DNA of 64,000 bases. Origin: Paraburkholderia sp. ZP32-5. GTDB lineage: Bacteria > Pseudomonadota > Gammaproteobacteria > Burkholderiales > Burkholderiaceae. The stretch covers positions 1,674,001-1,738,000 of the forward strand of contig NZ_JAJEJP010000001.1 of assembly GCF_021390495.1 (NCBI RefSeq). The letters are read 5' to 3'. Position 1 is the stretch's first letter, and the number at the start of each line of letters is the position of its first letter. The position numbers and the translations under genes were made by a program. Under the pieces are notes generated by a model, which saw nothing but the letters and a program-made list of their open reading frames with translations, ran no database searches and was not told where the DNA came from. Of the stretch, positions 1 through 64,000 are shown piece by piece.

Positions 1-828
1 CAGATAGGTGACGTTGTCGCGGCCCTTCGGCAATAGCGCCGATACGCTGAGCTGTTCGCCGAGCGCGGTCAGGCCGTTCGTCGATGCCGTCAGCAGTCCC
101 TGCACGCCGGGCTGATTGAAGTTGATGCCGCCGCTGAAGTCGACCGGTTTGCGCGTCACGTTCAATTCGAGCGTGGTCGCGCCGTCGGTGTTCTGCGGAG
201 GCGGCACGTTGGCGACGACCTTGATGCCCGGCAACAGGCCGAGCACCTGCGTAAAGCGTTCGAACGTCGCGCGCCGTAGTGGCCGATCGGCGACGATGTG
301 ATCGGCGATCGCGCGAATTTTGTCTTCGACGGGGCCCGGGTTGCCCGTCACCTTGACCGCCGACACATAGCCCTCGACGACCGTCACGCGCACCACGCCG
401 TCTTCGAACGTCTGGGCCGGCACGAACGCCATCGACAGCGCGTAGCCACGCTGCTGATAAAGCCGCGTGACGCCGTTGGCCACTTCGATCAACTCGCCGA
501 TCGTGATGTCCTTGCCGACGAGCGGCGTGAAGCGTTGCGCGACCTCGTCGAACGGAATCGACTTCACGCCCTCGATCTGCACGCGCGACGGCGTCAGATG
601 ACGCGCGAGCAGTTCTTGAAGCTGCGGAGCCTGCGGCGCGACCTGCACGGTCACGTTCGGACCGCGATCGGGGGCCTTGATCTGCGGCAGCGCATCCAGC
701 GGATTGCCGCCGACGCTCGCAGCGGTGGGGCGGGACTGCGCTTGCACCTGCAGTGGCGCCGTGCCGGCCGCGATGGCCGCGAGCGCGATGGTCCATCGGC
801 TCCATTTGCTGTCCGCCCCGAATCTCAT
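1..828 (-). CDS. ShlB/FhaC/HecB-family two-partner secretion transporter (TpsB), partial
   Basis: This is the N-terminal 276 codons of an outer-membrane TpsB transporter; the 3' end lies beyond the left edge. Such proteins export one large TpsA partner across the outer membrane. Read from ATG at 828 it begins with a Sec-type signal (charged MRFGADSKWSRW, then an Ala-rich core ending near QVQAQ). A POTRA_2-type region follows at about residues 75-150 (RVQIEGVKSIPF, then VVRVTVVEGYVSAVKVTG), then a second POTRA and the beginning of the barrel (LNVTRKPVDFSGGINFNQPG). GAGGG lies a few bases upstream of the start. The repeat-rich lipoprotein gene is 234 bp upstream on the same strand. No TpsA gene is visible, so the substrate is unknown. 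Confidence 0.85.
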   Translation of the reverse strand, partial: MRFGADSKWSRWTIALAAIAAGTAPLQVQAQSRPTAASVGGNPLDALPQIKAPDRGPNVTVQVAPQAPQLQELLARHLTPSRVQIEGVKSIPFDEVAQRFTPLVGKDITIGELIEVANGVTRLYQQRGYALSMAFVPAQTFEDGVVRVTVVEGYVSAVKVTGNPGPVEDKIRAIADHIVADRPLRRATFERFTQVLGLLPGIKVVANVPPPQNTDGATTLELNVTRKPVDFSGGINFNQPGVQGLLTASTNGLTALGEQLSVSALLPKGRDNVTYL

Positions 829-1062
829 CGGACTACCCTCGTAGATCGTTTTTGTAGTGTGGACAACCCGCCTGGTCGAGCGGGTCGTGATCCGCTTATC
901 TGTTTCTATCCGTTCTCATCCGTTCGTTATGCGAGGCTTGCCGGCACAACGAACACTGCAACATGCACTGCGAAGGACATTGAAAACTTGCGAGCAGCAA
1001 CGAGGCGGCCATCGCACTCGATGCATGGAGCCGCACCGCGTCGCGCCGCTCGCGAAGACAGC

Positions 1063-2583
1063 TTACCTTTTCCCGACGCCGCCGAGCAATCCGCCGACGA
1101 GCGATGTCACCGGCGCGAGCGGATTGCCGTTCGCCGTGCCCTTGCCGGTGGTCGCGGCCAGCGCGACGCCGGCGCCCGAATTCGTCGATACGGCGGCCGT
1201 CGTCGAATTCACGTTCGTGGCAACACCCGCCGTCACGCCGCCGAGCGCGTTCGTGACGCCCGACAGCAAGCCCGTGACCGGTGCGAGCGGGCCGCCACTG
1301 TTGTTGCCGCCGGAGGCGCCACTGAGGCCAGTCGTGACACCGGACAGCAGGCCAGTGACCGGCGCGAGCGGGCCGCCATTGCTGCTACCGCCGCTCGTCG
1401 TATGGCCGAGGCTGCCCGTCACGCTCGACAGCAAACCCGTCACCGGCGCGAGCGGATTGCCGTTACCCGATGCGCCGCTGCCGCCGGTGAGCGTGCCGGT
1501 CACGGTGGTCAGCGTGCCGCCGAGCGAGCCGAGCGAACCATTGCCGCCGCTGCCTGTCAGCCCGCCCGTGATACCGCCGAGCGCGCTCGTTACTGCGCCG
1601 AGCGGATTGCCGCCGTTGCCGCTGACGAGCCCGCCCACCGATGCGACGACGGTGCCGGTATCGCCGACCGTCTTGCCGAGCGCGGCGGTGACCGGGTTGT
1701 TGCCGGTCGACGCGACGACGCTGCCGGCCTTGTTGAGACCGCCGCCGAGCGTGCCGAGCAGCGTGTTCACCGGCGCGCCGAGACCCGTGGCGTTGCCGAC
1801 CGTCTGCGTGGTCGATGCGACGACCGATGTGATCGGCGTGATCGCGGTGCTGAGCGTCTGCGTGACCTGTTCGACCGGCCCTGTCGACAGCACGTGGGTG
1901 AGCGCGCCACCGGTGCTGGCGACCGCATGGCCGAGTGTGCCGACGGTGTTGCCGAGCGGCGTCGTGAGCGGCGACAACGGCGTCAGCGGGCCGCTGCCGA
2001 GACTCTTGACGAGCGTGCCCGCATCCACCACTGCATCGCCCGTATGACCGACCACGCCGCCGACACTCGCGACGGTCGTGCCGACCGCGTTGCCGTTCGT
2101 GCCGAGCTGGCCGAGTCCCTGAGATACGCCGTTGCCGAGCGTGGTCACCGCTGCGCCCACCTGTTGCACGATGCCGCCCGCGGCCTGAGTGGTTTGCGGG
2201 TTGACGCCAGGCGGCGTTTGCGAAGCGATCACCGAGCCGACGCCCGAGACCGTCGAACCGACATCGCCGATCACACCGCCGGTATTGCCGACGACCGTGC
2301 CCACCGCATTCGTCGTCGATGGATTGCTACCTGTCCCGGAGCCGCCGCCGTTATTGCCGCCGGTGGTCGTGGTGCCGCCGGAGCCGCCCGAACCCGTGGA
2401 ACCGCTGCCATTACCGTTGCCGCCTGTCGTCGACAGTGTGCCGCCCGCGGAGCCGCTGCCGTTGCTGCCGGTGCCCGTGCTGAGACTGCCCGAGCCGCCG
2501 CACGCGGCGAGCGACAGCATGGCGGCGATGCTCGCCGTGATGATCGTGGTCCGGATCGTCGTGTTGGTCGTTTGAATGTTCAT
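1063..2583 (-). CDS. Repeat-rich Gly/Ser/Thr/Val lipoprotein of unknown function
   Basis: A 506-aa exported protein with a lipoprotein signal: hydrophobic core, lipobox SLAAC, lipidated Cys at residue 28. A Gly/Ser/Asn/Thr linker follows to about residue 90. The rest is built from degenerate 20-30-residue units with a short core (PLAPVTGLLSGVT and variants), most regular in the last 150 residues. Pipelines may label such proteins collagen-like, but no strict G-X-Y register is seen. GAGGGG precedes the start by four bases. It lies upstream of the TpsB gene on the same strand, so the two may share a transcript. It lacks a TPS haemagglutinin domain and is not an obvious TpsA. Long open frames on the opposite strand reflect its codon bias. 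A surface or biofilm role is only a guess. Confidence 0.8.
   Translation of the reverse strand: MNIQTTNTTIRTTIITASIAAMLSLAACGGSGSLSTGTGSNGSGSAGGTLSTTGGNGNGSGSTGSGGSGGTTTTGGNNGGGSGTGSNPSTTNAVGTVVGNTGGVIGDVGSTVSGVGSVIASQTPPGVNPQTTQAAGGIVQQVGAAVTTLGNGVSQGLGQLGTNGNAVGTTVASVGGVVGHTGDAVVDAGTLVKSLGSGPLTPLSPLTTPLGNTVGTLGHAVASTGGALTHVLSTGPVEQVTQTLSTAITPITSVVASTTQTVGNATGLGAPVNTLLGTLGGGLNKAGSVVASTGNNPVTAALGKTVGDTGTVVASVGGLVSGNGGNPLGAVTSALGGITGGLTGSGGNGSLGSLGGTLTTVTGTLTGGSGASGNGNPLAPVTGLLSSVTGSLGHTTSGGSSNGGPLAPVTGLLSGVTTGLSGASGGNNSGGPLAPVTGLLSGVTNALGGVTAGVATNVNSTTAAVSTNSGAGVALAATTGKGTANGNPLAPVTSLVGGLLGGVGKR
1109..1462. repeat. Direct repeats inside the lipoprotein gene
   Basis: The core ACCGGYGCGAGCGG recurs at 1109, 1277, 1358 and 1442. 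The last three are spaced 81 and 84 bp, matching the 27-28-residue protein repeat. Such in-frame repeats can change copy number by slippage or recombination. Confidence 0.7.
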
Positions 2584-2960
2584 GTCACCCCTCGCATCGT
2601 ATGAGTTTGTTGATGTCGCTGCGGGTCCATCACTGCATGAGCCATGCCATTTCTACTGACCAATCCCGGAATTTTTTTGATGAAGCCGCGCAAAGCCTTA
2701 TTCGATCGGCGTTTGCGGGATATCAACGAAGCGCTGGGGGGACGCTGGAAAAAAGCGGAAAAAATAACTCGCGATGCGTTTGCGAGGGCGACGTAACGTA
2801 ACGAGCCGTATGCGTCGTTACGGCACGTTGCGTAACACAAATGCGGGCGCAAACGTATGCGCTGCTATTTGCGCGCTTCAAACGTTTCATTGAGTTGGAT
2901 ATTCAAGTGCGTAAATCTGACTTATGGTTATTCCTATGTGCTGTCACACACGGCCTGTCG

Positions 2961-2980
2961 TTAACCTGACCATCAGTTAA
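2961..2980. promoter_or_regulatory. Imperfect palindrome, possible operator
   Basis: TTAACCTGA and TCAGTTAA flank a three-base centre and form an inverted repeat with one bulged C, followed by a run of A. It lies between the two divergent genes and could be an operator. No regulator is assigned. Confidence 0.3.
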
Positions 2981-3017
2981 AAAACAACAGCATCGTGAAA
3001 TTGAACGCAAAGGACAA

Positions 3018-3046
3018 TTGCTTAAATATCATTGTTCAGCTATAAA
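3018..3046 (+). promoter_or_regulatory. Candidate sigma-70 promoter for flp
   Basis: TTGCTT (3018-3023) and TATAAA (3041-3046) are separated by 17 bp inside the AT-rich region. Transcription would start near 3053 and leave a leader of about 200 nt before the flp start codon. Confidence 0.4.
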
Positions 3047-3137
3047 ACTCGCAAGCGACATCAAATAGCGTAGGAGGTGTGTTATCGAACAGACAGCTTT
3101 GATCCATTCGTTCTAGCCGGGATGGGGCTGCAAGATG

Positions 3138-3153
3138 GGGCAACCGCGATGCA
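3138..3153 (+). promoter_or_regulatory. Candidate sigma-54 (-24/-12) promoter upstream of flp
   Basis: GGGCAA, five bases, then ATGCA gives the obligatory GG and GC dinucleotides at the correct 12-base offset of a sigma-54 promoter. The match to TGGCAC-N5-TTGCA is partial. It gains weight from a sigma-54 activator gene at the end of the same pilus locus (15491-16882). It lies about 105 bp before the flp start. Confidence 0.3.
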
Positions 3154-3257
3154 ACAGAGAGGGCCGTCAATGAGAGTGGAACGGTCACCGGCGTCGATGG
3201 GGCTCGATCGTACGGGCAGCGTGAAACATACGAATAAATGAAGGTTCGAGGGTAAAA

Positions 3258-3467
3258 ATGAAAAAGCTCACACAACGCTTCCTGAGAGATAACAAAGGCG
3301 TGACGGCCATCGAGTACGGGCTGATCGCGGGGTTGATCGCCGTGATCATCGCTGGCACGGTGAAGACACTGGGTAACGATCTAAGTACCGTATTTTCGAA
3401 TGTTTCCAACGCGATAACCGGTAATGCTGCAGGCGGCGGTGGCGCCGGTGGCGCAAACGGCGGTTAA
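3258..3467 (+). CDS. flp: Flp-family type IVb major pilin
   Basis: A 69-aa prepilin forming the Flp pilus fibre. The basic leader MKKLTQRFLRDNKG is followed by the processing site G14|VTAIEYGLIAG, with Glu at mature position 5 and Tyr at 6 as in Flp pilins. A hydrophobic helix follows to about residue 38. The Gly/Ala-rich tail (GGGGAGGANGG) is longer than in minimal Flp proteins. The prepilin peptidase TadV is the next gene. The adjoining hairpins at 3492 and 3558 would let flp be expressed above the assembly genes. The leader contains sigma-70-like and sigma-54-like promoter candidates. Confidence 0.95.
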   Translation: MKKLTQRFLRDNKGVTAIEYGLIAGLIAVIIAGTVKTLGNDLSTVFSNVSNAITGNAAGGGGAGGANGG

Positions 3468-3491
3468 TGACCGATAGCCTTTGAGCGTCCG

Positions 3492-3526
3492 GCAATGCAT
3501 CCGGCGAATTATGCTGGATGCATTGC
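3492..3526 (+). terminator. Hairpin between flp and tadV (partial terminator/attenuator)
   Basis: GCAATGCATCCGGC (3492-3505) pairs with GCTGGATGCATTGC (3513-3526) over 14 pairs, one of them G-U, with a seven-base loop. A short GTTTT follows. The weak T-run suggests attenuation or 3'-end protection of the flp mRNA rather than full termination. Confidence 0.6.
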
Positions 3527-3557
3527 TAGCGTTTTAATGCATTGCTATATGAATTTA

Positions 3558-3582
3558 ATACGAATTGCACTGCAATTCGTAT
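3558..3582 (+). promoter_or_regulatory. Second, perfect hairpin just before tadV
   Basis: ATACGAATTGC (3558-3568) and GCAATTCGTAT (3572-3582) form a perfect 11-bp stem with a three-base loop, ending 27 bases before the tadV start codon. It could be an RNA processing or stability element, or as DNA an operator. No U-tract follows. Confidence 0.5.
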
Positions 3583-3609
3583 CGCACTGTTTCGCCCATC
3601 GAGTTCGAA

Positions 3610-4116
3610 ATGAGCGCCTTTATCGGAATGGCTTTATTTATCGCCTGGGCGGTAGTTGTCGCTATTTGCGACTGCCGCGCGAGACGTATTTCGAATTCAA
3701 TTATGGTCGCCGGTTTAGTGGCGGCATTCGGCTGCGCGTTATTCGAATGCGGCCCATTTGATATATCAGTCGCGCAGGCGGTTATCGGCGCGGTGGTCGG
3801 CTTGCTCGCGTTATTGCCTTTCTTCGCACTCGGCGTGATGGGCGCGGCGGACGTCAAGGTATTCGCGGTGCTCGGCGCTTGGTGCGGCATCCATGCATTG
3901 CTCGGACTCTGGATGGCCGCGAGCGTCGCAGCCGGACTCCACGCATTGTGGCTGCTGATAACGACGCGCACGCGGCTCATCGGCCCTGGCCGGCTGGGTC
4001 GTGATGGCGGCGCAACGTTCGAACTGGCCGGCAAGGCTTCGACACCGTACGCCGCATGCCTGACGATCGCCGCGATGATCTGGCTCGCGTTGCGCGCAAC
4101 CGGCAGGGGACTGTGA
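3610..4116 (+). CDS. tadV: TadV/CpaA prepilin peptidase
   Basis: A 168-aa polytopic membrane aspartic protease that cleaves the Flp leader (and pseudopilins such as TadE) at the Gly|x site. The two family aspartates are present: D21 in the first cytoplasmic loop (CDCRARRISN) and D81 in GAADVK, matching the GxxDxK signature. Membrane segments fill most of the rest. The start at 3610 is chosen because it begins directly at the first membrane helix; an in-frame ATG at 3565 would add 15 polar residues encoded partly by the hairpin. The stop overlaps the tadE start (TGATG), which implies translational coupling. Confidence 0.9.
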   Translation: MSAFIGMALFIAWAVVVAICDCRARRISNSIMVAGLVAAFGCALFECGPFDISVAQAVIGAVVGLLALLPFFALGVMGAADVKVFAVLGAWCGIHALLGLWMAASVAAGLHALWLLITTRTRLIGPGRLGRDGGATFELAGKASTPYAACLTIAAMIWLALRATGRGL

Positions 4117-4616
4117 TGAACGCGAGCCATACACAGTGCGCACGTCGCTCGCGTGTCGGGAAGATCGGCGGGTCGAGCGTTCGCGCGCAAACGCAACGTG
4201 GTGCGACGGCCATCGAATTCGCGCTGGTGTTCCCGCTGTTCTTTCTGGTCCTCTACGCGATCGTCACGTACAGCCTGATCCTCGTCGCGCAGCAGAACCT
4301 GACGCTCGCGGCATCGGAAGGCGCACGCGCGGCGCTGAACTGGCAGAGCAGTTCGTCGCCGAGCGATGCGCTGACGAAACGCGGCGGCGCCGCATGCGAT
4401 GCCGCGAAGCTCGTGATTCAGCCGCTCGTGCAGGCGATGCAATGCGCGTCCACGTCGGCGGACTGCGGCACCGGAATGAAGTGCATCACCGTTTCGCTGA
4501 CGTACGACTACGGGGCCCACCCGATCGTGCCCACATTGCCGTTGCTCAGTATGACCGTGCCGGCATCGTTGTACGGCAATGCAACCGTTCAGCTCAACCC
4601 GGAGAACATCCAGTGA
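4116..4616 (+). CDS. tadE: TadE-like pseudopilin
   Basis: A 166-aa minor pilin-like protein of the Tad system. After a basic N-terminus of about 28 residues comes the TadE motif QRGATAIEFALVFPLFF, with Glu34 five residues after the likely TadV site, then one membrane helix. The C-terminal domain is extracytoplasmic with several Cys residues (near QAMQCAS, ADCGTGMKC) that may form disulfides. The start overlaps the tadV stop by one base. A 145-bp gap without recognised features separates it from cpaB. Confidence 0.88.
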   Translation: MNASHTQCARRSRVGKIGGSSVRAQTQRGATAIEFALVFPLFFLVLYAIVTYSLILVAQQNLTLAASEGARAALNWQSSSSPSDALTKRGGAACDAAKLVIQPLVQAMQCASTSADCGTGMKCITVSLTYDYGAHPIVPTLPLLSMTVPASLYGNATVQLNPENIQ

Positions 4617-4761
4617 TGTACGCGCCGGCCTTCGTCGTTGCAGCGGATCGCGTAAGCGTGTGTGTGCCGCGCGTAGCGCCGCATATCGTTTCGCTCATTT
4701 ACCCGCGTCTTTTCCCGCTTGATCGACGCAACCAATCGCGATTCCCATCACACGACCTGTC

Positions 4762-5712
4762 ATGCCGAATCTGACCAGAATTTTTGCCGGCGTATTGATC
4801 GCGCTCGCGCTGTTGCTCGGCTTTTTCGCGTGGTCGCTGTCGCGCCGCCCCGCGCCCGTGGCGGCCACGCCAGCCGCGCGGAGCTTCCAGGTCGTCGTCG
4901 CGAGCCGGCCGTTGCCGGCCGGCAAGCCAATCAGCGTCGACGCGCTGCGCGTGCAGTCGCTGCCGATCAACCCGAACGGCGCGTTCACCGATCCGTCGCA
5001 ACTGGCCGGCCGCGTGCCCAACGCGGACATCGGCTCGGACGCACCGGTGCTGGCCGCGCAACTCGCGTCGGGTCTCGCCGAGCGCATCGAGCCGGGTGAG
5101 CGCGCGCTCGCGGTGCGCGTCGACGAAAGCAACGCAGTCGGCAATCGTCTGCGGCCAGGCAATTTCGTTGACGTGTTTTTTACGCTGAAACGCGACGGCA
5201 ATTTCGCCAACGGCGCCGAAATCGACCATACCCAGGCGCGGCTGCTGTTGTCGAAAGTGCGCGTGCTCGCGTTCGGCAACGCGACGGCAGGCGGCGACGG
5301 TGGTGGCAACAGCGGTGGCGATCCGACCGGTCCCGTGCGTACCGCGGTGCTCGCGGTGCCGCTTGCCGATGTCGATCGTCTGACGCTCGCCGAAAGCTCG
5401 GGCCGCCTCGTGTTCGCGTTGCGCAATCCGCGCGACGCCGACGTGGTCGATCAAAGCAGGCTGCCGGCTTATCCAGAGGTCCTGAAGACCGCCGCGCAGG
5501 CGGGCGACGAGCCGTTGCAGGACTCGACGCGCGCCGCGGCCGGCATCGCACTCGATGCGCTATCGGGCAGCGCCAACGCAGCCGCGCGGCCAGCGGCGCC
5601 GCGCGCGCCGATCGCACCGACGCGCGTCGCCAGCAGGACGAATAGCACGAACAGCGCGACGGGCAGTATCGAAGTCATACGGGGCGGGCGCACCGAAACG
5701 GTCGCCTGGTAA
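4762..5712 (+). CDS. cpaB: Flp pilus assembly protein CpaB/RcpC
   Basis: A 316-aa periplasmic, membrane-anchored protein that works with the secretin. An N-terminal helix (IFAGVLIALALLLGFFAW) is followed by an SAF-type domain at about residues 42-105 (VVVASRPLPAGKPISVDALR) and the RcpC domain (GERALAVRVDESNAVGNRLRPGNFVDVFFTL). A Gly-rich loop lies near residue 180. The C-terminal 80 residues are low-complexity and Ala/Arg/Ser rich, longer than usual. No strong ribosome site precedes the ATG. cpaC follows after 41 bp. Confidence 0.9.
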   Translation: MPNLTRIFAGVLIALALLLGFFAWSLSRRPAPVAATPAARSFQVVVASRPLPAGKPISVDALRVQSLPINPNGAFTDPSQLAGRVPNADIGSDAPVLAAQLASGLAERIEPGERALAVRVDESNAVGNRLRPGNFVDVFFTLKRDGNFANGAEIDHTQARLLLSKVRVLAFGNATAGGDGGGNSGGDPTGPVRTAVLAVPLADVDRLTLAESSGRLVFALRNPRDADVVDQSRLPAYPEVLKTAAQAGDEPLQDSTRAAAGIALDALSGSANAAARPAAPRAPIAPTRVASRTNSTNSATGSIEVIRGGRTETVAW

Positions 5713-5753
5713 GCAGTTTCAGGGAGCGGGCGGCCGGTCGCGTCCATCACTAC

Positions 5754-7187
5754 ATGACAGAACAGAATCCTGTTTTCAGAAAGGCAGCATGGCTCGGCCT
5801 GGCTATGCTCAGCGTAACGACGGCGAGCGGCGCGGCTGGTCCCGCGCCGCGGGCTGCCGGTGCGCATGCGTCGCAAGGGTCGCAAGCGGGACCCGCGATG
5901 CAAAGCGCCGAGCCCACGCCGGGGGCATCCGCGCCGACGCTCAATCTGACGGTCGGCGGCCAGCAGCAAGTCGCGGCCGGCCATGCACTGCAGCGCGTCG
6001 CGATTGGCGACCCGAACGTCGCCGACGTGCTGATCGTCAAGGGCGACCGGCGCGGCGGCGTGCTGCTGGTCGGCAAGGCCGCGGGCACGACGACCTTGAT
6101 GGTGTGGGCGCGCGATCGCGACGCGCCGCTCACCTACACGGTCAACGTGACGACGCCCGCGGCGGCTTCGCTGCTCGGCGCCGACACACCGAGCGTCAAG
6201 GTGCTGGGCGGCACCGCGCTGGTGTCCGGTTCATCGGCGACGATGGAAGCGCATCAGCGCGCGGTCGTCGCGGCCGAGGGCGCGCTCGGCAAGGACGGTA
6301 CGGTATTCGATACGTCGACGGTCGCGAGCCGCGCGGTCGTGCAGGTCGACGTGCGCGTGGTCGAGTTCAGCCGTTCGGTGCTGAAGGAGGTGGGCTTCAA
6401 CTTCTTCAAGCAGAACAACGGCTTTACGTTCGGCTCGTTCGCGCCGTCGGCGCTGACGTCGGTGTCGGCCACCGCGGGCCAGCCGCCGCAGATGACGGCC
6501 ACTCCGCCGATCGCGTCGGCGTTCAATCTGATCTTCAACTCGGCGTCGCGTGGACTGTTCGCGAACCTGAGCCTGCTCGAAGGCAACAACCTCGCGCGCG
6601 TGCTGGCCGAGCCGACGCTCGTCGCGCTGTCCGGGCAAAGCGCGAGCTTCCTCGCCGGCGGCGAAGTGCCGGTGCCGGTGCCGCAGGCGCTCGGCGAAAC
6701 GTCGATCGAATACAAGCCGTACGGCGTCGGGCTCACGTTGACGCCGACCGTGCTGAGCCCGCGGCGCATCGCGCTGAAGGTCGCGCCCGAGGCGAGCCAG
6801 CTCGACTTCGCGAACGCGGTGACGATCAGCGGCGTGTCGGTGCCCGCGTTCATCACGCGCCGCGCGGATACGACCGTCGAACTCGGCGATGGCGAGAGCT
6901 TCGTGATCGGCGGGCTGATCGATCGCGAGACCGCGTCGAACGTATCGAAGGTGCCGCTGCTCGGCGATCTGCCGATCCTCGGCACGTTCTTCAAGCAGAT
7001 GAACTATCAGCAGAACGAGAAAGAACTCGTGATCATCGTGACGCCGCATCTGGTCTCGCCGCTCGCGCGGGGCGCGAGCTTGCCGTCGACGCCGGGCGAG
7101 GCGTCCGAGCAGCGCGACGGACCGGTGTGGCGTTCGCTGCTGGGCGGCGTCATATCGGGCGATGCCGTGCCGGGGTTTTCGAAGTGA
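5754..7187 (+). CDS. cpaC: Tad outer-membrane secretin CpaC/RcpA
   Basis: A 477-aa type II/III-family secretin forming the outer-membrane channel for the Flp pilus. It has a signal peptide and Ala/Pro-rich linker to about residue 60. A pilus-type N-terminal domain follows (VTVGGQQ-like start, RVAIGDPNVADVLIVKG, LLVGKAAGTTTLMVWARD), then an N1/BON-like segment, then the secretin core from about residue 210 (VVQVDVRVVEFSRSVLKEVG, LAEPTLVALSGQSASFLAGGE, FVIGGLIDRE, PLLGDLPILGTFFK). Length and order match CpaC. It lies between cpaB and tadZ in the same orientation. The codons before the first membrane segment are few, so the start at 5754 is reasonable despite a weak ribosome site. Confidence 0.93.
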   Translation: MTEQNPVFRKAAWLGLAMLSVTTASGAAGPAPRAAGAHASQGSQAGPAMQSAEPTPGASAPTLNLTVGGQQQVAAGHALQRVAIGDPNVADVLIVKGDRRGGVLLVGKAAGTTTLMVWARDRDAPLTYTVNVTTPAAASLLGADTPSVKVLGGTALVSGSSATMEAHQRAVVAAEGALGKDGTVFDTSTVASRAVVQVDVRVVEFSRSVLKEVGFNFFKQNNGFTFGSFAPSALTSVSATAGQPPQMTATPPIASAFNLIFNSASRGLFANLSLLEGNNLARVLAEPTLVALSGQSASFLAGGEVPVPVPQALGETSIEYKPYGVGLTLTPTVLSPRRIALKVAPEASQLDFANAVTISGVSVPAFITRRADTTVELGDGESFVIGGLIDRETASNVSKVPLLGDLPILGTFFKQMNYQQNEKELVIIVTPHLVSPLARGASLPSTPGEASEQRDGPVWRSLLGGVISGDAVPGFSK

Positions 7188-7256
7188 GGCTGGCGCACGC
7201 CGGCACGCAGTACAACGCGGCGGCTTCGCAGCCGATGCCGCAACAGGATGTCCACT

Positions 7257-8498
7257 ATGAACGCGAGAACGCATTCATTGACTGAACGCGCGATCACCGA
7301 CCATTTCGTATTCGCGTCGCTCGCCGTCGAGCACGTGCATTGGCTGACCGATACGCTGGCCGGCGCAGGCATGGTCGAGGCGGCCACGCTCGATCCGGCG
7401 TTGCTGCTGCAGCGTATCGCGACGTTCAACCCGGCGCTGGTGTTCGTCGACTTTTCATGCGGCCGCGGCGCAGTGGCGAGCGCCGCTGCGAACGCGGTGC
7501 GCGCGGCCTGTCCGGCGCTGCAGATCGTCGCGCTCGGCTCGCTCGCCGAGCCCGAGAGCGCGCTCGCCGCGCTGCGTGCGGGCGTGCGCGATTTCATCGA
7601 TCTGGCGGGGCCGCCCGAGGACGCGCTGCGCATCACGCGCCAGGTGCTCGACAACCTGATCGAGCCGGTGAGCCGCCACGGCCACGTGACGGCTCTGCTC
7701 GGCGCGCGCGTCGGCATGGGCGTGAGCACGCTCGCCGCCAATCTCGGCGTGCTGCTGCAGCGGCGCGACGCCGAGCAAGGGCATCAGACCGCGCTGCTCG
7801 ATCTCGGCCTGCCTGCCGGCGACGGTTCGCTGCTGCTGAACACGCGCAGCGAGTTCAGTTTCGTCGAGGCCGTGTGCAATCTGCGCCGCTTCGACCAGAC
7901 CTTCGTGCACACCGCGCTGTCGCATCACCCGAGCGGTCTCGCGCTCACCACGCTGCCGCCGAATCTCGCCGATATGCGCGAGGTGTCGTATTCGTCGTCG
8001 ATCGGCTTGCTGAGCCGGCTGCGCGCGTTCTTCGATCAGCAACTGGTCGATCTCGGCGGCTTCAGCAACAGCGAATTCATCGCGCACGTCGTGCAGGCCG
8101 CCGACGAAACCTGGCTGCTGTGCGACCAGGGCGTCACATCGATCCTGTCCGCGGTCGGTGTGCTCGACGCGCTGCGCGAAGAGGACATCGATACCGCGCG
8201 CGTGCAACTGATCGTCAACAAGTTCGACGCCGATCTCGGCCTCACCGCCGCGCAGATCGCGCAGCGCCTCGACATCGCGTTGCTGGCGACGTTGCCCGAG
8301 CGCCGCATCGCGCTCGGCCAGGCGGTCAACCAGGGGCATCTGCTGGTCGACGCCGCGCCACGCGACCCGTACACGCGCGCGCTCGAACCGTTGGTCGAAC
8401 GGCTCGGCGGCGCGCGCGACCGCGCGGCGCAGGCACGCGGCAAGTCGCCGCTCGGTGCGCTCAGGCGCCTTATTCCCACCACTCAGAAGCGGTCATAG
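7257..8498 (+). CDS. tadZ: TadZ/CpaE-like localisation ATPase
   Basis: A MinD/ParA-superfamily protein of about 413 aa that places the Tad machine in the cell. The N-terminal 130 residues form an atypical receiver-like domain. The ATPase domain starts with TALLGARVGMGVSTLAANLG, a degenerate Walker A loop in which the usual lysines are replaced (KGGxGKT becomes ARVGMGVST), a known trend in TadZ. Further MinD-like segments are LLDLGLPAGDGSLLL and VDLGGFSN, and the C-terminal part has RVQLIVNKFD. The start at 7257 is preferred because AGGA at 7245 is correctly spaced for it; an ATG at 7248 in the same frame is possible. The stop is three bases before tadA. Confidence 0.88.
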   Translation: MNARTHSLTERAITDHFVFASLAVEHVHWLTDTLAGAGMVEAATLDPALLLQRIATFNPALVFVDFSCGRGAVASAAANAVRAACPALQIVALGSLAEPESALAALRAGVRDFIDLAGPPEDALRITRQVLDNLIEPVSRHGHVTALLGARVGMGVSTLAANLGVLLQRRDAEQGHQTALLDLGLPAGDGSLLLNTRSEFSFVEAVCNLRRFDQTFVHTALSHHPSGLALTTLPPNLADMREVSYSSSIGLLSRLRAFFDQQLVDLGGFSNSEFIAHVVQAADETWLLCDQGVTSILSAVGVLDALREEDIDTARVQLIVNKFDADLGLTAAQIAQRLDIALLATLPERRIALGQAVNQGHLLVDAAPRDPYTRALEPLVERLGGARDRAAQARGKSPLGALRRLIPTTQKRS

Positions 8499-8501
8499 AC
8501 G

Positions 8502-9905
8502 ATGGCAAAAGAGCTTCAGTTTGCCGACGACGCGCCTTCGTTCGCGCAGAGCCAGCAGTTCCAGGACATCAAGAACGCGGCGCACGAACATCTGCTCACG
8601 CGCATCGAGGAACTCGGCTCCGAGTTCGGCCGCTGGTCGCGTAACGCGATCAATCAGTTCGTCGATCTGGAGATGGACAGCTTCGTCAGGCTGCGCCGCA
8701 TTCCGATCAACGAGAGCGAAGTGCGGCTGATCGCCGAGGCGCTGACCAAGGAGCTGGCGGGGTTCGGTCCGATCGAAGACCTGCTCGCCGATCCGGCCGT
8801 CGAAGACATTCTGATCAACGGCTACAACGACGTGTATGTGTCGCGTCACGGCATCCTGTCGCGCATTCAGGTGCGCTTTGCCGACAACGCGCACCTGCTG
8901 CGGATCGTGCGACGCATTCTCGCGCCGATCGGCCGGCGCCTCGATGAATCGAATCCGATGGTCGATGCGCGTCTGCCGAACGGCGGCCGCGTCAACGTGG
9001 TGATCGAGCCGCTGTCGATCGACGGGCCGATCGTGTCGATCCGCAAGTTCCGCAAGGACCCGATGCGGCCCGACGATCTGCTCGGCAACGGCACCTATCA
9101 CGCGGAAATCGGCGCGCTGCTCGAAGCCGCGGTCGCGGCGCGCTGCAACGTGCTGGTCTCGGGCGGCACGAGTTCGGGCAAGACGTCGCTGCTGAACGCG
9201 CTGGCGTTTCATATTCCCAACGGCGAACGGGTCGTGACGATCGAAGACACCGCCGAGCTGTCGCTGAACCACCCGCATGTGGTGCGGCTCGAAAGCCGGC
9301 CCGGCGGCTTCGACGGCGCGGGCGTCGTGACGATCCGCGACCTGCTGCGCAATACGCTGCGGATGCGCCCGGATCGCATCATCGTCGGCGAAGTGCGCGG
9401 CGGCGAAGTGCTCGAAATGCTGCAGGCGATGAACACCGGCCACGACGGTTCGATGGGCACCGTGCACGCGAGTTCGCCGCGCGAGTGTCTGTACCGGCTC
9501 GAAATGCTGGCGGGCTTCGCGGGCTTCCAGGGTACCGAGTCGAGCCTGCGCCGCCAGATCGCCAATGCGATCGACTTCATCGTGCAGATCGGCCGGCTCT
9601 CCAACGGACGCCGCCGCATCCTGTCGATCACCGAGGTCACCGGCCTGTCGGACAACATCATCGCGACCCAGGAGCTGTATCGCTACGAGCCGATCGTGAC
9701 GCCCGAAGGCGAGGAACTCGACAACTGGGTGTCGCTCGGCATTCATCCGCATTCGCCGAAGCTCGCACGTTTCCGGCAGACGCTCGGCGGCGGCGAGACA
9801 GGTGGTGGTTTTGGCAACGCGGGCTTTGGCAATCCCGGGTTTGGCGGCGGGGGCTTCAGCGGTGGCGGCAGTGGTGGAGGTTTCGGCGGAGGCTTCAATG
9901 TCTAG
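8502..9905 (+). CDS. tadA: TadA/CpaF secretion ATPase
   Basis: A 467-aa cytoplasmic GspE/VirB11-type ATPase that powers Flp pilus assembly. The all-alpha N-terminal domain is followed by the CpaF core: DLLADPAVEDILINGYNDVY, the arginine-rich VRRILAPIGRRLDE, Walker A VSGGTSSGKTSLL (about 219-227), the Asp box TIEDTAEL, Walker B-like RPDRIIVGEVRGGE and a His box (TGHDGSMGTVHASS). The last 40 residues are an unusual Gly/Phe-rich tail (GGGFGNAGFGNPGFGGGGF). The DNA for this tail also carries the GGAGG ribosome site of tadB, whose ATG at 9898 overlaps the stop by eight bases. Confidence 0.95.
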   Translation: MAKELQFADDAPSFAQSQQFQDIKNAAHEHLLTRIEELGSEFGRWSRNAINQFVDLEMDSFVRLRRIPINESEVRLIAEALTKELAGFGPIEDLLADPAVEDILINGYNDVYVSRHGILSRIQVRFADNAHLLRIVRRILAPIGRRLDESNPMVDARLPNGGRVNVVIEPLSIDGPIVSIRKFRKDPMRPDDLLGNGTYHAEIGALLEAAVAARCNVLVSGGTSSGKTSLLNALAFHIPNGERVVTIEDTAELSLNHPHVVRLESRPGGFDGAGVVTIRDLLRNTLRMRPDRIIVGEVRGGEVLEMLQAMNTGHDGSMGTVHASSPRECLYRLEMLAGFAGFQGTESSLRRQIANAIDFIVQIGRLSNGRRRILSITEVTGLSDNIIATQELYRYEPIVTPEGEELDNWVSLGIHPHSPKLARFRQTLGGGETGGGFGNAGFGNPGFGGGGFSGGGSGGGFGGGFNV

Positions 9906-11010
9906 CGCGGTGCTGGTGTTCGCGGCGCTGGCGCTCGTTTGCGCGGCGCTTGCGTTGCTGCTGTGGCAGCGCGGCGCGCAACGCAGGAGCCAGGCAAGCG
10001 TCGAGCGTTATATCGACAGCCGGATGGCGTCGGCGGTGGCGGTTGGCGCGGTGGCGGGTGGTGGGATCGGTGGGGGCGGTGGTGTGGGTGCCAACGGCGG
10101 CATGAGTGGTGCCAATGGTACGAGTGGCAGAAGCGGCATGACCGGCGGTATCGCCGGTACGCAAAGCACCACGCGCACCGCGGCATCTCGTGCGTCGGCG
10201 ACGCTCAGCGCACCGCACGCGTTGCCGGCCAACGCGGACTGGCTGGCGCGCTGGCACCATCTGCGCGCCCGCGTGCGCTTCATCGCGCAGCATGCGCTGA
10301 TGCGCGCGGGCCTGACCGACGCGAAAGGCCCGCTGGCGATCGGCGGCGCACTGGTGCTCGTGCTGTGCGCGTGGGCCGCGGTGGCCGGCGGCGTTCTCGC
10401 CTTCTGCGCGGCGTTACTCACGTGCGGGCTGTTGTTCTATTTCCTGCTGTCGCTGCGCACGAACCGGCGTCGTCAGCGGATCGTGCGGCAACTGCCGCTG
10501 TTTCTCGATGGCATCGTGCGGCTGATCACGCTCGGCAACAGCGTGCCCGCTGCGTTCCAGGCCGCGCTGCAAACCACCGAGGCGCCGCTGCGCGAATGTC
10601 TCGACTACGTGTCGCGGATGCTGCGCACGGGCGTCGAGATCGATCGCGCGCTGTCGCAGGTCGCGACGATCTACGCCGTGCGCGAACTCGAACTGGTCGG
10701 CGCGGTGCTGCGGCTGTCGGTCAAGTACGGCGGCCGCGCGGACGTGATGCTCGACCGCATGGCGTCGTTCATGCGCGATCTCGAACAGGCCGAGCGCGAG
10801 CTGGTCGCGCTGTCGGCGGAAACGCGGCTGTCGTCGTGGGTGCTGGCGATGCTGCCAGTCGGTATCGGCGGTTTCCTGATCCTGTCGAATCCAAAGTATT
10901 TCGCGTCGATGTGGCTCGATCCGACCGGACGCCAGCTCGTCTATCTCGCGTTCGGCCTGCAACTGCTCGGCGCGTATCTGCTGTACCGCCTCGCGCGTCT
11001 GAGGGGCTGA
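9898..11010 (+). CDS. tadB: TadB inner-membrane platform protein
   Basis: A 370-aa GspF-domain inner-membrane protein, one of the TadB/TadC platform pair. It has an N-terminal membrane helix (AVLVFAALALVCAALALLL), then a Gly/Ser/Met-rich linker (about residues 45-100), two central helices and the T2SSF domain (RQRIVRQLPLFLDGIVRLITLGNSVPAAF), ending with two more helices. The start at 9898 is set by GGAGG five bases upstream and by the helix that follows immediately. A longer in-frame reading from 9802 would only translate the Gly-rich tadA tail out of frame. Confidence 0.92.
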   Translation: MSSAVLVFAALALVCAALALLLWQRGAQRRSQASVERYIDSRMASAVAVGAVAGGGIGGGGGVGANGGMSGANGTSGRSGMTGGIAGTQSTTRTAASRASATLSAPHALPANADWLARWHHLRARVRFIAQHALMRAGLTDAKGPLAIGGALVLVLCAWAAVAGGVLAFCAALLTCGLLFYFLLSLRTNRRRQRIVRQLPLFLDGIVRLITLGNSVPAAFQAALQTTEAPLRECLDYVSRMLRTGVEIDRALSQVATIYAVRELELVGAVLRLSVKYGGRADVMLDRMASFMRDLEQAERELVALSAETRLSSWVLAMLPVGIGGFLILSNPKYFASMWLDPTGRQLVYLAFGLQLLGAYLLYRLARLRG

Positions 11011-11012
11011 CG

Positions 11013-12017
11013 ATGGACACCCGGCACCTGATCGTTGTCGCGCTGGCGCTAGCGGCGCTCGGCCTGCTGTTGCTGGCGGCGCTCGTGCTGGCGCGCGTGG
11101 CCGCCGCGCGGCGCAGCGAACGCACGTTGCGCCACGCGCTCGACGAACGCGCGCTGCAGAGCGCGGCGCTGGCCGCCGCCGCGCGCGGCGACAACACCCA
11201 GGGCGCGGCGAACGCGGCACTGCACGCCGCGCGGCCGAAGGGCATCAAGGGGATGCTGGAGCAGTTCGCGCATGCCGGCGTGCGCTGGCTCGATACGCCG
11301 TTCGGCCGCCAGGTCGTCGCCGATGAAGACCGGCGTCTGCTCGAACAATGCGGCTTCGTCGACACTCGCGCGCGCGGCCTGTTCCTGATGGCGCGCGTCG
11401 CGGGCGGCGTCGTGCTGCCGGTCGTGGTCGGCGTGCTGACCAACGGCCGCGTCGCGGGCATGCGTTACGTGTTGGGTCTGCTGATCGCCGCGGTCGTTGG
11501 CTTCATGCTGCCGAAGTTCGCGCTGGCGCGGCGCGCGAGCCGGCGCCGCGCCAGCGTGGTCGACGAACTGCCGCTACTGGTCGATCTGCTGCGCTTGTTG
11601 CAGGGGGTCGGCCTGTCGCTCGATCAGGCGCTGCAGGTCGTCGTCAACGATTTTCGCGGGATGCTGCCGGTGCTCGCGAGCGAGCTCGAAATCGCGCAGC
11701 GCCAGTTCGCGACCGGCCGCACGCGCGAGCAATCGCTGAGCCGCCTCGCGACCAGCTATGACAACGAGGACCTGCGCGCGGTCGTGCGCCTGCTGGTGCA
11801 GGTGGACCGTTACGGCGGCGCGGTGCAGGAGCCGCTCAAGCAGTTCGGCGACCGCTTGCGCGAGACGCGCCGCGCGGTGCTGCGCGAGCGCATCGGCCGT
11901 CTCACCGTGAAGATGACCGGCGTGATGATCCTCACGCTGTTGCCCGCGCTGATGATCGTCACGGCCGGGCCGGGCGTGCTGGCGGTCCAGCATTCGCTTC
12001 GTGCAGCGAAGCACTGA
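11013..12017 (+). CDS. tadC: TadC inner-membrane platform protein
   Basis: A 334-aa GspF-domain protein paired with TadB. An N-terminal membrane helix is followed by a cytoplasmic Ala-rich helix, two membrane segments (VAGGVVLPVVVGVL, VLGLLIAAVVGFMLP), the T2SSF domain (VVDELPLLVDLLRLLQGVGLSLDQAL, then ASELEIAQRQFATGRTREQSL) and two terminal helices around GVMILTLLPALMIVTAGPG. The ATG lies two bases after the tadB stop, with GAGGGG upstream. Confidence 0.92.
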   Translation: MDTRHLIVVALALAALGLLLLAALVLARVAAARRSERTLRHALDERALQSAALAAAARGDNTQGAANAALHAARPKGIKGMLEQFAHAGVRWLDTPFGRQVVADEDRRLLEQCGFVDTRARGLFLMARVAGGVVLPVVVGVLTNGRVAGMRYVLGLLIAAVVGFMLPKFALARRASRRRASVVDELPLLVDLLRLLQGVGLSLDQALQVVVNDFRGMLPVLASELEIAQRQFATGRTREQSLSRLATSYDNEDLRAVVRLLVQVDRYGGAVQEPLKQFGDRLRETRRAVLRERIGRLTVKMTGVMILTLLPALMIVTAGPGVLAVQHSLRAAKH

Positions 12018-12026
12018 GGATTTGCG

Positions 12027-13055
12027 ATGACTGACCCAATGATTGACCATTTCTATTCCGCTTGCCGTCGACATCACATGCGCGCCGTGATCACGGCAAT
12101 GGCGCTGGCCACACTGACACTGCTCGGCGCGTGCGCATCGAGGACGCCGCTCGGCTACGGTGTCGGCGCGCAAGCCGAACGCGCGCTGATGGCCCAGCAG
12201 ACCAACAAGGATCCCGCGCCGGACACGCCGGGCATGTATCTCGGGCTGATCGACCAGATGCAGTCGCAGGGGCTGTACTTTGCGTCGCTCGCGCATATCG
12301 ACGCGTATGAAAAGCAGTACGGCGTGAGTCCGGATTCGATACTGCTGCGCGCCGACGCGCTGCGTATGACCGCGCAGCCGGACGCTGCCGCGAGCGCGTA
12401 CGGGCAGTTGCTGAAGACGTCGCTCGCGGCGCGCGGCTATCGCGGTCTTGGCCTGATCGCGGGGGCGGCGGGCGACTTTGCGCGCGCCGCCGGGGAACTG
12501 CAGCAGGCGGTGCAACTTGCGCCGACCGATGCGGCGATGCTGTCGGACCTCGGCTATGCGCGGCTGCGCGATGGCGATATCGACGGCGCGCGCGTGCCGT
12601 TGATGAAGGCCGCTGAGCTCGATCAGAAGAATCCGAAGATCGTCGCGAACGTTGTGCTGTATCTGTTCGCGAACGGCAGCGACGCGCAGGCGCTTGCGGT
12701 GATGAACCAGCAGCAGCTCGCGCCTGACGTGCGCGCGGCGATTCGCGGCGATCTGGCGAAGGTGGCCGCGGCGCAGCGTGTGCATGTGAGCGCGGGGCGG
12801 GTGTCGGGGGCGGGGTCGCAGGCGCAGGGTAAAGAGGCGGGGGCGGTGCATGGGGGACAGCAGACTCAGCAGACCCAGCAACAGGCGCCGGCACCGCAGG
12901 CACCCGCGCAACTTGCACAGCAACCGGAGCAACAGCAGGGGCACGTACAACTGGCCCAACAACCGGTGCAACAGCAACCGGCCGTCGATGCGCGCACGGT
13001 GGCGAGCGTGGGCGGCGAGCCGGTGCCGCGAATGTTGCAACGTTTCGCGCAGTGA
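12027..13055 (+). CDS. tadD: TadD-like TPR lipoprotein with Gln-rich tail
   Basis: A 342-aa tetratricopeptide lipoprotein of the Tad system that probably helps secretin assembly. The lipobox LLGAC gives the lipidated Cys at residue 36. TPR-like helices span about 60-240 (SILLRADALRMTAQPDAAASAYGQLL, AAMLSDLGYARLRDGDIDGARVP and others). The last 80 residues are low-complexity Gln/Pro/Ala (clusters of QQTQQ and QQP). The 12027 ATG has GAGGA at good spacing; an ATG at 12078 would give a shorter, more typical lipoprotein signal and is a real alternative. The 3' end is 34 bp before the DUF3613 gene. Confidence 0.82.
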   Translation: MTDPMIDHFYSACRRHHMRAVITAMALATLTLLGACASRTPLGYGVGAQAERALMAQQTNKDPAPDTPGMYLGLIDQMQSQGLYFASLAHIDAYEKQYGVSPDSILLRADALRMTAQPDAAASAYGQLLKTSLAARGYRGLGLIAGAAGDFARAAGELQQAVQLAPTDAAMLSDLGYARLRDGDIDGARVPLMKAAELDQKNPKIVANVVLYLFANGSDAQALAVMNQQQLAPDVRAAIRGDLAKVAAAQRVHVSAGRVSGAGSQAQGKEAGAVHGGQQTQQTQQQAPAPQAPAQLAQQPEQQQGHVQLAQQPVQQQPAVDARTVASVGGEPVPRMLQRFAQ

Positions 13056-13089
13056 TGGCGCGTGCCTCGTAAGGATTCAGGGAGTGGAC

Positions 13090-13521
13090 ATGACCGACAG
13101 AACAACGATTCGGGGTTGGCGCGCATCAATGCGGTACGCGGGCGCGCTCATGGTTTTCGTCGCGATCGCGATGTCCGTTGCTGCGCCAGCGGCGGGACAG
13201 ACAGCGACACAGCCAGAGGTTTCGCCTGACTCGCCGACGGCGCAAACCGCGCCGCTGGTCCAGAGCACGCCGCGGGCAAGCGAAGTCGGGCACTCGACCC
13301 TCGCCTGGCTCGAACTGCAACGCAGCAACGCGCAAGCCGCGCCGGCGTTGCCGATGCTCGGCGCGCAGGCTGGCCTCGCGTACCGGCGCTACCTGGAATC
13401 GTTCAAGAGCAGGATTCCCGATCTGTATGGCTCGACGCTCAACGGCAGCGGCAATGGCGGCTCGGGTTCGACGAGCGGCTCCGGCAGCGGCATGGGCTCG
13501 GGTTCCAGCGGCTGGCACTGA
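13090..13521 (+). CDS. DUF3613-type exported protein of the tad locus
   Basis: A 143-aa protein with a signal peptide (MRYAGALMVFVAIAMSVAAPAAG after a short basic lead). The conserved stretch TLAWLELQRSNAQAAPALPMLGAQAGLAYRRYLESF, at about 70-105, matches DUF3613, a family usually found in beta-proteobacterial tad loci. A Gly/Ser-rich tail ends the protein. GGAG precedes the ATG by five bases. It lies between tadD and tadG with a two-base gap to the latter, so it is probably a periplasmic accessory factor of the pilus. Its exact role is unknown. Confidence 0.8.
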   Translation: MTDRTTIRGWRASMRYAGALMVFVAIAMSVAAPAAGQTATQPEVSPDSPTAQTAPLVQSTPRASEVGHSTLAWLELQRSNAQAAPALPMLGAQAGLAYRRYLESFKSRIPDLYGSTLNGSGNGGSGSTSGSGSGMGSGSSGWH

Positions 13522-13522
13522 C

Positions 13523-15487
13523 ATGGGGACGTTGCGACCGATCGGATCGGCGGCGGCCATGGCGATGGCCATGGTCACGCGATGCGCGGCGCGCGGTATG
13601 CATGCGCTGCATGGCGCGCACGATGGGCACGATACGCGGTCGCCGGGCTCGGACCACGCGCAGCGCCCGTTACACGCATCACGTCTGTCACGTGTCACAC
13701 GCCAGTCACCATCGCCGTCACCGGCATCGGCATCGTCACCGCACACACGCTTCGCAGCCGGCGCGCGCCGCCAACATGGCGCGGTCACGGTGCTGGCGGC
13801 GATCTGGCTCGGGCTGGCGATCGTCGCGCTCGGCGCGATCGACGTGGGCAACGTCTATCTGGTGCGCCGGCAGTTGCAGCGCACCGCCGATATGGCGGCG
13901 ATGGCGGGCGCGCAGGTGATCAGCACGCCGGGCGGCTGCGCGGCCGCGCAAAGCGCCGCGCAAGCCAACGCGAAGGCCAACGGCTTCAGTGCCGATGGCG
14001 CGACCCAGATCCTGACGCCGCCGACCTGCGGACGTTGGGACACCAGCAGTCAAACGTACTTCAGCACCAGCGGCAATCCGCTCAACGCCGTCCGGGTGCA
14101 GGTAACCCAGAAGGTGCCGCTGTTTTTCCTCGTCGGCCCGCCGATCAACGTGACGGCGACATCGACGGCGCTCGCGTCGAATATCGATGCGTTCACGCTC
14201 GGCACCGGCATCGCGTCGATCGATACGCAACAGTCGGCGCTGCTCAACGCGATGCTGAACGGGCTGCTGGGCGGCAAAAGCAATATCAACCTGAGCGTCG
14301 GCGATACGCAGAGCCTCGCCGGCGCGCAGATCAAGCTCGACGATCTGCGCGTCGCGCTGCAGGCGTCGTCGATGCAGGGACTGCTCGCGACGTCGGTGAG
14401 CTATCAGCATCTGGTGACCGCGATGGTGAAGGCATTGCAGGCGGGCGGCGATACCGCCAACGTGGCGCTGTTGCAGAGTCTCGAAGCGGATATTCCCGGC
14501 GGCCAGAACATCACGATCGGTGACGGCGGTTCGTCCGCGCCGGGCCTGCTCGCGCTCGGCCTCGCGAATGCGAACGCGGCGGCGAGCGCGAGCATCAACG
14601 TGCTCGATGCGGTGCTGGCGGCCGCGCAGATCGCGCAGCGCAGCCCGGATGGCTCGACCGCCAACGCACCGGTGATCAATGTGACGGCGGGGCTGGCGGG
14701 CGTCGCCGGTATGTCGCTGCGGGTGATCAATCCGCCGGTGCTGGCGGTGGGCGAGGGCGGCACGTTGAGCGATGGCAGCTACCGGACCCAGGCGCGCACG
14801 GCATCGATCAATCTGAGCCTCACGCTGCAGGCGTTGCCGCCGTTGTCTCTGGGCATCGCAACCATTGCGGTGCTCAGCACGCCGGTCGTGGTGAATCTGG
14901 CGGTGGGCGGAAATAGCGAGGCGGATCTGCTGTCCGTCGATTGCGAAAACACGAAGGAGGCCACGCGCGCCACGATTCAGGTGACGCCGGCCGTCGCGTC
15001 GGTCTGCGTCGCCGCGGACGCATCCTGCACCGGAACTGTCAACGTGGCGTCCATCACCTTGCAGGGTTTTTCAGACCCTGTCGCGGCAATCGAATTGAAT
15101 CGGCTGGGGCCGGCCACAGCGTCGCCTGGACCGTCGACACTCGTGATCGACGGCTCCTCCGGCAGCTTCGACGTGACGGCCGGCGCGAACTCCAACGAGG
15201 TCGGCAGCGATCTCGCGACGCTGACGACTCAATTGTTCGACCAGTTGCCGGGCGCCTTGTCGCCTCAGATCTTCAGCAAGAGCAGCGTCGTGAACCAGCT
15301 TCTGAAGGGCCTGCTCACCCCGATTCTCCAACTCGTGACGAGTACCTTGAGTCCGCTGCTGCAATCGGTCTTCTCCCTGCTCGACACCATCGTCGTCCCC
15401 GTCCTGTCGCTGCTCGGCGTACAGATCGGCACCGCCACGGTCCACAATATGTCGCTGACGTGCGGCGTCCCGCAACTGGTCAACTAG
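13523..15487 (+). CDS. tadG: TadG-like pilus protein
   Basis: A protein of about 654 aa with a long basic, His/Ala/Ser-rich N-terminal region (about 80 residues) before the TadG membrane motif (QHGAVTVLAAIWLGLAIVAL). The typical QLQRTADMAAMAGAQ follows. The C-terminal extracytoplasmic domain is large, Gly/Ala/Leu-rich, with a TadG-type FTLGTGIASIDTQQSALLNA region and many Ser/Thr. TadG-like proteins are minor pilus or cell-wall anchoring components. Only one or two bases separate it from the DUF3613 gene upstream and three from the activator gene downstream. The start could also be a later ATG (13559), because the first residues look unlike any known domain. Confidence 0.85.
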   Translation: MGTLRPIGSAAAMAMAMVTRCAARGMHALHGAHDGHDTRSPGSDHAQRPLHASRLSRVTRQSPSPSPASASSPHTRFAAGARRQHGAVTVLAAIWLGLAIVALGAIDVGNVYLVRRQLQRTADMAAMAGAQVISTPGGCAAAQSAAQANAKANGFSADGATQILTPPTCGRWDTSSQTYFSTSGNPLNAVRVQVTQKVPLFFLVGPPINVTATSTALASNIDAFTLGTGIASIDTQQSALLNAMLNGLLGGKSNINLSVGDTQSLAGAQIKLDDLRVALQASSMQGLLATSVSYQHLVTAMVKALQAGGDTANVALLQSLEADIPGGQNITIGDGGSSAPGLLALGLANANAAASASINVLDAVLAAAQIAQRSPDGSTANAPVINVTAGLAGVAGMSLRVINPPVLAVGEGGTLSDGSYRTQARTASINLSLTLQALPPLSLGIATIAVLSTPVVVNLAVGGNSEADLLSVDCENTKEATRATIQVTPAVASVCVAADASCTGTVNVASITLQGFSDPVAAIELNRLGPATASPGPSTLVIDGSSGSFDVTAGANSNEVGSDLATLTTQLFDQLPGALSPQIFSKSSVVNQLLKGLLTPILQLVTSTLSPLLQSVFSLLDTIVVPVLSLLGVQIGTATVHNMSLTCGVPQLVN

Positions 15488-15490
15488 AAG

Positions 15491-16882
<1,392 letters not shown>

Positions 16883-16935
16883 TAATGCCCTGTTTGTCAT
16901 AAAACAAGAACTGTACAAGCAGGAAATACAAATAC

Positions 16936-17661
16936 ATGGACCAAAAGTCGAAGCTACGAGATATCGTTCTGGCGGCATGCATCGTATTGGGGGCTGCTCA
17001 GGGCGCAAATGCACAGGCGGTGCAGAACAGTGACGCGAGCGCCGCAGTGGTGTCCCAGCCGACTACGACGGCCGCGTTGCCCGACACATCGCAGGCTCCG
17101 CAGGTTAGCCAGCCGGAGACCGCCGCGCTGACGCCGGATGAAAACCGGCAATCCGCCACGGGCAATGTGGCGGAACTGCAGCAGATGATCCACGGTTCGG
17201 ATCTGAGCGAACTGCGTACCACGTACAACGGCAGCTACGGCGCGAGCCTGCTGTTCTACGGCAAGGAAATGACTTACTACGTCGCGCTGTTCCAGCAGAA
17301 GAATTTCTGGCGCGTGATCAAGACGCAGGACGCTACGCGCGCGGAACTTATCTACAAAGATTTCGCGCGGCAAACGTTGCAACTGTCGGATGTCGAAATC
17401 CGCCGTACCCAGCTTGAGGCACAGAAGGCGTTCACACAGCGCATGGTCGCGCTGTCGCAGGAGCGCGCGAGCCGCCTGCAGGCCGACCTCGACGTCGCGC
17501 GCGAGCAACAGAGCATCGTCGACAGCCAGCAGCAGCAAAAGCGTGCCGAGGCAACGGCGCTGGCCCAACAGAAGGTGGCCGCTCAGGATCAGTTGCGCGC
17601 GTCGCAGCGTCAGGTTCGCGCGCTTCAGCGTCAACTGGATAGCGGTCTGCCGCTGCATTGA
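16936..17661 (+). CDS. DUF2968 exported coiled-coil protein
   Basis: A 241-aa protein with a signal peptide ending near QGANAQ. A Pro/Thr/Ala linker comes next, then the DUF2968 core (VAELQQMIHGSDLSELRTTYNGSYGASLLFYG, residues about 75-110). From 140 to 235 there is a long Gln/Ala/Arg-rich coiled coil (ERASRLQADLDVAREQQSIV, then DSQQQQKRAE). DUF2968 is a Burkholderiales family of unknown function. It starts 53 bp after the activator gene on the same strand. AGGA lies about ten bases before the ATG. Whether it belongs to the pilus system is not shown by the sequence. Confidence 0.82.
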   Translation: MDQKSKLRDIVLAACIVLGAAQGANAQAVQNSDASAAVVSQPTTTAALPDTSQAPQVSQPETAALTPDENRQSATGNVAELQQMIHGSDLSELRTTYNGSYGASLLFYGKEMTYYVALFQQKNFWRVIKTQDATRAELIYKDFARQTLQLSDVEIRRTQLEAQKAFTQRMVALSQERASRLQADLDVAREQQSIVDSQQQQKRAEATALAQQKVAAQDQLRASQRQVRALQRQLDSGLPLH

Positions 17662-18093
17662 GCGTGCTTGCGTAGGCATCGGCGGCTGGACCGATCGGCG
17701 GGGCGTTGTGCGCGCCGCCCGGTTTGTTGCTGATGCGCTCGCTGGTTGATTTGCGGTGAATCCGCGGCGGGGGGCCGGGGCTTCGCTGCCAGGCGTTGGG
17801 TTGCCGCGAAGGGTTCGTCATCTTCGCGTGCGCCTGTGCGCCGGCCATGTTTTTCCGTTAATCCGCGATGTATCCACTGCGCGGATCGACGGATTTTCGC
17901 TGCTTTGTTCCGCGCGCACCAAGATGGCGCGGAGCGTCTTCGCCGCCACGTCCACGGCATTTCAATTTCACTCATTTCGCTACCAGCGATGCCGATTTAG
18001 AGCGTCGCCATCACGCATTGCCCGTGAGCGACTCGCGCGCGATCCGCTGCGTCGCCGCGCCGGTACCGTGCGAAATGAGTCACGCCATCAGCT
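17662..18093. other. 432-bp gap without a recognised gene
   Basis: The open frames here have no ribosome site and no protein-like composition. A GC-rich potential stem near 17700-17720 followed by GGTTTGTTG could act as a weak terminator for the DUF2968 gene, but pairing is short. Confidence 0.5.
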
Positions 18094-18294
18094 TCAATGC
18101 CGCTTGCGGTTCTCTGCCATCGCTTTACCCGCGCGGGTGTGATACGGGTCCGCGACGTCGATAGCGACCGGATCGCTGGCGGGGAAGCTCTCCATCAGCG
18201 CTTCGTCGAGACGGGCATCATCGGGAGATTCGAGCGGGACCCGCTTCGCACGCGCGGGTTCGGATGGATGATGATGGTGGCTCTTGCGGGTCAT
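18094..18294 (-). CDS. Small His-rich hypothetical protein
   Basis: A 66-aa soluble protein starting MTRKSHHHHPSEPARAKRVP and containing the conserved-looking segment LDEALMESFPASDPVAID. Proteins with this SFPASDP stretch are common small hypotheticals in Burkholderia and relatives. The start at 18294 is set by GGAG six bases upstream; two earlier in-frame ATGs lack this. There is no signal peptide or membrane helix. The His cluster suggests possible metal contact, which is only a guess. Confidence 0.7.
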   Translation of the reverse strand: MTRKSHHHHPSEPARAKRVPLESPDDARLDEALMESFPASDPVAIDVADPYHTRAGKAMAENRKRH

Positions 18295-18590
18295 GGCGCG
18301 CTCCATCGGTAGACGTTGAGTCAAGCATTCAGCATAGCGCATCGTGGCTGCGGCGAGCGTCGGCCGGATGGCCTATGGATCATCTATGCGCGTCGCCTGA
18401 AACCGGCTTGAAAAGCAGCCGGCACCGATTCGTTCTCCGTGTATCCGCGCTAAACAAAGGCAACAAGAAGGGCCGCGACGCGAGCCCGCCATTGGATCCT
18501 CCGGCCGCGCACGGCCGCCAGCGGATCTTCACACGGACCGCCGCGCGCGGAATCCGAACGAACCACTCATCGAATAAGACAGCGAATCAC

Positions 18591-18818
18591 ATGAACGGGA
18601 AAAAACCTGTGCATGCGCGGCGCCTGCTCGCATCGCACGTCGTGGAAGCGGAACTGGAACATCTGGATTGGGCAACGAAGCAACCGGCGCTGCAGATGTT
18701 CGACGCCGGCTATTGGCGCCGTCGTGTGCTGGCGGTCAAGGGAAGATTCGAGCTGACGGAGCAGCAGGTGAAGCAACTGGAGAAAATTCTCCAGCGGCTC
18801 GGCCAGTCCACCGACTAG
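18591..18818 (+). CDS. Small conserved hypothetical protein (75 aa)
   Basis: A 75-aa soluble, charged protein (MNGKKPVHARRLLASHVVEA start). It looks helical: an amphipathic middle with FDAGYWRRRVLAVKGRFELTE, then a predicted C-terminal helix EQQVKQLEKILQRLG. No domain was recognised. The ribosome site is weak. The start was chosen as the last ATG before the protein-like portion; upstream in-frame sequence looks noncoding. It stands alone on the plus strand facing the Hfq-like gene. Confidence 0.55.
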   Translation: MNGKKPVHARRLLASHVVEAELEHLDWATKQPALQMFDAGYWRRRVLAVKGRFELTEQQVKQLEKILQRLGQSTD

Positions 18819-18933
18819 CCTGATGCCGCCGGTACTCAGTATTCGCAGCTTGATGAGTTGTGTGATTCGCCGCGCGATTCACGGCGTTGTTCGCGGCCTT
18901 ACTCGTGGCGCGATTCCGACTTTATTCGCGAAG

Positions 18934-19416
18934 TTATTCGTTATGACCGCCGGGGCTACCTGCGCCGCCGTGGTTGCCGCCATGATTGCCACCTTCGCCA
19001 CCCGTGCCGAACAGGCGCCGGCGGCGTGTCACGACGACCGGGCCATCCGAGTTGCCGCTGCCGCGCTCCGGCGTGGGGCGTTCCGAAGCCGGCGCGCCGT
19101 ACGATTCACGCGGTTCGCGCGGCTCACGATGTTCACGCGAACCGTGCGGGCCGCGCGAGCCGTGCTCGCCATGCGAGGTCCGGCCCCCGGCACGCGGTGC
19201 TGGACGCGTGCCGGTGTCGAGCTGGATCGTGGAGATCGCGCGCTTGTAGATGCCTTGCAGGCCGACCGGCGTGCGCAGCATCACCAGGTACTGATCGAAC
19301 GACTCGATGCATCCGGTCAGGCGGATGCCGTTGACCAGATAGATCTCGACGCGCTTTCGTTCCTTGCGCGCGGCGTTCATGAAGTCGTTTTGCGGATGCG
19401 ATTCTGCGGAAGCCAT
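18934..19416 (-). CDS. hfq2: Hfq2-type RNA chaperone with long C-terminal tail
   Basis: A 160-aa Sm-like protein. Residues 1-72 align with Hfq: N-terminal [12 protein letters not shown], the Sm1 motif [20 protein letters not shown], and Sm2 with IYKRAISTI. In canonical Hfq the Sm2 core is YKHAIST, so the His of the proximal RNA-binding pocket is Arg here. The next 90 residues are disordered, rich in Gly, His, Arg, Glu and Pro ([22 protein letters not shown]). Burkholderia cenocepacia is known to have a short Hfq and a long Hfq2; the length and tail match the latter. It probably binds sRNA/mRNA with altered specificity. No hflX-like neighbour is present, unlike the standard hfq locus. Confidence 0.88.
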
Positions 19417-19850
19417 GGACAGTTCGGGTTAGATAGACGGTAGTTCGCCGCGATTCTACCCTTTCTGTTCTGAGCGAGGGCGGAACGCGTCGACGGGGCG
19501 AACTTTGTCCACTATAACGGCTTGTGAGGACATAAGCATCCGATAACGGCGCACTGTAACGTTGAGTTACGAATCTGCTGGTCAATGGCGTTTTCGTCCT
19601 GTCTGTCCAGGCCGCGTCGGCGCGGACGGCGGAAATGGAAGTGTGAAAGGCCATGTCGGCGGGCGTCGGCGGCGCGCGTCGCGAGTTATTAAGAAACCAT
19701 TAAAGAGCCGTGAAAAAGTCGTGAAGCAGCGATGGAATAAATCGCCCACTGCTTGCGTTATGCCCTGTATGGCAGTGTCGCATGTCGCGGCCTGCGGTCC
19801 GGTTGACTCGCCCGCGGGCGGGCAACCCGGCACTCACCAGGAGGCTCGAG
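19417..19850. other. 434-bp divergent gap between hfq2 and the small exported ORF
   Basis: No gene is supported. It holds the promoter candidates for the two divergent genes. The AGGAG ribosome site of the 45-codon gene lies at its right end. Confidence 0.5.
19511..19516 (-). promoter_or_regulatory. Possible -10 element for hfq2
   Basis: On the minus strand this reads TATAGT, one mismatch from the sigma-70 -10 consensus, about 95 bp before the hfq2 ATG. The -35 region at standard spacing (ATGCTT) is weak. Confidence 0.25.
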
Positions 19851-19988
19851 ATGAAGGTATCCCGTATCTTGTCAGCGGTTTTCGTGCTGCTGGCGCTCGC
19901 CTGCGGCACGCTCGCGACCAGCGCCTGCACGACGGCCGATAGCAGCGCGTCGGGCGCGAGCGGCAACAGCAGCGGTGGCGGCTACTAG
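19851..19988 (+). CDS. 45-aa exported peptide preceding the ECF sigma gene
   Basis: A very short protein: MKVSRILSAVFVLLALACG leads a hydrophobic signal, followed by LATSACTTADSS and a Gly/Ser tail (SGNSSGGGY). The Cys residues at the end of the hydrophobic part could be lipidated, although neither fits the lipobox well. A strong AGGAG lies seven bases before the ATG, so it is very likely translated. It ends 23 bp before the sigma factor gene and probably shares its transcript. Function unknown; a signalling or reporter peptide for the sigma system is possible. Confidence 0.65.
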   Translation: MKVSRILSAVFVLLALACGTLATSACTTADSSASGASGNSSGGGY

Positions 19989-20011
19989 GCGCAACAGGCT
20001 TTGAACATCGG

Positions 20012-20572
20012 GTGACATTCGAAGCAGAAGTGATTGCGTGGCTCCCTCAGTTGCGCCGCTATGCGCGCGCGCTGACGGGCGACCACGCCTGGGCCGACGA
20101 CCTCGTGCAGGATACGGCGGAGCGCGCGCTTGCGCGCTGGTCGGCGTTCCGGCCGAACAGCAATCTGCGCGCATGGCTGTTGACGATCCTGCGGCACCTC
20201 TATATCGATCAGCTGCGCGGGCGCCGCGAGATCGCCGTCGACGACGAAAGCGCGCCGTGGCGCAACCTCGAGGCGCCGCGCGGCGAAGTCGACGGTCTGG
20301 TGCTGCGCGACGTGCAGCGCGCGCTGTATTGCCTGCCGCTCGAGCAGCGTGAGGTGCTGCTGCTCGTGTGCGTCGAGGAACTGTCGTATCAGGAGGCGTC
20401 GAGAGCGCTGGGCGTGCCGATCGGCACGGTGATGTCGCGGCTCTCGCGGGCGCGCGAGCATATGCGCGTGCTGCTTGGCGAAGGACCGCAGGAGCCGTTG
20501 CGGGGCGAGAGCCCCGGCACGGCGCAGGCGGGGCCGAAGGTGGCCCCGTTGAAAGTGGTGAGAAACCGATAA
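20012..20572 (+). CDS. ECF-type RNA polymerase sigma factor
   Basis: A 186-aa sigma-70-family extracytoplasmic-function sigma factor, read from a GTG at 20012. Region 2 spans about 8-75 (LPQLRRYARALTGDHAWADDLVQDTAERAL, with NLRAWLLTILRHLYIDQLR). Region 4 spans about 105-160 (LPLEQREVLLLVCVEELSYQEASRALG, then GTVMSRLSRARE). A 25-residue tail (EPLRGESPGTAQAGPKVAPL) extends beyond region 4. The stop overlaps the anti-sigma start by one base (TAATG), a typical coupling in ECF/anti-sigma pairs. The inducing signal cannot be read from the sequence. Confidence 0.92.
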   Translation: MTFEAEVIAWLPQLRRYARALTGDHAWADDLVQDTAERALARWSAFRPNSNLRAWLLTILRHLYIDQLRGRREIAVDDESAPWRNLEAPRGEVDGLVLRDVQRALYCLPLEQREVLLLVCVEELSYQEASRALGVPIGTVMSRLSRAREHMRVLLGEGPQEPLRGESPGTAQAGPKVAPLKVVRNR

Positions 20573-21489
20573 TGAACAACGACGACTACGATTCCGGCTT
20601 GCCCGAAGGGCTCGATCTGCGAGCGCTGTCGGCGTATATCGACGGTGAATTGCCGGATGCGCAGCGGGCCGACATCGAAGCGCAACTGGACGCGCATCCG
20701 CAGGCTGCCGCGCGGGTGGCTGCGTGGCACGCGCAGGCGGCGGCGTTGCGCGCGTTGTGCGGCGCGCCGCGTCGTAACGGGCACGCGAGCAGCGACGCAC
20801 GCGAAGCGCGCGACGACTGGAGCGCCGCAAACATGCCGCGCATGCCGGTGGACGAACCGGCGTTCATCGTCGTGCGCCGCGCGCGGCCCTGGTGGCAGCG
20901 CGTGGGTCTCGCCGCGTGCTGGCTTGTCGCCGGCGCCGGGCTCGCGCTGGCGCTCGGTCCGCTTGCGCCGCGTCTGACCGGCGGCGCGTGGGATGGCGCA
21001 TGGCGCGGCTTCGGCGCGCAGCCGGCGGGCTTCGCGCAGCGTGCCGATGTTGCGTACGCGGTGTACTCGCCGGAGCAGCGTCATCCGGTGGAAGTCGCCG
21101 CTAGCGAGGAGGCGCATCTGATCGCGTGGCTGTCGAAGCGCTTGAACCGGCCGCTGTCGGTGCCGTCGTTGCAGGAATATGGTTATTCGCTGGTGGGCGG
21201 TCGGCTGTTGCCCGGCGAGGCGGGGCCGGCCGCGCAGTTCATGTACGAAAACCAGGCGGGCGCTCGTCTCACGCTGTACGTGACCGGCATTTCGCGCGAC
21301 GAAACCGCGTTCCGGCTGTTCCGCGACGGCAACCGCCGCACCTTCTACTGGATCAACGACGGCATGGGCTACGCGCTGTCCGGCGCGATTGCCGAGGACA
21401 AGCTGCGCACGATCGCGATCGACGTATGCGGCGAGCTGGGCGGCAAGCCGGAGAAGTGGCATGACGAGACCGGCGGTAGTAGCGGGTAG
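20572..21489 (+). CDS. Membrane anti-sigma factor
   Basis: A 305-aa transmembrane anti-sigma factor. The N-terminal cytoplasmic domain has the usual LSAYIDGELPDAQRADIEAQLDAH segment (residues about 18-42). It lacks a clear His-x3-Cys-x2-Cys zinc site. A single membrane helix lies near 108-128 (VGLAACWLVAGAGLALALG). The periplasmic domain of about 175 residues includes LSVPSLQEYGYSLVGGRLLPG and an FRDGNRRTFYWINDGMGYAL segment, as seen in FecR/RsiW-like beta-proteobacterial anti-sigma proteins. Start and coupling are set by the overlapping TAATG. It should bind the ECF factor encoded just upstream. Confidence 0.85.
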   Translation: MNNDDYDSGLPEGLDLRALSAYIDGELPDAQRADIEAQLDAHPQAAARVAAWHAQAAALRALCGAPRRNGHASSDAREARDDWSAANMPRMPVDEPAFIVVRRARPWWQRVGLAACWLVAGAGLALALGPLAPRLTGGAWDGAWRGFGAQPAGFAQRADVAYAVYSPEQRHPVEVAASEEAHLIAWLSKRLNRPLSVPSLQEYGYSLVGGRLLPGEAGPAAQFMYENQAGARLTLYVTGISRDETAFRLFRDGNRRTFYWINDGMGYALSGAIAEDKLRTIAIDVCGELGGKPEKWHDETGGSSG

Positions 21490-21676
21490 GGCGAACATCG
21501 GAGCCTTGAGAGTCCGGCGAGCCCAGCCAGCCCGTAGAGGTCTATCGATGCTCCACACTGGTTGACAGGCCCAGCCGCCGCGAAGGCCCATGACATTGCC
21601 GGTGTAATGGCAACGGCACCGGCGAACCGCCACCGGGCACGAAACCAGGCCCGCCCGCATCAGACAAGGAAACGCG

Positions 21677-23254
21677 TTGCCTCCAACTCTGCCGCCCAAC
21701 CTGTCCGCCGCGCAGTTCGATCGCGCGCTCGCGGATTGGCGCGCGATCGTCGGTGATGCGCACGTCGTCACGTCGGGCGCTGGCCTCGCTGCGTATCTCG
21801 ATCCGTTCGCACCCGGCGAGCGGAGCGCGTTTGCCGCGAGCGCGGCGCTGCTGCCCGCATTGGTCGATGAAATCCGCGCGCTGCTGCGCATCGCCAATCA
21901 ATACGGCATTCCGCTGTGGACCGTGTCGACCGGACGCAATTTCGCGTATGGCGGCGCGGCGCCGCGCCTCACCGGCTCGGTCGTGCTCGATCTGCAGCGG
22001 ATGAACCGCATCCTCGAAGTCAACGAAACGCTCGCGTATGCGCTGGTCGAGCCGGGCGTCAGCTATTTCGATCTGTACGCGCATCTGCGCGAAAAAGGTT
22101 ACAGACTGTGGATCGATCCGCCCGCGGCCGGTTGGGGCAGCGTGGTCGGCAACACGCTCGAGCGCGGCTTCGGCTATACCGATTACGGCGACCACGCGGC
22201 CGCGCAATGCGGCATGGAAGTGGTGCTCGCCAACGGCGACGTGCTGCGCACCGGCATGGGCGGCGTCGAGATCGGTACTGCGTGGCAGCTGTATCAGCCG
22301 GGCTACGGGCCGTCGTTCGACGCGATGTTCATGCAGTCGAACTACGGCGTCGTGACGAAGCTCGGCGTGTGGCTGATGCCGGCGCCCCCCGCGTATCTGC
22401 TCGGCGAAATCCAGTTCCGGCGCGAAGCGGACCTCGAAGCGATCGTCGATACGCTGCGGCCGCTGCGGCTCGACGGCACGATCCGCAATCACGCGGTGAT
22501 CGAGGGCGGTTTGCGGCGCGCGGCCGGTCTGTCGGCGCGCCGGCAGTGGTACGACGGACCGGGCGCGATGCCCGACAGCGCGGTGACCGCGATGCTCGAC
22601 AAGCTCGGCGTCGGGCGCTGGAATCTGCATTTCGCGCTATATGGCACGCCCGAGGTGATCGACGCGCGTTATGCGCTGATTGAGCGTGCGTTTCGCCAGG
22701 TGCCGCAGGCGCGGCTGATGGCGGCGCGTTACGCGGGCGATGCGCAGCCGACCGGCGGCGGCGACCGCAACATGGCCGGCATTCCCGCGATGACCGCGTT
22801 CCGGATGCTCGACTGGCGCGGCGGCGCGGGCGCGCACGTCGATTTCGCGCCGATCTGTCCGGCGACCGGGCGCGACGCGCTGCGGCAATACACGATGGTG
22901 AAGACGCGGGCCGCCGAATACGGCTTCGATTACTACGGCGGCTTCACGGCGGGCGCGCGTCATCTGCATCACATCTTCGCGGCGATTTTCGATCGCGACG
23001 ACCCGAATCAGGTCGAACAGACGGGGCAGTTGCTGCGCTCGCTGATGAGCGACGCGCGCGCGGCCGGTTACGGCGAATATCGCTCGCATCTTGCGTATAT
23101 GGATTTTGCCGCCGCGCAGTACAGCTTCAACGATGGCGCGTTGCTGCGGCTATCGGAGACGATCAAGGACGCGCTCGATCCGAACGGTATTCTCGCGCCG
23201 GGCAAGCAGGGCATCTGGCCGGCGGCATGGCGGGATAGGCGAGGGTACACGTGA
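21677..23254 (+). CDS. VAO/4-cresol dehydrogenase-type FAD oxidoreductase
   Basis: A 525-aa flavoprotein of the vanillyl-alcohol oxidase / p-cresol methylhydroxylase family, acting on 4-alkyl or 4-hydroxymethyl phenols. The PCMH-type FAD domain (about 40-225) has GIPLWTVSTGRNFAYGGAAPR and GRGxGTxx-like surroundings. The substrate domain has the conserved GAHVDFAPICPATGRDALRQY and ARHLHHIFAAIFDRDDPNQ. The His in AHVDFAP aligns by eye with the flavin-linked His of VAO, but this needs an alignment. It starts at TTG (21677) with AAGGA six bases upstream; there is no ATG before residue 100. No cytochrome subunit gene adjoins it, unlike pchCF loci, so the electron acceptor is unknown. Confidence 0.85.
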   Translation: MPPTLPPNLSAAQFDRALADWRAIVGDAHVVTSGAGLAAYLDPFAPGERSAFAASAALLPALVDEIRALLRIANQYGIPLWTVSTGRNFAYGGAAPRLTGSVVLDLQRMNRILEVNETLAYALVEPGVSYFDLYAHLREKGYRLWIDPPAAGWGSVVGNTLERGFGYTDYGDHAAAQCGMEVVLANGDVLRTGMGGVEIGTAWQLYQPGYGPSFDAMFMQSNYGVVTKLGVWLMPAPPAYLLGEIQFRREADLEAIVDTLRPLRLDGTIRNHAVIEGGLRRAAGLSARRQWYDGPGAMPDSAVTAMLDKLGVGRWNLHFALYGTPEVIDARYALIERAFRQVPQARLMAARYAGDAQPTGGGDRNMAGIPAMTAFRMLDWRGGAGAHVDFAPICPATGRDALRQYTMVKTRAAEYGFDYYGGFTAGARHLHHIFAAIFDRDDPNQVEQTGQLLRSLMSDARAAGYGEYRSHLAYMDFAAAQYSFNDGALLRLSETIKDALDPNGILAPGKQGIWPAAWRDRRGYT

Positions 23255-23290
23255 GGTGAGGGAGGGGTGCCCGGCTTCGAGGGGGCAGGG

Positions 23291-23407
23291 CGTAAATCCC
23301 GGACGCAAACTTACGACACAAGTCCAAGGCGCAAACCCGGCACGCAAGCTCAAGACGCAGATTCAGGGCCCAAACCCACGACGCAACCCAGCGCACACAC
23401 CCAAAAC
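23291..23407. repeat. 39-bp imperfect tandem repeat
   Basis: Units at 23291-23329 and 23330-23368 are both 39 bp and agree at about 27 positions, sharing CGCAAAC- and ACGCAAGC-like blocks. A third unit from 23369 is more decayed. It fills the gap between the flavoprotein and the next gene. Confidence 0.6.
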
Positions 23408-23442
23408 CAGCACACCCGCAAAACAGACGGACGGCACACCCC

Positions 23443-23886
23443 ATGGACCGGCGCACCTTCATGCTCACCAGCACGTTGCTATCGACGGCAACCGGCGGCG
23501 CATGGCCGTGGCTCGCGCAGGCCGCCGCGCATGACGACGATGCCCGCGCGTTGGCGATCGTCGATTCGAAGCTGATTCGCGGCGCGTCGTTCGCGCGCTA
23601 CGCGGCGCAACTGCAATTGCCGACGTTCGAAGCCGGCGACGACATCGGCTCGCTGTGGTTCACGACACTTGCGCCGTTGCTCGACGATCGCACCGTCGCA
23701 CGACCGGTGCCGTCGCTGATCGGCTTCACGCGTCCCGCCGATTACTTCGTCCTGCGTCATCTCGCGATCCGTACCGGACGCTTCGTCGAGCATCGCCACG
23801 AACAGCGCGAATCGCGAGCGGGTTCGCCCGCGCACCCTGCCTACGTGGCGTTCGTGCTGGCGCCAGACGTCACGCCGCGCACGTGA
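23443..23886 (+). CDS. Exported hypothetical protein with Tat-like signal
   Basis: A 147-aa protein whose N-terminus, MDRRTFMLTSTLLSTATGG, has a twin-arginine-like RRTFM motif and a weakly hydrophobic core, with cleavage likely after QAAA. The mature part is about 120 residues, including SLIGFTRPADYFVLRHLAIRTG. No cofactor motif or known domain was recognised. It lies 188 bp after the flavoprotein gene, separated by the tandem repeat, and converges with the DUF1571 gene 10 bp away. It might be a partner of the flavoprotein, but the sequence does not show it. Confidence 0.6.
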   Translation: MDRRTFMLTSTLLSTATGGAWPWLAQAAAHDDDARALAIVDSKLIRGASFARYAAQLQLPTFEAGDDIGSLWFTTLAPLLDDRTVARPVPSLIGFTRPADYFVLRHLAIRTGRFVEHRHEQRESRAGSPAHPAYVAFVLAPDVTPRT

Positions 23887-23896
23887 CGCAACACCA

Positions 23897-24907
23897 CTAA
23901 AACTTATACGCCTTGTTCTTCGGATCGAAAGTCGAATCGTCGAACTGCATCGGCGTGATGCTTTCGAATACGATCCGCTCGAACGGCTTGCCGTCATTGT
24001 CGTAAGACTCGACGCTGCGGAAGAACGGATGCCGCAAGTCCAGCCCGAGCGTTTCCTTCTTCGCGTAGAACTGCGGCTGCCCGGCCGGCGTTTCGAATGT
24101 GAACGCAACGACGCGCACGCCGTCGATCGTTTTCACGTCGATCCGGGTCGAGCGCGGCAGGCCGCTTTCCGCGTATTTCTTGCCCTCGCTCAGGTACTGG
24201 GCGGCGATGTAGTCGGTGCCGAGGTCGCGCACGTCGTGATTCGATTGCGAGCGCGCGAGCGCGCCATGCAGCGACGCCCACAACGGCATCACGTTCATGA
24301 GGCCGCCGAGGTGACCGTACATTTCGTCGCTGCGCTTCGATTCGTCGTAGATGATTTCCTGGCCCGCGTGCGCGCCGTCAGGCAGCCACTTCGCGTAGAT
24401 CCGCAGCGGGTCGTGCGCGATTCGCACCAGCATGTGATCGGGCTTGTCGGGCCACTGGCCGCGAATGCGCTCCTTGCGCGACATCGTGAGCTCGTACGAC
24501 GGATAGCCGTTCGGCCCTTCCTTGATGTAGCGCGGCAACGTCAGCGGATCGAGTGATTCGAACAGCGTGACCAGTTGCGCATCGTCGAGCTGTTCCAGCG
24601 CGCCGCTTTGCTGAGCCGCGCGCAGCCATTTGACCTGCTGGTCCAGCGTCAGCTTGCCGACCTGCGCGGGTGACGTCACCGGCGGAGCGGCGGGCGGCTT
24701 GACGGCTGTCGCGGTATCGAGCGGCGGCGGCTGGTCGTCGTTCTGCGCGAAGGCGGCGGGCGTGCACACAACGGCCGTACACAGAAGCGCCGCGTTCGCG
24801 AGCAACGCGGCGCCCGACGAGCGCTCGCGCGAGCGCGCGGGCGCGGCCTCACGCATCGAAATCGAAACCCACAACCCATGCGAACCAGCCGACATGCGAT
24901 GCTTCAT
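23897..24907 (-). CDS. DUF1571 exported protein
   Basis: A 336-aa protein. The N-terminus from ATG 24907 is basic, then hydrophobic (GAALLANAALLCTAVVCTPAAFAQ), so it is exported. A Pro-rich linker leads to the DUF1571-type domain from about residue 130 (YELTMSRKERIRGQW, MLVRIAHDPLRIYAKWLPDG, EIIYDESKRSDEMYGHLGG). An FTFETPAGQPQFYAKKETLG segment sits near the C-terminus. The start is set by GGAG and AAAGG just upstream; an earlier ATG at 24961 would add 18 residues that read poorly. It is the last gene of the minus-strand lipid cluster, 66 bp after fadD. A role in lipid or envelope metabolism is inferred from context only. Confidence 0.8.
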   Translation of the reverse strand: MKHRMSAGSHGLWVSISMREAAPARSRERSSGAALLANAALLCTAVVCTPAAFAQNDDQPPPLDTATAVKPPAAPPVTSPAQVGKLTLDQQVKWLRAAQQSGALEQLDDAQLVTLFESLDPLTLPRYIKEGPNGYPSYELTMSRKERIRGQWPDKPDHMLVRIAHDPLRIYAKWLPDGAHAGQEIIYDESKRSDEMYGHLGGLMNVMPLWASLHGALARSQSNHDVRDLGTDYIAAQYLSEGKKYAESGLPRSTRIDVKTIDGVRVVAFTFETPAGQPQFYAKKETLGLDLRHPFFRSVESYDNDGKPFERIVFESITPMQFDDSTFDPKNKAYKF

Positions 24908-24973
24908 AAGCCTTTCTCCAGAAAGCGGCGTGACCAATGGTGATGTAACGCATTGGCGCAAGCCGTATTCCCG

Positions 24974-26755
24974 TCAGGCCGACTTCTGCTTCGCGAGTTC
25001 CTCGTCGCGCAACGCCCGGCGCAGGATTTTGCCGACGTTGGTTTGCGGCAACTCGTCGCGAAACTCGACGAGCTTCGGCACCTTGTAGCCCGTCAGATTC
25101 TTGCGGCAGTGGGCGATCACCTGCTCGGCGGTGAGCGTCGGATTACGCCGCACCACGAACACCTTCACGCGCTCGCCCTGGGCAGGATCGGGCACGCCGA
25201 TCGCCGCGACTTCACGTACGTCCGGATGCGCCGCGATCACATCTTCGATTTCGTTCGGATAGACGTTGAAGCCCGACACCAGAATCATGTCTTTCTTGCG
25301 ATCGATCAGCCGGATAAAGCCGCGCGAATCCATCACGCCGATATCGCCAGTCGCGAACCAGCCTTGTTCGTCGATGACTTTCGCGGTTTCGTCAGGGCGA
25401 TTCCAATAACCTTTCATCACTTGCGGGCCTTTCACGCACAGCTCGCCCGCCTCGCCGATGCCGGCCCAACTGCCGTCATCCCTTCTGAAGCGCACCTGGG
25501 TGGACGGCGCGGGCACGCCGATCGAGCCTTCGAAATCGCGCAGATTGGTCAGGTCGACCGGATTCATCGATACGATCGGCGAGCATTCGGTGAGCCCGTA
25601 GCCCTCGACGATCGGCTTGCCGGTCACCGCCTTGAAGCGCTCGGCGACCGCTTTCTGCGTGGCCATCCCGCCGGCCATCGCGAGTTTCAGGTCCGAGAAG
25701 TCGCGCGCGCGGAATTCCTCGTTGTCGAGGAACGCGTTGTATAGCGTATTGACCGCGGTCATCGCGGTGAATTTTTCGTGACGCAGGATCATCATCACGC
25801 GCTTCACGTCGCGCGGATTCGCGATCAGGATGTTGCGTCCGCCGAGCCCCATGAAAATCAGCGCATTCACGGTCAGCGAGAAGATGTGATAAAGCGGCAG
25901 CGGCGTAAGCACTGTTTCGGCGTCGCCGGACAGTTGGCCGGCGGCCCACGCCTTTGCCTGCAGCAGATTGGCGATCAGATTGCGATGCGTGAGCATCGCG
26001 CCTTTCGCGACACCGGTAGTGCCGCCCGTGTATTGCAGGAACGCGATGTCGTCGTGGTTCGCCTGCACCGGCTTCAGCGAGCGAGAGTAGCCGTTTGCAA
26101 GCGCTCTCAAGAGCGGCACCGCGTGCGGCAGCTTGTAGGCGGGCACCATTTTCTTCACGTGACGCAGCATGAAATTGAGCAGCCGCCCCTTCGGATTCAG
26201 TCCATCGGCGAGCAGATCGCCGAGACCGGTGACGATCACGTTGCGCACTTTAGTACCCGGCAGCGCGTCTTCGACCGTCTTCGCGAAGTTCTCGAACACG
26301 ACGATCGTGCGCGCGCCGCTGTCCTTCAACTGATGCGCGAGTTCGCGCACCGTGTACAGCGGATTCACGTTGACCACGACGCCGCCCGCCTTGAGCGCGC
26401 CGAACAAAGCGACCGGATACTGGAACGTGTTCGGCAGCATGATCGCGACACGTTCGCCCGGCTCCACGCCGATGCTTTGCAGATACGCGGCGAAAGAGTT
26501 TGCCTTGCGACCCAGCTCGCCATACGTCAGATTCGCGCCGACGCTGACATACGCGACGCGCTCGCGGAACTGCGTGACGCATTCGTCGAAGAACTGGCCG
26601 AGCGATTCGTATTGCGCGACGTCGATGTCACGCGGCACGTCGGCGGGGTAGGACGCGTACCAGATGCCGTCGGTGTTCGGGGCGGCGGGTGTGGCTGCAT
26701 CGGCATGCGCGCCGGTGTTGCCGGCAGGCTGCGGCGCCTGGTTGGGCTCGTTCAT
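24974..26755 (-). CDS. fadD: Long-chain acyl-CoA synthetase (FadD-type)
   Basis: A 593-aa AMP-forming ligase that activates fatty acids to acyl-CoA. The P-loop signature is YTGGTTGVAKGAMLTHRN (about residue 225). The A-motif-like VEGYGLTECSP, the A8 region GWFATGDIGVMDSRGFIRLIDRKKD, and the C-terminal lysine region (NLTGYKVPKLVEFRDELPQTNVGKILRR) are all present. Length matches FadD plus a roughly 25-residue Ala/Pro-rich N-terminus. AAGGAG lies seven bases before ATG 26755. The thiolase gene ends 97 bp upstream on the same strand, placing fadD in the beta-oxidation cluster. Confidence 0.95.
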   Translation of the reverse strand: MNEPNQAPQPAGNTGAHADAATPAAPNTDGIWYASYPADVPRDIDVAQYESLGQFFDECVTQFRERVAYVSVGANLTYGELGRKANSFAAYLQSIGVEPGERVAIMLPNTFQYPVALFGALKAGGVVVNVNPLYTVRELAHQLKDSGARTIVVFENFAKTVEDALPGTKVRNVIVTGLGDLLADGLNPKGRLLNFMLRHVKKMVPAYKLPHAVPLLRALANGYSRSLKPVQANHDDIAFLQYTGGTTGVAKGAMLTHRNLIANLLQAKAWAAGQLSGDAETVLTPLPLYHIFSLTVNALIFMGLGGRNILIANPRDVKRVMMILRHEKFTAMTAVNTLYNAFLDNEEFRARDFSDLKLAMAGGMATQKAVAERFKAVTGKPIVEGYGLTECSPIVSMNPVDLTNLRDFEGSIGVPAPSTQVRFRRDDGSWAGIGEAGELCVKGPQVMKGYWNRPDETAKVIDEQGWFATGDIGVMDSRGFIRLIDRKKDMILVSGFNVYPNEIEDVIAAHPDVREVAAIGVPDPAQGERVKVFVVRRNPTLTAEQVIAHCRKNLTGYKVPKLVEFRDELPQTNVGKILRRALRDEELAKQKSA

Positions 26756-26852
26756 CGGTCGTCTCCTTGAAGCAGGCAGTGGCTTGCTCTATGCGTAGCC
26801 AGGGTACATGCACAAGATGCGTGCGGCGCCGTGAATCCGGCGCCGCCGCGCG

Positions 26853-28154
26853 CTAGCGTTCCAGAATCGCGACCACCCCCTGGCCGCCCGCCGCGCAGAT
26901 CGAGATCAGCCCGCGCGCGGTGCCGGCCGGTTTGTCGAGTTGCGCGAGCATTTTCGCGAGGCTTGCGACGATGCGCCCGCCGGTCGCCGCGAACGGATGG
27001 CCGGTCGCGAGCGAGCTGCCGTTCACATTCAGTTTCGCACGATCGATTGCGCCGAGCGGGCCGGGCAAACCGAGCTGCGCGCGGCAATATTCATCATCCT
27101 GCCACGCCGCCAGCGTGCACAACACCTGGGCCGCGAACGCTTCGTGGATTTCGTAAAAGTCGAAGTCCTGCAACGTGAGCCCGGCGCGCGCGAGCATGCG
27201 CGGCACCGCATAGGCCGGCGCCATCAGCAGGCCTTCCTTCTGGTCGAAAAAGTCGACCGCGGCCGTTTCCGACCAGCTCAGATACGCGAGCACCGGCAGC
27301 CCCCGTTCGGCCGCCCACGCTTCGCTCGCGAGCAGCACCGCCGATGCGCCGTCGGTCAGCGGCGTCGAATTGCCGGCGGTCAGCGTGCCGGCGTCGCGGT
27401 CGAACACCGGCTTCAGGTTCGCAAGCTTTTCGAGCGTCAGATCGGCGCGCAGGTTGTTGTCACGCGCGAGGCCGCGATACGGCGTCATCAGATCGTTGAC
27501 GAAGCCGCGCGCATACGCATCGGCGAGCTTGTGATGGCTTTCATACGCGAGCACGTCCTGCGCCTCGCGCGAGATGTTCCAACGCTTGGCCATCAGTTCG
27601 CAATGCTCGCCCATCGACAGGCCAGTACGCGGCTCGCTGTTGCGCGGCAGCAGCGGCTTGAAAAACATGCCCGGCCGCAATTTGCTCAGCGCGCCGATGC
27701 GCTCGCCGGTACTCTTGCCGCGATTCGCTTCGAGCAGGATCTTGCGCATGCGCTCGTTGACGCCGATCGGCGCATCCGAGGTCGTATCGACGCCGCCCGC
27801 GATGCCCGCTTCGATCTGCCCGAGCGCGATCTTGTTGGCGACGAGAATCGCCGCTTCGAGGCCGGTGCCGCAGGCCTGCTGCACGTCGTAGGCGGGTGTT
27901 TCCCTGGCGAGCGTGGTGGACAGCGCCGCTTCACGCGTCAGATTGAAATCGCGCGAATGCTTGATGACCGCGCCCGCCGCAACTTCGCCGAGCCGCACGC
28001 CGTGCAGCTCGTAGCGATCGATCAGGCCTTGCAGCGTGAACGTCAGCATGTCCTGATTCGAGGCGCTCGCGTACGCGGTGTTCGAGCGGGCAAACGGAAT
28101 CCGGTTGCCGCCGACGATGGCGACGCGACGCACGGCGGATTGCGGATCGGGCAT
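26853..28154 (-). CDS. Acetyl-CoA acyltransferase (thiolase, FadI/FadA2-like)
   Basis: A 433-aa thiolase that cleaves 3-ketoacyl-CoA. The nucleophile is C95 in VQQACGTGLEA. The second-domain motifs are HEAFAAQVL, NVNGSSLATGHPFAATGGR and the C-terminal CAAGGQG with the catalytic Cys. Length fits FadI-type trifunctional partners and mycobacterial FadA2. AAGGAG precedes the ATG by seven bases. It lies between fadD and the MaoC gene, with 137 bp to the latter. Confidence 0.93.
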   Translation of the reverse strand: MPDPQSAVRRVAIVGGNRIPFARSNTAYASASNQDMLTFTLQGLIDRYELHGVRLGEVAAGAVIKHSRDFNLTREAALSTTLARETPAYDVQQACGTGLEAAILVANKIALGQIEAGIAGGVDTTSDAPIGVNERMRKILLEANRGKSTGERIGALSKLRPGMFFKPLLPRNSEPRTGLSMGEHCELMAKRWNISREAQDVLAYESHHKLADAYARGFVNDLMTPYRGLARDNNLRADLTLEKLANLKPVFDRDAGTLTAGNSTPLTDGASAVLLASEAWAAERGLPVLAYLSWSETAAVDFFDQKEGLLMAPAYAVPRMLARAGLTLQDFDFYEIHEAFAAQVLCTLAAWQDDEYCRAQLGLPGPLGAIDRAKLNVNGSSLATGHPFAATGGRIVASLAKMLAQLDKPAGTARGLISICAAGGQGVVAILER

Positions 28155-28291
28155 GCTGGGCTCCTTCGGGTCGTGGCCGGGTTAGTGGGCGATGCGAACG
28201 ATACGGGCGATGCGGGTGGAGCAGGTAGAGCCCGTGCCGAGGATGGCGGCGTCGATGCGCATCGCGCATCCGCGACCGCCGCCCGCGACCA

Positions 28292-29233
28292 TCATTGCAG
28301 CCGCCACTGCATACGCCCGCGCAAATGCGGCTTCTCGCCGGCGATGTCGCGCACTTCCAGATCGCGCTCGATCAGCGACGGCGACGCGCTCCACAGCGAC
28401 GCCTCGCCCGGCAGCAGCATCGGTACCTTGAATTCGGCGGCGAGCGTCGCTTCGGCGAGCGGCTTCGGCGGCTGCAGCGCCGACGCGGCGCGCGCGAGCG
28501 TCCACATACCGTGCGCGATCGCGCGCGGAAAGCCGAACGCCTTCGCCGACAACGCCGCCAGATGAATCGGGTTGTAATCGCCCGATACGCTCGCGTAGTC
28601 GCGCCCCAGTTGCGGCGCAAGCTGCCAGCGCGCGATACGTTGCAACGCGTCGGAATCCAGCGAGAGCGATTGCAGCGGGTTGCCGATCGCGGGCACCGCG
28701 CGCTTCAGATACACGCTGTCGCCGTCCCACACCGCTTCGCCGCGCCGGTAGATCCGCGTCTGCACGACGAACGCCTGGCCCTTGTCGTGACGCAGCAGCG
28801 CGCCGAATTCGACTTCGACGCGCAACAGATCCTTGTACGCGAGCGGCCGGCGCAGCCGCACGTGATTCGCCAGATGCACGAGCCCGAGCGCCGGCCACGG
28901 AAACGCCGGGTCGGTCAGCATCAGCAGATGCAGCGGAAACGCGAGCAGATGCGGGTAGGTGAGCGGTACCCCATGCTCGGGGATAAAGCCGCACACGCGC
29001 GCATAGCGCCATACCGGGCCGGGGTCGAGCGCGACGGCGGGGCGCACCAGCCGCAGCGCGGGCAGCGTGCTGTCGCGCCCGCGTTTGACGAGGCCCGACA
29101 GCGCGCGCGCATAGAGCTTCGGCGCCGCCGGCAGCGTATCGACGACGATGGTTTTCGGCCGCGCGCCGTCGCCGCCGGGTCGCTGCGCGGCGGCATGGCC
29201 ACCGAACGGATCACGCGGTTCGTCCATGCCCAT
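28292..29233 (-). CDS. MaoC-type enoyl-CoA/hydroxyacyl hydratase
   Basis: A 313-aa double hot-dog protein. The C-terminal half carries the hydratase 2 motif YASVSGDYNPIHLAALSAKAFGFPRAIAHG, with catalytic Asp219 and His224. The N-terminal half (about 60-190) is a degenerate hot-dog fold. Size and position match HtdX-like dehydratases, which act on 3-hydroxyacyl thioesters. The start at 29233 lies two bases after the upstream stop, with GGAG seven bases before it, indicating coupled translation. A longer in-frame reading overlaps the reductase gene and is rejected. Confidence 0.88.
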   Translation of the reverse strand: MGMDEPRDPFGGHAAAQRPGGDGARPKTIVVDTLPAAPKLYARALSGLVKRGRDSTLPALRLVRPAVALDPGPVWRYARVCGFIPEHGVPLTYPHLLAFPLHLLMLTDPAFPWPALGLVHLANHVRLRRPLAYKDLLRVEVEFGALLRHDKGQAFVVQTRIYRRGEAVWDGDSVYLKRAVPAIGNPLQSLSLDSDALQRIARWQLAPQLGRDYASVSGDYNPIHLAALSAKAFGFPRAIAHGMWTLARAASALQPPKPLAEATLAAEFKVPMLLPGEASLWSASPSLIERDLEVRDIAGEKPHLRGRMQWRLQ

Positions 29234-29235
29234 CG

Positions 29236-30696
29236 TCACGCTCCGATCAGGCTTTGACCGCACACGCGCACGACCTGACCGGTCACGCCGGCCGAGCCCG
29301 GATGCGCAAGCCATGCGATCGTCTGCGCGACGTCGACCGGCTGGCCGCCCTGGCTCATCGAGTTCATGCGGCGGCCGGCCTCGCGCAGCGCGAGCGGCAT
29401 CTTTTCGGTCATCTGCGTTTCGATGAAACCCGGCGCGACCGCGTTGATCGTGATGCCGCGCGCGCGTAAATGCGGCGCCATGCTTTGCACGCGGCCGATC
29501 ACACCGGCCTTCGAAGCCGCGTAATTGGTCTGCCCGGCATTGCCGGCGATCCCGCTGATCGACGACACCGCGACGATGCGACCACCGTCGCGCAGGATGC
29601 CGCCGGCGAGCAGCGCATCGTCGATGCGCTCCTGCGCGCCCAGATTGATGTCGATCACGCTTTGCCACGCGGAGTCGGTCATCTTCGCGATCGTTTTGTC
29701 TTTCGTGATGCCGGCGTTGTGCACGACGATGTCGACGCCCAGTTCGTCGAGCGCCGCGGCGAGTTGCGCGGGCGCTTCGGGCGCGGCGATATCGAACGCG
29801 AGCGCGGTGCCGTTCAACTGACGCATCGCGGCATCGAGTGCGTCGCGCGCCGCCGGGATATCGACGCCGATCACATGCGCGCCTTCGGCCGCCAGTACGC
29901 TCGCGATCGCGGCACCGATGCCGCGCGCGGCGCCGGTCACGAGCGCTCGCCGGCCGGCGAGCGGCTGCAGCCAGTTAAACGATGGCATGGCCGCGCCGCC
30001 GGGCAAGTGGGGCGTGTCCGCTTCGATCCGCACCACCTGGCCCGACACATACGCGGAGCGTGGCGACAGGAAAAACCTCAGCGTCGCTTCGATGCCGCTT
30101 GTGGCACCGTTCTGCGCGCCGGTTTCGATACCGTGTTCCGCCCCTGCGCCGACATACACGAGATTCGCGGTGATACCGCGCCGCGCCTCCTTGCCGAGCG
30201 AACGCGTGAGGCCTTCGAGCGCGCGCTGTGCGGTCCATTGACGCGGGCTCGCGCAGGTCTCGGGTGGGCGCCCCAGCACGACGATGCGCCCACATCGGCC
30301 GAGCGAGCGCAGCGTGTCGTGAAAGAAGCCATGCAGCGGCGCGAGCTGACTGCTGTCGTCGATGCCGCTCGCGTCGAATAGCAGCGCGGCGAGCTTGCCG
30401 GACGATCCCGCCTCGGCTGGTTCGAAGCGCCCGGTCATCAGCCCGTGGCGATTCGCGAGCGGCACCCACAGCCCGGCGCTTGGATGCGCGACGCTCGTCA
30501 TGCCGACACTCGCGACCAGCCGCGCGAGCGCGTCGAGCAGATGCGGCTCGCGGCCGGCGCCGATCGCGATCAGACCGTCGAACTCGGCACGATCCGCGCG
30601 ATAGCGCCGCAGCACCTCGGGCTTCGGCAGGCCGAGCGAGCGCGCGAAACGCGCGCCGAACGGCGAGTTGACGAACTTCAGGTAGGCGTCGTTCAT
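29236..30696 (-). CDS. High-molecular-weight 3-oxoacyl reductase (FabG4-like)
   Basis: A 486-aa short-chain dehydrogenase with an extra N-terminal domain. The C-terminal 240 residues are the SDR: TGAARGIG (about 255), NAG in VVHNAGITKDK, and the YAASK catalytic motif (TNYAASKAGVIGR). The N-terminal 240 residues resemble a degenerate, cofactor-less Rossmann/flavodoxin-type domain, as in mycobacterial FabG4 (454 aa). Role: NAD(P)-dependent 3-oxoacyl-CoA/ACP reduction. The start ATG 30696 (MNDAYLKFVNSPFGARFA) has GGAG upstream; a GTG 33 bases earlier is less likely. The stop is coupled to the MaoC start. Confidence 0.9.
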   Translation of the reverse strand: MNDAYLKFVNSPFGARFARSLGLPKPEVLRRYRADRAEFDGLIAIGAGREPHLLDALARLVASVGMTSVAHPSAGLWVPLANRHGLMTGRFEPAEAGSSGKLAALLFDASGIDDSSQLAPLHGFFHDTLRSLGRCGRIVVLGRPPETCASPRQWTAQRALEGLTRSLGKEARRGITANLVYVGAGAEHGIETGAQNGATSGIEATLRFFLSPRSAYVSGQVVRIEADTPHLPGGAAMPSFNWLQPLAGRRALVTGAARGIGAAIASVLAAEGAHVIGVDIPAARDALDAAMRQLNGTALAFDIAAPEAPAQLAAALDELGVDIVVHNAGITKDKTIAKMTDSAWQSVIDINLGAQERIDDALLAGGILRDGGRIVAVSSISGIAGNAGQTNYAASKAGVIGRVQSMAPHLRARGITINAVAPGFIETQMTEKMPLALREAGRRMNSMSQGGQPVDVAQTIAWLAHPGSAGVTGQVVRVCGQSLIGA

Positions 30697-30823
30697 GTTG
30701 CTGGTTGCTCCGCTGGACTTGGCGGCCACGGGAAATGTGCGTTGGAGATTCCGCGGCGCGTGTGCTGCGAGCTAAGTGTACCGGCTCGCTTTGTCGCGTA
30801 GCGTGGCAATGACCAGCCCGTCG

Positions 30824-33322
30824 TCAAACCTCCACCTCCAGCGCCTTCTCAAGCGCCTCCTTGCGCTTCTGCAAACTGGCCAGCATGTCGAAATCAGCCG
30901 AAAAATCGTCGACTTTCACCACTTGCTCGGCGTAGCGCGCGTAGTCGTCGAGCACGCGCCGTTCGTCCGCGTCGATCAGGCCTTGCCGTTCGGCCTCATC
31001 AGTCCATGCGGCGAGTTGCGCGAGGCTTTGCGGCATCGGCGCGAGCCGCCCCTGCTTGACGGCGTCGCGCAGCTTCCGCTCGATCTGCGTCACGCGCGGG
31101 TTCAGCGCGAACGCGAGTTCGCCGTAGCCGAGCACATCGGCATCCGCATACGGCACGTAGGAATCGGCGACCAGCCGTTCGCGCGCGGCGCCCGGCGTCT
31201 GCATCAATTCGGCGATCTCGCCGCCGAGCCGATCGGATGGCTCGCGATGCGGCAAGCCGAACGGAAACGCGAGCACGCGCACCAGCATCGCGACGGCCCG
31301 GTGCGGGTAGTTCGCGAATACGCCGTCGAGCGCGTGCCGGGCTTTGTACAGCGCATCCTCGACGCCCCAGCGCACGAGCGGCAGGTCGTCCGGCTGACGG
31401 CCTTCGTCCTCGAAGCGCTTGAGCGTCGCCGAAATCAGATAGAGCTGGGACAGCACGTCGCCCAGACGCGCGGAGATACGTTCGCGGCGCTTCAGATCGC
31501 CGCCGAGCACGAACATCGATACATCGGCGAGCAGCGCGAACGCGCACGACAGCCGCGTCGCCGCGCGATAGTAGCGATGAAGCGGCACATACGCGGCGCG
31601 CGGCGCCGCAATCAGCGCGCCGCCCGTGAGTCCGTACACGACGCTGCGCACGAGGTTCGACAGCGTAAAGCCGAGATGCCCGAAGAACGCCGAGTCGAAG
31701 TCGCGCAACGCCTTCGCGCGATCCGGCTCGAGCGTCGCGCGCATTTCCTTCAGCACATACGGATGGCAGCGGATCGCGCCCTGTCCGAAGATGATCAGAC
31801 AGCGCGTCAGGATGTTCGCGCCTTCGACGGTGATCGAAATCGGCATCTGCTGATACGCGCGCGCGAGAAAGTTCGACGGCCCCATGCAGATGCCTTTGCC
31901 GGCGACGACGTCCATGCCGTCGTTGATGACCACGCGGGCGCGTTCGGTCAGATGATATTTCGCGATCGCCGAAATCACCGACGGCTTCTCGCCGAGGTCG
32001 ATCGCCCGCGCGGCGAGGCGGCGCGCGGCGTCCATCACGTACAGGTTGCCGCCCATGCGGCCGAGCGCTTCCTGCACGCCTTCGAAGTTGCCGACGGCGG
32101 TACGGAACTGCCGGCGAGTCGCCGCATACGCGCCGGTGCCGCGCACCGCGAGCTTCGCCATGCCGACATTCGACGACGGCAGCGAAATCGCGCGTCCGGC
32201 CGCGAGGCACTCCATCAGCATGCGCCAGCCGTTGCCGACCTGCGCGCGGCCGCCGATCACCCAGTCGAGCGGAATGAATACGTCGCGGCCGGAGTTCGGG
32301 CCGTTCTGGAACACCGCATTGAGCGGCCAGTGGCGTCGGCCGATATTCACGCCCGGGTGGTCCGTCGGAATCAGCGCGCAGGTGATACCCGGTTCGTCGT
32401 TGGCGCCGAGCAGATGGTCGGGGTCGAGCGCGCGGAACGCGAGGCCGAGCACGGTTGCGACCGGCCCGAGCGTGATATAGCGCTTGTCCCACGTGACACG
32501 AAAACCGAGCGTTTCACGCCCCTCGTGAATGCCTTTGCAGACGATGCCGAGATCCGGAATCGCGGCCGCGTCGGAACCCGCGTACGGGCTCGTCAGCGCA
32601 AAGCAGGGGATGTCGTCGCCGCGCGCGAGACGCGGCAGATAGTGGTTTTTCTGTTCTTCGGTGCCGTAGTGCATCAGCAGTTCGGCGGGGCCGAGCGAGT
32701 TCGGCACCATCACCGAGACGGCCGCCGCCGAGCAGCGCGTCGCGAGCTTCATGATGACCTGCGAATGCGCATACGCGGAGAACTGTTTGCCGCCGTAGCG
32801 CTTCGGAATGATCATGCCGAGAAAGCCGCGCTCCTTGATGAACTGCCAGGTTGGCGGCGACAGGTCCTGCCAGATCATCGTCGTTTCCCAGTCGTTCGCG
32901 AGTTCGCAGAGCTGTTCGCATTCGGTATCGAGAAACGACTGTTCTTCCGGCGTCAGTGCGGCCGGCCCGTAGCCGAGCAGCGTGTCCCAGCGCGGGCGGC
33001 CGGAGAAGAGTTCGGCATCCCACCAGACCGTGCCGGCTTCGATCGCGTCGCGCTCGGTCGGCGACATCGGTGGCAGGATCTTGCGGAACGCATCGAGCGC
33101 GGGCTTCGTGAGCCACGCGCGGCGCAACGGCTTCAGCGTCAGCACGAGCGCGGGCAGTACCAGCACGATCGCGAGCAGGGTTGTCGCGAGCGGGCCCGCC
33201 GCGCCGCCGACGTGCGCGACCACGACCGTTATGAGCATCGCCGCGAGCCACCACGAGGCGCGGGCCTGAACGTACATGAGTGCGAGCGCGGCGACGGCCA
33301 GCGCAAGGATGATCCACGGCAT
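30824..33322 (-). CDS. fadE: FadE-type acyl-CoA dehydrogenase
   Basis: An 832-aa acyl-CoA dehydrogenase of the E. coli FadE (814 aa) type, catalysing the first beta-oxidation step. The N-terminal 60 residues contain two membrane helices (ILALAVAALALMYVQA and a second near 25-55). The dehydrogenase core has FIKERGFLGMIIPKRYGG, FALTSPYAGSDAAAIPD and ITVEGANILTRCLIIFGQGA. A long C-terminal extension carries KVDDFSADFDML. GGAGGA lies seven bases before ATG 33322; a GTG three bases upstream is less well spaced. It is the first gene of the run, 127 bp before the FabG4-like gene. Confidence 0.95.
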   Translation of the reverse strand: MPWIILALAVAALALMYVQARASWWLAAMLITVVVAHVGGAAGPLATTLLAIVLVLPALVLTLKPLRRAWLTKPALDAFRKILPPMSPTERDAIEAGTVWWDAELFSGRPRWDTLLGYGPAALTPEEQSFLDTECEQLCELANDWETTMIWQDLSPPTWQFIKERGFLGMIIPKRYGGKQFSAYAHSQVIMKLATRCSAAAVSVMVPNSLGPAELLMHYGTEEQKNHYLPRLARGDDIPCFALTSPYAGSDAAAIPDLGIVCKGIHEGRETLGFRVTWDKRYITLGPVATVLGLAFRALDPDHLLGANDEPGITCALIPTDHPGVNIGRRHWPLNAVFQNGPNSGRDVFIPLDWVIGGRAQVGNGWRMLMECLAAGRAISLPSSNVGMAKLAVRGTGAYAATRRQFRTAVGNFEGVQEALGRMGGNLYVMDAARRLAARAIDLGEKPSVISAIAKYHLTERARVVINDGMDVVAGKGICMGPSNFLARAYQQMPISITVEGANILTRCLIIFGQGAIRCHPYVLKEMRATLEPDRAKALRDFDSAFFGHLGFTLSNLVRSVVYGLTGGALIAAPRAAYVPLHRYYRAATRLSCAFALLADVSMFVLGGDLKRRERISARLGDVLSQLYLISATLKRFEDEGRQPDDLPLVRWGVEDALYKARHALDGVFANYPHRAVAMLVRVLAFPFGLPHREPSDRLGGEIAELMQTPGAARERLVADSYVPYADADVLGYGELAFALNPRVTQIERKLRDAVKQGRLAPMPQSLAQLAAWTDEAERQGLIDADERRVLDDYARYAEQVVKVDDFSADFDMLASLQKRKEALEKALEVEV

Positions 33323-33571
33323 CACGTTTCCTCCGATTCCATCGAATACGGCGGTTGCTTGGGCCGCACGCGAGAACGCGTTTCAAGGCTGCACGCGACG
33401 CGTGTCTCGTTGCTCTTTACCGGATGCGTTGCAATTGTTGCGCCACCTGTGAAGCGTGCCTGCGTGCGGCGTTATTCGTATGTTGCGGGTACGGCACGCT
33501 GCGTGTGAGTCAGCTGTGCGGTTTGACTGAATCGTTTGGTGGGCGAGGTTGAGCGGCGGCCGCCTTCACCT

Positions 33572-34354
33572 TCACGCGCTTTCCCACTCGCAATCGTCGG
33601 CCGCTGCCTGCATCGTGCCTTCGGTCGGGCCGCGTTCGGTCGCGCCGTCTTCAGCCGCATCGCCGAGCACGGCGGCGAACGTCGCCAGTTGCGATGCGTC
33701 CGGTAGCGGCGCTTTCAGCGCGGCGACCATCAGCGATGCAAGCCGCGAGATCAATTGCAGATCGTTGATCGACTGGCCGTGCGAGAACTCGGCGATCAGC
33801 CTGTCGAGGTCGGTGCCGGCCAGCACGCCCGCCAGCGCGCCGATCGCGAAATGCAGCCGCCAGCCGAGTTCTTCGCGCGGCAGATGCGGCAGCGCACGCT
33901 GGAACGCATCGAAAAAACGCACCGACACCGACTCGTAGTGCTCGTTCAGAAAGTCACGAATAAAGGCCGACGGATCGGTATAGGCGCGCCCGAGCAGCCG
34001 CAGAAACGCTTTACCGCCGAAGCGCGGATCGCGCGACAGCCGCAGCGCCGGAATGAACATCGCGCCGAGTACGTGCTCGCAGCTCAACTGCGCGCCGAGC
34101 ATGCTATCGAAGCGATCGAGCAGCTTCAGCCGTTCGTCGGTGAGTGTGTCGAGGCGGCGCGACAGCATCGCGTGCATCAGCGCTTCCTTGCTGCCGAAGT
34201 GATAGTTGACCGCAGCGAGATTCACTTCGGCGCGTGAAGTGATCTGCCGCAACGACATCGCCTCATAGCCGCATTCGATGAACAGCGTCTCAGCGGTGTC
34301 GAGAATGCGGGACTTGGTATCGCCGGCCTGCCGGCCGGTCGTGCGAACTGCCAT
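33572..34354 (-). CDS. PsrA-like TetR-family regulator
   Basis: A 260-aa TetR-type repressor. The helix-turn-helix lies at about 15-60 (ILDTAETLFIECGYEAMSL, then NLAAVNYHFGSKEALM). The effector domain resembles the Pseudomonas fatty-acid regulator PsrA by eye (LRLLGRAYTDPSAFIRDFLNEHYE, then WRLHFAIGALAGVLAGTD). PsrA senses long-chain acyl compounds and controls beta-oxidation genes. Its location directly upstream of fadE fits such a role. ATG 34354 is preceded by GGGAG; an earlier frame start at 34459 would add 35 residues. The C-terminal 25 residues are disordered. A candidate operator sits 60 bp upstream. Confidence 0.85.
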   Translation of the reverse strand: MAVRTTGRQAGDTKSRILDTAETLFIECGYEAMSLRQITSRAEVNLAAVNYHFGSKEALMHAMLSRRLDTLTDERLKLLDRFDSMLGAQLSCEHVLGAMFIPALRLSRDPRFGGKAFLRLLGRAYTDPSAFIRDFLNEHYESVSVRFFDAFQRALPHLPREELGWRLHFAIGALAGVLAGTDLDRLIAEFSHGQSINDLQLISRLASLMVAALKAPLPDASQLATFAAVLGDAAEDGATERGPTEGTMQAAADDCEWESA

Positions 34355-34413
34355 GTTGCGTCTCCCTGTTGCCGGATTCCCGGCGCGCCAGCAAGCGATT
34401 CGAATGAGTATTT

Positions 34414-34427
34414 GAAACGGGTGTTTT
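34414..34427 (-). promoter_or_regulatory. PsrA-type operator candidate
   Basis: GAAAC and GTTTT are separated by GGGT, matching the known PsrA operator shape (C/G)AAAC-N2-4-GTTT(G/C) except for the last base. It lies 60 bp before the TetR gene, where a self-repressing regulator would bind. Confidence 0.4.
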
Positions 34428-34547
34428 TCAGCATAAGAAAAGGTACCCGTCGCGATCAAGGGGCCGGATTCGACGAACTCCTCTAGAAGACCGAATGAAG
34501 CGCGTGCTGGCGTCGCGGGTGAGCCGTCAGGCCGCGCGGAAAATGAA

Positions 34548-34580
34548 AAAGGCCGTTCCGAATCAATCGGAACGGCCTTT
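34548..34580 (-). terminator. Rho-independent terminator of the MFS gene
   Basis: AAAGGCCGTTCCGA (34548-34561) and TCGGAACGGCCTTT (34567-34580) form a perfect 14-bp stem with a five-base loop. On the minus strand it is followed by TTTTTCATTTT. It lies 94 bp beyond the MFS stop codon and also ends in TTTA on the plus strand. Confidence 0.88.
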
Positions 34581-34673
34581 ATCGTGAGTGCGTGACCTGT
34601 TCAGGTCGAACGCGTGAAGCTTTGCTTTAGCGGCTTGTCGACGCCGTCAGTCAGAATAGCCTCGACCGCGTGC

Positions 34674-35924
34674 TCAAACCTGTCCGCCGACCGCGCCACC
34701 CGTCGGATTCGCGCCGATCACGTCGCGCGCGGACTGCGTCATGTCGATGCCGCGGCGCTCACGGCTGAACGGAATCAGCGCGCAGATCACGATTGCGACG
34801 ATGCCGATCACGACCGCCATCACGAGCGCGTAGTTGTTGCCGTGGATCTCGGCGATTTTCGATTGCAGCGGACCGTTGACCGACGCGATCAGGTTACCGA
34901 GCTGATACACGAGACCCGGGAACGTCGCGCGGATTTCATCGGGCGAGATTTCGTTCAGATGCACTGGAATCACACCCCATGCGCCCTGTACCGAGATCTG
35001 CATCAGGAACGCGCCGAGCGCGAGCAGCACGGGCGTGCTCGAGAAAGCCCACAGCGGCAGCACCGGCAGCGCGATCAGCGCGGCGATGAAGATCGCGCGC
35101 TTGCGGCCGATCTTCTCCGATGCCCAGCCGAAGAACAGGCCGCCGAAGATCGCGCCGATGTTCAGCGTGATCGTGATCCACGACACCGTGTGCGCGTCGA
35201 ACTGATGCTGCACGCGCAGGAAGGTCGGATACAGATCCTGCGAGCCATGCGAGAAGAAGTTGAACGCGGTCATCAGGATGATCGCGTAGATCGACAGCCC
35301 GATGTTCTGCTTGAGCGTGGTGACGAGGCCGGGGCGCACCTTCTTTTCCAGCGTCTGGAACGCCGGAGATTCCGGTACGTGCGCGCGGATGTACAGCACC
35401 AGCAGCGCGGGCAGCACGCCGACGAAGAACATGCCGCGCCAGCCGATGTATTGATAGAACACGCCGAACACGATCGACGCGAGCAGATAGCCGCTCGGGT
35501 AGCCCGCCTGCAACAGACCGGAGACGATGCCGCGTGACTTCGGCGGCACGGTTTCCATCGTCAGCGCGCCGCCGACCCCCCATTCGCCGCCCATCGCGAT
35601 ACCGAACAGCGCGCGCAGCACCAGCAGCGTCATCAGGTTCGGCGACAGACCGGACAGCAATTCAAGCAGCGAGAAGCACGCGATATTGACCATCAGCGTC
35701 GGACGGCGGCCGTATTTGTCGGCGAGCCAGCCGAAGATCAACGCGCCGAGCGGACGCATCATCAGCGTGAGCATGATCGCGACTGCCACCGACGGAATGT
35801 CCGTATTGAATTCCTGCGCGATATCTTTCAATACGAACACCATCAGAAAGAAATCGAATGCGTCGAGGGTCCAGCCCAGATAGGCGGCGATCGTGACGTT
35901 TCTCTGTTCCCGTGTCCAGCTCAT
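34674..35924 (-). CDS. MFS transporter, metabolite:H+ symporter type (SHS/JEN-like)
   Basis: A 416-aa major facilitator with 12 predicted membrane helices. The family loop motif FGWLADKYGRRPTLM follows helix 2, and the second copy is GWASEKIGRKRAIF. N-terminal YLGWTLDAFDFFLMVFVLKDIA is typical of the sialate/lactate:H+ symporter (SHS) and related carboxylate carriers. GGEWGVGGALTMETVP in helix 4-5 fits this group. The substrate is probably a small monocarboxylate or an aromatic acid; the sequence alone does not decide. It is transcribed leftwards to the terminator at 34548. The regulator gene lies beyond that terminator, so this is a separate transcription unit. Confidence 0.88.
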   Translation of the reverse strand: MSWTREQRNVTIAAYLGWTLDAFDFFLMVFVLKDIAQEFNTDIPSVAVAIMLTLMMRPLGALIFGWLADKYGRRPTLMVNIACFSLLELLSGLSPNLMTLLVLRALFGIAMGGEWGVGGALTMETVPPKSRGIVSGLLQAGYPSGYLLASIVFGVFYQYIGWRGMFFVGVLPALLVLYIRAHVPESPAFQTLEKKVRPGLVTTLKQNIGLSIYAIILMTAFNFFSHGSQDLYPTFLRVQHQFDAHTVSWITITLNIGAIFGGLFFGWASEKIGRKRAIFIAALIALPVLPLWAFSSTPVLLALGAFLMQISVQGAWGVIPVHLNEISPDEIRATFPGLVYQLGNLIASVNGPLQSKIAEIHGNNYALVMAVVIGIVAIVICALIPFSRERRGIDMTQSARDVIGANPTGGAVGGQV

Positions 35925-36335
35925 TGATTGTTCTCCTGAGTCTCCAGAAATCCGTGTTTGACGACGGACGGCTCGATGGTCCGCGCGCCCTATGGCGGGC
36001 GCTTCCGGGCGAGTGTACGCCGAGCGTTAAGCGCTTGCATGATTGAACCCGCTTTTATCCGTGTTAATCCGGAGAGCAATTTTCGTGCTGAATTCGCAAT
36101 GCATGCTTAATGTCGGTGATATGTAATTGTTGTATTGAAGGTGTCTGGGTTTATGTCGGTATTTTGTAATTTATTAATCGGCGGTTTTCTGCGCGTTGCG
36201 ATTAATGCGTTTCCGTCCGGGGCGTTTTGATGCACCATCGGTTGCAATGCTCGCGGTCTGGTGCAACCTCACGCACATAGGCAAGCGGCATGCCCGTTGC
36301 TGGTTTCGCGAAGCCGTTCACGCTACGCTTACCTT
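35925..36335. other. 411-bp divergent promoter region
   Basis: No gene. The middle (about 36050-36190) is AT-rich with runs such as TTGTAATTTATTAATCG, as expected for promoters of the divergent MFS gene and the hypothetical gene on the right. No specific operator was recognised. Confidence 0.5.
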
Positions 36336-37748
36336 ATGCCGACCCTCGCTCTGTCCGTGCCGTCATCGCCTTCGTTGCTCGACGAAACGCTTAACGTCGT
36401 GGCGCGTCGGTATCGCGTGCCGGCCAATGCGAGCGCGTCCGCCGCGACGCTGCAGGCGAGTCCCGCGACCGCGCTCGTGCTGACGATCGAACAGGCTCGC
36501 GCGGCCTTGGCCCGGGGTGACGCACCGGCGCCGGCAATTCGCGAAGCGTTTATCGGCGGGCTCGCGCGGATGATTCGCGAGGCGTTGCGCGACGAATCCG
36601 CGGACCCGGTTTTTCAGGCGATGCTGCTGCGACACCGCACGCCCGTGATACGCGAGTATGCGTCGCTCGCCGCGCATGCCGAGCGGGACCGTCGCGTGAT
36701 CCATGCGACCGTCAATGCGATCGCGCATCCGGCCAAACAGCAGCGCGAGACCTCGGAGCCGCGCCGCGAGGCGTTGGCGCAACTGCATGCCAGTGCGTCG
36801 TCCGAAGCATGGTCGGCGCTCGACGAGATCGCGCGGCGTCTGATCGTCATCGACACGCAGGAGGGTGCCGACTCGCCGCGCCGGCGCAGCCTCGCGCAGT
36901 TGCTGGAAAACCCCGCGTTGCAGCGCTTGCGGCGTCTCGAAGCATTGACCGCCGACGAGCGCGTGCGTCATTACCAGTCGCTGTGGGCGCGCCTCGGTCC
37001 GCGCCCCGGCAGCTCGGTCGCCGTGGCGCGCGGCCTGAGCGCGAAGCAGCGGGGCGTCGCCGTCGAAGCCCTGGCGAGCCGTGCGCTCGACGCGTTGGCG
37101 CGGCGCCTGAACGATACGGAGCGCGCGTTTGCTTCATACCGGGTCGTGAATTCGATGCGCGTGCCGGCGTCGATACCCGCGAGCCACGAACGCGCGAAGA
37201 CCGAATGGGACGTGGTACTGCTCAGGCAGGCCAGGACCTCGGATCAAAACGCGGCATGGGACGTCTGTCTGCTGGTCGAAGCGAAGGCTTCCGCGGATTC
37301 GGCCACCACGGATTTTCCACGGCTATTGCGCGGCCTCGAACTGCTCGCGCATGCCGGCCGCGACAGCGTTTACCCGTTTCGCACGCAGCAGGGCACGGTG
37401 CACTTGAGCGGCGCGTCGCTACGCGCGCTGCGTACCGATGAGGCCAGTCTCGCGCGGACCGTGCTCTATTGCAGCGATGCCCCCGCCGAAACGGCGCCGC
37501 GCCTGCTCAGCGCGGCGAGCCGGATGCAGCTTCTGTCGGCCGCGGCGAGTCTGGAGTTCGCCGGCGCGCTCGTCGATGGACGCGATGCCGATGCGAACGA
37601 TCTCGAGCCCGTCTGGCATCAGTTGCTGATATCGCCGAGATGGCACGCGGTGCTCAACCAGTACGCGACGTTGCGCCAGGTGCGCGAATTGATGGTTCAT
37701 GCGCAGGACCTGCAGGCGGCAATTGGCGTCGCGGCTGGGGATGGCTGA
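36336..37748 (+). CDS. Conserved hypothetical protein with PD-(D/E)XK nuclease-like motif
   Basis: A 470-aa soluble protein (MPTLALSVPSSPSLLDETLN start). The first 280 residues are largely helical and Ala/Arg-rich without a known domain. Around residues 285-330 lies TEWDVVLLRQ, then WDVCLLVEAKAS about 18 residues on, then LLRGLELL. An Asp on one beta strand followed by E-x-K on the next is the arrangement of the PD-(D/E)XK nuclease fold. No toxin or restriction partner adjoins it. The start at 36336 is the ATG nearest to protein-like sequence; an ATG at 36261 is possible. The nuclease assignment rests on motif reading only. The gene converges with ppk2, 14 bp away. Confidence 0.6.
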   Translation: MPTLALSVPSSPSLLDETLNVVARRYRVPANASASAATLQASPATALVLTIEQARAALARGDAPAPAIREAFIGGLARMIREALRDESADPVFQAMLLRHRTPVIREYASLAAHAERDRRVIHATVNAIAHPAKQQRETSEPRREALAQLHASASSEAWSALDEIARRLIVIDTQEGADSPRRRSLAQLLENPALQRLRRLEALTADERVRHYQSLWARLGPRPGSSVAVARGLSAKQRGVAVEALASRALDALARRLNDTERAFASYRVVNSMRVPASIPASHERAKTEWDVVLLRQARTSDQNAAWDVCLLVEAKASADSATTDFPRLLRGLELLAHAGRDSVYPFRTQQGTVHLSGASLRALRTDEASLARTVLYCSDAPAETAPRLLSAASRMQLLSAAASLEFAGALVDGRDADANDLEPVWHQLLISPRWHAVLNQYATLRQVRELMVHAQDLQAAIGVAAGDG

Positions 37749-37762
37749 AGTCACACCCTGCA

Positions 37763-38578
37763 TCAAAACCGTTCGGCCACGTACTTATACGGATAGTTCG
37801 GCGCCTCGTAACCGTCCGCCTTCTGCCGCTTCGGCAGCGTGACTTTCTTGCGCGGCATCGCCTTATACGGAATTCTGCTCAGCATGTCGCTGATGATATT
37901 GAGCCGCGCACGCCGCTTGTCGTCCGAATTCGCGACGTACCACGCAGCGTAGTCGGTATCGGACGCCGCGAACATCGCGTCGCGCGCCCGCGAGTAGTCG
38001 TACCAGCGGCTATACGACTTCAGGTCCATGTTGCTCAGCTTCCAGGTCTTGCGGCCGTCGTGAATACGCTCGCTGAGCCGGCGCGTCTGCTCTTCGGGAC
38101 TGACTTCGAGCCAGTATTTGAGCAGGATGATGCCGGAATCGACGATTGCCCGCTCAACGAGCGGCACCGCCTTCAGAAAGGTCTCCGCTTCCGCTTCCGA
38201 GCAGAAGCCCATCACGCGCTCGACGCCCGCGCGGTTGTACCAGCTGCGATCGAAGATCACGATTTCGCCGGCCGCGGGCAGGTGCGGCACGTAGCGCTGC
38301 ACATACATCTGGCTCTTTTCGCGCTCGCTCGGCGCGGGCAGCGCGACCACGCGGAACACGCGCGGACTCACGCGCTCGGTCATCGCCTTGATCGTACCGC
38401 CTTTGCCCGCGCCGTCGCGTCCCTCGAAGACGATGCAGATCTTGCTGCCCGTTTGCACAACCCATTCCTGCAGCTTGACCAGTTCGACATGCAGGTCGAA
38501 CAGCGCCTTGCGGTACGCCTTCGACGACAGGGACCGGTCTTTCACGGGCACGTCGCTTTCCACCGTCGTTTTGGCCAT
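37763..38578 (-). CDS. ppk2: Polyphosphate kinase 2 family protein
   Basis: A 271-aa PPK2 that transfers phosphate between polyphosphate and nucleotides. Walker A is FEGRDGAGKGGT (52-62). Walker B and the lid are IVIFDRSWYNRAGVERVMGF (about 113-132). DGRKTWKLSNMDLKSYSRWYDYSRAR and the C-terminal IPYKAMPRKKVTLPKRQ also match. Single-domain length fits class I PPK2. The start at 38578 has AAGGAG eight bases upstream; the 30-residue extension from 38668 reads poorly. A palindrome of the six-site set (38713) lies 135 bp upstream. Regulation with stress or low oxygen is inferred from that. Confidence 0.93.
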   Translation of the reverse strand: MAKTTVESDVPVKDRSLSSKAYRKALFDLHVELVKLQEWVVQTGSKICIVFEGRDGAGKGGTIKAMTERVSPRVFRVVALPAPSEREKSQMYVQRYVPHLPAAGEIVIFDRSWYNRAGVERVMGFCSEAEAETFLKAVPLVERAIVDSGIILLKYWLEVSPEEQTRRLSERIHDGRKTWKLSNMDLKSYSRWYDYSRARDAMFAASDTDYAAWYVANSDDKRRARLNIISDMLSRIPYKAMPRKKVTLPKRQKADGYEAPNYPYKYVAERF

Positions 38579-38712
38579 GGTCCTGTCTCCTTGCGCTGAC
38601 CTGGGCTCATGTGCGTAGTCATGTATGTCATCAAGCGCTTCATGACGCGCGTGAGCATGCATCGGCATTCGATGCCCGTTCTACAAGGTACGACGCGGCG
38701 TGCGGCGGGGCC

Positions 38713-38730
38713 ATACGACCTTGGTCCAAT
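38713..38730 (-). promoter_or_regulatory. Palindromic box 1 (ppk2 side)
   Basis: ATACGACCTTGGTCCAAT, a full match to ATNNGACCWWRGTCNNAT with both outer AT pairs. It lies about 135 bp upstream of ppk2. Confidence 0.7.
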
Positions 38731-38784
38731 ATCGTCGCGGCCTCCCATAGCCCCGTGCTTACCCATACGCTGGCGGCATCCGCT

Positions 38785-38802
38785 GTAAGACCAAGGTCCG
38801 AT
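38785..38802 (+). promoter_or_regulatory. Palindromic box 2 (SYLF lipoprotein side)
   Basis: GTAAGACCAAGGTCCGAT; the core and right outer AT are intact and the left outer AT is lost. It lies 72 bp from box 1 and about 190 bp before the SYLF gene. A weak -10 (CATCAT, 38824) is centred 33 bp downstream. Confidence 0.65.
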
Positions 38803-38993
38803 GGCCGAGATGGCTCACCGTGACATCATGTAACCGGAAACTTTGCAGTCGGTACCCGCGCGTGAGGCGTGCAAACAGGCACGCAACCGAGCACGCAACG
38901 GCGCCGGCGTTCCGAGGTGCGGCGAGCGTTTTGCGGTGTGCGGCCGGAGACTGGCACTGGCGAGTCGCGTGATAACCAGAACGGAGGTCGATT

Positions 38994-39581
38994 GTGAAAA
39001 GAAGGAACTTTGTTCAAACGCTCGCATTGTCGACCATTGCCGCGAGTCTCGCGTTGGCGGGCTGCACGACGACTTCGGGAAGCGGCGACAGCCCGGCGAC
39101 CGACGCATCGAAGCGGCAGGAAATCGACGCCGCCGTGGATGGCGCACTGTCGAAACTGTTCGGCACGGTGCAGGGTTCGAAAGAACTCGTGGCGAAGGCT
39201 CAAGGCGTGCTGGTCTTCCCGTCGGTCAAGAAAGCCGCGTTCATCGTCGGTGCCGAATATGGTGAAGGTGCGTTGCGTATCAATGGCAAGACGGCCGGTT
39301 ATTACAGTACCGCCGCCGCGTCGTTCGGGCTTCAGGCGGGCGCCCAGTCGACCGCCATCATCTTCCTGTTCATGACGCAGGATGCGCTGCAGAAATTCCA
39401 GAGTTCGGCGGGCTGGTCGGTGGGTGGCGATGCCGCCGTTTCGATCGCGAAAGTCGGCGCCAATGGCGCAATCGATACGACCACCGCGACCTCGCAGGTC
39501 GTCGCGCTCGTGATGACCAATGCCGGGTTGATGGCGGACCTGTCACTCGCGGGCACGAAGGTGACGAGGCTTAATCTGTAG
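38994..39581 (+). CDS. SYLF-domain lipoprotein (BPSL1445 type)
   Basis: A 195-aa lipoprotein with signal MKRRNFVQTLALSTIAASLALAGC and lipidated Cys24. A short Ser/Gly/Asp linker is followed by the SYLF/Ysc84-type domain from about residue 45: VDGALSKLFGTVQGSKELVAKAQGVLVFP, AGYYSTAAASFGLQAGAQS and FMTQDALQKFQSSAGWSVGGDA. SYLF domains bind membranes in other systems; the bacterial role is unclear. The GTG start at 38994 is set by GGAGG six bases upstream. It diverges from ppk2, and two regulatory boxes lie between them. Confidence 0.88.
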   Translation: MKRRNFVQTLALSTIAASLALAGCTTTSGSGDSPATDASKRQEIDAAVDGALSKLFGTVQGSKELVAKAQGVLVFPSVKKAAFIVGAEYGEGALRINGKTAGYYSTAAASFGLQAGAQSTAIIFLFMTQDALQKFQSSAGWSVGGDAAVSIAKVGANGAIDTTTATSQVVALVMTNAGLMADLSLAGTKVTRLNL

Positions 39582-40561
39582 CGCGTGGCGGGTTTGCGCG
39601 TTGCTCGTCGATTCGCTTCGATTTGCTTTGCTTTGCTTCGCAATACGAGGACAACGGATCCGGAGAGCACACACTCATCCGTATCTGTTCACCAGCGCCG
39701 CATCGTCGCGCCTGTCAGCGTGCAGAGCGCGATGGCGGCCGCATTGTTTGGACGTCGATACGTTCGACATCGATACCGCGCCGCGTGCGGATCAGCTTGC
39801 TGATTCGCATCGCGCGTTGCGTGGCGCTATCGTTCGGCATCGCTCGACGTCTTTCACGCGCTGCGGCGCGCCTTCTGTGTTCTCCCTGCAACGTTTCCAC
39901 GCGGTCTCGCGACAGGCCGCCTGTTCGTGTTTGTTGCACACGACGCAAACCGTGCTGCGTCACGCCGGCAATCAACCGTTCAACTCAACATCCATTGCTT
40001 GATGTACGGCGCTGTTCGAGACCGTTTACGCCAATTAGCCAGCGATGAGTCGTCAACGTATTGCGGGAAAGTGCTGTCATATATTAATGCCCGGTGAATT
40101 AACGCCGCGGCATGCGATTAATTCCTGATTGGCCAGGGCGAAAATTGTATTTATTTTCAACCCGACTGATCAAGATCACGAAATGACAAAAAATTGATAG
40201 AGGAGGAAGCCGTAATCGCTTCGTCTGGTACATGACATTCGCGCAATTTTCCGGCACGATGCACGTATCTCACGACGGCCGGCAGCGGCCCGAGCGGATA
40301 ATTAAATGGATAGAAAAATGGAATGGGGTACGCAATGTCGTTAATTAGCTGATGCTGGCGGAAAAAGCATAATATTTCTTGCTTGAATGCGCGTGATTTC
40401 CGGCAGAAAATACACACACTACCGGTAATAGATTCTTCAGTCGCCTATACTGATCGTCAGCACGGCATCACGAAGGTTCGTGATGCTCAGTACGGGGTTC
40501 CATCCTGCAGATAAAGACGTCGCGGTTGTACAAATCCGTTGGTACCGACACGGAGATACCG
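39582..40561. other. 980-bp region without a recognised gene, right part AT-rich
   Basis: The first 400 bp have several overlapping open frames with no ribosome sites or family similarity. From about 40060 the composition turns AT-rich. A possible 38-codon ORF starts at the ATG near 40232, but AGGAGG lies too far upstream to serve it. The FNR-like box at 40166 is in this part. Promoters for the histidine kinase gene are expected here. Confidence 0.5.
40166..40179. promoter_or_regulatory. FNR/Anr-like box candidate
   Basis: CTGATCAAGATCAC differs from TTGAT-N4-ATCAA only at the outermost base of each half. It sits in the AT-rich gap about 380 bp before the histidine kinase gene. Crp-type binding is another possibility. 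Confidence 0.3.
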
Positions 40562-42016
40562 ATGATCAATCTGATCGTGCACGGCAGGCATCTGGCAATC
40601 GCAGCAGTGGGCATATTAACGGCGTTGTATGCGCATCAACGCCAATTCAGGGATTTTCCCCCGGCAACGGCGAGTTCTCGCGCTCGCCATTCACCGCTTT
40701 ACGAACCCAGTCTTTCCAGTCTGTTGCCTTCCGGGCATTTTCCGTCCTCATTCCCTTGCGATGACGCTGGCATGTCGAGCAGGCAGACAACCGCTATCGG
40801 CGAGCTGACCGTTGCACGGCCCGCATGGCGCCGTTATGCCGCCGCATGCGCGTCGTGGCTGCGCATCGGGCGCGAGCGCAACGCGCGCCGGATGCTCGAT
40901 GTCAGGACGCCCCTGCGTGAGACGCTGGAAATGCTGCCGGTGCCGATCGTCACCGCCGACCACCGGAATCAGATCGTCTTCGCGAACACCCGCGCGGCGA
41001 AACTGTTCGGCTATACGAGCGAAGAACTGATTGGGGCTTCGACCGGCGTGCTGTTTCCGATTCACGACGAGAGCGCCGGCGGCGCGGCTGGCGACGAGCG
41101 CGGCGCGGCGCGGCAAATCACCAGCGACGGCAGCGCGCAGATTCTGATCGCAAGGCGCCGCGACGGCGTCAGCTTTCCCGCCGAGGCCGAAACCACGCAA
41201 TGCCGCGTATTCAATCAGTTGCTTCGGATCACTGCGATTTCCGATTGCAGCACCTCGCCGGAACTGGATCGCAACCCGAGGGATCTCGTGCATCTGGCGC
41301 GCGCGTCGTCGCTGGGCGAACTCGCCGGGTCGCTCGCGCACGAATTGAAGCAGCCGCTCACCGCGATTCTGTTCAACGCGCAGGCAGCGAAGAAATTCAT
41401 CGACTCGGACAGGGCTAACACGGTGGAGCTTCGTGAAGCGCTCGAAGATATCGTCACCGACAATTGCCGCGCGAACGACGTGCTGCAGAAGATCCGCGCG
41501 CTGGTCCGCAAGGGTGATATGGAGTTGCAACTGCTCGACCTCGGCGGCGTCGTGCGCGATATCGCACTGCTCGTGCATAGCGACGCGTTGACGCGCGGCG
41601 TGCGCACGAACTTCGATATCGCCGAGAACCTCGCGCTGGTGTGCGGCGACAAGGTGCAACTGCAGCAGGTGATCCTCAACCTGCTGCTGAACGCGTTCGA
41701 CGCGGTGAAGGATTGCGATCCGGCCGAGCGCGTCGTCGAAACGATCGTGCGCGAGGGACCGGAAGGCAATGTGCGCATTACGGTGAAAGACCGGGGGCAG
41801 GGCCTGACCGTCGACAATATGGAGAAGATTTTCCGGCCGTTCTTCACCACCAAGCCGCAGGGGCTTGGGCTCGGGCTATCGATCAGCCGCACGATCGTCA
41901 CCGCGCACCAGGGGCGCCTGTGGGCGGAAAACAACGCCGGCAGCGGCGCGTCGTTTCACGTCACGCTGCCGAGAGCGCATGGCATGCGCGAGAGCCCGCC
42001 GCGCCAATCGTCATGA
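40562..42016 (+). CDS. PAS-domain sensor histidine kinase (FixL-like)
   Basis: A 484-aa sensor kinase. An N-terminal region of about 110 residues has no clear domain; one weakly hydrophobic stretch (LIVHGRHLAIAAVGILTALYA) is near the start. A PAS domain covers about 118-225 (MLPVPIVTADHRNQIVFANTRAAKLFGYTSEELIG, ARRRDGVSFPAEAE). The dimerisation domain has His260 in SLAHELKQPLTA. The ATPase has N box LNLLLNAFDAV, ITVKDRGQGL and GLGLGLSISRTIV. The PAS resembles FixL, but I find no His between the FPIHDE segment and RRRDG where FixL binds haem. GGAG precedes ATG 40562; a TTG at 40526 or ATG at 40772 are alternatives. It overlaps the response regulator gene by four bases. Confidence 0.9.
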   Translation: MINLIVHGRHLAIAAVGILTALYAHQRQFRDFPPATASSRARHSPLYEPSLSSLLPSGHFPSSFPCDDAGMSSRQTTAIGELTVARPAWRRYAAACASWLRIGRERNARRMLDVRTPLRETLEMLPVPIVTADHRNQIVFANTRAAKLFGYTSEELIGASTGVLFPIHDESAGGAAGDERGAARQITSDGSAQILIARRRDGVSFPAEAETTQCRVFNQLLRITAISDCSTSPELDRNPRDLVHLARASSLGELAGSLAHELKQPLTAILFNAQAAKKFIDSDRANTVELREALEDIVTDNCRANDVLQKIRALVRKGDMELQLLDLGGVVRDIALLVHSDALTRGVRTNFDIAENLALVCGDKVQLQQVILNLLLNAFDAVKDCDPAERVVETIVREGPEGNVRITVKDRGQGLTVDNMEKIFRPFFTTKPQGLGLGLSISRTIVTAHQGRLWAENNAGSGASFHVTLPRAHGMRESPPRQSS

Positions 42017-42639
42017 GCCAGCTCGCCACGCCCCGGGTATTCATCGTCGACGACGACGACAGCGTGCGCGGCGCGCTCGCGCGGCTGCTGCGCGCGTCGG
42101 GCTATCAGGTGGAATGCTTCGACAGTCCGCAGGCCTTTCTGGAGCGGGCCGATCTCGTGAGCCTGCCCGCCTGCCTCGTGCTCGATCTGCAGATGCCGGG
42201 CATGACCGGGCTGGAGGTACAGCGCAAGCTCGATCAACAGCTGCCGATCGTCTTTCTGACCGGCCACGGCGACATGAACTCCGGCGTCGAAGCGATGAAG
42301 GGCGGCGCGCTCGACTTTCTGCCGAAGCCGGTCTGCGAAGCCGAGCTGCTCGCCGCGGTCGAGCGTGCGCTCAAACGTGCGTGCATCGAGAGCCGGCGGC
42401 GCCACGAGCGCGCGGAGATCGAGGAGCGCATGAGCCATCTGACGCGCCGCGAGCGCGAAGTGATGGAACTGGTCGTCACCGGCCGCCTGAACAAGCAGGT
42501 CGCCAGCGATCTCGGCGCGGCCGAAAAGACCATCAAGATTCATCGCGCGCGGGTGATGGAAAAGATGAAGGCGAGATCGATCGTCGAGCTGGTCCAGCTC
42601 GTCGCGAAGGCCGGCGTCTGCCAGACCGACGAAGAATAG
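42013..42639 (+). CDS. FixJ/NarL-type response regulator with LuxR helix-turn-helix
   Basis: A 208-aa two-domain regulator. Receiver residues: acidic cluster D13-D16, phospho-acceptor D58 (LPACLVLDLQMPGMTG), T84 region and K106 (LPKP). The C-terminal LuxR-type domain spans about 140-200 (LTRREREVMELVVTGRLNKQVASDLG, TIKIHRARVMEKM). The FixJ-style linker helix joins them. The start overlaps the kinase stop (ATGA), so the pair is co-translated and cognate. FixJ-like proteins activate promoters from palindromic sites; the six GACCWWRGTC boxes in this window are the obvious candidates, by inference. Confidence 0.95.
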   Translation: MSQLATPRVFIVDDDDSVRGALARLLRASGYQVECFDSPQAFLERADLVSLPACLVLDLQMPGMTGLEVQRKLDQQLPIVFLTGHGDMNSGVEAMKGGALDFLPKPVCEAELLAAVERALKRACIESRRRHERAEIEERMSHLTRREREVMELVVTGRLNKQVASDLGAAEKTIKIHRARVMEKMKARSIVELVQLVAKAGVCQTDEE

Positions 42640-42806
42640 CTCCCCCGTGTTGCTCCGCGCCATCGGCGCCGTGCGGGCAAACCAGCGCCTGCTTATCGCG
42701 CGTGTCTCGCGCGCCTGTCTCTTGCGTGATATCCCACGCGTATGTCCGTCGATTCCGGGCGGCAGCCGGTCCGCGAAAGCATGCGATCAACGTAACGTCG
42801 ATGCAA

Positions 42807-42824
42807 GGTGGACCAAAGTCCTAT
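42807..42824 (+). promoter_or_regulatory. Palindromic box 3 (receiver gene)
   Basis: GGTGGACCAAAGTCCTAT; core with AAA in place of AAG, right AT present. It lies 79 bp before the stand-alone receiver gene. A -10-like TATTAG (42844-42849) is centred 31 bp after the box centre, which would place the box near -41. Confidence 0.65.
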
Positions 42825-42902
42825 ATCTCATTCTGGTGACAACTATTAGGCTAAAGCGTCGATGGTCTAATTGCCCGAACAATTGCGTGGTCGTGCTGTT
42901 AT

Positions 42903-43304
42903 ATGGTCAACCCCAACCAGATCGTTGCCGTCGTCGATGATGACGAGTCGGTTTGCCGGGCCATCAAGCGTTTGTTGCATTCCGAAGGAATCAGGGCGGA
43001 GACTTTTTCGAGCGGTGACGAGTTTCTGAATACGCTGGCGGCCATTCCGTCGTATCGGCCGGCGTGTGTCATCCTCGATGTGCAGATGCCCGGAATCAAC
43101 GGCCTTGAAGTCCAGCGCCAGCTCGCGAAGACGGGTGTGCCCATCATCATGATCACGGCCTATGACGATCTCGCCGTGCGTCAGGCCGCGCTCGCGGCCG
43201 GCGCGGCCGCCTATCTGCGCAAGCCGTTCAACAGCGCGATCCTGTTCAAGGCCGTCGAGATGGCAATAGACGGTTCGTCGCCCGCGCCGCCCGCCACGCC
43301 TTGA
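42903..43304 (+). CDS. Stand-alone receiver-domain protein
   Basis: A 133-aa CheY-like protein with no output domain. The acidic pocket is VDDDE, the phospho-acceptor D59 (ACVILDVQMPGINGLEVQRQL), T85 (MITAYDD) and K107 (LRKPF). Sequence is close to the FixJ receiver in the neighbouring regulator. It follows that regulator after 263 bp and has its own box upstream (42807). It may compete for phosphate with FixJ-like protein, or act as a phosphate sink or connector, as FixT-like or single-domain receivers do elsewhere. No enzymatic domain is present. Confidence 0.93.
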   Translation: MVNPNQIVAVVDDDESVCRAIKRLLHSEGIRAETFSSGDEFLNTLAAIPSYRPACVILDVQMPGINGLEVQRQLAKTGVPIIMITAYDDLAVRQAALAAGAAAYLRKPFNSAILFKAVEMAIDGSSPAPPATP

Positions 43305-43441
43305 AATCCTGACATCGCGAGGGTTCGTCTCGCCGCTCGGTGCGTGCTTTCGTGCGCGTGCCGGCGCTCGCTCGTTGCCCCATCGCTAATCACCACGCAC
43401 TCATTGCCGCCGCTCGTCGACCCTCGCTCATTGCGATCCAT

Positions 43442-43459
43442 ATGAGACCAAGGTCTGAT
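43442..43459 (+). promoter_or_regulatory. Palindromic box 4 (secreted-protein gene)
   Basis: ATGAGACCAAGGTCTGAT, a full match with both outer AT pairs. It lies in the 326-bp gap (43305-43630) after the receiver gene, about 172 bp before the next start. No other feature was recognised in that gap. Confidence 0.7.
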
Positions 43460-43630
43460 TGTCTCCCCCGCAGCCCGCCACCAAACTGCATTCTGTCGAT
43501 GCGTCGAATGGAAGACGGGCCGCGCCGAACTGCCGTGCGACCCGACGCACGGCGATGCGTTCGCGCGCGCCATTGATGGCGCGGCGCGCGGCCGCGTGCA
43601 CAAGCGTGCACGAACTAGCAGGAGCGCACG

Positions 43631-44023
43631 ATGAAAACAGCAACAGCCTTCTTCGCGATCTCACTCGCCGTGATTGCCTTCGATACGTCGGCGGCCGACT
43701 TCGACGGCAGCAAGCCGTTGATCTGCGCGACGATCGATGGGCACGCATGCGATCCGGGCATCACCTGCACGCGTTACTTGCCGGTCGATATGGGCGCGCC
43801 GAAATTTCTGACGCTCGACTTCGACAAGCGCGTCGTCATCGGCCCCGAGCACACGACGCCGATGACGATTCTGGACCGCAGCCCGGATCAGGTGCTGCTC
43901 GGCGGCACCGAGATGGGCTATGGATGGACTCTGGTCGTCGATACGGCGGACGGCGATATGACGCTATCGATCACGAACAGAAACGACGCGTTCGTGCTGT
44001 TCGGCAACTGCAAGGCCGCGTGA
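43631..44023 (+). CDS. Small secreted Cys-containing protein, unknown function
   Basis: A 130-aa exported protein: signal MKTATAFFAISLAVIAFDTSAA, cleaved before DFDG. The mature domain has four Cys (32, 40, 46, 127) that could make two disulfides, e.g. around LICATIDGHACDPGITC. The rest is a beta-rich, acidic sequence (LTLDFDKRVVIGPE and LVVDTADGDMTLSITN). No domain was recognised. AGGAG lies about seven bases before the ATG. It sits between the receiver gene and the efflux operon, with regulatory box 4 upstream. Confidence 0.7.
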   Translation: MKTATAFFAISLAVIAFDTSAADFDGSKPLICATIDGHACDPGITCTRYLPVDMGAPKFLTLDFDKRVVIGPEHTTPMTILDRSPDQVLLGGTEMGYGWTLVVDTADGDMTLSITNRNDAFVLFGNCKAA

Positions 44024-44039
44024 TCAGACGGAGCATGCG

Positions 44040-45362
44040 ATGAAGACCGTCCCAGTATGTTTCCCGTCGCCAGAGCCGGACGCGCGCACCGCTAGCGTCG
44101 CGTCGCGGGTGGGCCGCATGAGCAGCCTGAGCGGCCGCCAGCGCCTGCTGGTTGCCGTCGCGGCAATCGCGCTGCTCGCGTCGTGCAAGAAGGCATCGGG
44201 GCCGCCCGCGCTCGGCGCGCCGGAAGTCACGGTGATGACGGTCGTTGCTCAGGACACGCCGGTCTCACTCGAGTTCACCGCACAGACGCAAAGTTCGCGT
44301 GAGGTCGAGATTCGCGCGCGCGTGGACGGCTTTCTCGACCGGCGGTTGTACGCCGAAGGCGACAAGATAAAGGCCGGCCAGACAATGTTCCTGATGGATC
44401 CGAAGCCGTTTCAGGCCGCGCTGCAGACGGCGCGCGGCCAGCTTGCGGCGCAGGAGGCGCGGCACACGGTCGCGCAGCAGAACCTTGCGCGGGTCAAACC
44501 GCTTGCCGCGCAGCAGGCGTTGAGCCAGAAGGATCTCGACGACGCGATCGGCAACGAGAAGCAGGCCCAGGCCGCGGTGATTTCCGCGCAAGGGCAGGTG
44601 GAGACGGCGGAGCTGAACCTCGGCTACACGACGATCAAGTCGCCACTGAGCGGCGTCGCGAGCTATGCAAGACAGCAGGACGGCAGCTATCTGATCGCCA
44701 ATGCATCCGGGCTCCTGACCTATGTCTACCAGATCGACCCGATCTGGGTGAATTTCAGCATCTCCGAAAACGAAATGCTCCACTTTCAGGACGACATCAA
44801 GGCAGGCAAGCTGGTCTTCCCGCCAAACAGCGAGTTCGTCGTGGCAGTGATACTCGCCGACGGCACGGAATTTCCCCAGCACGGCACCATCAGCTTTGCG
44901 AATCCGGCGTTCAGCACCGACACGGGCACTTTCCTCGTGCGGGCCGTGCTCGCGAATCCGAAGGGCACGTTGCGCCCCGGGCAGTTCGTGCGCGCGCGCG
45001 TGTCGGGTGCCTCGAGGCCGAATGCGATCCTCGTGCCGCAACGGGCCGTGCTGCAGGGCGCGAAGAGCCACTTCGTGTGGGTCGTGGACGGTGAGTCGAA
45101 GGCGAAGCAGCGCGTGGTCGAACCCGGCGACTGGAGCGGCGACAACTGGTTCATCAACGATGGCCTGAAGGCCGGCGAGCGTATCGTGGTCGATGGCGCG
45201 ATCCGTGTGATACCCGACGTGGCGCTCAAGATCACCGGCACGATCGCCTCCACGCAGAGCGGTGGCACGCCGATCGTTGAAAAGGGCGGCGCGTCGGCGC
45301 CGCAGATTAGCGAGGGCGGCCGGGCGATGGCGCCGGCCACGGCCAGCGGCGCATCGCAGTAA
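44040..45362 (+). CDS. RND efflux periplasmic adaptor (MexA/AcrA-like)
   Basis: A 440-aa membrane-fusion protein. The lipobox is ALLASC with lipidated Cys49 after a long basic N-region; an ATG at 44118 would give a conventional signal. Barrel-sandwich halves are VEIRARVDGFLDRRLYAEGDKIKAG and LNLGYTTIKSPLSGVASYARQ. The hairpin lies between them (LAAQEARHTVAQQNLARVKPL), and beta-barrel domain DPIWVNFSISENEML follows. It ends in an Ala/Gly/Ser tail. GGAG precedes the chosen start. The pump gene begins 11 bp downstream, so the pair is co-transcribed. Confidence 0.93.
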   Translation: MKTVPVCFPSPEPDARTASVASRVGRMSSLSGRQRLLVAVAAIALLASCKKASGPPALGAPEVTVMTVVAQDTPVSLEFTAQTQSSREVEIRARVDGFLDRRLYAEGDKIKAGQTMFLMDPKPFQAALQTARGQLAAQEARHTVAQQNLARVKPLAAQQALSQKDLDDAIGNEKQAQAAVISAQGQVETAELNLGYTTIKSPLSGVASYARQQDGSYLIANASGLLTYVYQIDPIWVNFSISENEMLHFQDDIKAGKLVFPPNSEFVVAVILADGTEFPQHGTISFANPAFSTDTGTFLVRAVLANPKGTLRPGQFVRARVSGASRPNAILVPQRAVLQGAKSHFVWVVDGESKAKQRVVEPGDWSGDNWFINDGLKAGERIVVDGAIRVIPDVALKITGTIASTQSGGTPIVEKGGASAPQISEGGRAMAPATASGASQ

Positions 45363-45373
45363 GGGGCGACTCG

Positions 45374-48300
45374 ATGAATATCTCGCGTTTCTGCATCGAC
45401 CGACCCATCTTCGCGTCCGTCATCTCGATCGTGATCACGCTCGGCGGCGCGTTGACGATGTTATCGCTGCCCATCGCGCAGTATCCGGACGTCACACCGC
45501 CGCAGATCACGGTCTCCGCGACCTACCCGGGCGCGAGCGCCGACGTCGTGTCGAACAACGTGGCAGCGCCGATCGAGCAGCAGGTCAACGGCGCGGACAA
45601 CATGATCTACATGTATTCGTCCGGCTCGTCGACCGGCAACTACACGCTCAATGCGTTCTTCCAGATCGGCACCAATCCAGAGCTGGCCCAGGTCGACGTG
45701 CAGAACCGCGTGAACCTCGCGCTGCCGCAATTGCCGCAGCAGGTTCAGTCGCAGGGCGTGCAGGTCCAGAAGAAGTCGAACGCATTCATGATGGTGATCG
45801 CGATCTACTCGCCGGACCAGCGTTTCGATCCGACCTATATCGCGAACTATGCGAACGTCTACGTGCTCGACACGATCAAGCGGATTTCGGGCGCGAACCA
45901 GTCGTCGATTTTCGGCACGCCGGATTACGCGATGCGGATCTGGTTGAAGCCCGATCGCATGGCGCAGCTAGCCATCACCGCCGGCGACGTGCAGAACGCC
46001 GTGCGCGCGCAGAACGAGCAATTCGCGGTCGGCACCGTCGGTCAGTCGCCCACCGGCAACCCGGTCGAGCAGTCGTTCGCGGTGACGACCACCGGGCGGC
46101 TCGCGACGCCCGCCGATTTCGACAACATCATCATCCGCGCCGCGAGCAACGGCGCGGCGATCGTCCGTCTGAAGGACGTCGGCCGGGCCGAGCTGGGTCA
46201 GAAGAGCTATTCGAACCGCACCACCTATCAGGGCAAGCCCGCGACGATCATCGCGGTCTACCAGCAGCCGGGCGCGAATGCGCTCGACGTCTCGAAGCAG
46301 GTACACCAGACGCTCGCGGAGCTCAAGAAGTCGTTTCCCGAAGGGCTCGACTATTCGATTGCGCTGGACACGACGGATTTCACACGTGCGTCGATCGCCG
46401 ACGTGATCCATACGTTCTTCGAGGCACTCGTGCTGGTTGTGATCGTCGTGTTCGTGTTCCTGCAGAGCCTGCGCGCGACGATCATTCCGGTGCTGGCGGT
46501 ACCGGTGTCGATCGTCGGCACGGCGATGGGGATGGCGGCGCTCGGCTTTTCGATCAACATGCTGACGTTGTTCGGGATGGTGCTCGCGATCGGCATCGTC
46601 GTGGACGACGCGATCGTCGTGATCGAGAACGTCGAGCGCAACATGACCGTCTTCAAACTCAGTCCGAAAGACGCGGCCAAGCGAGCGATGGACGAGGTGT
46701 CGGGCCCGGTCGTCGCGATCGTGCTCGTCATGTGCGCCGTGTTCGTGCCGGTTGCGTTCCTGAGCGGGATCACCGGGCAGTTGTACAAGCAGTTCGCGAT
46801 CACGATTGCAATCTCCGTGGTGTTCTCGGGGATCGTGGCGCTCACGCTGTCTCCAGCGCTTGCCGCAATTCTGCTCAAGCCCACGCACCATGAGAAAAAG
46901 GGTTTCTTCAAGTGGTTCGACCGTCAGTTCGAGCGGATGACGGCCGGCTACGGGCGCGCCGTCAAGTTCATTATCAGGCGATACGTGTTGGGGATCATCG
47001 TTTTCGGCGTCGTGATCGCGCTCGCGGTCATGATGGGCAAGTCGATCCCCGGCGCCTTTCTGCCGCCCGAGGATCAGGGCTATCTGCTTGGCGCGATCAT
47101 CATGCCCGACGCGGCGAGTCTCGACCGTACCGCTGACGTGGGCGATAAGGTCACCGACTATTTCATGAAACAGGACGCGGTCAGCAGTATCACGATCGTG
47201 AACGGCTTCAGCCTGCTCGACAGTCAGAACAAGAATAACGCGGGCACATTCTTCGTCGGCCTGAAAGGTTTCGACGAACGGTACAAGTTCTCGAACATCC
47301 GGGAGCAAAACGCGCGCGCGGTGCTGATCAAGGCTTACGAGACGCTCTCGAAGATTCAGGAGGGCATCGTCGTACCGGTGAATCCGCCGGCCATTCCGGG
47401 GCTGGGTACGACGGGTGGCACCGAGATGTGGATCGAAAGCCACGGTGACAGTTCTATCCAGCAGCTCGCGGGAGTCGTGCAGGACTTCATGACGAAGGCG
47501 AAGGCGCGCCCCGAACTCACCGGCGTGACCACGACGTTCAACGCGAGCTCGCAGCAGTTGCTCGTGAACGTCGACCGCGACCAGGCGGAGACACTCGGCG
47601 TGCCGGTCGAAGAGGTGTACAGCGCGATGCAGACGATGTTCGGCTCGCTTTACGTGTCGCAGTTCAATAAGGACGCGCGGCTCTGGCAGGTGATCGTTCA
47701 GGCCGACCCGCGCTATCGGCTCACGCCCACCGACCTCGACGAGATCTACGTGCGCAGCCGCTCGAACAACATGGTGCCGATCAAGGCGGTGATGACTTAC
47801 AAGTACGTCACCGGGCCCGACCTGATCACGCGCTTCAACAACTTCCCGGCGGTGAAGATTACGGCGAACGCGGCGCCGGGCTACAGCTCAGGCCAGGTGA
47901 TCGCGACCTTGCAGGAACTCGCCGCGCAGATGCCGCCGGGCTACGCCGTCGGCTGGAGCGGCGAGGCGTTCGAAGAAATCAAGTCGGGCTCGACCGGCGG
48001 CCTCGTGTTCGGGTTCGGGATCGTCATGGTGTTCCTGATTCTTGCCGCGCAATACGAGAAATGGTCGCTGCCGTTCGGCGTGCTCATGGCAGTGCCATTC
48101 GCGCTTTTCGGCGCGCTGTTCGCGATCCTGCTGCGCGGCCTGAACAACGACGTGTACTTCCAGATCGGGCTGACCATGCTGGTCGCGCTCGCCGCAAAGA
48201 ACGCGATTCTGATCTTCGAGTTCGCGGTGCTGAACCGGGAACAGGGCAAGTCGCCGTACGACGCGGCGCTGGTCGCCGCGGAAGAGCGTCTGCGGCCGAT

Positions 48301-48592
48301 CGTGATGACGTCGCTCGCGTTCATCCTCGGCTGCGTGCCGCTCGCCATCGCGCTGGGTGCCTCGCAGAACAGCCGCCATTCGATCGGCACAGGCGTGATC
48401 GGCGGGATGCTGGGTGCGACCGCAATCGCCGTGTTCTTCATTCCGATGTTCTACTGGGGGATCGAGTCGCTCGGCTCGCGCAAGGGTGGTGGCAAGCAAA
48501 CCCCCGCACCCGGCGGCGGAACGCCGCCGCCCGCATCCGGCGGCTCCGGCTCGCCAACCACCACGCCGTCCGCGCGGCATGAGGACGACTGA
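45374..48592 (+). CDS. RND multidrug efflux pump (AcrB/MexB, HAE1 type)
   Basis: A 1072-aa inner-membrane proton antiporter with 12 membrane helices. N-terminal MNISRFCIDRPIFASVISIV is typical. The proton relay Asp pair is in GIVVDDAIVVIENVERNM (AcrB D407/D408), and the partner Lys is in AAKNAILIFEFAVLN (AcrB K940). Two large periplasmic loops are present, including PQLPQQVQSQGVQVQKKSN and PAIPGLGTTGGTEMWIE. The C-terminal 30 residues form a Pro/Gly/Ser/Thr tail. The substrate range cannot be read off. It is joined to adaptor and outer-membrane genes. Confidence 0.96.
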   Translation: MNISRFCIDRPIFASVISIVITLGGALTMLSLPIAQYPDVTPPQITVSATYPGASADVVSNNVAAPIEQQVNGADNMIYMYSSGSSTGNYTLNAFFQIGTNPELAQVDVQNRVNLALPQLPQQVQSQGVQVQKKSNAFMMVIAIYSPDQRFDPTYIANYANVYVLDTIKRISGANQSSIFGTPDYAMRIWLKPDRMAQLAITAGDVQNAVRAQNEQFAVGTVGQSPTGNPVEQSFAVTTTGRLATPADFDNIIIRAASNGAAIVRLKDVGRAELGQKSYSNRTTYQGKPATIIAVYQQPGANALDVSKQVHQTLAELKKSFPEGLDYSIALDTTDFTRASIADVIHTFFEALVLVVIVVFVFLQSLRATIIPVLAVPVSIVGTAMGMAALGFSINMLTLFGMVLAIGIVVDDAIVVIENVERNMTVFKLSPKDAAKRAMDEVSGPVVAIVLVMCAVFVPVAFLSGITGQLYKQFAITIAISVVFSGIVALTLSPALAAILLKPTHHEKKGFFKWFDRQFERMTAGYGRAVKFIIRRYVLGIIVFGVVIALAVMMGKSIPGAFLPPEDQGYLLGAIIMPDAASLDRTADVGDKVTDYFMKQDAVSSITIVNGFSLLDSQNKNNAGTFFVGLKGFDERYKFSNIREQNARAVLIKAYETLSKIQEGIVVPVNPPAIPGLGTTGGTEMWIESHGDSSIQQLAGVVQDFMTKAKARPELTGVTTTFNASSQQLLVNVDRDQAETLGVPVEEVYSAMQTMFGSLYVSQFNKDARLWQVIVQADPRYRLTPTDLDEIYVRSRSNNMVPIKAVMTYKYVTGPDLITRFNNFPAVKITANAAPGYSSGQVIATLQELAAQMPPGYAVGWSGEAFEEIKSGSTGGLVFGFGIVMVFLILAAQYEKWSLPFGVLMAVPFALFGALFAILLRGLNNDVYFQIGLTMLVALAAKNAILIFEFAVLNREQGKSPYDAALVAAEERLRPIVMTSLAFILGCVPLAIALGASQNSRHSIGTGVIGGMLGATAIAVFFIPMFYWGIESLGSRKGGGKQTPAPGGGTPPPASGGSGSPTTTPSARHEDD

Positions 48593-48593
48593 C

Positions 48594-50111
48594 ATGCGTG
48601 CCGCTGCCATCGCGCGCGTGGCCGCGCCAGTCCTGCTCACCGGCTTGCTGAACGGCTGTCTGCTCGGCCCCAACTACGAGCGGCCCAAAGTGGACGTGCC
48701 GGCAACCTACCGGTTCGCGTACCCGGATGTGGCCGACGTCGCCAACACCACGTGGTGGGAGCAGTTCGACGACCCGGTGCTGAACGAGCTGGTGAAGACC
48801 GCGCTCGAGAACAATCTCAACGTGAAGCAGGCGGCCGCGCGTGTCGACGAGTTCATGGGCCAGTTCGTGAGCACGCGTTCGGCACTGTTCCCGCAGGCGA
48901 GTGCCGGTTTCAGCGCGGCGCGTGAGCGCGCGTCGCAGAACGGCCCGACGCCGATACCGGCCGGTGTCTCGCCGGTCTTCAACGAGTTCCAGCCGAACCT
49001 GTCGGCGTTCTGGACCATCGATCTGTTCGGCCAGGTGCGGCGCGAAACCGAGGCGGCACGTGCAAACACGAATGCGGCCGAACAGAGCCGCCGCGCGACG
49101 ATCCTGACGCTCGTCGCATCGGTCGCCTCGTCCTATATCACGCTGCGCAGCCTCGATGCGCAGCTCGAAATCGCCAGGAGCACGACGGAGAGCCGCGCCG
49201 ATTCCGTGCATGTGTTCACGCTGCGCCAGCAGTTCGGACAGACCTCCGATATGGAACTCGCCCAGAGCCAGTCGGACTATGCGGCGACGAAGGCGACGAT
49301 CCCGCAATTCGAGCAGCAGATCGCGCAGCAGGAAGACGCGATTGCGGTGCTGCTCGGCAGCAATCCCGAGCCGATCCTGCGCGGCCGCGCACTGGTGGAT
49401 CTGTCGACGCCGGCGGTGCCTGCGGGCGTGCCGTCGGACGTGCTCGAACGCCGGCCCGACCTGCTGCAGGCTGAGCAGAATCTGGTCGCGCAAAATGCGC
49501 TGATCGGCGCGGCGCGCGCGCTGTACTTCCCGCAAATCTCGCTCACGGGGATGTTCGGCTCGGTGAGTACGCAGTTCTCGAGTCTCTTCACCGGACCTGC
49601 GCGGGTATGGGCGTTCGCCGGCTCGGCAACGATGCCGCTCTTTACGGGCGGCAACATCTACGGTCAGAACAAGCAGGCCGACGCGCGCCAGCAGGAGGCG
49701 CTGTTCGCCTACGAAAATGCGATAAAAGTTGCGTTCCAGCAGGTCGACGACGCGCTGATCTCGACGCAAAAATCACGCGAGCAGCTTGAGATTCAGAACG
49801 ATCAGGTCGCCTACCTGCGCAAGTATCTGCGGCTCGCGCGGCTGCGCTACGAGGGCGGCTATACGAGCTACCTGGAAGTGCTGGATGCCGAGCGCAACCT
49901 GTTCAACGCGGAACTGCAGCAAACCCAGACCCGGGCCTCGACGCTGACGAACCTCGTCAACCTCTACATGGCGATGGGCGGCGGCTGGGTGACCGAGGCG
50001 GAAAAAATGACGGTGCCTGCACCCGCGTCGCAACCGGCGGCGGCGATGGCCCCGGTCTCGCAGAATACAGCGGCGCCTGGCGCATCCGCAGCCGTCGTGG
50101 AGGCGCGATGA
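48594..50111 (+). CDS. Outer-membrane efflux channel (OprM/NodT family)
   Basis: A 505-aa lipoprotein outer-membrane factor. Lipidated Cys22 follows LLTGLLNGC. Next are LLGPNYERPKVDVP and TWWEQFDDPVLNELVKTALENNLNV, the usual start of this family. Both OEP repeats are present, including AFWTIDLFGQVRRETEAARAN and LLQAEQNLVAQNALIGAARAL. It starts one base after the pump stop. The stop overlaps the pqiA start (ATGA), linking the pump to the pqi genes by translation. The last 40 residues are Ala/Pro-rich. Confidence 0.94.
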   Translation: MRAAAIARVAAPVLLTGLLNGCLLGPNYERPKVDVPATYRFAYPDVADVANTTWWEQFDDPVLNELVKTALENNLNVKQAAARVDEFMGQFVSTRSALFPQASAGFSAARERASQNGPTPIPAGVSPVFNEFQPNLSAFWTIDLFGQVRRETEAARANTNAAEQSRRATILTLVASVASSYITLRSLDAQLEIARSTTESRADSVHVFTLRQQFGQTSDMELAQSQSDYAATKATIPQFEQQIAQQEDAIAVLLGSNPEPILRGRALVDLSTPAVPAGVPSDVLERRPDLLQAEQNLVAQNALIGAARALYFPQISLTGMFGSVSTQFSSLFTGPARVWAFAGSATMPLFTGGNIYGQNKQADARQQEALFAYENAIKVAFQQVDDALISTQKSREQLEIQNDQVAYLRKYLRLARLRYEGGYTSYLEVLDAERNLFNAELQQTQTRASTLTNLVNLYMAMGGGWVTEAEKMTVPAPASQPAAAMAPVSQNTAAPGASAAVVEAR

Positions 50112-51394
50112 CGCGCAACGAGATCATCGCGTGCGAGCAGTGCGACCTGCTGCAGCTCGATGCGCCGCTCGCCGCCGGCAGTACGCTGCGCTGCCGCCGT
50201 TGTCATGCCGAACTGAGACGGGACCGCGCCAACGGCCCCGCATACGCGCTGGCGTTTACGTTCGCGTCCGCCGTGCTGCTGGTGATCTCGAATCTGTTTC
50301 CGATCGTCGGTCTGTCGTTCAACGGCAATCTGGTGCAAACGACGCTCGCGGGCGCCGTGCGCATGCTGTACGAACACGGCACGTGGCCGCTCGCGCTGCT
50401 GGTCGCGCTGACGACGATCGTCACGCCGGTCTTGCAGGTCGTCGCGATGCTGTGGTTGCTGCTGCCGCTGCGTTTCGGCCGCGTGCCGTGGCGTGCCGCC
50501 GAGGGCTTTCGTCTGTTTCAACTGACGCGTCCGTGGGGCATGACCGAGGTGCTGATCCTCGGTCTGCTGGTCGCGCTCGTGAAGCTCGCGCATATCGCCA
50601 AGGTGGTGCCCGGTACCGCGCTATGGTCGTTCATCGCGTTGATGCTGCTATTGGCGGCGGCCTCGGCCGCGTTCGATCCGCGCGATGCGTGGGCGCGCAT
50701 CGGCGCGTGCCAGCACAACGCGCGCGCGTGGCTGCCGCCGCCACTACGGCGCCGTCGCGGCGCGCTCACCGCAGCCGCGCATGGGCTCGCGCTGTGCGAG
50801 GAATGCGGGCTGCTGACCCGCCAGCCGGCCGGCGCCGGCAAACACGTGTGCCCGCGCTGCAAGGCGCCGCTGCATCTGCGCAAACCCGCGAGCCTGTCGC
50901 GTACGTGGGCCTATCTGGTCGCGGCGATGGTGCTCTACGTGCCGGCCAACCTGCTGCCGGTGATGGATACGAGTTCACTGTTCGGCACGCAGAAGGACAC
51001 GATCATGAGCGGCGTCGTCTATCTGTGGGTGTCCGGCTCGTGGCCGCTCGCGGTGCTGGTGTTCATCGCGAGCATCGCGGTGCCGATGCTGAAAATCCTC
51101 GGCCTCGCGTATCTGGCCGTGTCCACGCAACTGCGCTCGCAATGGCTGCCGGGACAGCGCACGAGGATCTATCGCGTGATCGAACTGGTCGGCCGCTGGT
51201 CGATGCTCGATATCTACGTGATCACGATGCTCGTTGCGCTGGTGCAATTCCAGGCACTGGCGACGATCAAGGCAGGGCCGGCGTCGATCGCATTCGGCGC
51301 GGTCGTGGTGCTGACCTTGCTCGCCGCGATGGCGTTCGATCCGCGTCTGATCTGGGACGCACTGGAGAAGAACCATGTCCGCGCCGAACGATGA
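50108..51394 (+). CDS. pqiA: Paraquat-inducible protein A (PqiA), zinc-ribbon membrane protein
   Basis: A 428-aa inner-membrane protein with two PqiA units. Each starts with a Cys4 zinc ribbon: CEQCDLLQLDAP plus LRCRRCHAEL (near residues 10-35), and CEECGLLTRQPA plus CPRCKAPLHL (near 230-255). Each is followed by about four membrane helices. PqiA partners PqiB/PqiC in an envelope lipid-transport system of the MCE group. The start overlaps the upstream efflux gene; the end overlaps pqiB by 20 bp. Confidence 0.95.
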   Translation: MTRNEIIACEQCDLLQLDAPLAAGSTLRCRRCHAELRRDRANGPAYALAFTFASAVLLVISNLFPIVGLSFNGNLVQTTLAGAVRMLYEHGTWPLALLVALTTIVTPVLQVVAMLWLLLPLRFGRVPWRAAEGFRLFQLTRPWGMTEVLILGLLVALVKLAHIAKVVPGTALWSFIALMLLLAAASAAFDPRDAWARIGACQHNARAWLPPPLRRRRGALTAAAHGLALCEECGLLTRQPAGAGKHVCPRCKAPLHLRKPASLSRTWAYLVAAMVLYVPANLLPVMDTSSLFGTQKDTIMSGVVYLWVSGSWPLAVLVFIASIAVPMLKILGLAYLAVSTQLRSQWLPGQRTRIYRVIELVGRWSMLDIYVITMLVALVQFQALATIKAGPASIAFGAVVVLTLLAAMAFDPRLIWDALEKNHVRAER

Positions 51395-52994
51395 ACCGGA
51401 GCTGCCCGCCGCGGAACCGGTGCCGCACTCGCGCTGGCGCATGCAGCTGGTGTGGCTGGTGCCGATCGTTGCGATCCTGGTCGGCGGCTGGCTCGCGGTG
51501 AAGGCGGTGATGGAGCGCGGCGAGCAGATCAGCATCAGCTTCAAGACCGGCGAGGGACTCGAAGCGGGCAAGACCAAGATCAAGTTCAAGGACGTCGATA
51601 TCGGCGTGGTGGAAAGCGTGTCGCTGTCGCGCGATCACAAGACCGTGCTCGCGAAGGCCGAGGTGAGCCGCGACGTCGCGAATCTGATGGTCGACAACAC
51701 GCGCTTCTGGGTCGTGCGCCCGCGCATTTCCGGCGGCACGGTGTCGGGGCTCGGCACGCTGCTGTCCGGCTCGTATATCGACGTCGATGTCGGCAACGCG
51801 GCGAAAGCGCGGCGCGATTTCGTCGGGCTGGAAGAGCCGCCGGTGTTCGCGAGCGACGTGCCGGGCCGTGAATTTACGTTGACGTCGAGCGGACTCGGCT
51901 CGCTCGACGTCGGTACGCCGATCTATTTCCGCCGACTGCGCGTGGGCCAGGTCGCGTCATACCAGCTGAATCCGGATGGCCACGGCGTCACGCTGAAAGT
52001 GTTCATCAACGCGCCGTACGACCAGTTCGTGCGAACCGATACGCGCTTCTGGCACGCCAGCGGCATCGATATGTCGTTCGATACCAGCGGCCTGCGGGTG
52101 GAGACGCAGTCGATCGTGTCGATCATCATCGGCGGGGTCGCGTTCGAGTCGCCGCCCGATTCGCGCGAACAGAAGGTCGCGGTGGCCGATACGAAGTTCG
52201 AGCTGTACGAGACGCGCGCCGACGCGATGAAACAGCACGACCGGATCGTCGACCGCTACATCGTCAACTTCTCCGATTCGGTGCGCGGGCTGACGGTCGG
52301 CGCACCGGTCGATTTCCGCGGTGTCGTGATCGGCGAAGTGACGGCGATCTATACGCGCTTCGACCCCGCGACCCGCCGTTTCAGCATACCGGTCGAAGTG
52401 CAGATCTATCCGGAGCGATTCACGTCGCGCTATCGGGCGAACCAGGATGGCCAGCCGGGCGGACGCATTACCGACGACCCGCACGGCATGGCGAACTATC
52501 TGATCGAACACAATTTCCGCTTCCAGTTGCGAAGCGGCAATCCGCTGACCGGGCAGCTCTATCTGGCGTTCGACTATTTCCCGGATGCGCCGAAGGCCAG
52601 CATCGACTGGAGCAAATCGCCGCCGGAATTGCCGGCGATACCGCGCACGCTGCAATCGTTGCAGGATTCGGTGACGCGGCTGCTGACGAAGCTCAATAAC
52701 GTGCCGATCGAGGCGATCGGCAACGATGCGCGCACGACGCTGCGCACCACCAACGCGATGTTGTCCCAGCTCAATACCGATGTCGTGCCGAAGGCGCACG
52801 ATACGCTGTCGTCGGCGCAAACCGCGCTCGATTCGGCTAATGCCGCGCTGCAGCCGGATTCGTCGCTGCAGCAGTCGACCGAGGACGCGATGCGCGAGAT
52901 GAGCCGCACCGCCGCGTCGTTGCGCGTGCTGGCCGATTATCTGTCGCGCCATCCGGAATCGCTGGTGCGCGGCAAGTCGGAGGACAAGCCATGA
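51375..52994 (+). CDS. pqiB: PqiB MCE-domain protein
   Basis: A 539-aa protein with an N-terminal membrane anchor (LVWLVPIVAILVGGWLAVKAV) and three MCE (MlaD-like) domains: GEGLEAGKTKIKFKDVDIG, SSGLGSLDVGTPIYFRRLRVG and SVRGLTVGAPVDFRGVVIG. A helical tail from about 430 includes LNNVPIEAIGNDARTTLRTT and coils (DTLSSAQTALDSANAALQ). The family forms a periplasm-spanning needle for lipid transfer. It sits inside the pqiABC order; the stop overlaps pqiC by four bases. Confidence 0.95.
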   Translation: MSAPNDEPELPAAEPVPHSRWRMQLVWLVPIVAILVGGWLAVKAVMERGEQISISFKTGEGLEAGKTKIKFKDVDIGVVESVSLSRDHKTVLAKAEVSRDVANLMVDNTRFWVVRPRISGGTVSGLGTLLSGSYIDVDVGNAAKARRDFVGLEEPPVFASDVPGREFTLTSSGLGSLDVGTPIYFRRLRVGQVASYQLNPDGHGVTLKVFINAPYDQFVRTDTRFWHASGIDMSFDTSGLRVETQSIVSIIIGGVAFESPPDSREQKVAVADTKFELYETRADAMKQHDRIVDRYIVNFSDSVRGLTVGAPVDFRGVVIGEVTAIYTRFDPATRRFSIPVEVQIYPERFTSRYRANQDGQPGGRITDDPHGMANYLIEHNFRFQLRSGNPLTGQLYLAFDYFPDAPKASIDWSKSPPELPAIPRTLQSLQDSVTRLLTKLNNVPIEAIGNDARTTLRTTNAMLSQLNTDVVPKAHDTLSSAQTALDSANAALQPDSSLQQSTEDAMREMSRTAASLRVLADYLSRHPESLVRGKSEDKP

Positions 52995-53626
52995 AACAGC
53001 TCATGAGACAGCTGAAGCGGCCGCCGACGCGATCCGGCGTCAGAACACTGAGCGCCTGCTGCATGCTCGCACTCGCCGGTACTTTGCTTGCCAGCTGCAA
53101 ATCGCCGCCGACGAACTTTTACACGCTGAGCCCCGATGCATCGCTCGCGAGTTCCGGCGACAGCCGCCCGATCGTCGCGGTGATCGGGCCGGTGACGATT
53201 CCGGAGCTGGTCGACCGGCCGCAGATCGTCACCAAGCTCGGCGACAACGGTGTCGCGGTCAACGAGTTCGACCGCTGGGCGCAGCCGCTGCCAGGCGATA
53301 TCGGCCGCGTGATCGCGGCGAATCTCGGCACGCTGCTGAATTCGCAGCAGATCTCGGTGTTCGACGCGACGCACGATCCGCCGAGCGTGTGGCACGTACG
53401 CATCGACGTGATGCGCTTCGACTCGGTGCCGGGGCGCGACGTCGTCGTCGACGTGCTGTGGGCGGTGCGCCCGCCCGGCAAGGGACACCTCGTCACCGGC
53501 CGTTCGGTCGCGCGCGAAGCGGTGTCCGGGCCGGGGTTCGATCCGATCGTCGCCGCGCACGACCGTGCGCTCGCATCGGTCAGCCGCGATATCGCGGCGG
53601 CGGTGCAGGCCAATCCGGTGCGCTGA
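52991..53626 (+). CDS. pqiC: PqiC outer-membrane lipoprotein
   Basis: A 211-aa lipoprotein. The lipobox TLLASC gives Cys36, followed by KSPPTNFYTLSPD, a signature of PqiC/YmbA-type ABC-transport auxiliary proteins. The folded domain includes VIGPVTIPELVDRPQIVTKLGDN and FDRWAQPLPGDIGRVIAANLG. PqiC anchors the PqiB tube to the outer membrane. ATGA overlap with pqiB. It is the last gene of the efflux-pqi run. Confidence 0.93.
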   Translation: MKQLMRQLKRPPTRSGVRTLSACCMLALAGTLLASCKSPPTNFYTLSPDASLASSGDSRPIVAVIGPVTIPELVDRPQIVTKLGDNGVAVNEFDRWAQPLPGDIGRVIAANLGTLLNSQQISVFDATHDPPSVWHVRIDVMRFDSVPGRDVVVDVLWAVRPPGKGHLVTGRSVAREAVSGPGFDPIVAAHDRALASVSRDIAAAVQANPVR

Positions 53627-53745
53627 CGCGGGTCGGGGCGGTTTGCATTGCAATGCGCTGGCGGAGTTCGCGCATCGCGTGCGAGGCGGGACGTGGAACG
53701 GCGGGCATGGGGACCGCCGCGTGTTTGCTCGCGCCTGGCTGGCGC

Positions 53746-53763
53746 ATAAGACTTTGGTCCGAT
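53746..53763 (+). promoter_or_regulatory. Palindromic box 5 (DUF3141 gene)
   Basis: ATAAGACTTTGGTCCGAT, core with TTT, both outer AT pairs present. It lies in the 252-bp gap after pqiC and 116 bp before the DUF3141 start. Nothing else was recognised in the gap. Confidence 0.7.
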
Positions 53764-53878
53764 TGCGCGGATACCCGCGCGCGCGACACGATGAGCCCGA
53801 AACCGGATCGCGCGGGTCTTGCGGCGAGGTAGGCGGGCGCCCTCGCGGCATGACGCCGTTTTTTGTCAGGAGCCGCCC

Positions 53879-56266
53879 ATGGATGCGCCAACGCTGCTGT
53901 CCCGCAACCAGGACATCGCGACGAAAATCTCCCGCGTTCTGCAAAAGCGCACACAGATCGCCAATGAACATCTGAACCAGCGGATCAACACGGCGCTGGG
54001 CCGCGAGCATGCCGACGGTGCGAATTCGAACACCGCGCCGAGCGCCATCGCGGACACCGTCGCCGCGGCATTCGATCCGGTGCGCGCGTGGCAATACGCG
54101 CTGGACACCGCGCAGCGTTCAGTGCTGTTCTGGGACACGCTGTATCGACGCGGCAACGAATTCGTCGAGCGCAACATCGACGAGCCGCCGCCGGTGCTGC
54201 ATTTCGACTACGACATGGTGCTCGACGGCCGTACCTTCGAGCGGCCGGTCAACTACGCGCTGCTGCAACTGCGCCCGCTCGAAGGAGTGAGCGTCGATGT
54301 GCGCAAGCGCCCCTATCTGATCATCGATCCGCGCGCGGGCCACGGCCCCGGCATCGGCGGCTTCAAGGACGACTCGCAGGCGGGCGTCGCGCTGCGCGCC
54401 GGCTATCCGGTCTATTTCGTCGTGTTCTTTCGCAATCCCGAACCCGGTCAGACCCTGCTCGACGTTTGCGATGCCGAGCAGCGGTTCGTCAGCAAGGTGC
54501 GCGCGCTGCATCCGGATAGTCCGAAGCCGGCGCTGATCGGCAACTGCCAGGGCGGCTGGGCCGCGATGATGCTCGCGAGTTCCGATCCCGGCGAAACCGG
54601 CCCGATCGTCATCAACGGTGCGCCGATGTCGTACTGGAGCGCCGCGTGGAGCGAAGGCGAGGGCGACAACCCGATGCGCTACTCGGGCGGCATGCTCGGC
54701 GGCACGTGGCTCGCGTCGTACGCGGCCGATCTCGGCAACGGCAAGTTCGATGGCGCACACCTGGTGCAGAACTTCGAACAGCTGAACCCGGCGAACACGT
54801 GGTGGGACAAGTACTACCACCTGTTCTCGAACATCGATACCGAACCGCCGCGCTTTCTCGAATTCGAGCGCTGGTGGGGCAGCTACTACCTGATGAATCG
54901 CGACGAGATCGAATGGATCACGCGCAATCTGTTCATCGGCAACAAGCTGTGGTCGGGCGAGGTCAGCAACAGCGCGGGCGGCGGCTTCGATCTGCGCGAA
55001 ATCCGCTCGCCGATCATCCTGTTCGCGTCGATGGGCGACAACATCACGCCGCCGCAACAGGCGTTCAACTGGGTCGCCGACCTGTACGGCAGCACCGAGG
55101 AAATCAAATCGCGCGGCCAGGTGATCGTCGGCCTCATGCATCAAAACATCGGACATCTGGGCATTTTCGTGTCCGGACGGGTCGCGAAAAAGGAGCATAC
55201 GCAGATCGTTTCGGTGCTCGAGACAATCGAAACTTTTCCGCCGGGCCTGTACGGCATGACTATCAACGAGGTCACAAGCGAAGCCGGCGAAACCCGTTAC
55301 GAAGTCGAATTCAGCGAAAAGCGGCTGGAGGACATCGCCGCTCGGCTGAACCGCTTCGGACGCGTCGACGAAAAGCCGTTCGAGGCGGTCGCCGCGGTGT
55401 CCGAATTCAATCAGCGGGTCTATGAGTCGACGTTGCAACCGTTCGTGCAGGCGATGTCGAGCGAGACGAGCGCGCGCCTGCTGCGTCAGTTTCATCCGCT
55501 GCGCTGGCAGCGCTGGGCGTTTTCCGCGCTGAATCCGTGGCTCGGCTGGCTGCCGGCCGCCGCGCAGGCGGTCCGCGAGGATCGCCAACGCGTTGGCGCG
55601 GATAACCCGTGGAGCAAGCTCGAACACTCGGGTGCGGAGATGCTCAGCGCGTCGTTCGATTACTACCGCGCGATGCGCGATGCGGCGACCGAAGCGGGCT
55701 TTTTCGGCGTGTACGCGAATCTGTACTCGACGTTCGTCGGCGGCCCTGCCGTTGACGGCGCACCCACGCAGTCCGCCGCGACGGATCCCCGCCAGTCGCC
55801 GTTCGTGCGCGCGGCGCTGCAGGCCATCGATTCAGGCGGCTACACGGAAGCGCTCGCGCGCGCCGCGTTCCTGCTGTCGCGCAAGGGTGTGTCGTTGCCG
55901 CTCGCGCGGCTGGAGATGCGCAAGGAACTCGCTGAGCGGTACGCGGACTACCTGCCGGAGATCGGCACCGATCATTGGCGGCGGATTCGCGGCGAGCAGG
56001 AAATCATCGTCAGTTACGAACCGGAGCGGGCGATCGAGACACTGCCTGCGCTGCTTGCGAGCGATGAGGACCGCGCGCGCTTTCTTGAACTGCTCGACAA
56101 GCTGATGGTCGACGAGCGCGTGCTGGATTCCGCGCCCGACGATAATCAGCGCGCGGCGTTCGAGCGCATTCGCGCGGTGCTGGCGCCGCAAGTCGGCCGT
56201 GCTGCCCGCGCAGATCACGGGGTCCATAAGCGTGCCGCACGCGTGCCCGCCGACCGGCGCTCATGA
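53879..56266 (+). CDS. DUF3141 alpha/beta-hydrolase-like protein (PhaC-type cysteine box)
   Basis: A 795-aa protein. The N-terminal 95 residues are helical (LNQRINTALGREHADG). The core is an alpha/beta-hydrolase: the nucleophile box LIGNCQGGWAAMMLAS lies near residue 222, with Cys where lipases have Ser, as in polyhydroxyalkanoate synthases (G-x-C-x-G-G). Acid and His candidates are FASMGDNITPPQQ and MHQNIGHLGIF, in the order expected of a Cys-Asp-His triad. The C-terminal 300 residues are a helical region. DUF3141 proteins neighbour pta/ackA in Burkholderia and are linked to low-oxygen or storage metabolism. AGGAG precedes ATG 53879. An earlier in-frame start at 53819 is less likely. Box 5 lies upstream. 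Confidence 0.85.
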   Translation: MDAPTLLSRNQDIATKISRVLQKRTQIANEHLNQRINTALGREHADGANSNTAPSAIADTVAAAFDPVRAWQYALDTAQRSVLFWDTLYRRGNEFVERNIDEPPPVLHFDYDMVLDGRTFERPVNYALLQLRPLEGVSVDVRKRPYLIIDPRAGHGPGIGGFKDDSQAGVALRAGYPVYFVVFFRNPEPGQTLLDVCDAEQRFVSKVRALHPDSPKPALIGNCQGGWAAMMLASSDPGETGPIVINGAPMSYWSAAWSEGEGDNPMRYSGGMLGGTWLASYAADLGNGKFDGAHLVQNFEQLNPANTWWDKYYHLFSNIDTEPPRFLEFERWWGSYYLMNRDEIEWITRNLFIGNKLWSGEVSNSAGGGFDLREIRSPIILFASMGDNITPPQQAFNWVADLYGSTEEIKSRGQVIVGLMHQNIGHLGIFVSGRVAKKEHTQIVSVLETIETFPPGLYGMTINEVTSEAGETRYEVEFSEKRLEDIAARLNRFGRVDEKPFEAVAAVSEFNQRVYESTLQPFVQAMSSETSARLLRQFHPLRWQRWAFSALNPWLGWLPAAAQAVREDRQRVGADNPWSKLEHSGAEMLSASFDYYRAMRDAATEAGFFGVYANLYSTFVGGPAVDGAPTQSAATDPRQSPFVRAALQAIDSGGYTEALARAAFLLSRKGVSLPLARLEMRKELAERYADYLPEIGTDHWRRIRGEQEIIVSYEPERAIETLPALLASDEDRARFLELLDKLMVDERVLDSAPDDNQRAAFERIRAVLAPQVGRAARADHGVHKRAARVPADRRS

Positions 56267-56317
56267 GCGGCACCTGAGCGCCGCGCGCCACACCACCGAC
56301 CCACAAGGAAGAGGCTG

Positions 56318-57253
56318 ATGGAACGACATGCGAAATATCAGCGCCTGATTACCTACTGTCAAAGCTTGCCCGCGTTGCCGACCGCGGTCGCGCATCCGTG
56401 CGACCGCAGTTCGCTCGTGGGCACCGTCGAGGCCGCGCGCATGGGCCTGATCGCGCCGCTGATCGTCGGGCCGCGCGCGCGGATCGAAGCCGTTGCCGCC
56501 GAACACGCGATCGACATTGCCGGCTTGCCGCTCGTCGATGCACCGCACAGCCACGCGGCCGCGGCAACCGCGGTGCAACTGGTGCGCGAGGGCAGGGCTG
56601 AAGCGTTGATGAAAGGCAGCCTGCATACCGACGAGCTGATGGCCGAGGTGATCCGGCGCGATACCGGCTTGCGCAGCGCACGGCGTATCAGTCACTGCTT
56701 CGTGATGGACGTGCCCGAGCGCGAAGAGGCGTTGATCATCACCGACGCCGCGATCAACATCGCGCCGACGCTGGAGGAAAAGGTCGACATCCTGCAGAAC
56801 GCGATCGATCTCGGCCACGCGCTGCAGTTCGACGAGGTGCGGGTGGCGATTCTGTCCGCGACCGAATCCGTCAACCCGAAGATTCCGTCGACGGTGGAAG
56901 CGGCGGCGCTGTGCAAGATGGTCGATCGCGGACAGATCACCGGCGCGCTGGTCGACGGGCCGCTCGCGCTCGACAACGCGATCGACATGGAAGCGATGCG
57001 CATCAAGCAGATCGATTCGAAGGTCGCGGGCCGCGCGAACGTGCTGATGGTGCCCGACCTCGAAGCCGGCAATATGCTCGCCAAGAGCCTGTCCTTTCTG
57101 GCCGGCGCGGACGCGGCCGGCATCGTGCTCGGCGCGCGCGTGCCGATCATCCTGACGAGCCGCGCGGATTCGATCGTGACGCGGCTCGCGTCGTGCGCGG
57201 TCGCCGCGCTGGTGGCGAAGGCGCGGCGCGAGGGCGGCAAGGTGGTCGGGTGA
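56318..57253 (+). CDS. pta: Phosphate acetyltransferase (short Pta/PTB type)
   Basis: A 311-aa Pta/phosphotransbutyrylase-family enzyme making acetyl phosphate from acetyl-CoA. Family motifs are ALMKGSLHTDELMAEVIR, ISHCFVMDVP, VAILSATESVNPKIPSTVEA and ITGALVDGPLALDNAID, then LMVPDLEAGNMLAKSLSFL. It has only the catalytic domain, unlike the long E. coli Pta. The stop overlaps a GTG that could start ackA, and AckA is the next enzyme, so the pair converts acetyl-CoA to acetate with ATP gain. Confidence 0.95.
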   Translation: MERHAKYQRLITYCQSLPALPTAVAHPCDRSSLVGTVEAARMGLIAPLIVGPRARIEAVAAEHAIDIAGLPLVDAPHSHAAAATAVQLVREGRAEALMKGSLHTDELMAEVIRRDTGLRSARRISHCFVMDVPEREEALIITDAAINIAPTLEEKVDILQNAIDLGHALQFDEVRVAILSATESVNPKIPSTVEAAALCKMVDRGQITGALVDGPLALDNAIDMEAMRIKQIDSKVAGRANVLMVPDLEAGNMLAKSLSFLAGADAAGIVLGARVPIILTSRADSIVTRLASCAVAALVAKARREGGKVVG

Positions 57254-57270
57254 CGCTGGAGCAGACGAAA

Positions 57271-58458
57271 ATGGCCGATGTGATTCTGGTGCTGAATGCG
57301 GGTTCGTCCAGTCTGAAATTCAGCGCGTTCGACGCGCAGGCGGCACGACTGGATTTGATTTTGCGCGGCCAGATCGAAGGGATTCATACGAACCCGCGTT
57401 TCAGCGCGACGGACCGGCATGGCGATACGAAGTCGTTCGAGTGGGGCGCCGGCCACGAACTGGGCCATCTCGGCGCGATCGAGTATCTGGCGGATTTTCT
57501 GCAGGACCACGGCGGCGGGCATCGGCTGATCGCGGTTGGGCATCGTGTCGTGCATGGCGGCCAGCGGTTTTCGCGGGCGATTCGCGCGAGCGTCGAGGTG
57601 CTCCACGAACTCGAACGCCTGACGCCACTGGCGCCGCTACATCAGCCGCACAACCTGAGGCCGATCCGCATCATCGCGCAATTGCGTCCCGAGGTGGTCC
57701 AGGTCGCGTGCTTCGACACGATGTTTCATATGACCCAGACCGAAGTCGCGAAGACCTACGCATTGCCCGCGTCGATCCGCGAGCATGGCGTGCAACGCTA
57801 CGGCTTTCACGGGCTGTCGTACGAATACATCGCGAGCGTGTTGCCGCAGATCGCGCCGGCCGCGGCGGCGGGGCGCACCGTCGTCGCGCATCTCGGCAAT
57901 GGCGCGAGCCTGTGCGCGATGGTCGCCGGCAAAAGCGTCGCGAGCACGATGGGGTTCACCGCGGTCGAAGGACTGCCGATGGGCACGCGTTGCGGCAGTC
58001 TCGACCCCGGCGTGATTCTGTACCTGCTCGACGAACTGAAGATGGATTCGCGCGCGATCGCCGACGTGATCTACAAGGAGTCGGGTTTGCTGGGCCTGTC
58101 GGGCATCTCCGGCGATATGCGCGAGTTGCTCGACAGCACCGACGCGCGCGCGGCTTTCGCGATCGACGTGTACACGTACCGCATCGCGCGCGAAATCGGC
58201 AGTCTCGCGGCGGCCATGCAAGGTCTCGATGCGCTCGTGCTGACCGCCGGTATCGGCGAGCGCGCGGTGGCGATTCGCGAGCGCATCGTGCGCGACGCGG
58301 GATGGCTCGGCGCGGAACTCGACGACGCGGCCAACCGCGCCGGCGGCCCGCTGATCAGCCGGGCGTCGAGCCGGCTGCCGGTGTGGGTCATTCCAACTAA
58401 CGAGGAACTGATGATCGCGCGCCATACGAGGGAACTCGTCGGCAGCGCCGGGGGATGA
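57271..58458 (+). CDS. ackA: Acetate kinase
   Basis: A 395-aa acetate kinase. Motifs: VLNAGSSSLKFSAFD (adenosine/phosphate 1), GHRVVHGGQRF (Arg), RYGFHGLSYEYI, AHLGNGASLCAM, MGTRCGSLDPGV and the C-terminal LTAGIGERAVAIRE. GGAG lies nine bases before ATG 57271; a GTG at 57250 overlapping pta would add seven residues. It makes ATP from acetyl phosphate, useful when respiration is limited. The fabI gene follows after 139 bp. Confidence 0.95.
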   Translation: MADVILVLNAGSSSLKFSAFDAQAARLDLILRGQIEGIHTNPRFSATDRHGDTKSFEWGAGHELGHLGAIEYLADFLQDHGGGHRLIAVGHRVVHGGQRFSRAIRASVEVLHELERLTPLAPLHQPHNLRPIRIIAQLRPEVVQVACFDTMFHMTQTEVAKTYALPASIREHGVQRYGFHGLSYEYIASVLPQIAPAAAAGRTVVAHLGNGASLCAMVAGKSVASTMGFTAVEGLPMGTRCGSLDPGVILYLLDELKMDSRAIADVIYKESGLLGLSGISGDMRELLDSTDARAAFAIDVYTYRIAREIGSLAAAMQGLDALVLTAGIGERAVAIRERIVRDAGWLGAELDDAANRAGGPLISRASSRLPVWVIPTNEELMIARHTRELVGSAGG

Positions 58459-58597
58459 GGCGCGCTGGCGTGCCGTTGTGCGTTGCGAGTTGTGTTGTGC
58501 CGTGCCGTGCCGCGTATGACGGCATCACCCGCCAACACACCGCCGCACCCATGCGCGAACCGTGTTCACCACAGGTTTTCCATCGAGGAGTTTCACC

Positions 58598-59380
58598 ATG
58601 CCGATCGAGCAACCGCGTTTGATCCTGCAAGGAGCGAAGGCTCTGATCACCGGTATCGCCAACGAGAATTCGATTGCCTATGGCTGCGCGAAGGCGTTTC
58701 ATGAACTCGGCGCGCAGGTCGCGCTCACCTATGCGAACGAGAAGACGAAGCCTTACGTCGAGCCGCTCGCGCAAGCACTCGATGCGGAGATTTTCATGCC
58801 GTTCGATGTGACCGACGAACAGCAGCTCGAAGCGCTTTTCGAGCAGATCGACGCGCGCTGGGGACGTCTGGATATTCTCGTGCACGCGGTCGCCTGGGCA
58901 CCGAAAGCGGACCTGCGCGGCGAGCTGCTGCGCTCGTCGCGCGAAGGCTTTCTGAGCGCGATGGACATTTCCTGCCACTCGTTCGTGCGGATGGCGCGTC
59001 TCGCCGCGCCGCTGATGAAAGACGGCGGCACGATGCTGACGATGAGCTACTACGGCGCGAACAAGGTCGTGCCGAACTACAGCGTAATGGGCCCCGTGAA
59101 GGCCGCGCTCGAAGCCTGCGCGCGCTATCTGGCGTTCGAGCTGGGGCCGCGCGACATCCGCGTGCACGCGATTTCCCCCGGGCCGCTGAAAACCCGCGCG
59201 GCCTCCGGGCTCAGGGATTTCGACCTGCTGCTCAACGAGGCGGTGGAGCGCGCGCCGCTCGGCGAGCTGGTCGACATCATGGACGTCGGCTATACCTGCG
59301 CGTTTCTCGCGACGCCGTACGCGCGACGGGTGTCCGGGTCCACGTTGTATATCGACGGCGGTTTGAACATCGTTGCATAG
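58598..59380 (+). CDS. fabI: Enoyl-ACP reductase (FabI)
   Basis: A 260-aa NADH-dependent enoyl-ACP reductase for the last fatty-acid elongation step. The glycine-rich site is ITGIANENSIAYGCAKAF. The catalytic Tyr-x6-Lys motif is in NYSVMGPVKAALE, with the SYYGANKVVPNY segment before it. DILVHAVAWAPKADLRGEL and ISPGPLKTRAASGLRDF are also typical. GAGGAG lies seven bases before ATG 58598. Genomes of this group usually carry more than one fabI; this copy sits with the fermentation genes, so it is probably a stress-linked copy. Confidence 0.94.
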   Translation: MPIEQPRLILQGAKALITGIANENSIAYGCAKAFHELGAQVALTYANEKTKPYVEPLAQALDAEIFMPFDVTDEQQLEALFEQIDARWGRLDILVHAVAWAPKADLRGELLRSSREGFLSAMDISCHSFVRMARLAAPLMKDGGTMLTMSYYGANKVVPNYSVMGPVKAALEACARYLAFELGPRDIRVHAISPGPLKTRAASGLRDFDLLLNEAVERAPLGELVDIMDVGYTCAFLATPYARRVSGSTLYIDGGLNIVA

Positions 59381-59410
59381 GCTTGGCGTCACTCTCAGGG
59401 AGCAACCATC

Positions 59411-59668
59411 ATGGCTGAACTGCTGCTTGGCAACGTGGAGGAAGACGTAACGGACGAGGAGATCGGCGAGTTCCTGGTACGGTACGGCTTCCCTCGCTAC
59501 AGTTCGATGCGCCGGATCCCCGGTTCCGGGTCGCGCCCGGCCGCACTCGTCGTGTTCGACGACGTGAGCCCGGACAGTCTGCGCACGCTGCAGTCGCGCA
59601 TCCACAATCTGTACTGGAAGAACCGCACGATCACCGCGCTGCTGATTCCCGAACGCAGCGAAGATTGA
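59411..59668 (+). CDS. Small RRM-like RNA-binding protein
   Basis: An 85-aa protein matching the single RNA-recognition-motif fold: beta1 AELLLGNVEEDVTDEEIGEFL, beta3 PAALVVFDDVSPDSLRTLQSRI, beta4 TITALLIPE. The RNP1 segment lacks the usual aromatic pair, so RNA contact may differ. It lies 30 bp after fabI and 19 bp before the next gene, so all three may be co-transcribed. Bacterial RRM proteins often act in cold or stress responses; this is inference. Confidence 0.75.
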   Translation: MAELLLGNVEEDVTDEEIGEFLVRYGFPRYSSMRRIPGSGSRPAALVVFDDVSPDSLRTLQSRIHNLYWKNRTITALLIPERSED

Positions 59669-59687
59669 CGCGCGAACGGAGCGGAGC

Positions 59688-60710
59688 ATGGGCATTCTGT
59701 CGCGATGGCTGACGAGACGAAGCACGCCTGACGAGGGCGATGCGGCGCAGATCCACGCGCTCGTCGAGCGCGTCGTCGCGCTCAGTCCGCAATTGCGGCT
59801 CGCGCGCGATTACGAGTCGCGCCTGACCGCGGCCGTGCGGCAGGCGTCGAGCTACGTGCACCGGCTCGTCGACGACGTGCCGCCCGCACGCGAAGCCAGC
59901 GCCGCCGCGTGGGCGAGCGATCCGTATATCCATGCGTTTTTCGCCGCGCCCGACGACGTGTGCGCGGCGCTCAGCCGCTCGCATGCGTTGCGCGCCTGCT
60001 TCGATGAGCATCCGCTAGCGGACGAACTGTTCGCGGTGCTCGGCATGGCGATCGACGAGCGGCAGGTGTTCGGCGTCGCGCAACACGGCGACGCGGCGCG
60101 CACCGACGTCGCGCAGACCACCGTCAGCTTCAGCGATCATCAGGTGCGCGTGTGCGGTCTGTCGGAGCAAGCGCTGCGGGACGAAATCGTGTTGCGCATC
60201 ATCGATCAACTGGTGCTCGAAGGACTCGGCAAAATCGAGGCGGACGCGCGGCGTTACGAGTCACTGGAGCATGAGCGGGCGGTGCTGAAGACGCGCCTGC
60301 AAATTCTCGAACGGCAGGGGGCCGGCGTGCGTTCGCTGGTCGGCAGCGATGCGGCGTCGAATTACGCCGAGGTCGCACGCTTGCGCGCGCAGATCGACGA
60401 AAGCGATCAGGCGCTCGCGCAGTTGCCACTGAAAACCGATGCGCTGGAGCGGCACCTGGAGGTGATCTGTGGAGTGCTGGGCGCGCCGGATTCGTATTTC
60501 TACGTGCTGAAAAAGACCTATCTGCTCGACGCGATGAACGTGGTCGTTAAACACGGTGAGTCGCGGCCCGCGCAGGAAATCGAGTTACGCATGGCCCATC
60601 TGCCGGCAAATGTGACGGGCATGCGCGCGTTTTCGCCGGTGCGTTTCAGGCGCGGCAACCTGCTGCCCGCGACCGACGTGCATACGCGCGCGCGGGGGCT
60701 GGTGATCTGA
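59688..60710 (+). CDS. Conserved hypothetical, helical cytosolic protein
   Basis: A 340-aa protein with no signal or membrane helix. It is largely alpha-helical: DYESRLTAAVRQASSYVHRL in the N-terminal third, a central SFSDHQVRVCGLSEQALRDEI segment, then a coiled coil from about 185 to 250 (EHERAVLKTRLQILERQG, AEVARLRAQIDESDQAL). The C-terminal 90 residues have FYVLKKTYLLDAMNVVV and PVRFRRGNLLPAT. No domain was recognised. It follows the RRM gene by 19 bp in the same direction, so it likely belongs to the same transcript. Confidence 0.65.
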   Translation: MGILSRWLTRRSTPDEGDAAQIHALVERVVALSPQLRLARDYESRLTAAVRQASSYVHRLVDDVPPAREASAAAWASDPYIHAFFAAPDDVCAALSRSHALRACFDEHPLADELFAVLGMAIDERQVFGVAQHGDAARTDVAQTTVSFSDHQVRVCGLSEQALRDEIVLRIIDQLVLEGLGKIEADARRYESLEHERAVLKTRLQILERQGAGVRSLVGSDAASNYAEVARLRAQIDESDQALAQLPLKTDALERHLEVICGVLGAPDSYFYVLKKTYLLDAMNVVVKHGESRPAQEIELRMAHLPANVTGMRAFSPVRFRRGNLLPATDVHTRARGLVI

Positions 60711-60823
60711 CGCGCGACGCGACGTGTGCGGTGCGTGAGAGGCGACGGGGCGTGCGCCGCCGCACCTGCCGCGCAGTGACGCAAGGGCCGCGTGACGCGC
60801 GCGGCGGCCCCGCTATTCGTGGA

Positions 60824-61423
60824 CTACTTGCTGGCTTGAGGCTCCACCGAAATCGCCACCGCTTCGGTGTAGACAACCTGCATCTGATCGCCTTTTTTGA
60901 TCCGCTTGAGCTGCTCGGGATCCTTCACGATCAGGTCGACCGAATTGCCTTGCGGGCCTTTCAGCGTGATCTCGCCAGTGTGCGGATTGACGGCGGTGAC
61001 GTTGGCGATCACCGTCACTTCGCGCGATGCGGAGCCGCCCGGTTTCGTGCCCGGCGCCGCACGCTCGACCGATTCGGTTTCGTTGGCCGTCAGCGGCGCG
61101 TTGGTTTTCTTCAGGTTGACGGTCAGTGCCTGCGAATATTCGGCCGAGACCACGTCGCCGACTCGCAACTGCCCGAAGTTGCGCGCTTCCTCGCCGACCA
61201 CGACCTGCACGACCTTGCCCTTCGGATTCTTCAGCCACACGGTGCGCGTGCTGGGCTCGATACCGACGATCGTCGACACGGTTTTGATCGTGCCCGTCAC
61301 GACGACCTTGCCGGGTTCGCTGCGAGTCGTCACTTGCGGCGTGCCATCCGGCGCGGTCTGTGCAATGCCGGTGGTCGCAAGACACACGAGCGCGGCCGCG
61401 ATGATGCGTTTGCCCTGGGTCAT
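60824..61423 (-). CDS. Exported protein, unknown function
   Basis: A 199-aa protein with signal MTQGKRIIAAALVCLATTGIA, cleaved near AQT. The mature part is beta-rich with two similar halves: GTIKTVSTIVGIEPSTRTVWL plus VGDVVSAEYSQALTV, and ANVTAVNPHTGEITL plus IKKGDQMQVVYTEAV. This suggests a duplicated OB-like or SH3-like barrel. No known family was recognised. ATG 61423 has GAGGAG seven bases upstream; a longer frame from 61525 is rejected. The Gly-zipper gene lies 69 bp upstream on the same strand. Confidence 0.7.
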   Translation of the reverse strand: MTQGKRIIAAALVCLATTGIAQTAPDGTPQVTTRSEPGKVVVTGTIKTVSTIVGIEPSTRTVWLKNPKGKVVQVVVGEEARNFGQLRVGDVVSAEYSQALTVNLKKTNAPLTANETESVERAAPGTKPGGSASREVTVIANVTAVNPHTGEITLKGPQGNSVDLIVKDPEQLKRIKKGDQMQVVYTEAVAISVEPQASK

Positions 61424-61491
61424 GTTGCTCTCCTCGAATGCATGCGCGGGCCGTTGCCGCGTGATGCGCGCATTAAAGGCGCTGCGCAGGC

Positions 61492-61965
61492 TCATCTGAT
61501 CGTATAGCCGCGTCCTTCCATGCACGCGCCGAACGCGCGATTGAAGGTGTCCATCGCGCCCTGCGTTTGTGCCTGACTCGATGCCGCGGCTGCGCGCCGA
61601 TTTTGCCGCGCGCGCGAGCCGCCGACCATCGTGCCGGTCGCCGCGCCGATCGCCGCGCCCTTGCCCGCGTCACCGGCGATCGCGCCGATGACCGCGCCGC
61701 CGGCCGCGCCGCGCGCGGCGCCCTGAACGCGTTCGCCGCCGCCCACCGCGGGCCCCGACGGTGGCGGCGGCGCGTTGGCCACCGCGGTCGGATCGATGCC
61801 GGTATTGCTCTTCGCCCACGCGTAGCACGCGCCTTCGTCCTGCTGCTGTTTCTGCGGGCTTTGTCCGCGGGCCGGGTAGGCGATCGGCCGCGATTGCGCG
61901 AGGCCGTCGAGCGACAGCGACGCCGCGAGCGCCGTGACAATGCAGTATTTCGTCAAGGTATTCAC
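61492..61965 (-). CDS. Gly-zipper (YMGG-like) exported protein
   Basis: A 157-aa protein with a signal (MNTLTKYCIVTALAASLSLDGLAQ). After a Gln/Pro-rich part comes a Gly/Ala zipper (ARGAAGGAVIGAIAG and KGAAIGAATGTMVGG) at about 83-115, as in Gly-zipper outer-membrane proteins. The C-terminus has FNRAFGACMEGRGY, a small Cys-containing tail seen in such proteins; Cys47 (EGACYAW) could pair with it. The stop lies 68 bp from the start of the downstream gene. Its role in the envelope is unknown. Confidence 0.8.
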   Translation of the reverse strand: MNTLTKYCIVTALAASLSLDGLAQSRPIAYPARGQSPQKQQQDEGACYAWAKSNTGIDPTAVANAPPPPSGPAVGGGERVQGAARGAAGGAVIGAIAGDAGKGAAIGAATGTMVGGSRARQNRRAAAASSQAQTQGAMDTFNRAFGACMEGRGYTIR

Positions 61966-62188
61966 GACAGCTCCTTATCGTGAGTCGACGCGAGTGCAGG
62001 CCGCCACTGCCTGTTTTTGTGTTCACTGCTTTCCGCTGCTTCCCGCTGCTTTCCACTGTTTCCGCGCGTAGCGGAGCGGAACTGGCAGCCGTCGTCGGCA
62101 TTCTCTACGGGCGCTACACAGCGCAAAACGGTGCGCGCCGCAATGGCAGGTTCGCGTTCATCATCGCGCTTTGCGACGCGCGCTCGCA

Positions 62189-62206
62189 ATCGGACCAAGG
62201 TCGTAT
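62189..62206 (+). promoter_or_regulatory. Palindromic box 6 (DUF3300 gene)
   Basis: ATCGGACCAAGGTCGTAT, a full match with both outer AT pairs. It lies in the 368-bp divergent gap (61966-62333), about 128 bp before the DUF3300 gene. TTCAAT (62229), a -10-like element, is centred 34 bp downstream. No other feature was recognised in the gap. Confidence 0.7.
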
Positions 62207-62333
62207 TTGCGACAGGATGGTTCGTTGATTCAATGGGATATGCAAAAGTCCATGTGTCGTTTCCATTGCCGCGCATCGCCATCGATCGAAGAGGGCAACC
62301 CGCGGCGGCGGAACAGCGTGAGGGGATGCAGCG

Positions 62334-63833
62334 ATGGAGCGCGCGATACGTGCTTCTGAACCCGGAAGCCTGCTTGCCATGTCCGCGATGTCAGTCGTGG
62401 CGCCCGGCGGATGCCGGCACACGATAGCGGTTCGGGATCGCAAGGCGGCCCCGGTCGCGGCCCGTGTATTGGGGGCTGCGTTGCTCGGCTGCTGCGCGGT
62501 GTTGTTCAGCGCGTCGAGCTTCGCGCAGGCACCCGCGGCGAATGCCGCCGCCGCGCCCGCGCCGATGTCGGCCGCGGATCTGGACCGGCTGGTCGGGCCG
62601 ATTGCGCTCTATCCGGACGACCTGATCGCGATCATCTTGCCAGGTGCCACTTATCCGATCGAAATCGTCCAGGCCGATCGCTTTCTCGATCAGAGAAAGA
62701 CTAACAAGTCGCTGAAGCTCAACGACGCCTGGCACGATCCGGTAAAAGCGCTGCTGAACTACCCCGACGTCGTCAAGAAGATGAGCACCGATCTCGACTG
62801 GACCACGAGTCTCGGCGAGGCCGTCGTCGCCGATCAGGGCGCGGTGCTCGAAGCGATCCAGCGCTTCCGTCGGCAAACGCAATCGGCGGGCCATCTGAAA
62901 TCCGACGACAAGCAGGTCGTGGTCGTCGAGAAAGAAGTGATCAAGATCCAGCCGGCCGATCCGCAGGTGATCTACGTGCCGCAGTACAACCCGCAGACGG
63001 TGGTCGTCGCCAGTGCGCCGGTGAGCTACGGCTATTATCCGGCGCCTTATCCGGCTTACTACTATCCGTACCCGCCCGGCGCCGCGCTCGCGACGGGGCT
63101 GATCTGGGGCGCGGCGATTACCGCCGCGTGGAACGGCGGCCATTACGAAACGCACTACGGCGGCGGTGGCAATAACAACATCAATATCAACCGCGAAACG
63201 AACATCGATCGCGGCGACAGAACCGTCAACAGGGGCGACAGGAACGTCGAGCGCGGCAATATCAATACGGGCGACGTCAACCGCGGCGGCGGTCGCGGCC
63301 AGGGCGGCGGGACGTCCGCATGGACCCCGGACAAGAAGCCGGGCCAGGTTAGCGGTGTCGCGGATCGCTCGGCGCGCACGCAGCGGGTTGGTGATCCGCC
63401 CGCGCGCGGCAGCGGCAATTTGGGTGGCGGTAACGCGGGAGCCGGTGCCGGGAATGCCGGCGGTGGGCTTGCCAATCGCGGTGCGGGTGGAGCGGGTGGT
63501 GCAGGCGGTGCGGGTGGCGCAGGTGGCGCGGGCGCGGCCGGCGGACGGCCGCAGACGAACCCGCGCAATCCATCGGCCAGCACGCGCGAGCAGGGGCCGC
63601 GTGCATCGCAAACACCCGGCGGCGGCAATGCATTCAGCGGCTATGGTTCCGCACGCGACACCCAGGCGAACAGCGCGCGAGGCGCGGCGAGCCGTCAGTC
63701 GTTCTCCGAATCGCATGGCGGTGGCGCGCGCGCCGGCGGGCAGGCCGGTGGCGGATTTGGCGGTGGTGCCGGTCGTGGCGGCGGTGGCGGCGGCTTTTCG
63801 CGCGGCGGCGGCCGTGGCGGCGGACGGCGATAG
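62334..63833 (+). CDS. DUF3300 exported protein with Gly-rich tail
   Basis: A 499-aa exported protein. A long N-terminus leads to a hydrophobic signal (VLGAALLGCCAVLFSASSFAQA), about residues 44-65. The DUF3300 domain follows: LDRLVGPIALYPDDLIAIILPG, DLDWTTSLGEAVVADQGAVL and DPQVIYVPQYNPQTVVV. A Tyr/Pro-rich bridge (YPAPYPAYYYPYPPG) and Asn/Arg repeats precede a Gly/Ala/Ser tail with GGAGG runs (residues about 320-499). Later ATGs (62379, 62388) would shorten the N-region and cannot be excluded. DUF3300 is an envelope family of unknown function. Box 6 lies upstream. Confidence 0.82.
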   Translation: MERAIRASEPGSLLAMSAMSVVAPGGCRHTIAVRDRKAAPVAARVLGAALLGCCAVLFSASSFAQAPAANAAAAPAPMSAADLDRLVGPIALYPDDLIAIILPGATYPIEIVQADRFLDQRKTNKSLKLNDAWHDPVKALLNYPDVVKKMSTDLDWTTSLGEAVVADQGAVLEAIQRFRRQTQSAGHLKSDDKQVVVVEKEVIKIQPADPQVIYVPQYNPQTVVVASAPVSYGYYPAPYPAYYYPYPPGAALATGLIWGAAITAAWNGGHYETHYGGGGNNNININRETNIDRGDRTVNRGDRNVERGNINTGDVNRGGGRGQGGGTSAWTPDKKPGQVSGVADRSARTQRVGDPPARGSGNLGGGNAGAGAGNAGGGLANRGAGGAGGAGGAGGAGGAGAAGGRPQTNPRNPSASTREQGPRASQTPGGGNAFSGYGSARDTQANSARGAASRQSFSESHGGGARAGGQAGGGFGGGAGRGGGGGGFSRGGGRGGGRR

Positions 63834-63842
63834 GGGGCGGCG

Positions 63843-64000
63843 ATGACGGAGCACAGCATCATCGACAGCTTGATGGGCAGCTTGGTGGGCGGCGTGACTG
63901 GCACAGTTGCCGGCGTGCGCGTTCGCATGGGCTCACGGCCAGGTCGCGTCGAATCGTGCGGATTGTTGGGGCTGCGCGGGCTGTACGCACGGCTCGCCAC
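63843..64000 (+). CDS. Partial gene at the right edge, possibly exported
   Basis: An open frame from ATG 63843 to the end of the window, with GGGGG five bases upstream and nine bases after the DUF3300 stop. It reads MTEHSIIDSLMGSLVGGVTG and continues with basic and hydrophobic residues. In many genomes a DUF2950 gene follows DUF3300, but this N-terminus does not identify the family. The rest is outside the window. Confidence 0.4.
   Translation, partial: MTEHSIIDSLMGSLVGGVTGTVAGVRVRMGSRPGRVESCGLLGLRGLYARLA

What the first reader, a model, noticed from the sequence alone, without database searches (positions are those of the whole stretch)
38713..62206. Six copies of an 18-bp palindrome define a candidate regulon
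ATNNGACCWWRGTCNNAT occurs at 38713, 38785, 42807, 43442, 53746 and 62189. The 10-bp core GACCWWRGTC is kept in all six. The right outer AT is present in all six and the left one in four. All six lie between genes, and each is upstream of a gene: ppk2, SYLF lipoprotein, stand-alone receiver, secreted 130-aa protein, DUF3141-pta-ackA, DUF3300. Boxes 1 and 2 lie in one divergent gap, one for each direction. A LuxR-type FixJ-like regulator is encoded in the middle (42013). Inference: this regulator binds the palindrome and controls a polyphosphate, fermentation and envelope regulon. I noticed no copy inside genes, but this was by eye only.
Basis: partly seen in the sequence, partly recalled or inferred. 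Interest (0 to 1): 0.88.

Follow-up and report, generated by a model that had tools for sequence, protein, structure and literature searches.

The report
Operator and regulon of FixJ-like regulator
Six copies of an 18-base mirror-image DNA word in this bacterium look like landing sites for a nearby two-component regulator, and the same regulator-and-site pair recurs in distant bacteria; the parts are of a familiar kind, but I found no description of this particular gene circuit.

Summary
GACCWWRGTC occurs at exactly the six stated places in the window (0.33 expected), all between genes, with the outer AT pattern as described. The 10-bp core alone means little: 59 places genome-wide, no enrichment. 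The AT-flanked 18-bp form is the signal: 8 places against 0 for the reversed control.

The regulator link is well supported. In 144 genomes of the genus, 86 of 89 with this FixJ-like subfamily have at least two boxes, against 1 of 55 without it. Some regulators from distant phyla carry the box beside their own gene. In all 11 own-genome boxes kept as real, a -10-like hexamer starts 21-23 nt past the box; in other genomes the peak is sharply at 22. The box thus sits at about -52 to -35, in place of a -35 element, as expected of a class II activator.

Targets are mostly envelope and transport genes, plus ppk2, DUF3141-pta-ackA and a stand-alone receiver. A low-oxygen signal is not supported: the residue aligned with FixL's haem histidine is glycine. 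This is a new member of the known NarL/FixJ kind. Binding and transcription are untested.

The parts
38713..38730 (-). box A, for ppk2; -10-like TACCTT at 38690-38685 (offset 22)
   Evidence: found by a narrow pattern in 16 of the 20 near Paraburkholderia loci L059-L078
38785..38802 (+). box B, for the SYLF lipoprotein gene; -10-like CATCAT at 38824-38829 (offset 21)
   Evidence: 14 of 20 loci
42807..42824 (+). box C, for the stand-alone receiver gene; -10-like TAGGCT at 42847-42852 (offset 22)
   Evidence: 15 of 20 loci
43442..43459 (+). box D, for the 130-aa secreted protein and probably the efflux operon; -10-like CAAACT at 43482-43487 (offset 22)
   Evidence: 18 of 20 loci
53746..53763 (+). 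box E, for DUF3141-pta-ackA(-fabI); weak -10-like CACGAT at 53787-53792 (offset 23, score 1.5)
62189..62206 (.). box F, facing DUF3300 (TTCAAT at 62229-62234) and the divergent glycine-zipper gene (GATGAT at 62165-62160)
40526..42016 (+). PAS-HisKA-HATPase sensor kinase (true start uncertain)
   Evidence: Pfam
42013..42639 (+). FixJ-like response regulator (receiver + LuxR-type HTH), proposed binder of the boxes
   Evidence: Pfam; best solved-structure match 1yio 3.7e-52; co-occurrence
42903..43304 (+). stand-alone receiver with acidic pocket, phospho-Asp, Thr and Lys all present; proposed feedback component
   Evidence: Pfam; residues read from the sequence
37763..38668 (-). ppk2, polyphosphate kinase 2
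   Evidence: Pfam PF03976
38994..39581 (+). SYLF-domain lipoprotein (BPSL1445 family)
   Evidence: Pfam; NCBIfam NF049970 297.5 bits over cut-off 200
43631..44023 (+). 130-aa secreted protein (secretion by inspection), no Pfam family
44040..50111 (+). RND efflux system: membrane-fusion protein 44040-45362, AcrB-type pump 45374-48592, outer-membrane factor 48633-50111 (start uncertain)
   Evidence: Pfam
53819..59380 (+). DUF3141 (53819-56266), phosphate acetyltransferase (56318-57253), acetate kinase (57283-58458), FabI (58562-59380); starts uncertain
61492..61965 (-). glycine-zipper protein, divergent from DUF3300
   Evidence: Pfam
62334..63833 (+). DUF3300 protein
   Evidence: Pfam

Best explanation
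The palindrome (about AT-nn-GACC-WW-GGTC-nn-AT; idealised from relatives as TATTGGACCAAGGTCCAATA) is the operator of the FixJ-like response regulator at 42013-42639. The sensor kinase encoded just upstream phosphorylates the regulator (inferred). The regulator dimer then binds the box, which lies at about -52 to -35 (centre near -43) in place of a -35 element, and recruits sigma-70 RNA polymerase to a -10 hexamer starting about 22 nt beyond the box: class II activation. Shown here: the sites, their spacing, their conservation and their tie to the regulator. Inferred: phosphorylation, binding and activation. Regulated genes are mainly envelope, transport and efflux genes plus ppk2, DUF3141-pta-ackA and a stand-alone receiver, which may drain phosphate from the kinase as feedback (inferred). 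The signal is unknown.
For: Six sites, 0.33 expected. Flanked box 8 against 0 control in the own genome, and 542 against 6 in 144 genus genomes (summed). Co-occurrence: at least two boxes in 86 of 89 genomes with the regulator subfamily (best E under 1e-55, a cut chosen after seeing the list) and in 1 of 55 without, Fisher 1e-34 (related genomes, so nominal). In 300 genomes of the order the three best regulator matches outside the genus (56, 53, 51% identity) each have a box on the same contig, 55 bp to 18 kb away; one of them reads kinase-regulator-box-receiver-box. A box follows the regulator gene in two Verrucomicrobia records, a Zixibacteria, a deltaproteobacterial and a gammaproteobacterial record. 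Of 60 more distant loci (L079-L138), 37 have Lys and 19 Glu at the position of StyR Lys175 (4 others dropped): a box scoring at least 12 of 14 is somewhere in 33 of 37 Lys loci and 0 of 19 Glu loci; among records not titled as Betaproteobacteria, 7 of 13 Lys loci have it within 500 bp after the regulator gene and 0 of 14 Glu loci. Geometry: offset peak reached by 0 of 2000 shuffles over 12 own-genome box-promoter pairs; in 99 gene-facing directions from 71 of the 76 boxes fetched from 15 other genomes, 56% have a -10-like hexamer (score 2 or more) at offset exactly 22 against 1-13% at other offsets from 15 to 30; 22-23 also in L079, L084, L095, L103, L106, L111 and, weakly, L117.
Against: No binding, expression or start-site data. 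3 of 89 genomes with the subfamily have fewer than two boxes and 10 of 55 without it have one or two. In the order, 15 of the 20 boxed genomes have a single box and no regulator match above 51% identity, so single boxes also occur without it; G158, with the next-best regulator (49%), has none. 29 of 76 boxes in relatives fall inside a called gene; I think this is over-extended starts of a crude gene caller, but did not check each. 44% of the 99 gene-facing directions have no -10-like hexamer of score 2 at offset 22 (some face the wrong way). The L113 box has its better -10 on the side away from SYLF. The Lys/Glu split was found after the fact, and the near-gene test alone is modest (p 0.007). 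A kinase and receiver travel with the regulator, so linkage alone cannot exclude an unlinked binder.
Confidence: 0.85

Rival explanations
1. The regulator binds the box but represses: covering -52 to -35 it would block polymerase.
For: The box covers the usual -35 place, which also suits a repressor.
Against: The -35 place is taken by the operator itself, so polymerase would need help; spacing to the -10 peaks sharply at 22 and recurs across phyla, which a repressor does not need; CrbR, a LuxR-type regulator whose motif lies at -52 to -36 of the acs promoter, is an activator (PMC5715377, passages).
Confidence: 0.1
2. Another DNA-binding protein, for example a paralogous FixJ-like regulator, is the real binder and the neighbouring system is only linked.
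For: Own genome has further relatives at 41-47% identity; some genus genomes carry several matches below 1e-55; 10 of 55 genomes without the subfamily still have a box.
Against: The best own paralogue (47%) has Glu at the StyR Lys175 position (TVEAHR), and genomes whose best match is of about that strength nearly lack boxes (1 of 55 with two). The regulator is the DNA-binding protein of the module seen in each distant locus looked at.
Confidence: 0.08
3. The palindromes are chance, or a repeated element without regulatory role.
For: The bare core is not enriched genome-wide and is often in coding DNA; one core variant seems to lie in a repeated element.
Against: Flank, -10 spacing, orthologous conservation and co-occurrence; no Rfam family at gathering threshold in the window.
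Confidence: 0.02

Closest known systems
StyR/TodT/TmoT (styrene and toluene response regulators)
   Same: Closest solved structure (1yio, 3.7e-52; that 1yio is StyR is recalled and fits the residue numbering in PMC5874301); same receiver + LuxR-type HTH; palindromic operator whose inner half-site ACC(W) is shared with the StyR box as I recall it.
   Different: Published consensus ATAAACN4GTTTAT (PMC5874301, passages) against AT-nn-GACC-WW-GGTC-nn-AT; of StyR's three putative DNA-contact residues Lys175, Val176, His179 only Lys is identical here (Lys, Ile, Ala); no aromatic catabolic genes among the 11 boxed loci of the own genome.
CrbS/CrbR ACTU motif (acetate utilisation, Pseudomonas)
   Same: LuxR-type activator; GACYWWRGTC-like core in some listed sites; motif at -52 to -36 of the acs promoter (PMC5715377, passages).
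   Different: CrbS has an SLC5 transporter domain, here a PAS kinase; outer bases differ; its targets acs and actP are not among the boxed genes here.
FixL/FixJ oxygen system
   Same: PAS kinase plus FixJ-like regulator; FixJ is the second solved-structure match (1e-40).
   Different: NCBIfam FixJ 197 bits under the cut-off 255, FixL 209 under 850; haem histidine aligned with glycine.
Burkholderia cenocepacia low-oxygen-activated (lxa) locus
   Same: Contains a putative phosphate acetyl/butyryl transferase, as box E's operon does (PMC6127331, passages).
   Different: The oxygen regulator named there is BCAM0049, a CRP-family protein whose B. dolosa homologue FixK is under FixLJ; boxes were not looked for in that genome.

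Membership tests
NarL/FixJ-type response regulators | receiver domain plus LuxR-type (GerE) HTH | tested here: met
   Pfam PF00072 87.8 bits and PF00196 69.3 bits, over cut-offs
FixJ proper | NCBIfam equivalog NF006900 cut-off 255 bits | tested here: not met
   197 bits
FixL proper | haem-ligand histidine in the PAS domain (its place is recalled) | tested here: not met
   aligned residue is Gly; no conserved His there among 10 orthologues printed
TtrR (tetrathionate) | NF040749 cut-off 290 bits | tested here: not met
   172 bits
StyR/TodT group | Lys175, Val176, His179 and operator ATAAACN4GTTTAT | tested here: not met
   Lys, Ile, Ala at those places; different operator
CrbS/CrbR | SLC5-type transporter domain in the kinase | tested here: not met
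   only PAS, HisKA, HATPase matched
Class II activated promoters | operator centred near -42 overlapping the -35 place | tested here: met
   by sequence only, offset about 22; start sites not mapped
Class II activated promoters | activation by the bound regulator | not testable with these tools
   needs bench work
lxa regulon | presence of this box in B. cenocepacia lxa promoters | not tested
   genome not searched; 2013 paper not held

The most novel reading that the evidence does not exclude
An undescribed two-component regulon kept across several phyla with different sensor domains: kinase, FixJ-like regulator, boxed stand-alone receiver and boxed envelope genes (SYLF, sulfatase, glycine-zipper), all read through one 18-bp operator with a fixed spacing of about 22 nt to the -10. 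A single residue of the recognition helix (Lys or Glu at StyR 175) would separate box users from non-users, and the boxed receiver would be a built-in phosphate drain.
Probability: 0.5. Interest if true: 0.65.

Novelty: new member of a known kind. Interest (0 to 1): 0.52.

Why it matters
It gives an operator, promoter geometry and target list to a regulator that the databases listed name only in general terms (FixJ family, LuxR family, response regulator), and puts several genes of unknown role (DUF3141, DUF3300, SYLF lipoprotein, the 130-aa protein) into one testable regulon. The recurrence in distant phyla with different sensor domains offers a system for studying how FixJ-type regulators choose DNA and what stand-alone receivers do.

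Tried and rejected
Bare core as the signal: rejected, not enriched genome-wide. Mismatch-tolerant genome scan: its list was cut and missed known window sites, so not used. RNA element: no Rfam match. Oxygen sensing by haem: not supported. FixJ, FixL, TtrR, StyR and CrbR membership: rejected (membership test). MBL-fold gene beside L051 as target: the side facing it has no -10 at 21-23, the DUF2252 side does. Weak site inside the CsbD-like frame of L037: no -10, dropped. FNR-type operator: the same core appears in one listed FnrL site with other flanks (TTGACCAAGGTCAA, PMC4634722, one passage); the outer bases here (GACC preceded by AT-nn) differ, not tested further. Paper searches: 8 of 10 used; none showed a paper pairing this box with this regulator. 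One search listed 40 of 68 holders of the core 10-mer and I opened three (PMC5715377; PMC10475733, where it is in a primer; PMC4634722); one search was badly framed (112,142 hits) and says nothing; subscription papers and the 2013 lxa paper are not held.
Full report
Observation. The window holds exactly six GACCWWRGTC places, at the coordinates given, with 0.33 matches expected from shuffles. The sequences confirm AT on the right in 6 of 6 and on the left in 4 of 6. Gene identities were checked by Pfam and NCBIfam.

Genome context. The window is C1:1674001-1738000 of a 9.09-Mb genome in four contigs. The best named relatives of the regulator are Paraburkholderia, and two same-genus contigs have the lengths of named Paraburkholderia contigs, so the genus is taken as Paraburkholderia (inference). 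The bare core is not enriched (46 and 45 matches against 74 and 68 for the reversed pattern; 59 distinct places), and 32 of 54 distinct contexts overlap a plausible coding frame. The AT-flanked form is different: ATNNGACYWWRGTCNNAT has 8 places and its reversed control none. With at least one AT flank there are 16 distinct places. Eleven have a -10-like hexamer of score 1.5 or more 21-23 nt on: the window's six, C1:1741199, C2:239164, C2:2987658, C2:2999728 and C3:1265296. Five do not reach that: L001, L022, L041, L055 and L240 (best 1.1). The extra boxed genes are an Asp-Al_Ex/TrkA_C permease (L016), an AI-2E transporter (L034), a sulfatase (L050), DUF2252 (L051) and a BON-domain protein (L054). 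Seven of the 11 lie within 28.5 kb round the regulator.

Promoter anatomy. Orthologous promoters from the 20 near Paraburkholderia loci L059-L078, found by narrow patterns in 16 (box A), 14 (B), 15 (C) and 18 (D) of 20, show conserved blocks downstream of each box. In the own genome the best shared offset of a -10-like hexamer is 22-23 nt after the box (12 box-promoter pairs used of 14 listed, the second directions F_rev and L034_OMP left out; 0 of 2000 single-base shuffles reached it). In 99 gene-facing directions from 71 of 76 boxes in 15 other genomes, 56% score 2 or more at offset exactly 22, against 1-13% at other offsets from 15 to 30. Flank and -10 go together: taking the better of two directions and of offsets 21-23, a score of 2 or more is seen in 7 of 8 own core sites with all four flank letters, 2 of 4 with three, 2 of 9 with two and 5 of 39 with one or none. 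If the hexamer is taken as -12 to -7, the box covers about -52 to -35. The CrbR motif lies at -52 to -36 of the acs promoter (PMC5715377, passages). That LuxR-type activators often sit near -42 is recalled.

Which protein. In 144 genomes of the genus, 89 have a regulator match below E 1e-55 and 86 of these have at least two boxes; 55 have only weaker matches and 1 of these has two (tables). The exceptions are 3 subfamily genomes with fewer than two boxes (G379 with none) and 9 further non-subfamily genomes with one box. The cut of 1e-55 was set after seeing the list. In 300 genomes of the order the flanked box is rare (20 of 300): own genome 8, one same-genus genome 5, G170 2, the rest 1 each. 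The three best regulators outside the genus (G170, G100, G135) have one on the same contig; the next best (G158, 49%) has none; 15 boxed genomes have no comparably close regulator. In G170 the order is kinase, regulator, box, receiver, box, next genes (the regulator itself is placed). In distant loci the box follows the regulator gene and precedes a stand-alone receiver (L095 and L117, Verrucomicrobia; L111, Zixibacteria) or a SYLF protein (L113, deltaproteobacterium; Ysc84). In L103 (gammaproteobacterium) no gene was called after it on a short contig. In L106 (Thauera) a box precedes a sulfatase gene, and in L117 the receiver is followed by one.

Recognition helix. StyR's reported putative contact residues are Lys175, Val176 and His179 (PMC5874301, passages); here they are Lys, Ile, Ala. 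Among 60 loci L079-L138 (L059-L078, the near orthologues, were left out), 56 could be classed: 33 of 37 with Lys have a box scoring at least 12 of 14 somewhere in the locus, 0 of 19 with Glu; within 500 bp after the regulator gene the counts are 8 of 37 and 0 of 19. Random 560-bp windows of the same loci reach 12 in 2.8%; 300 permuted palindromes reached 13 near the gene in at most one locus, against five observed. Many Lys loci are related Paraburkholderia, so these are not independent; among records not titled as Betaproteobacteria the near-gene counts are 7 of 13 and 0 of 14. Six of those 13 Lys loci have no such box near the gene.

What it regulates. Boxed genes in other genomes were clustered from the 76 gene-facing directions with a -10 score of at least 1. 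They include AI-2E transporters, glycine-zipper proteins, SYLF proteins, RND efflux adaptors, outer-membrane proteins, SulP transporters, PPK2, DUF5666-like proteins, DUF3300, the 130-aa protein, DUF3141, AspT-like permeases and the stand-alone receiver, plus many single cases; names there are by likeness to annotated window genes or from memory, not from a scan of each. The common thread I see is envelope and transport. Polyphosphate and acetate genes are present but not the core. The kinase's PAS domain lacks the FixL haem histidine, and kinases of distant members carry PAS, GAF, substrate-binding or propeller sensor domains, so one shared signal such as low oxygen is unlikely.

Limits. Gene calls outside the window came from a simple frame and composition script; 29 of 76 boxes in relatives fall in called genes, which I put down to over-extended starts without checking each. 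All statistics ignore phylogeny. Nothing here measures binding, phosphorylation or transcription.

Literature. Eight searches found no paper pairing this box with this regulator (open-licence papers only, uninformative). Seven papers were seen in passages only.

Noticed in passing
own genome C1:1420193, C1:3702614, C1:3879236, C2:1123816, C2:1375273, C2:2681435, C2:2748825 (L007, L028 and others): Core variant GACCTAAGTC appears seven times; the de-duplication left only L007 and L028, so most share their near surroundings: probably a repeated element, not operators.
   Followed up: no
G306 C1:1113040 and G307 C3:33687: Perfect palindrome ATGTGACCTAGGTCACAT, identical in two genomes, matches the search pattern but may be another regulator's site.
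   Followed up: no
own genome C3:1362367-1363397 (L141, L146): A paralogous regulator match with a TGA inside lies beside a receiver match and a kinase-like frame: possibly a broken second system.
   Followed up: no
L114, about 10646: A Polyangium regulator of the Lys type has ACCCGACCTTGGTCGGGT just after its gene: same core, other flanks.
   Followed up: no
window 43631-44023: 130-aa protein with no Pfam family, boxed here and in other Paraburkholderia; a look-alike is in the Crenobacter locus L079.
   Followed up: partly
window 50108-53626: A PqiA gene and two further genes resembling pqiB and pqiC (by recall) follow the efflux operon closely and may share its transcription.
   Followed up: no
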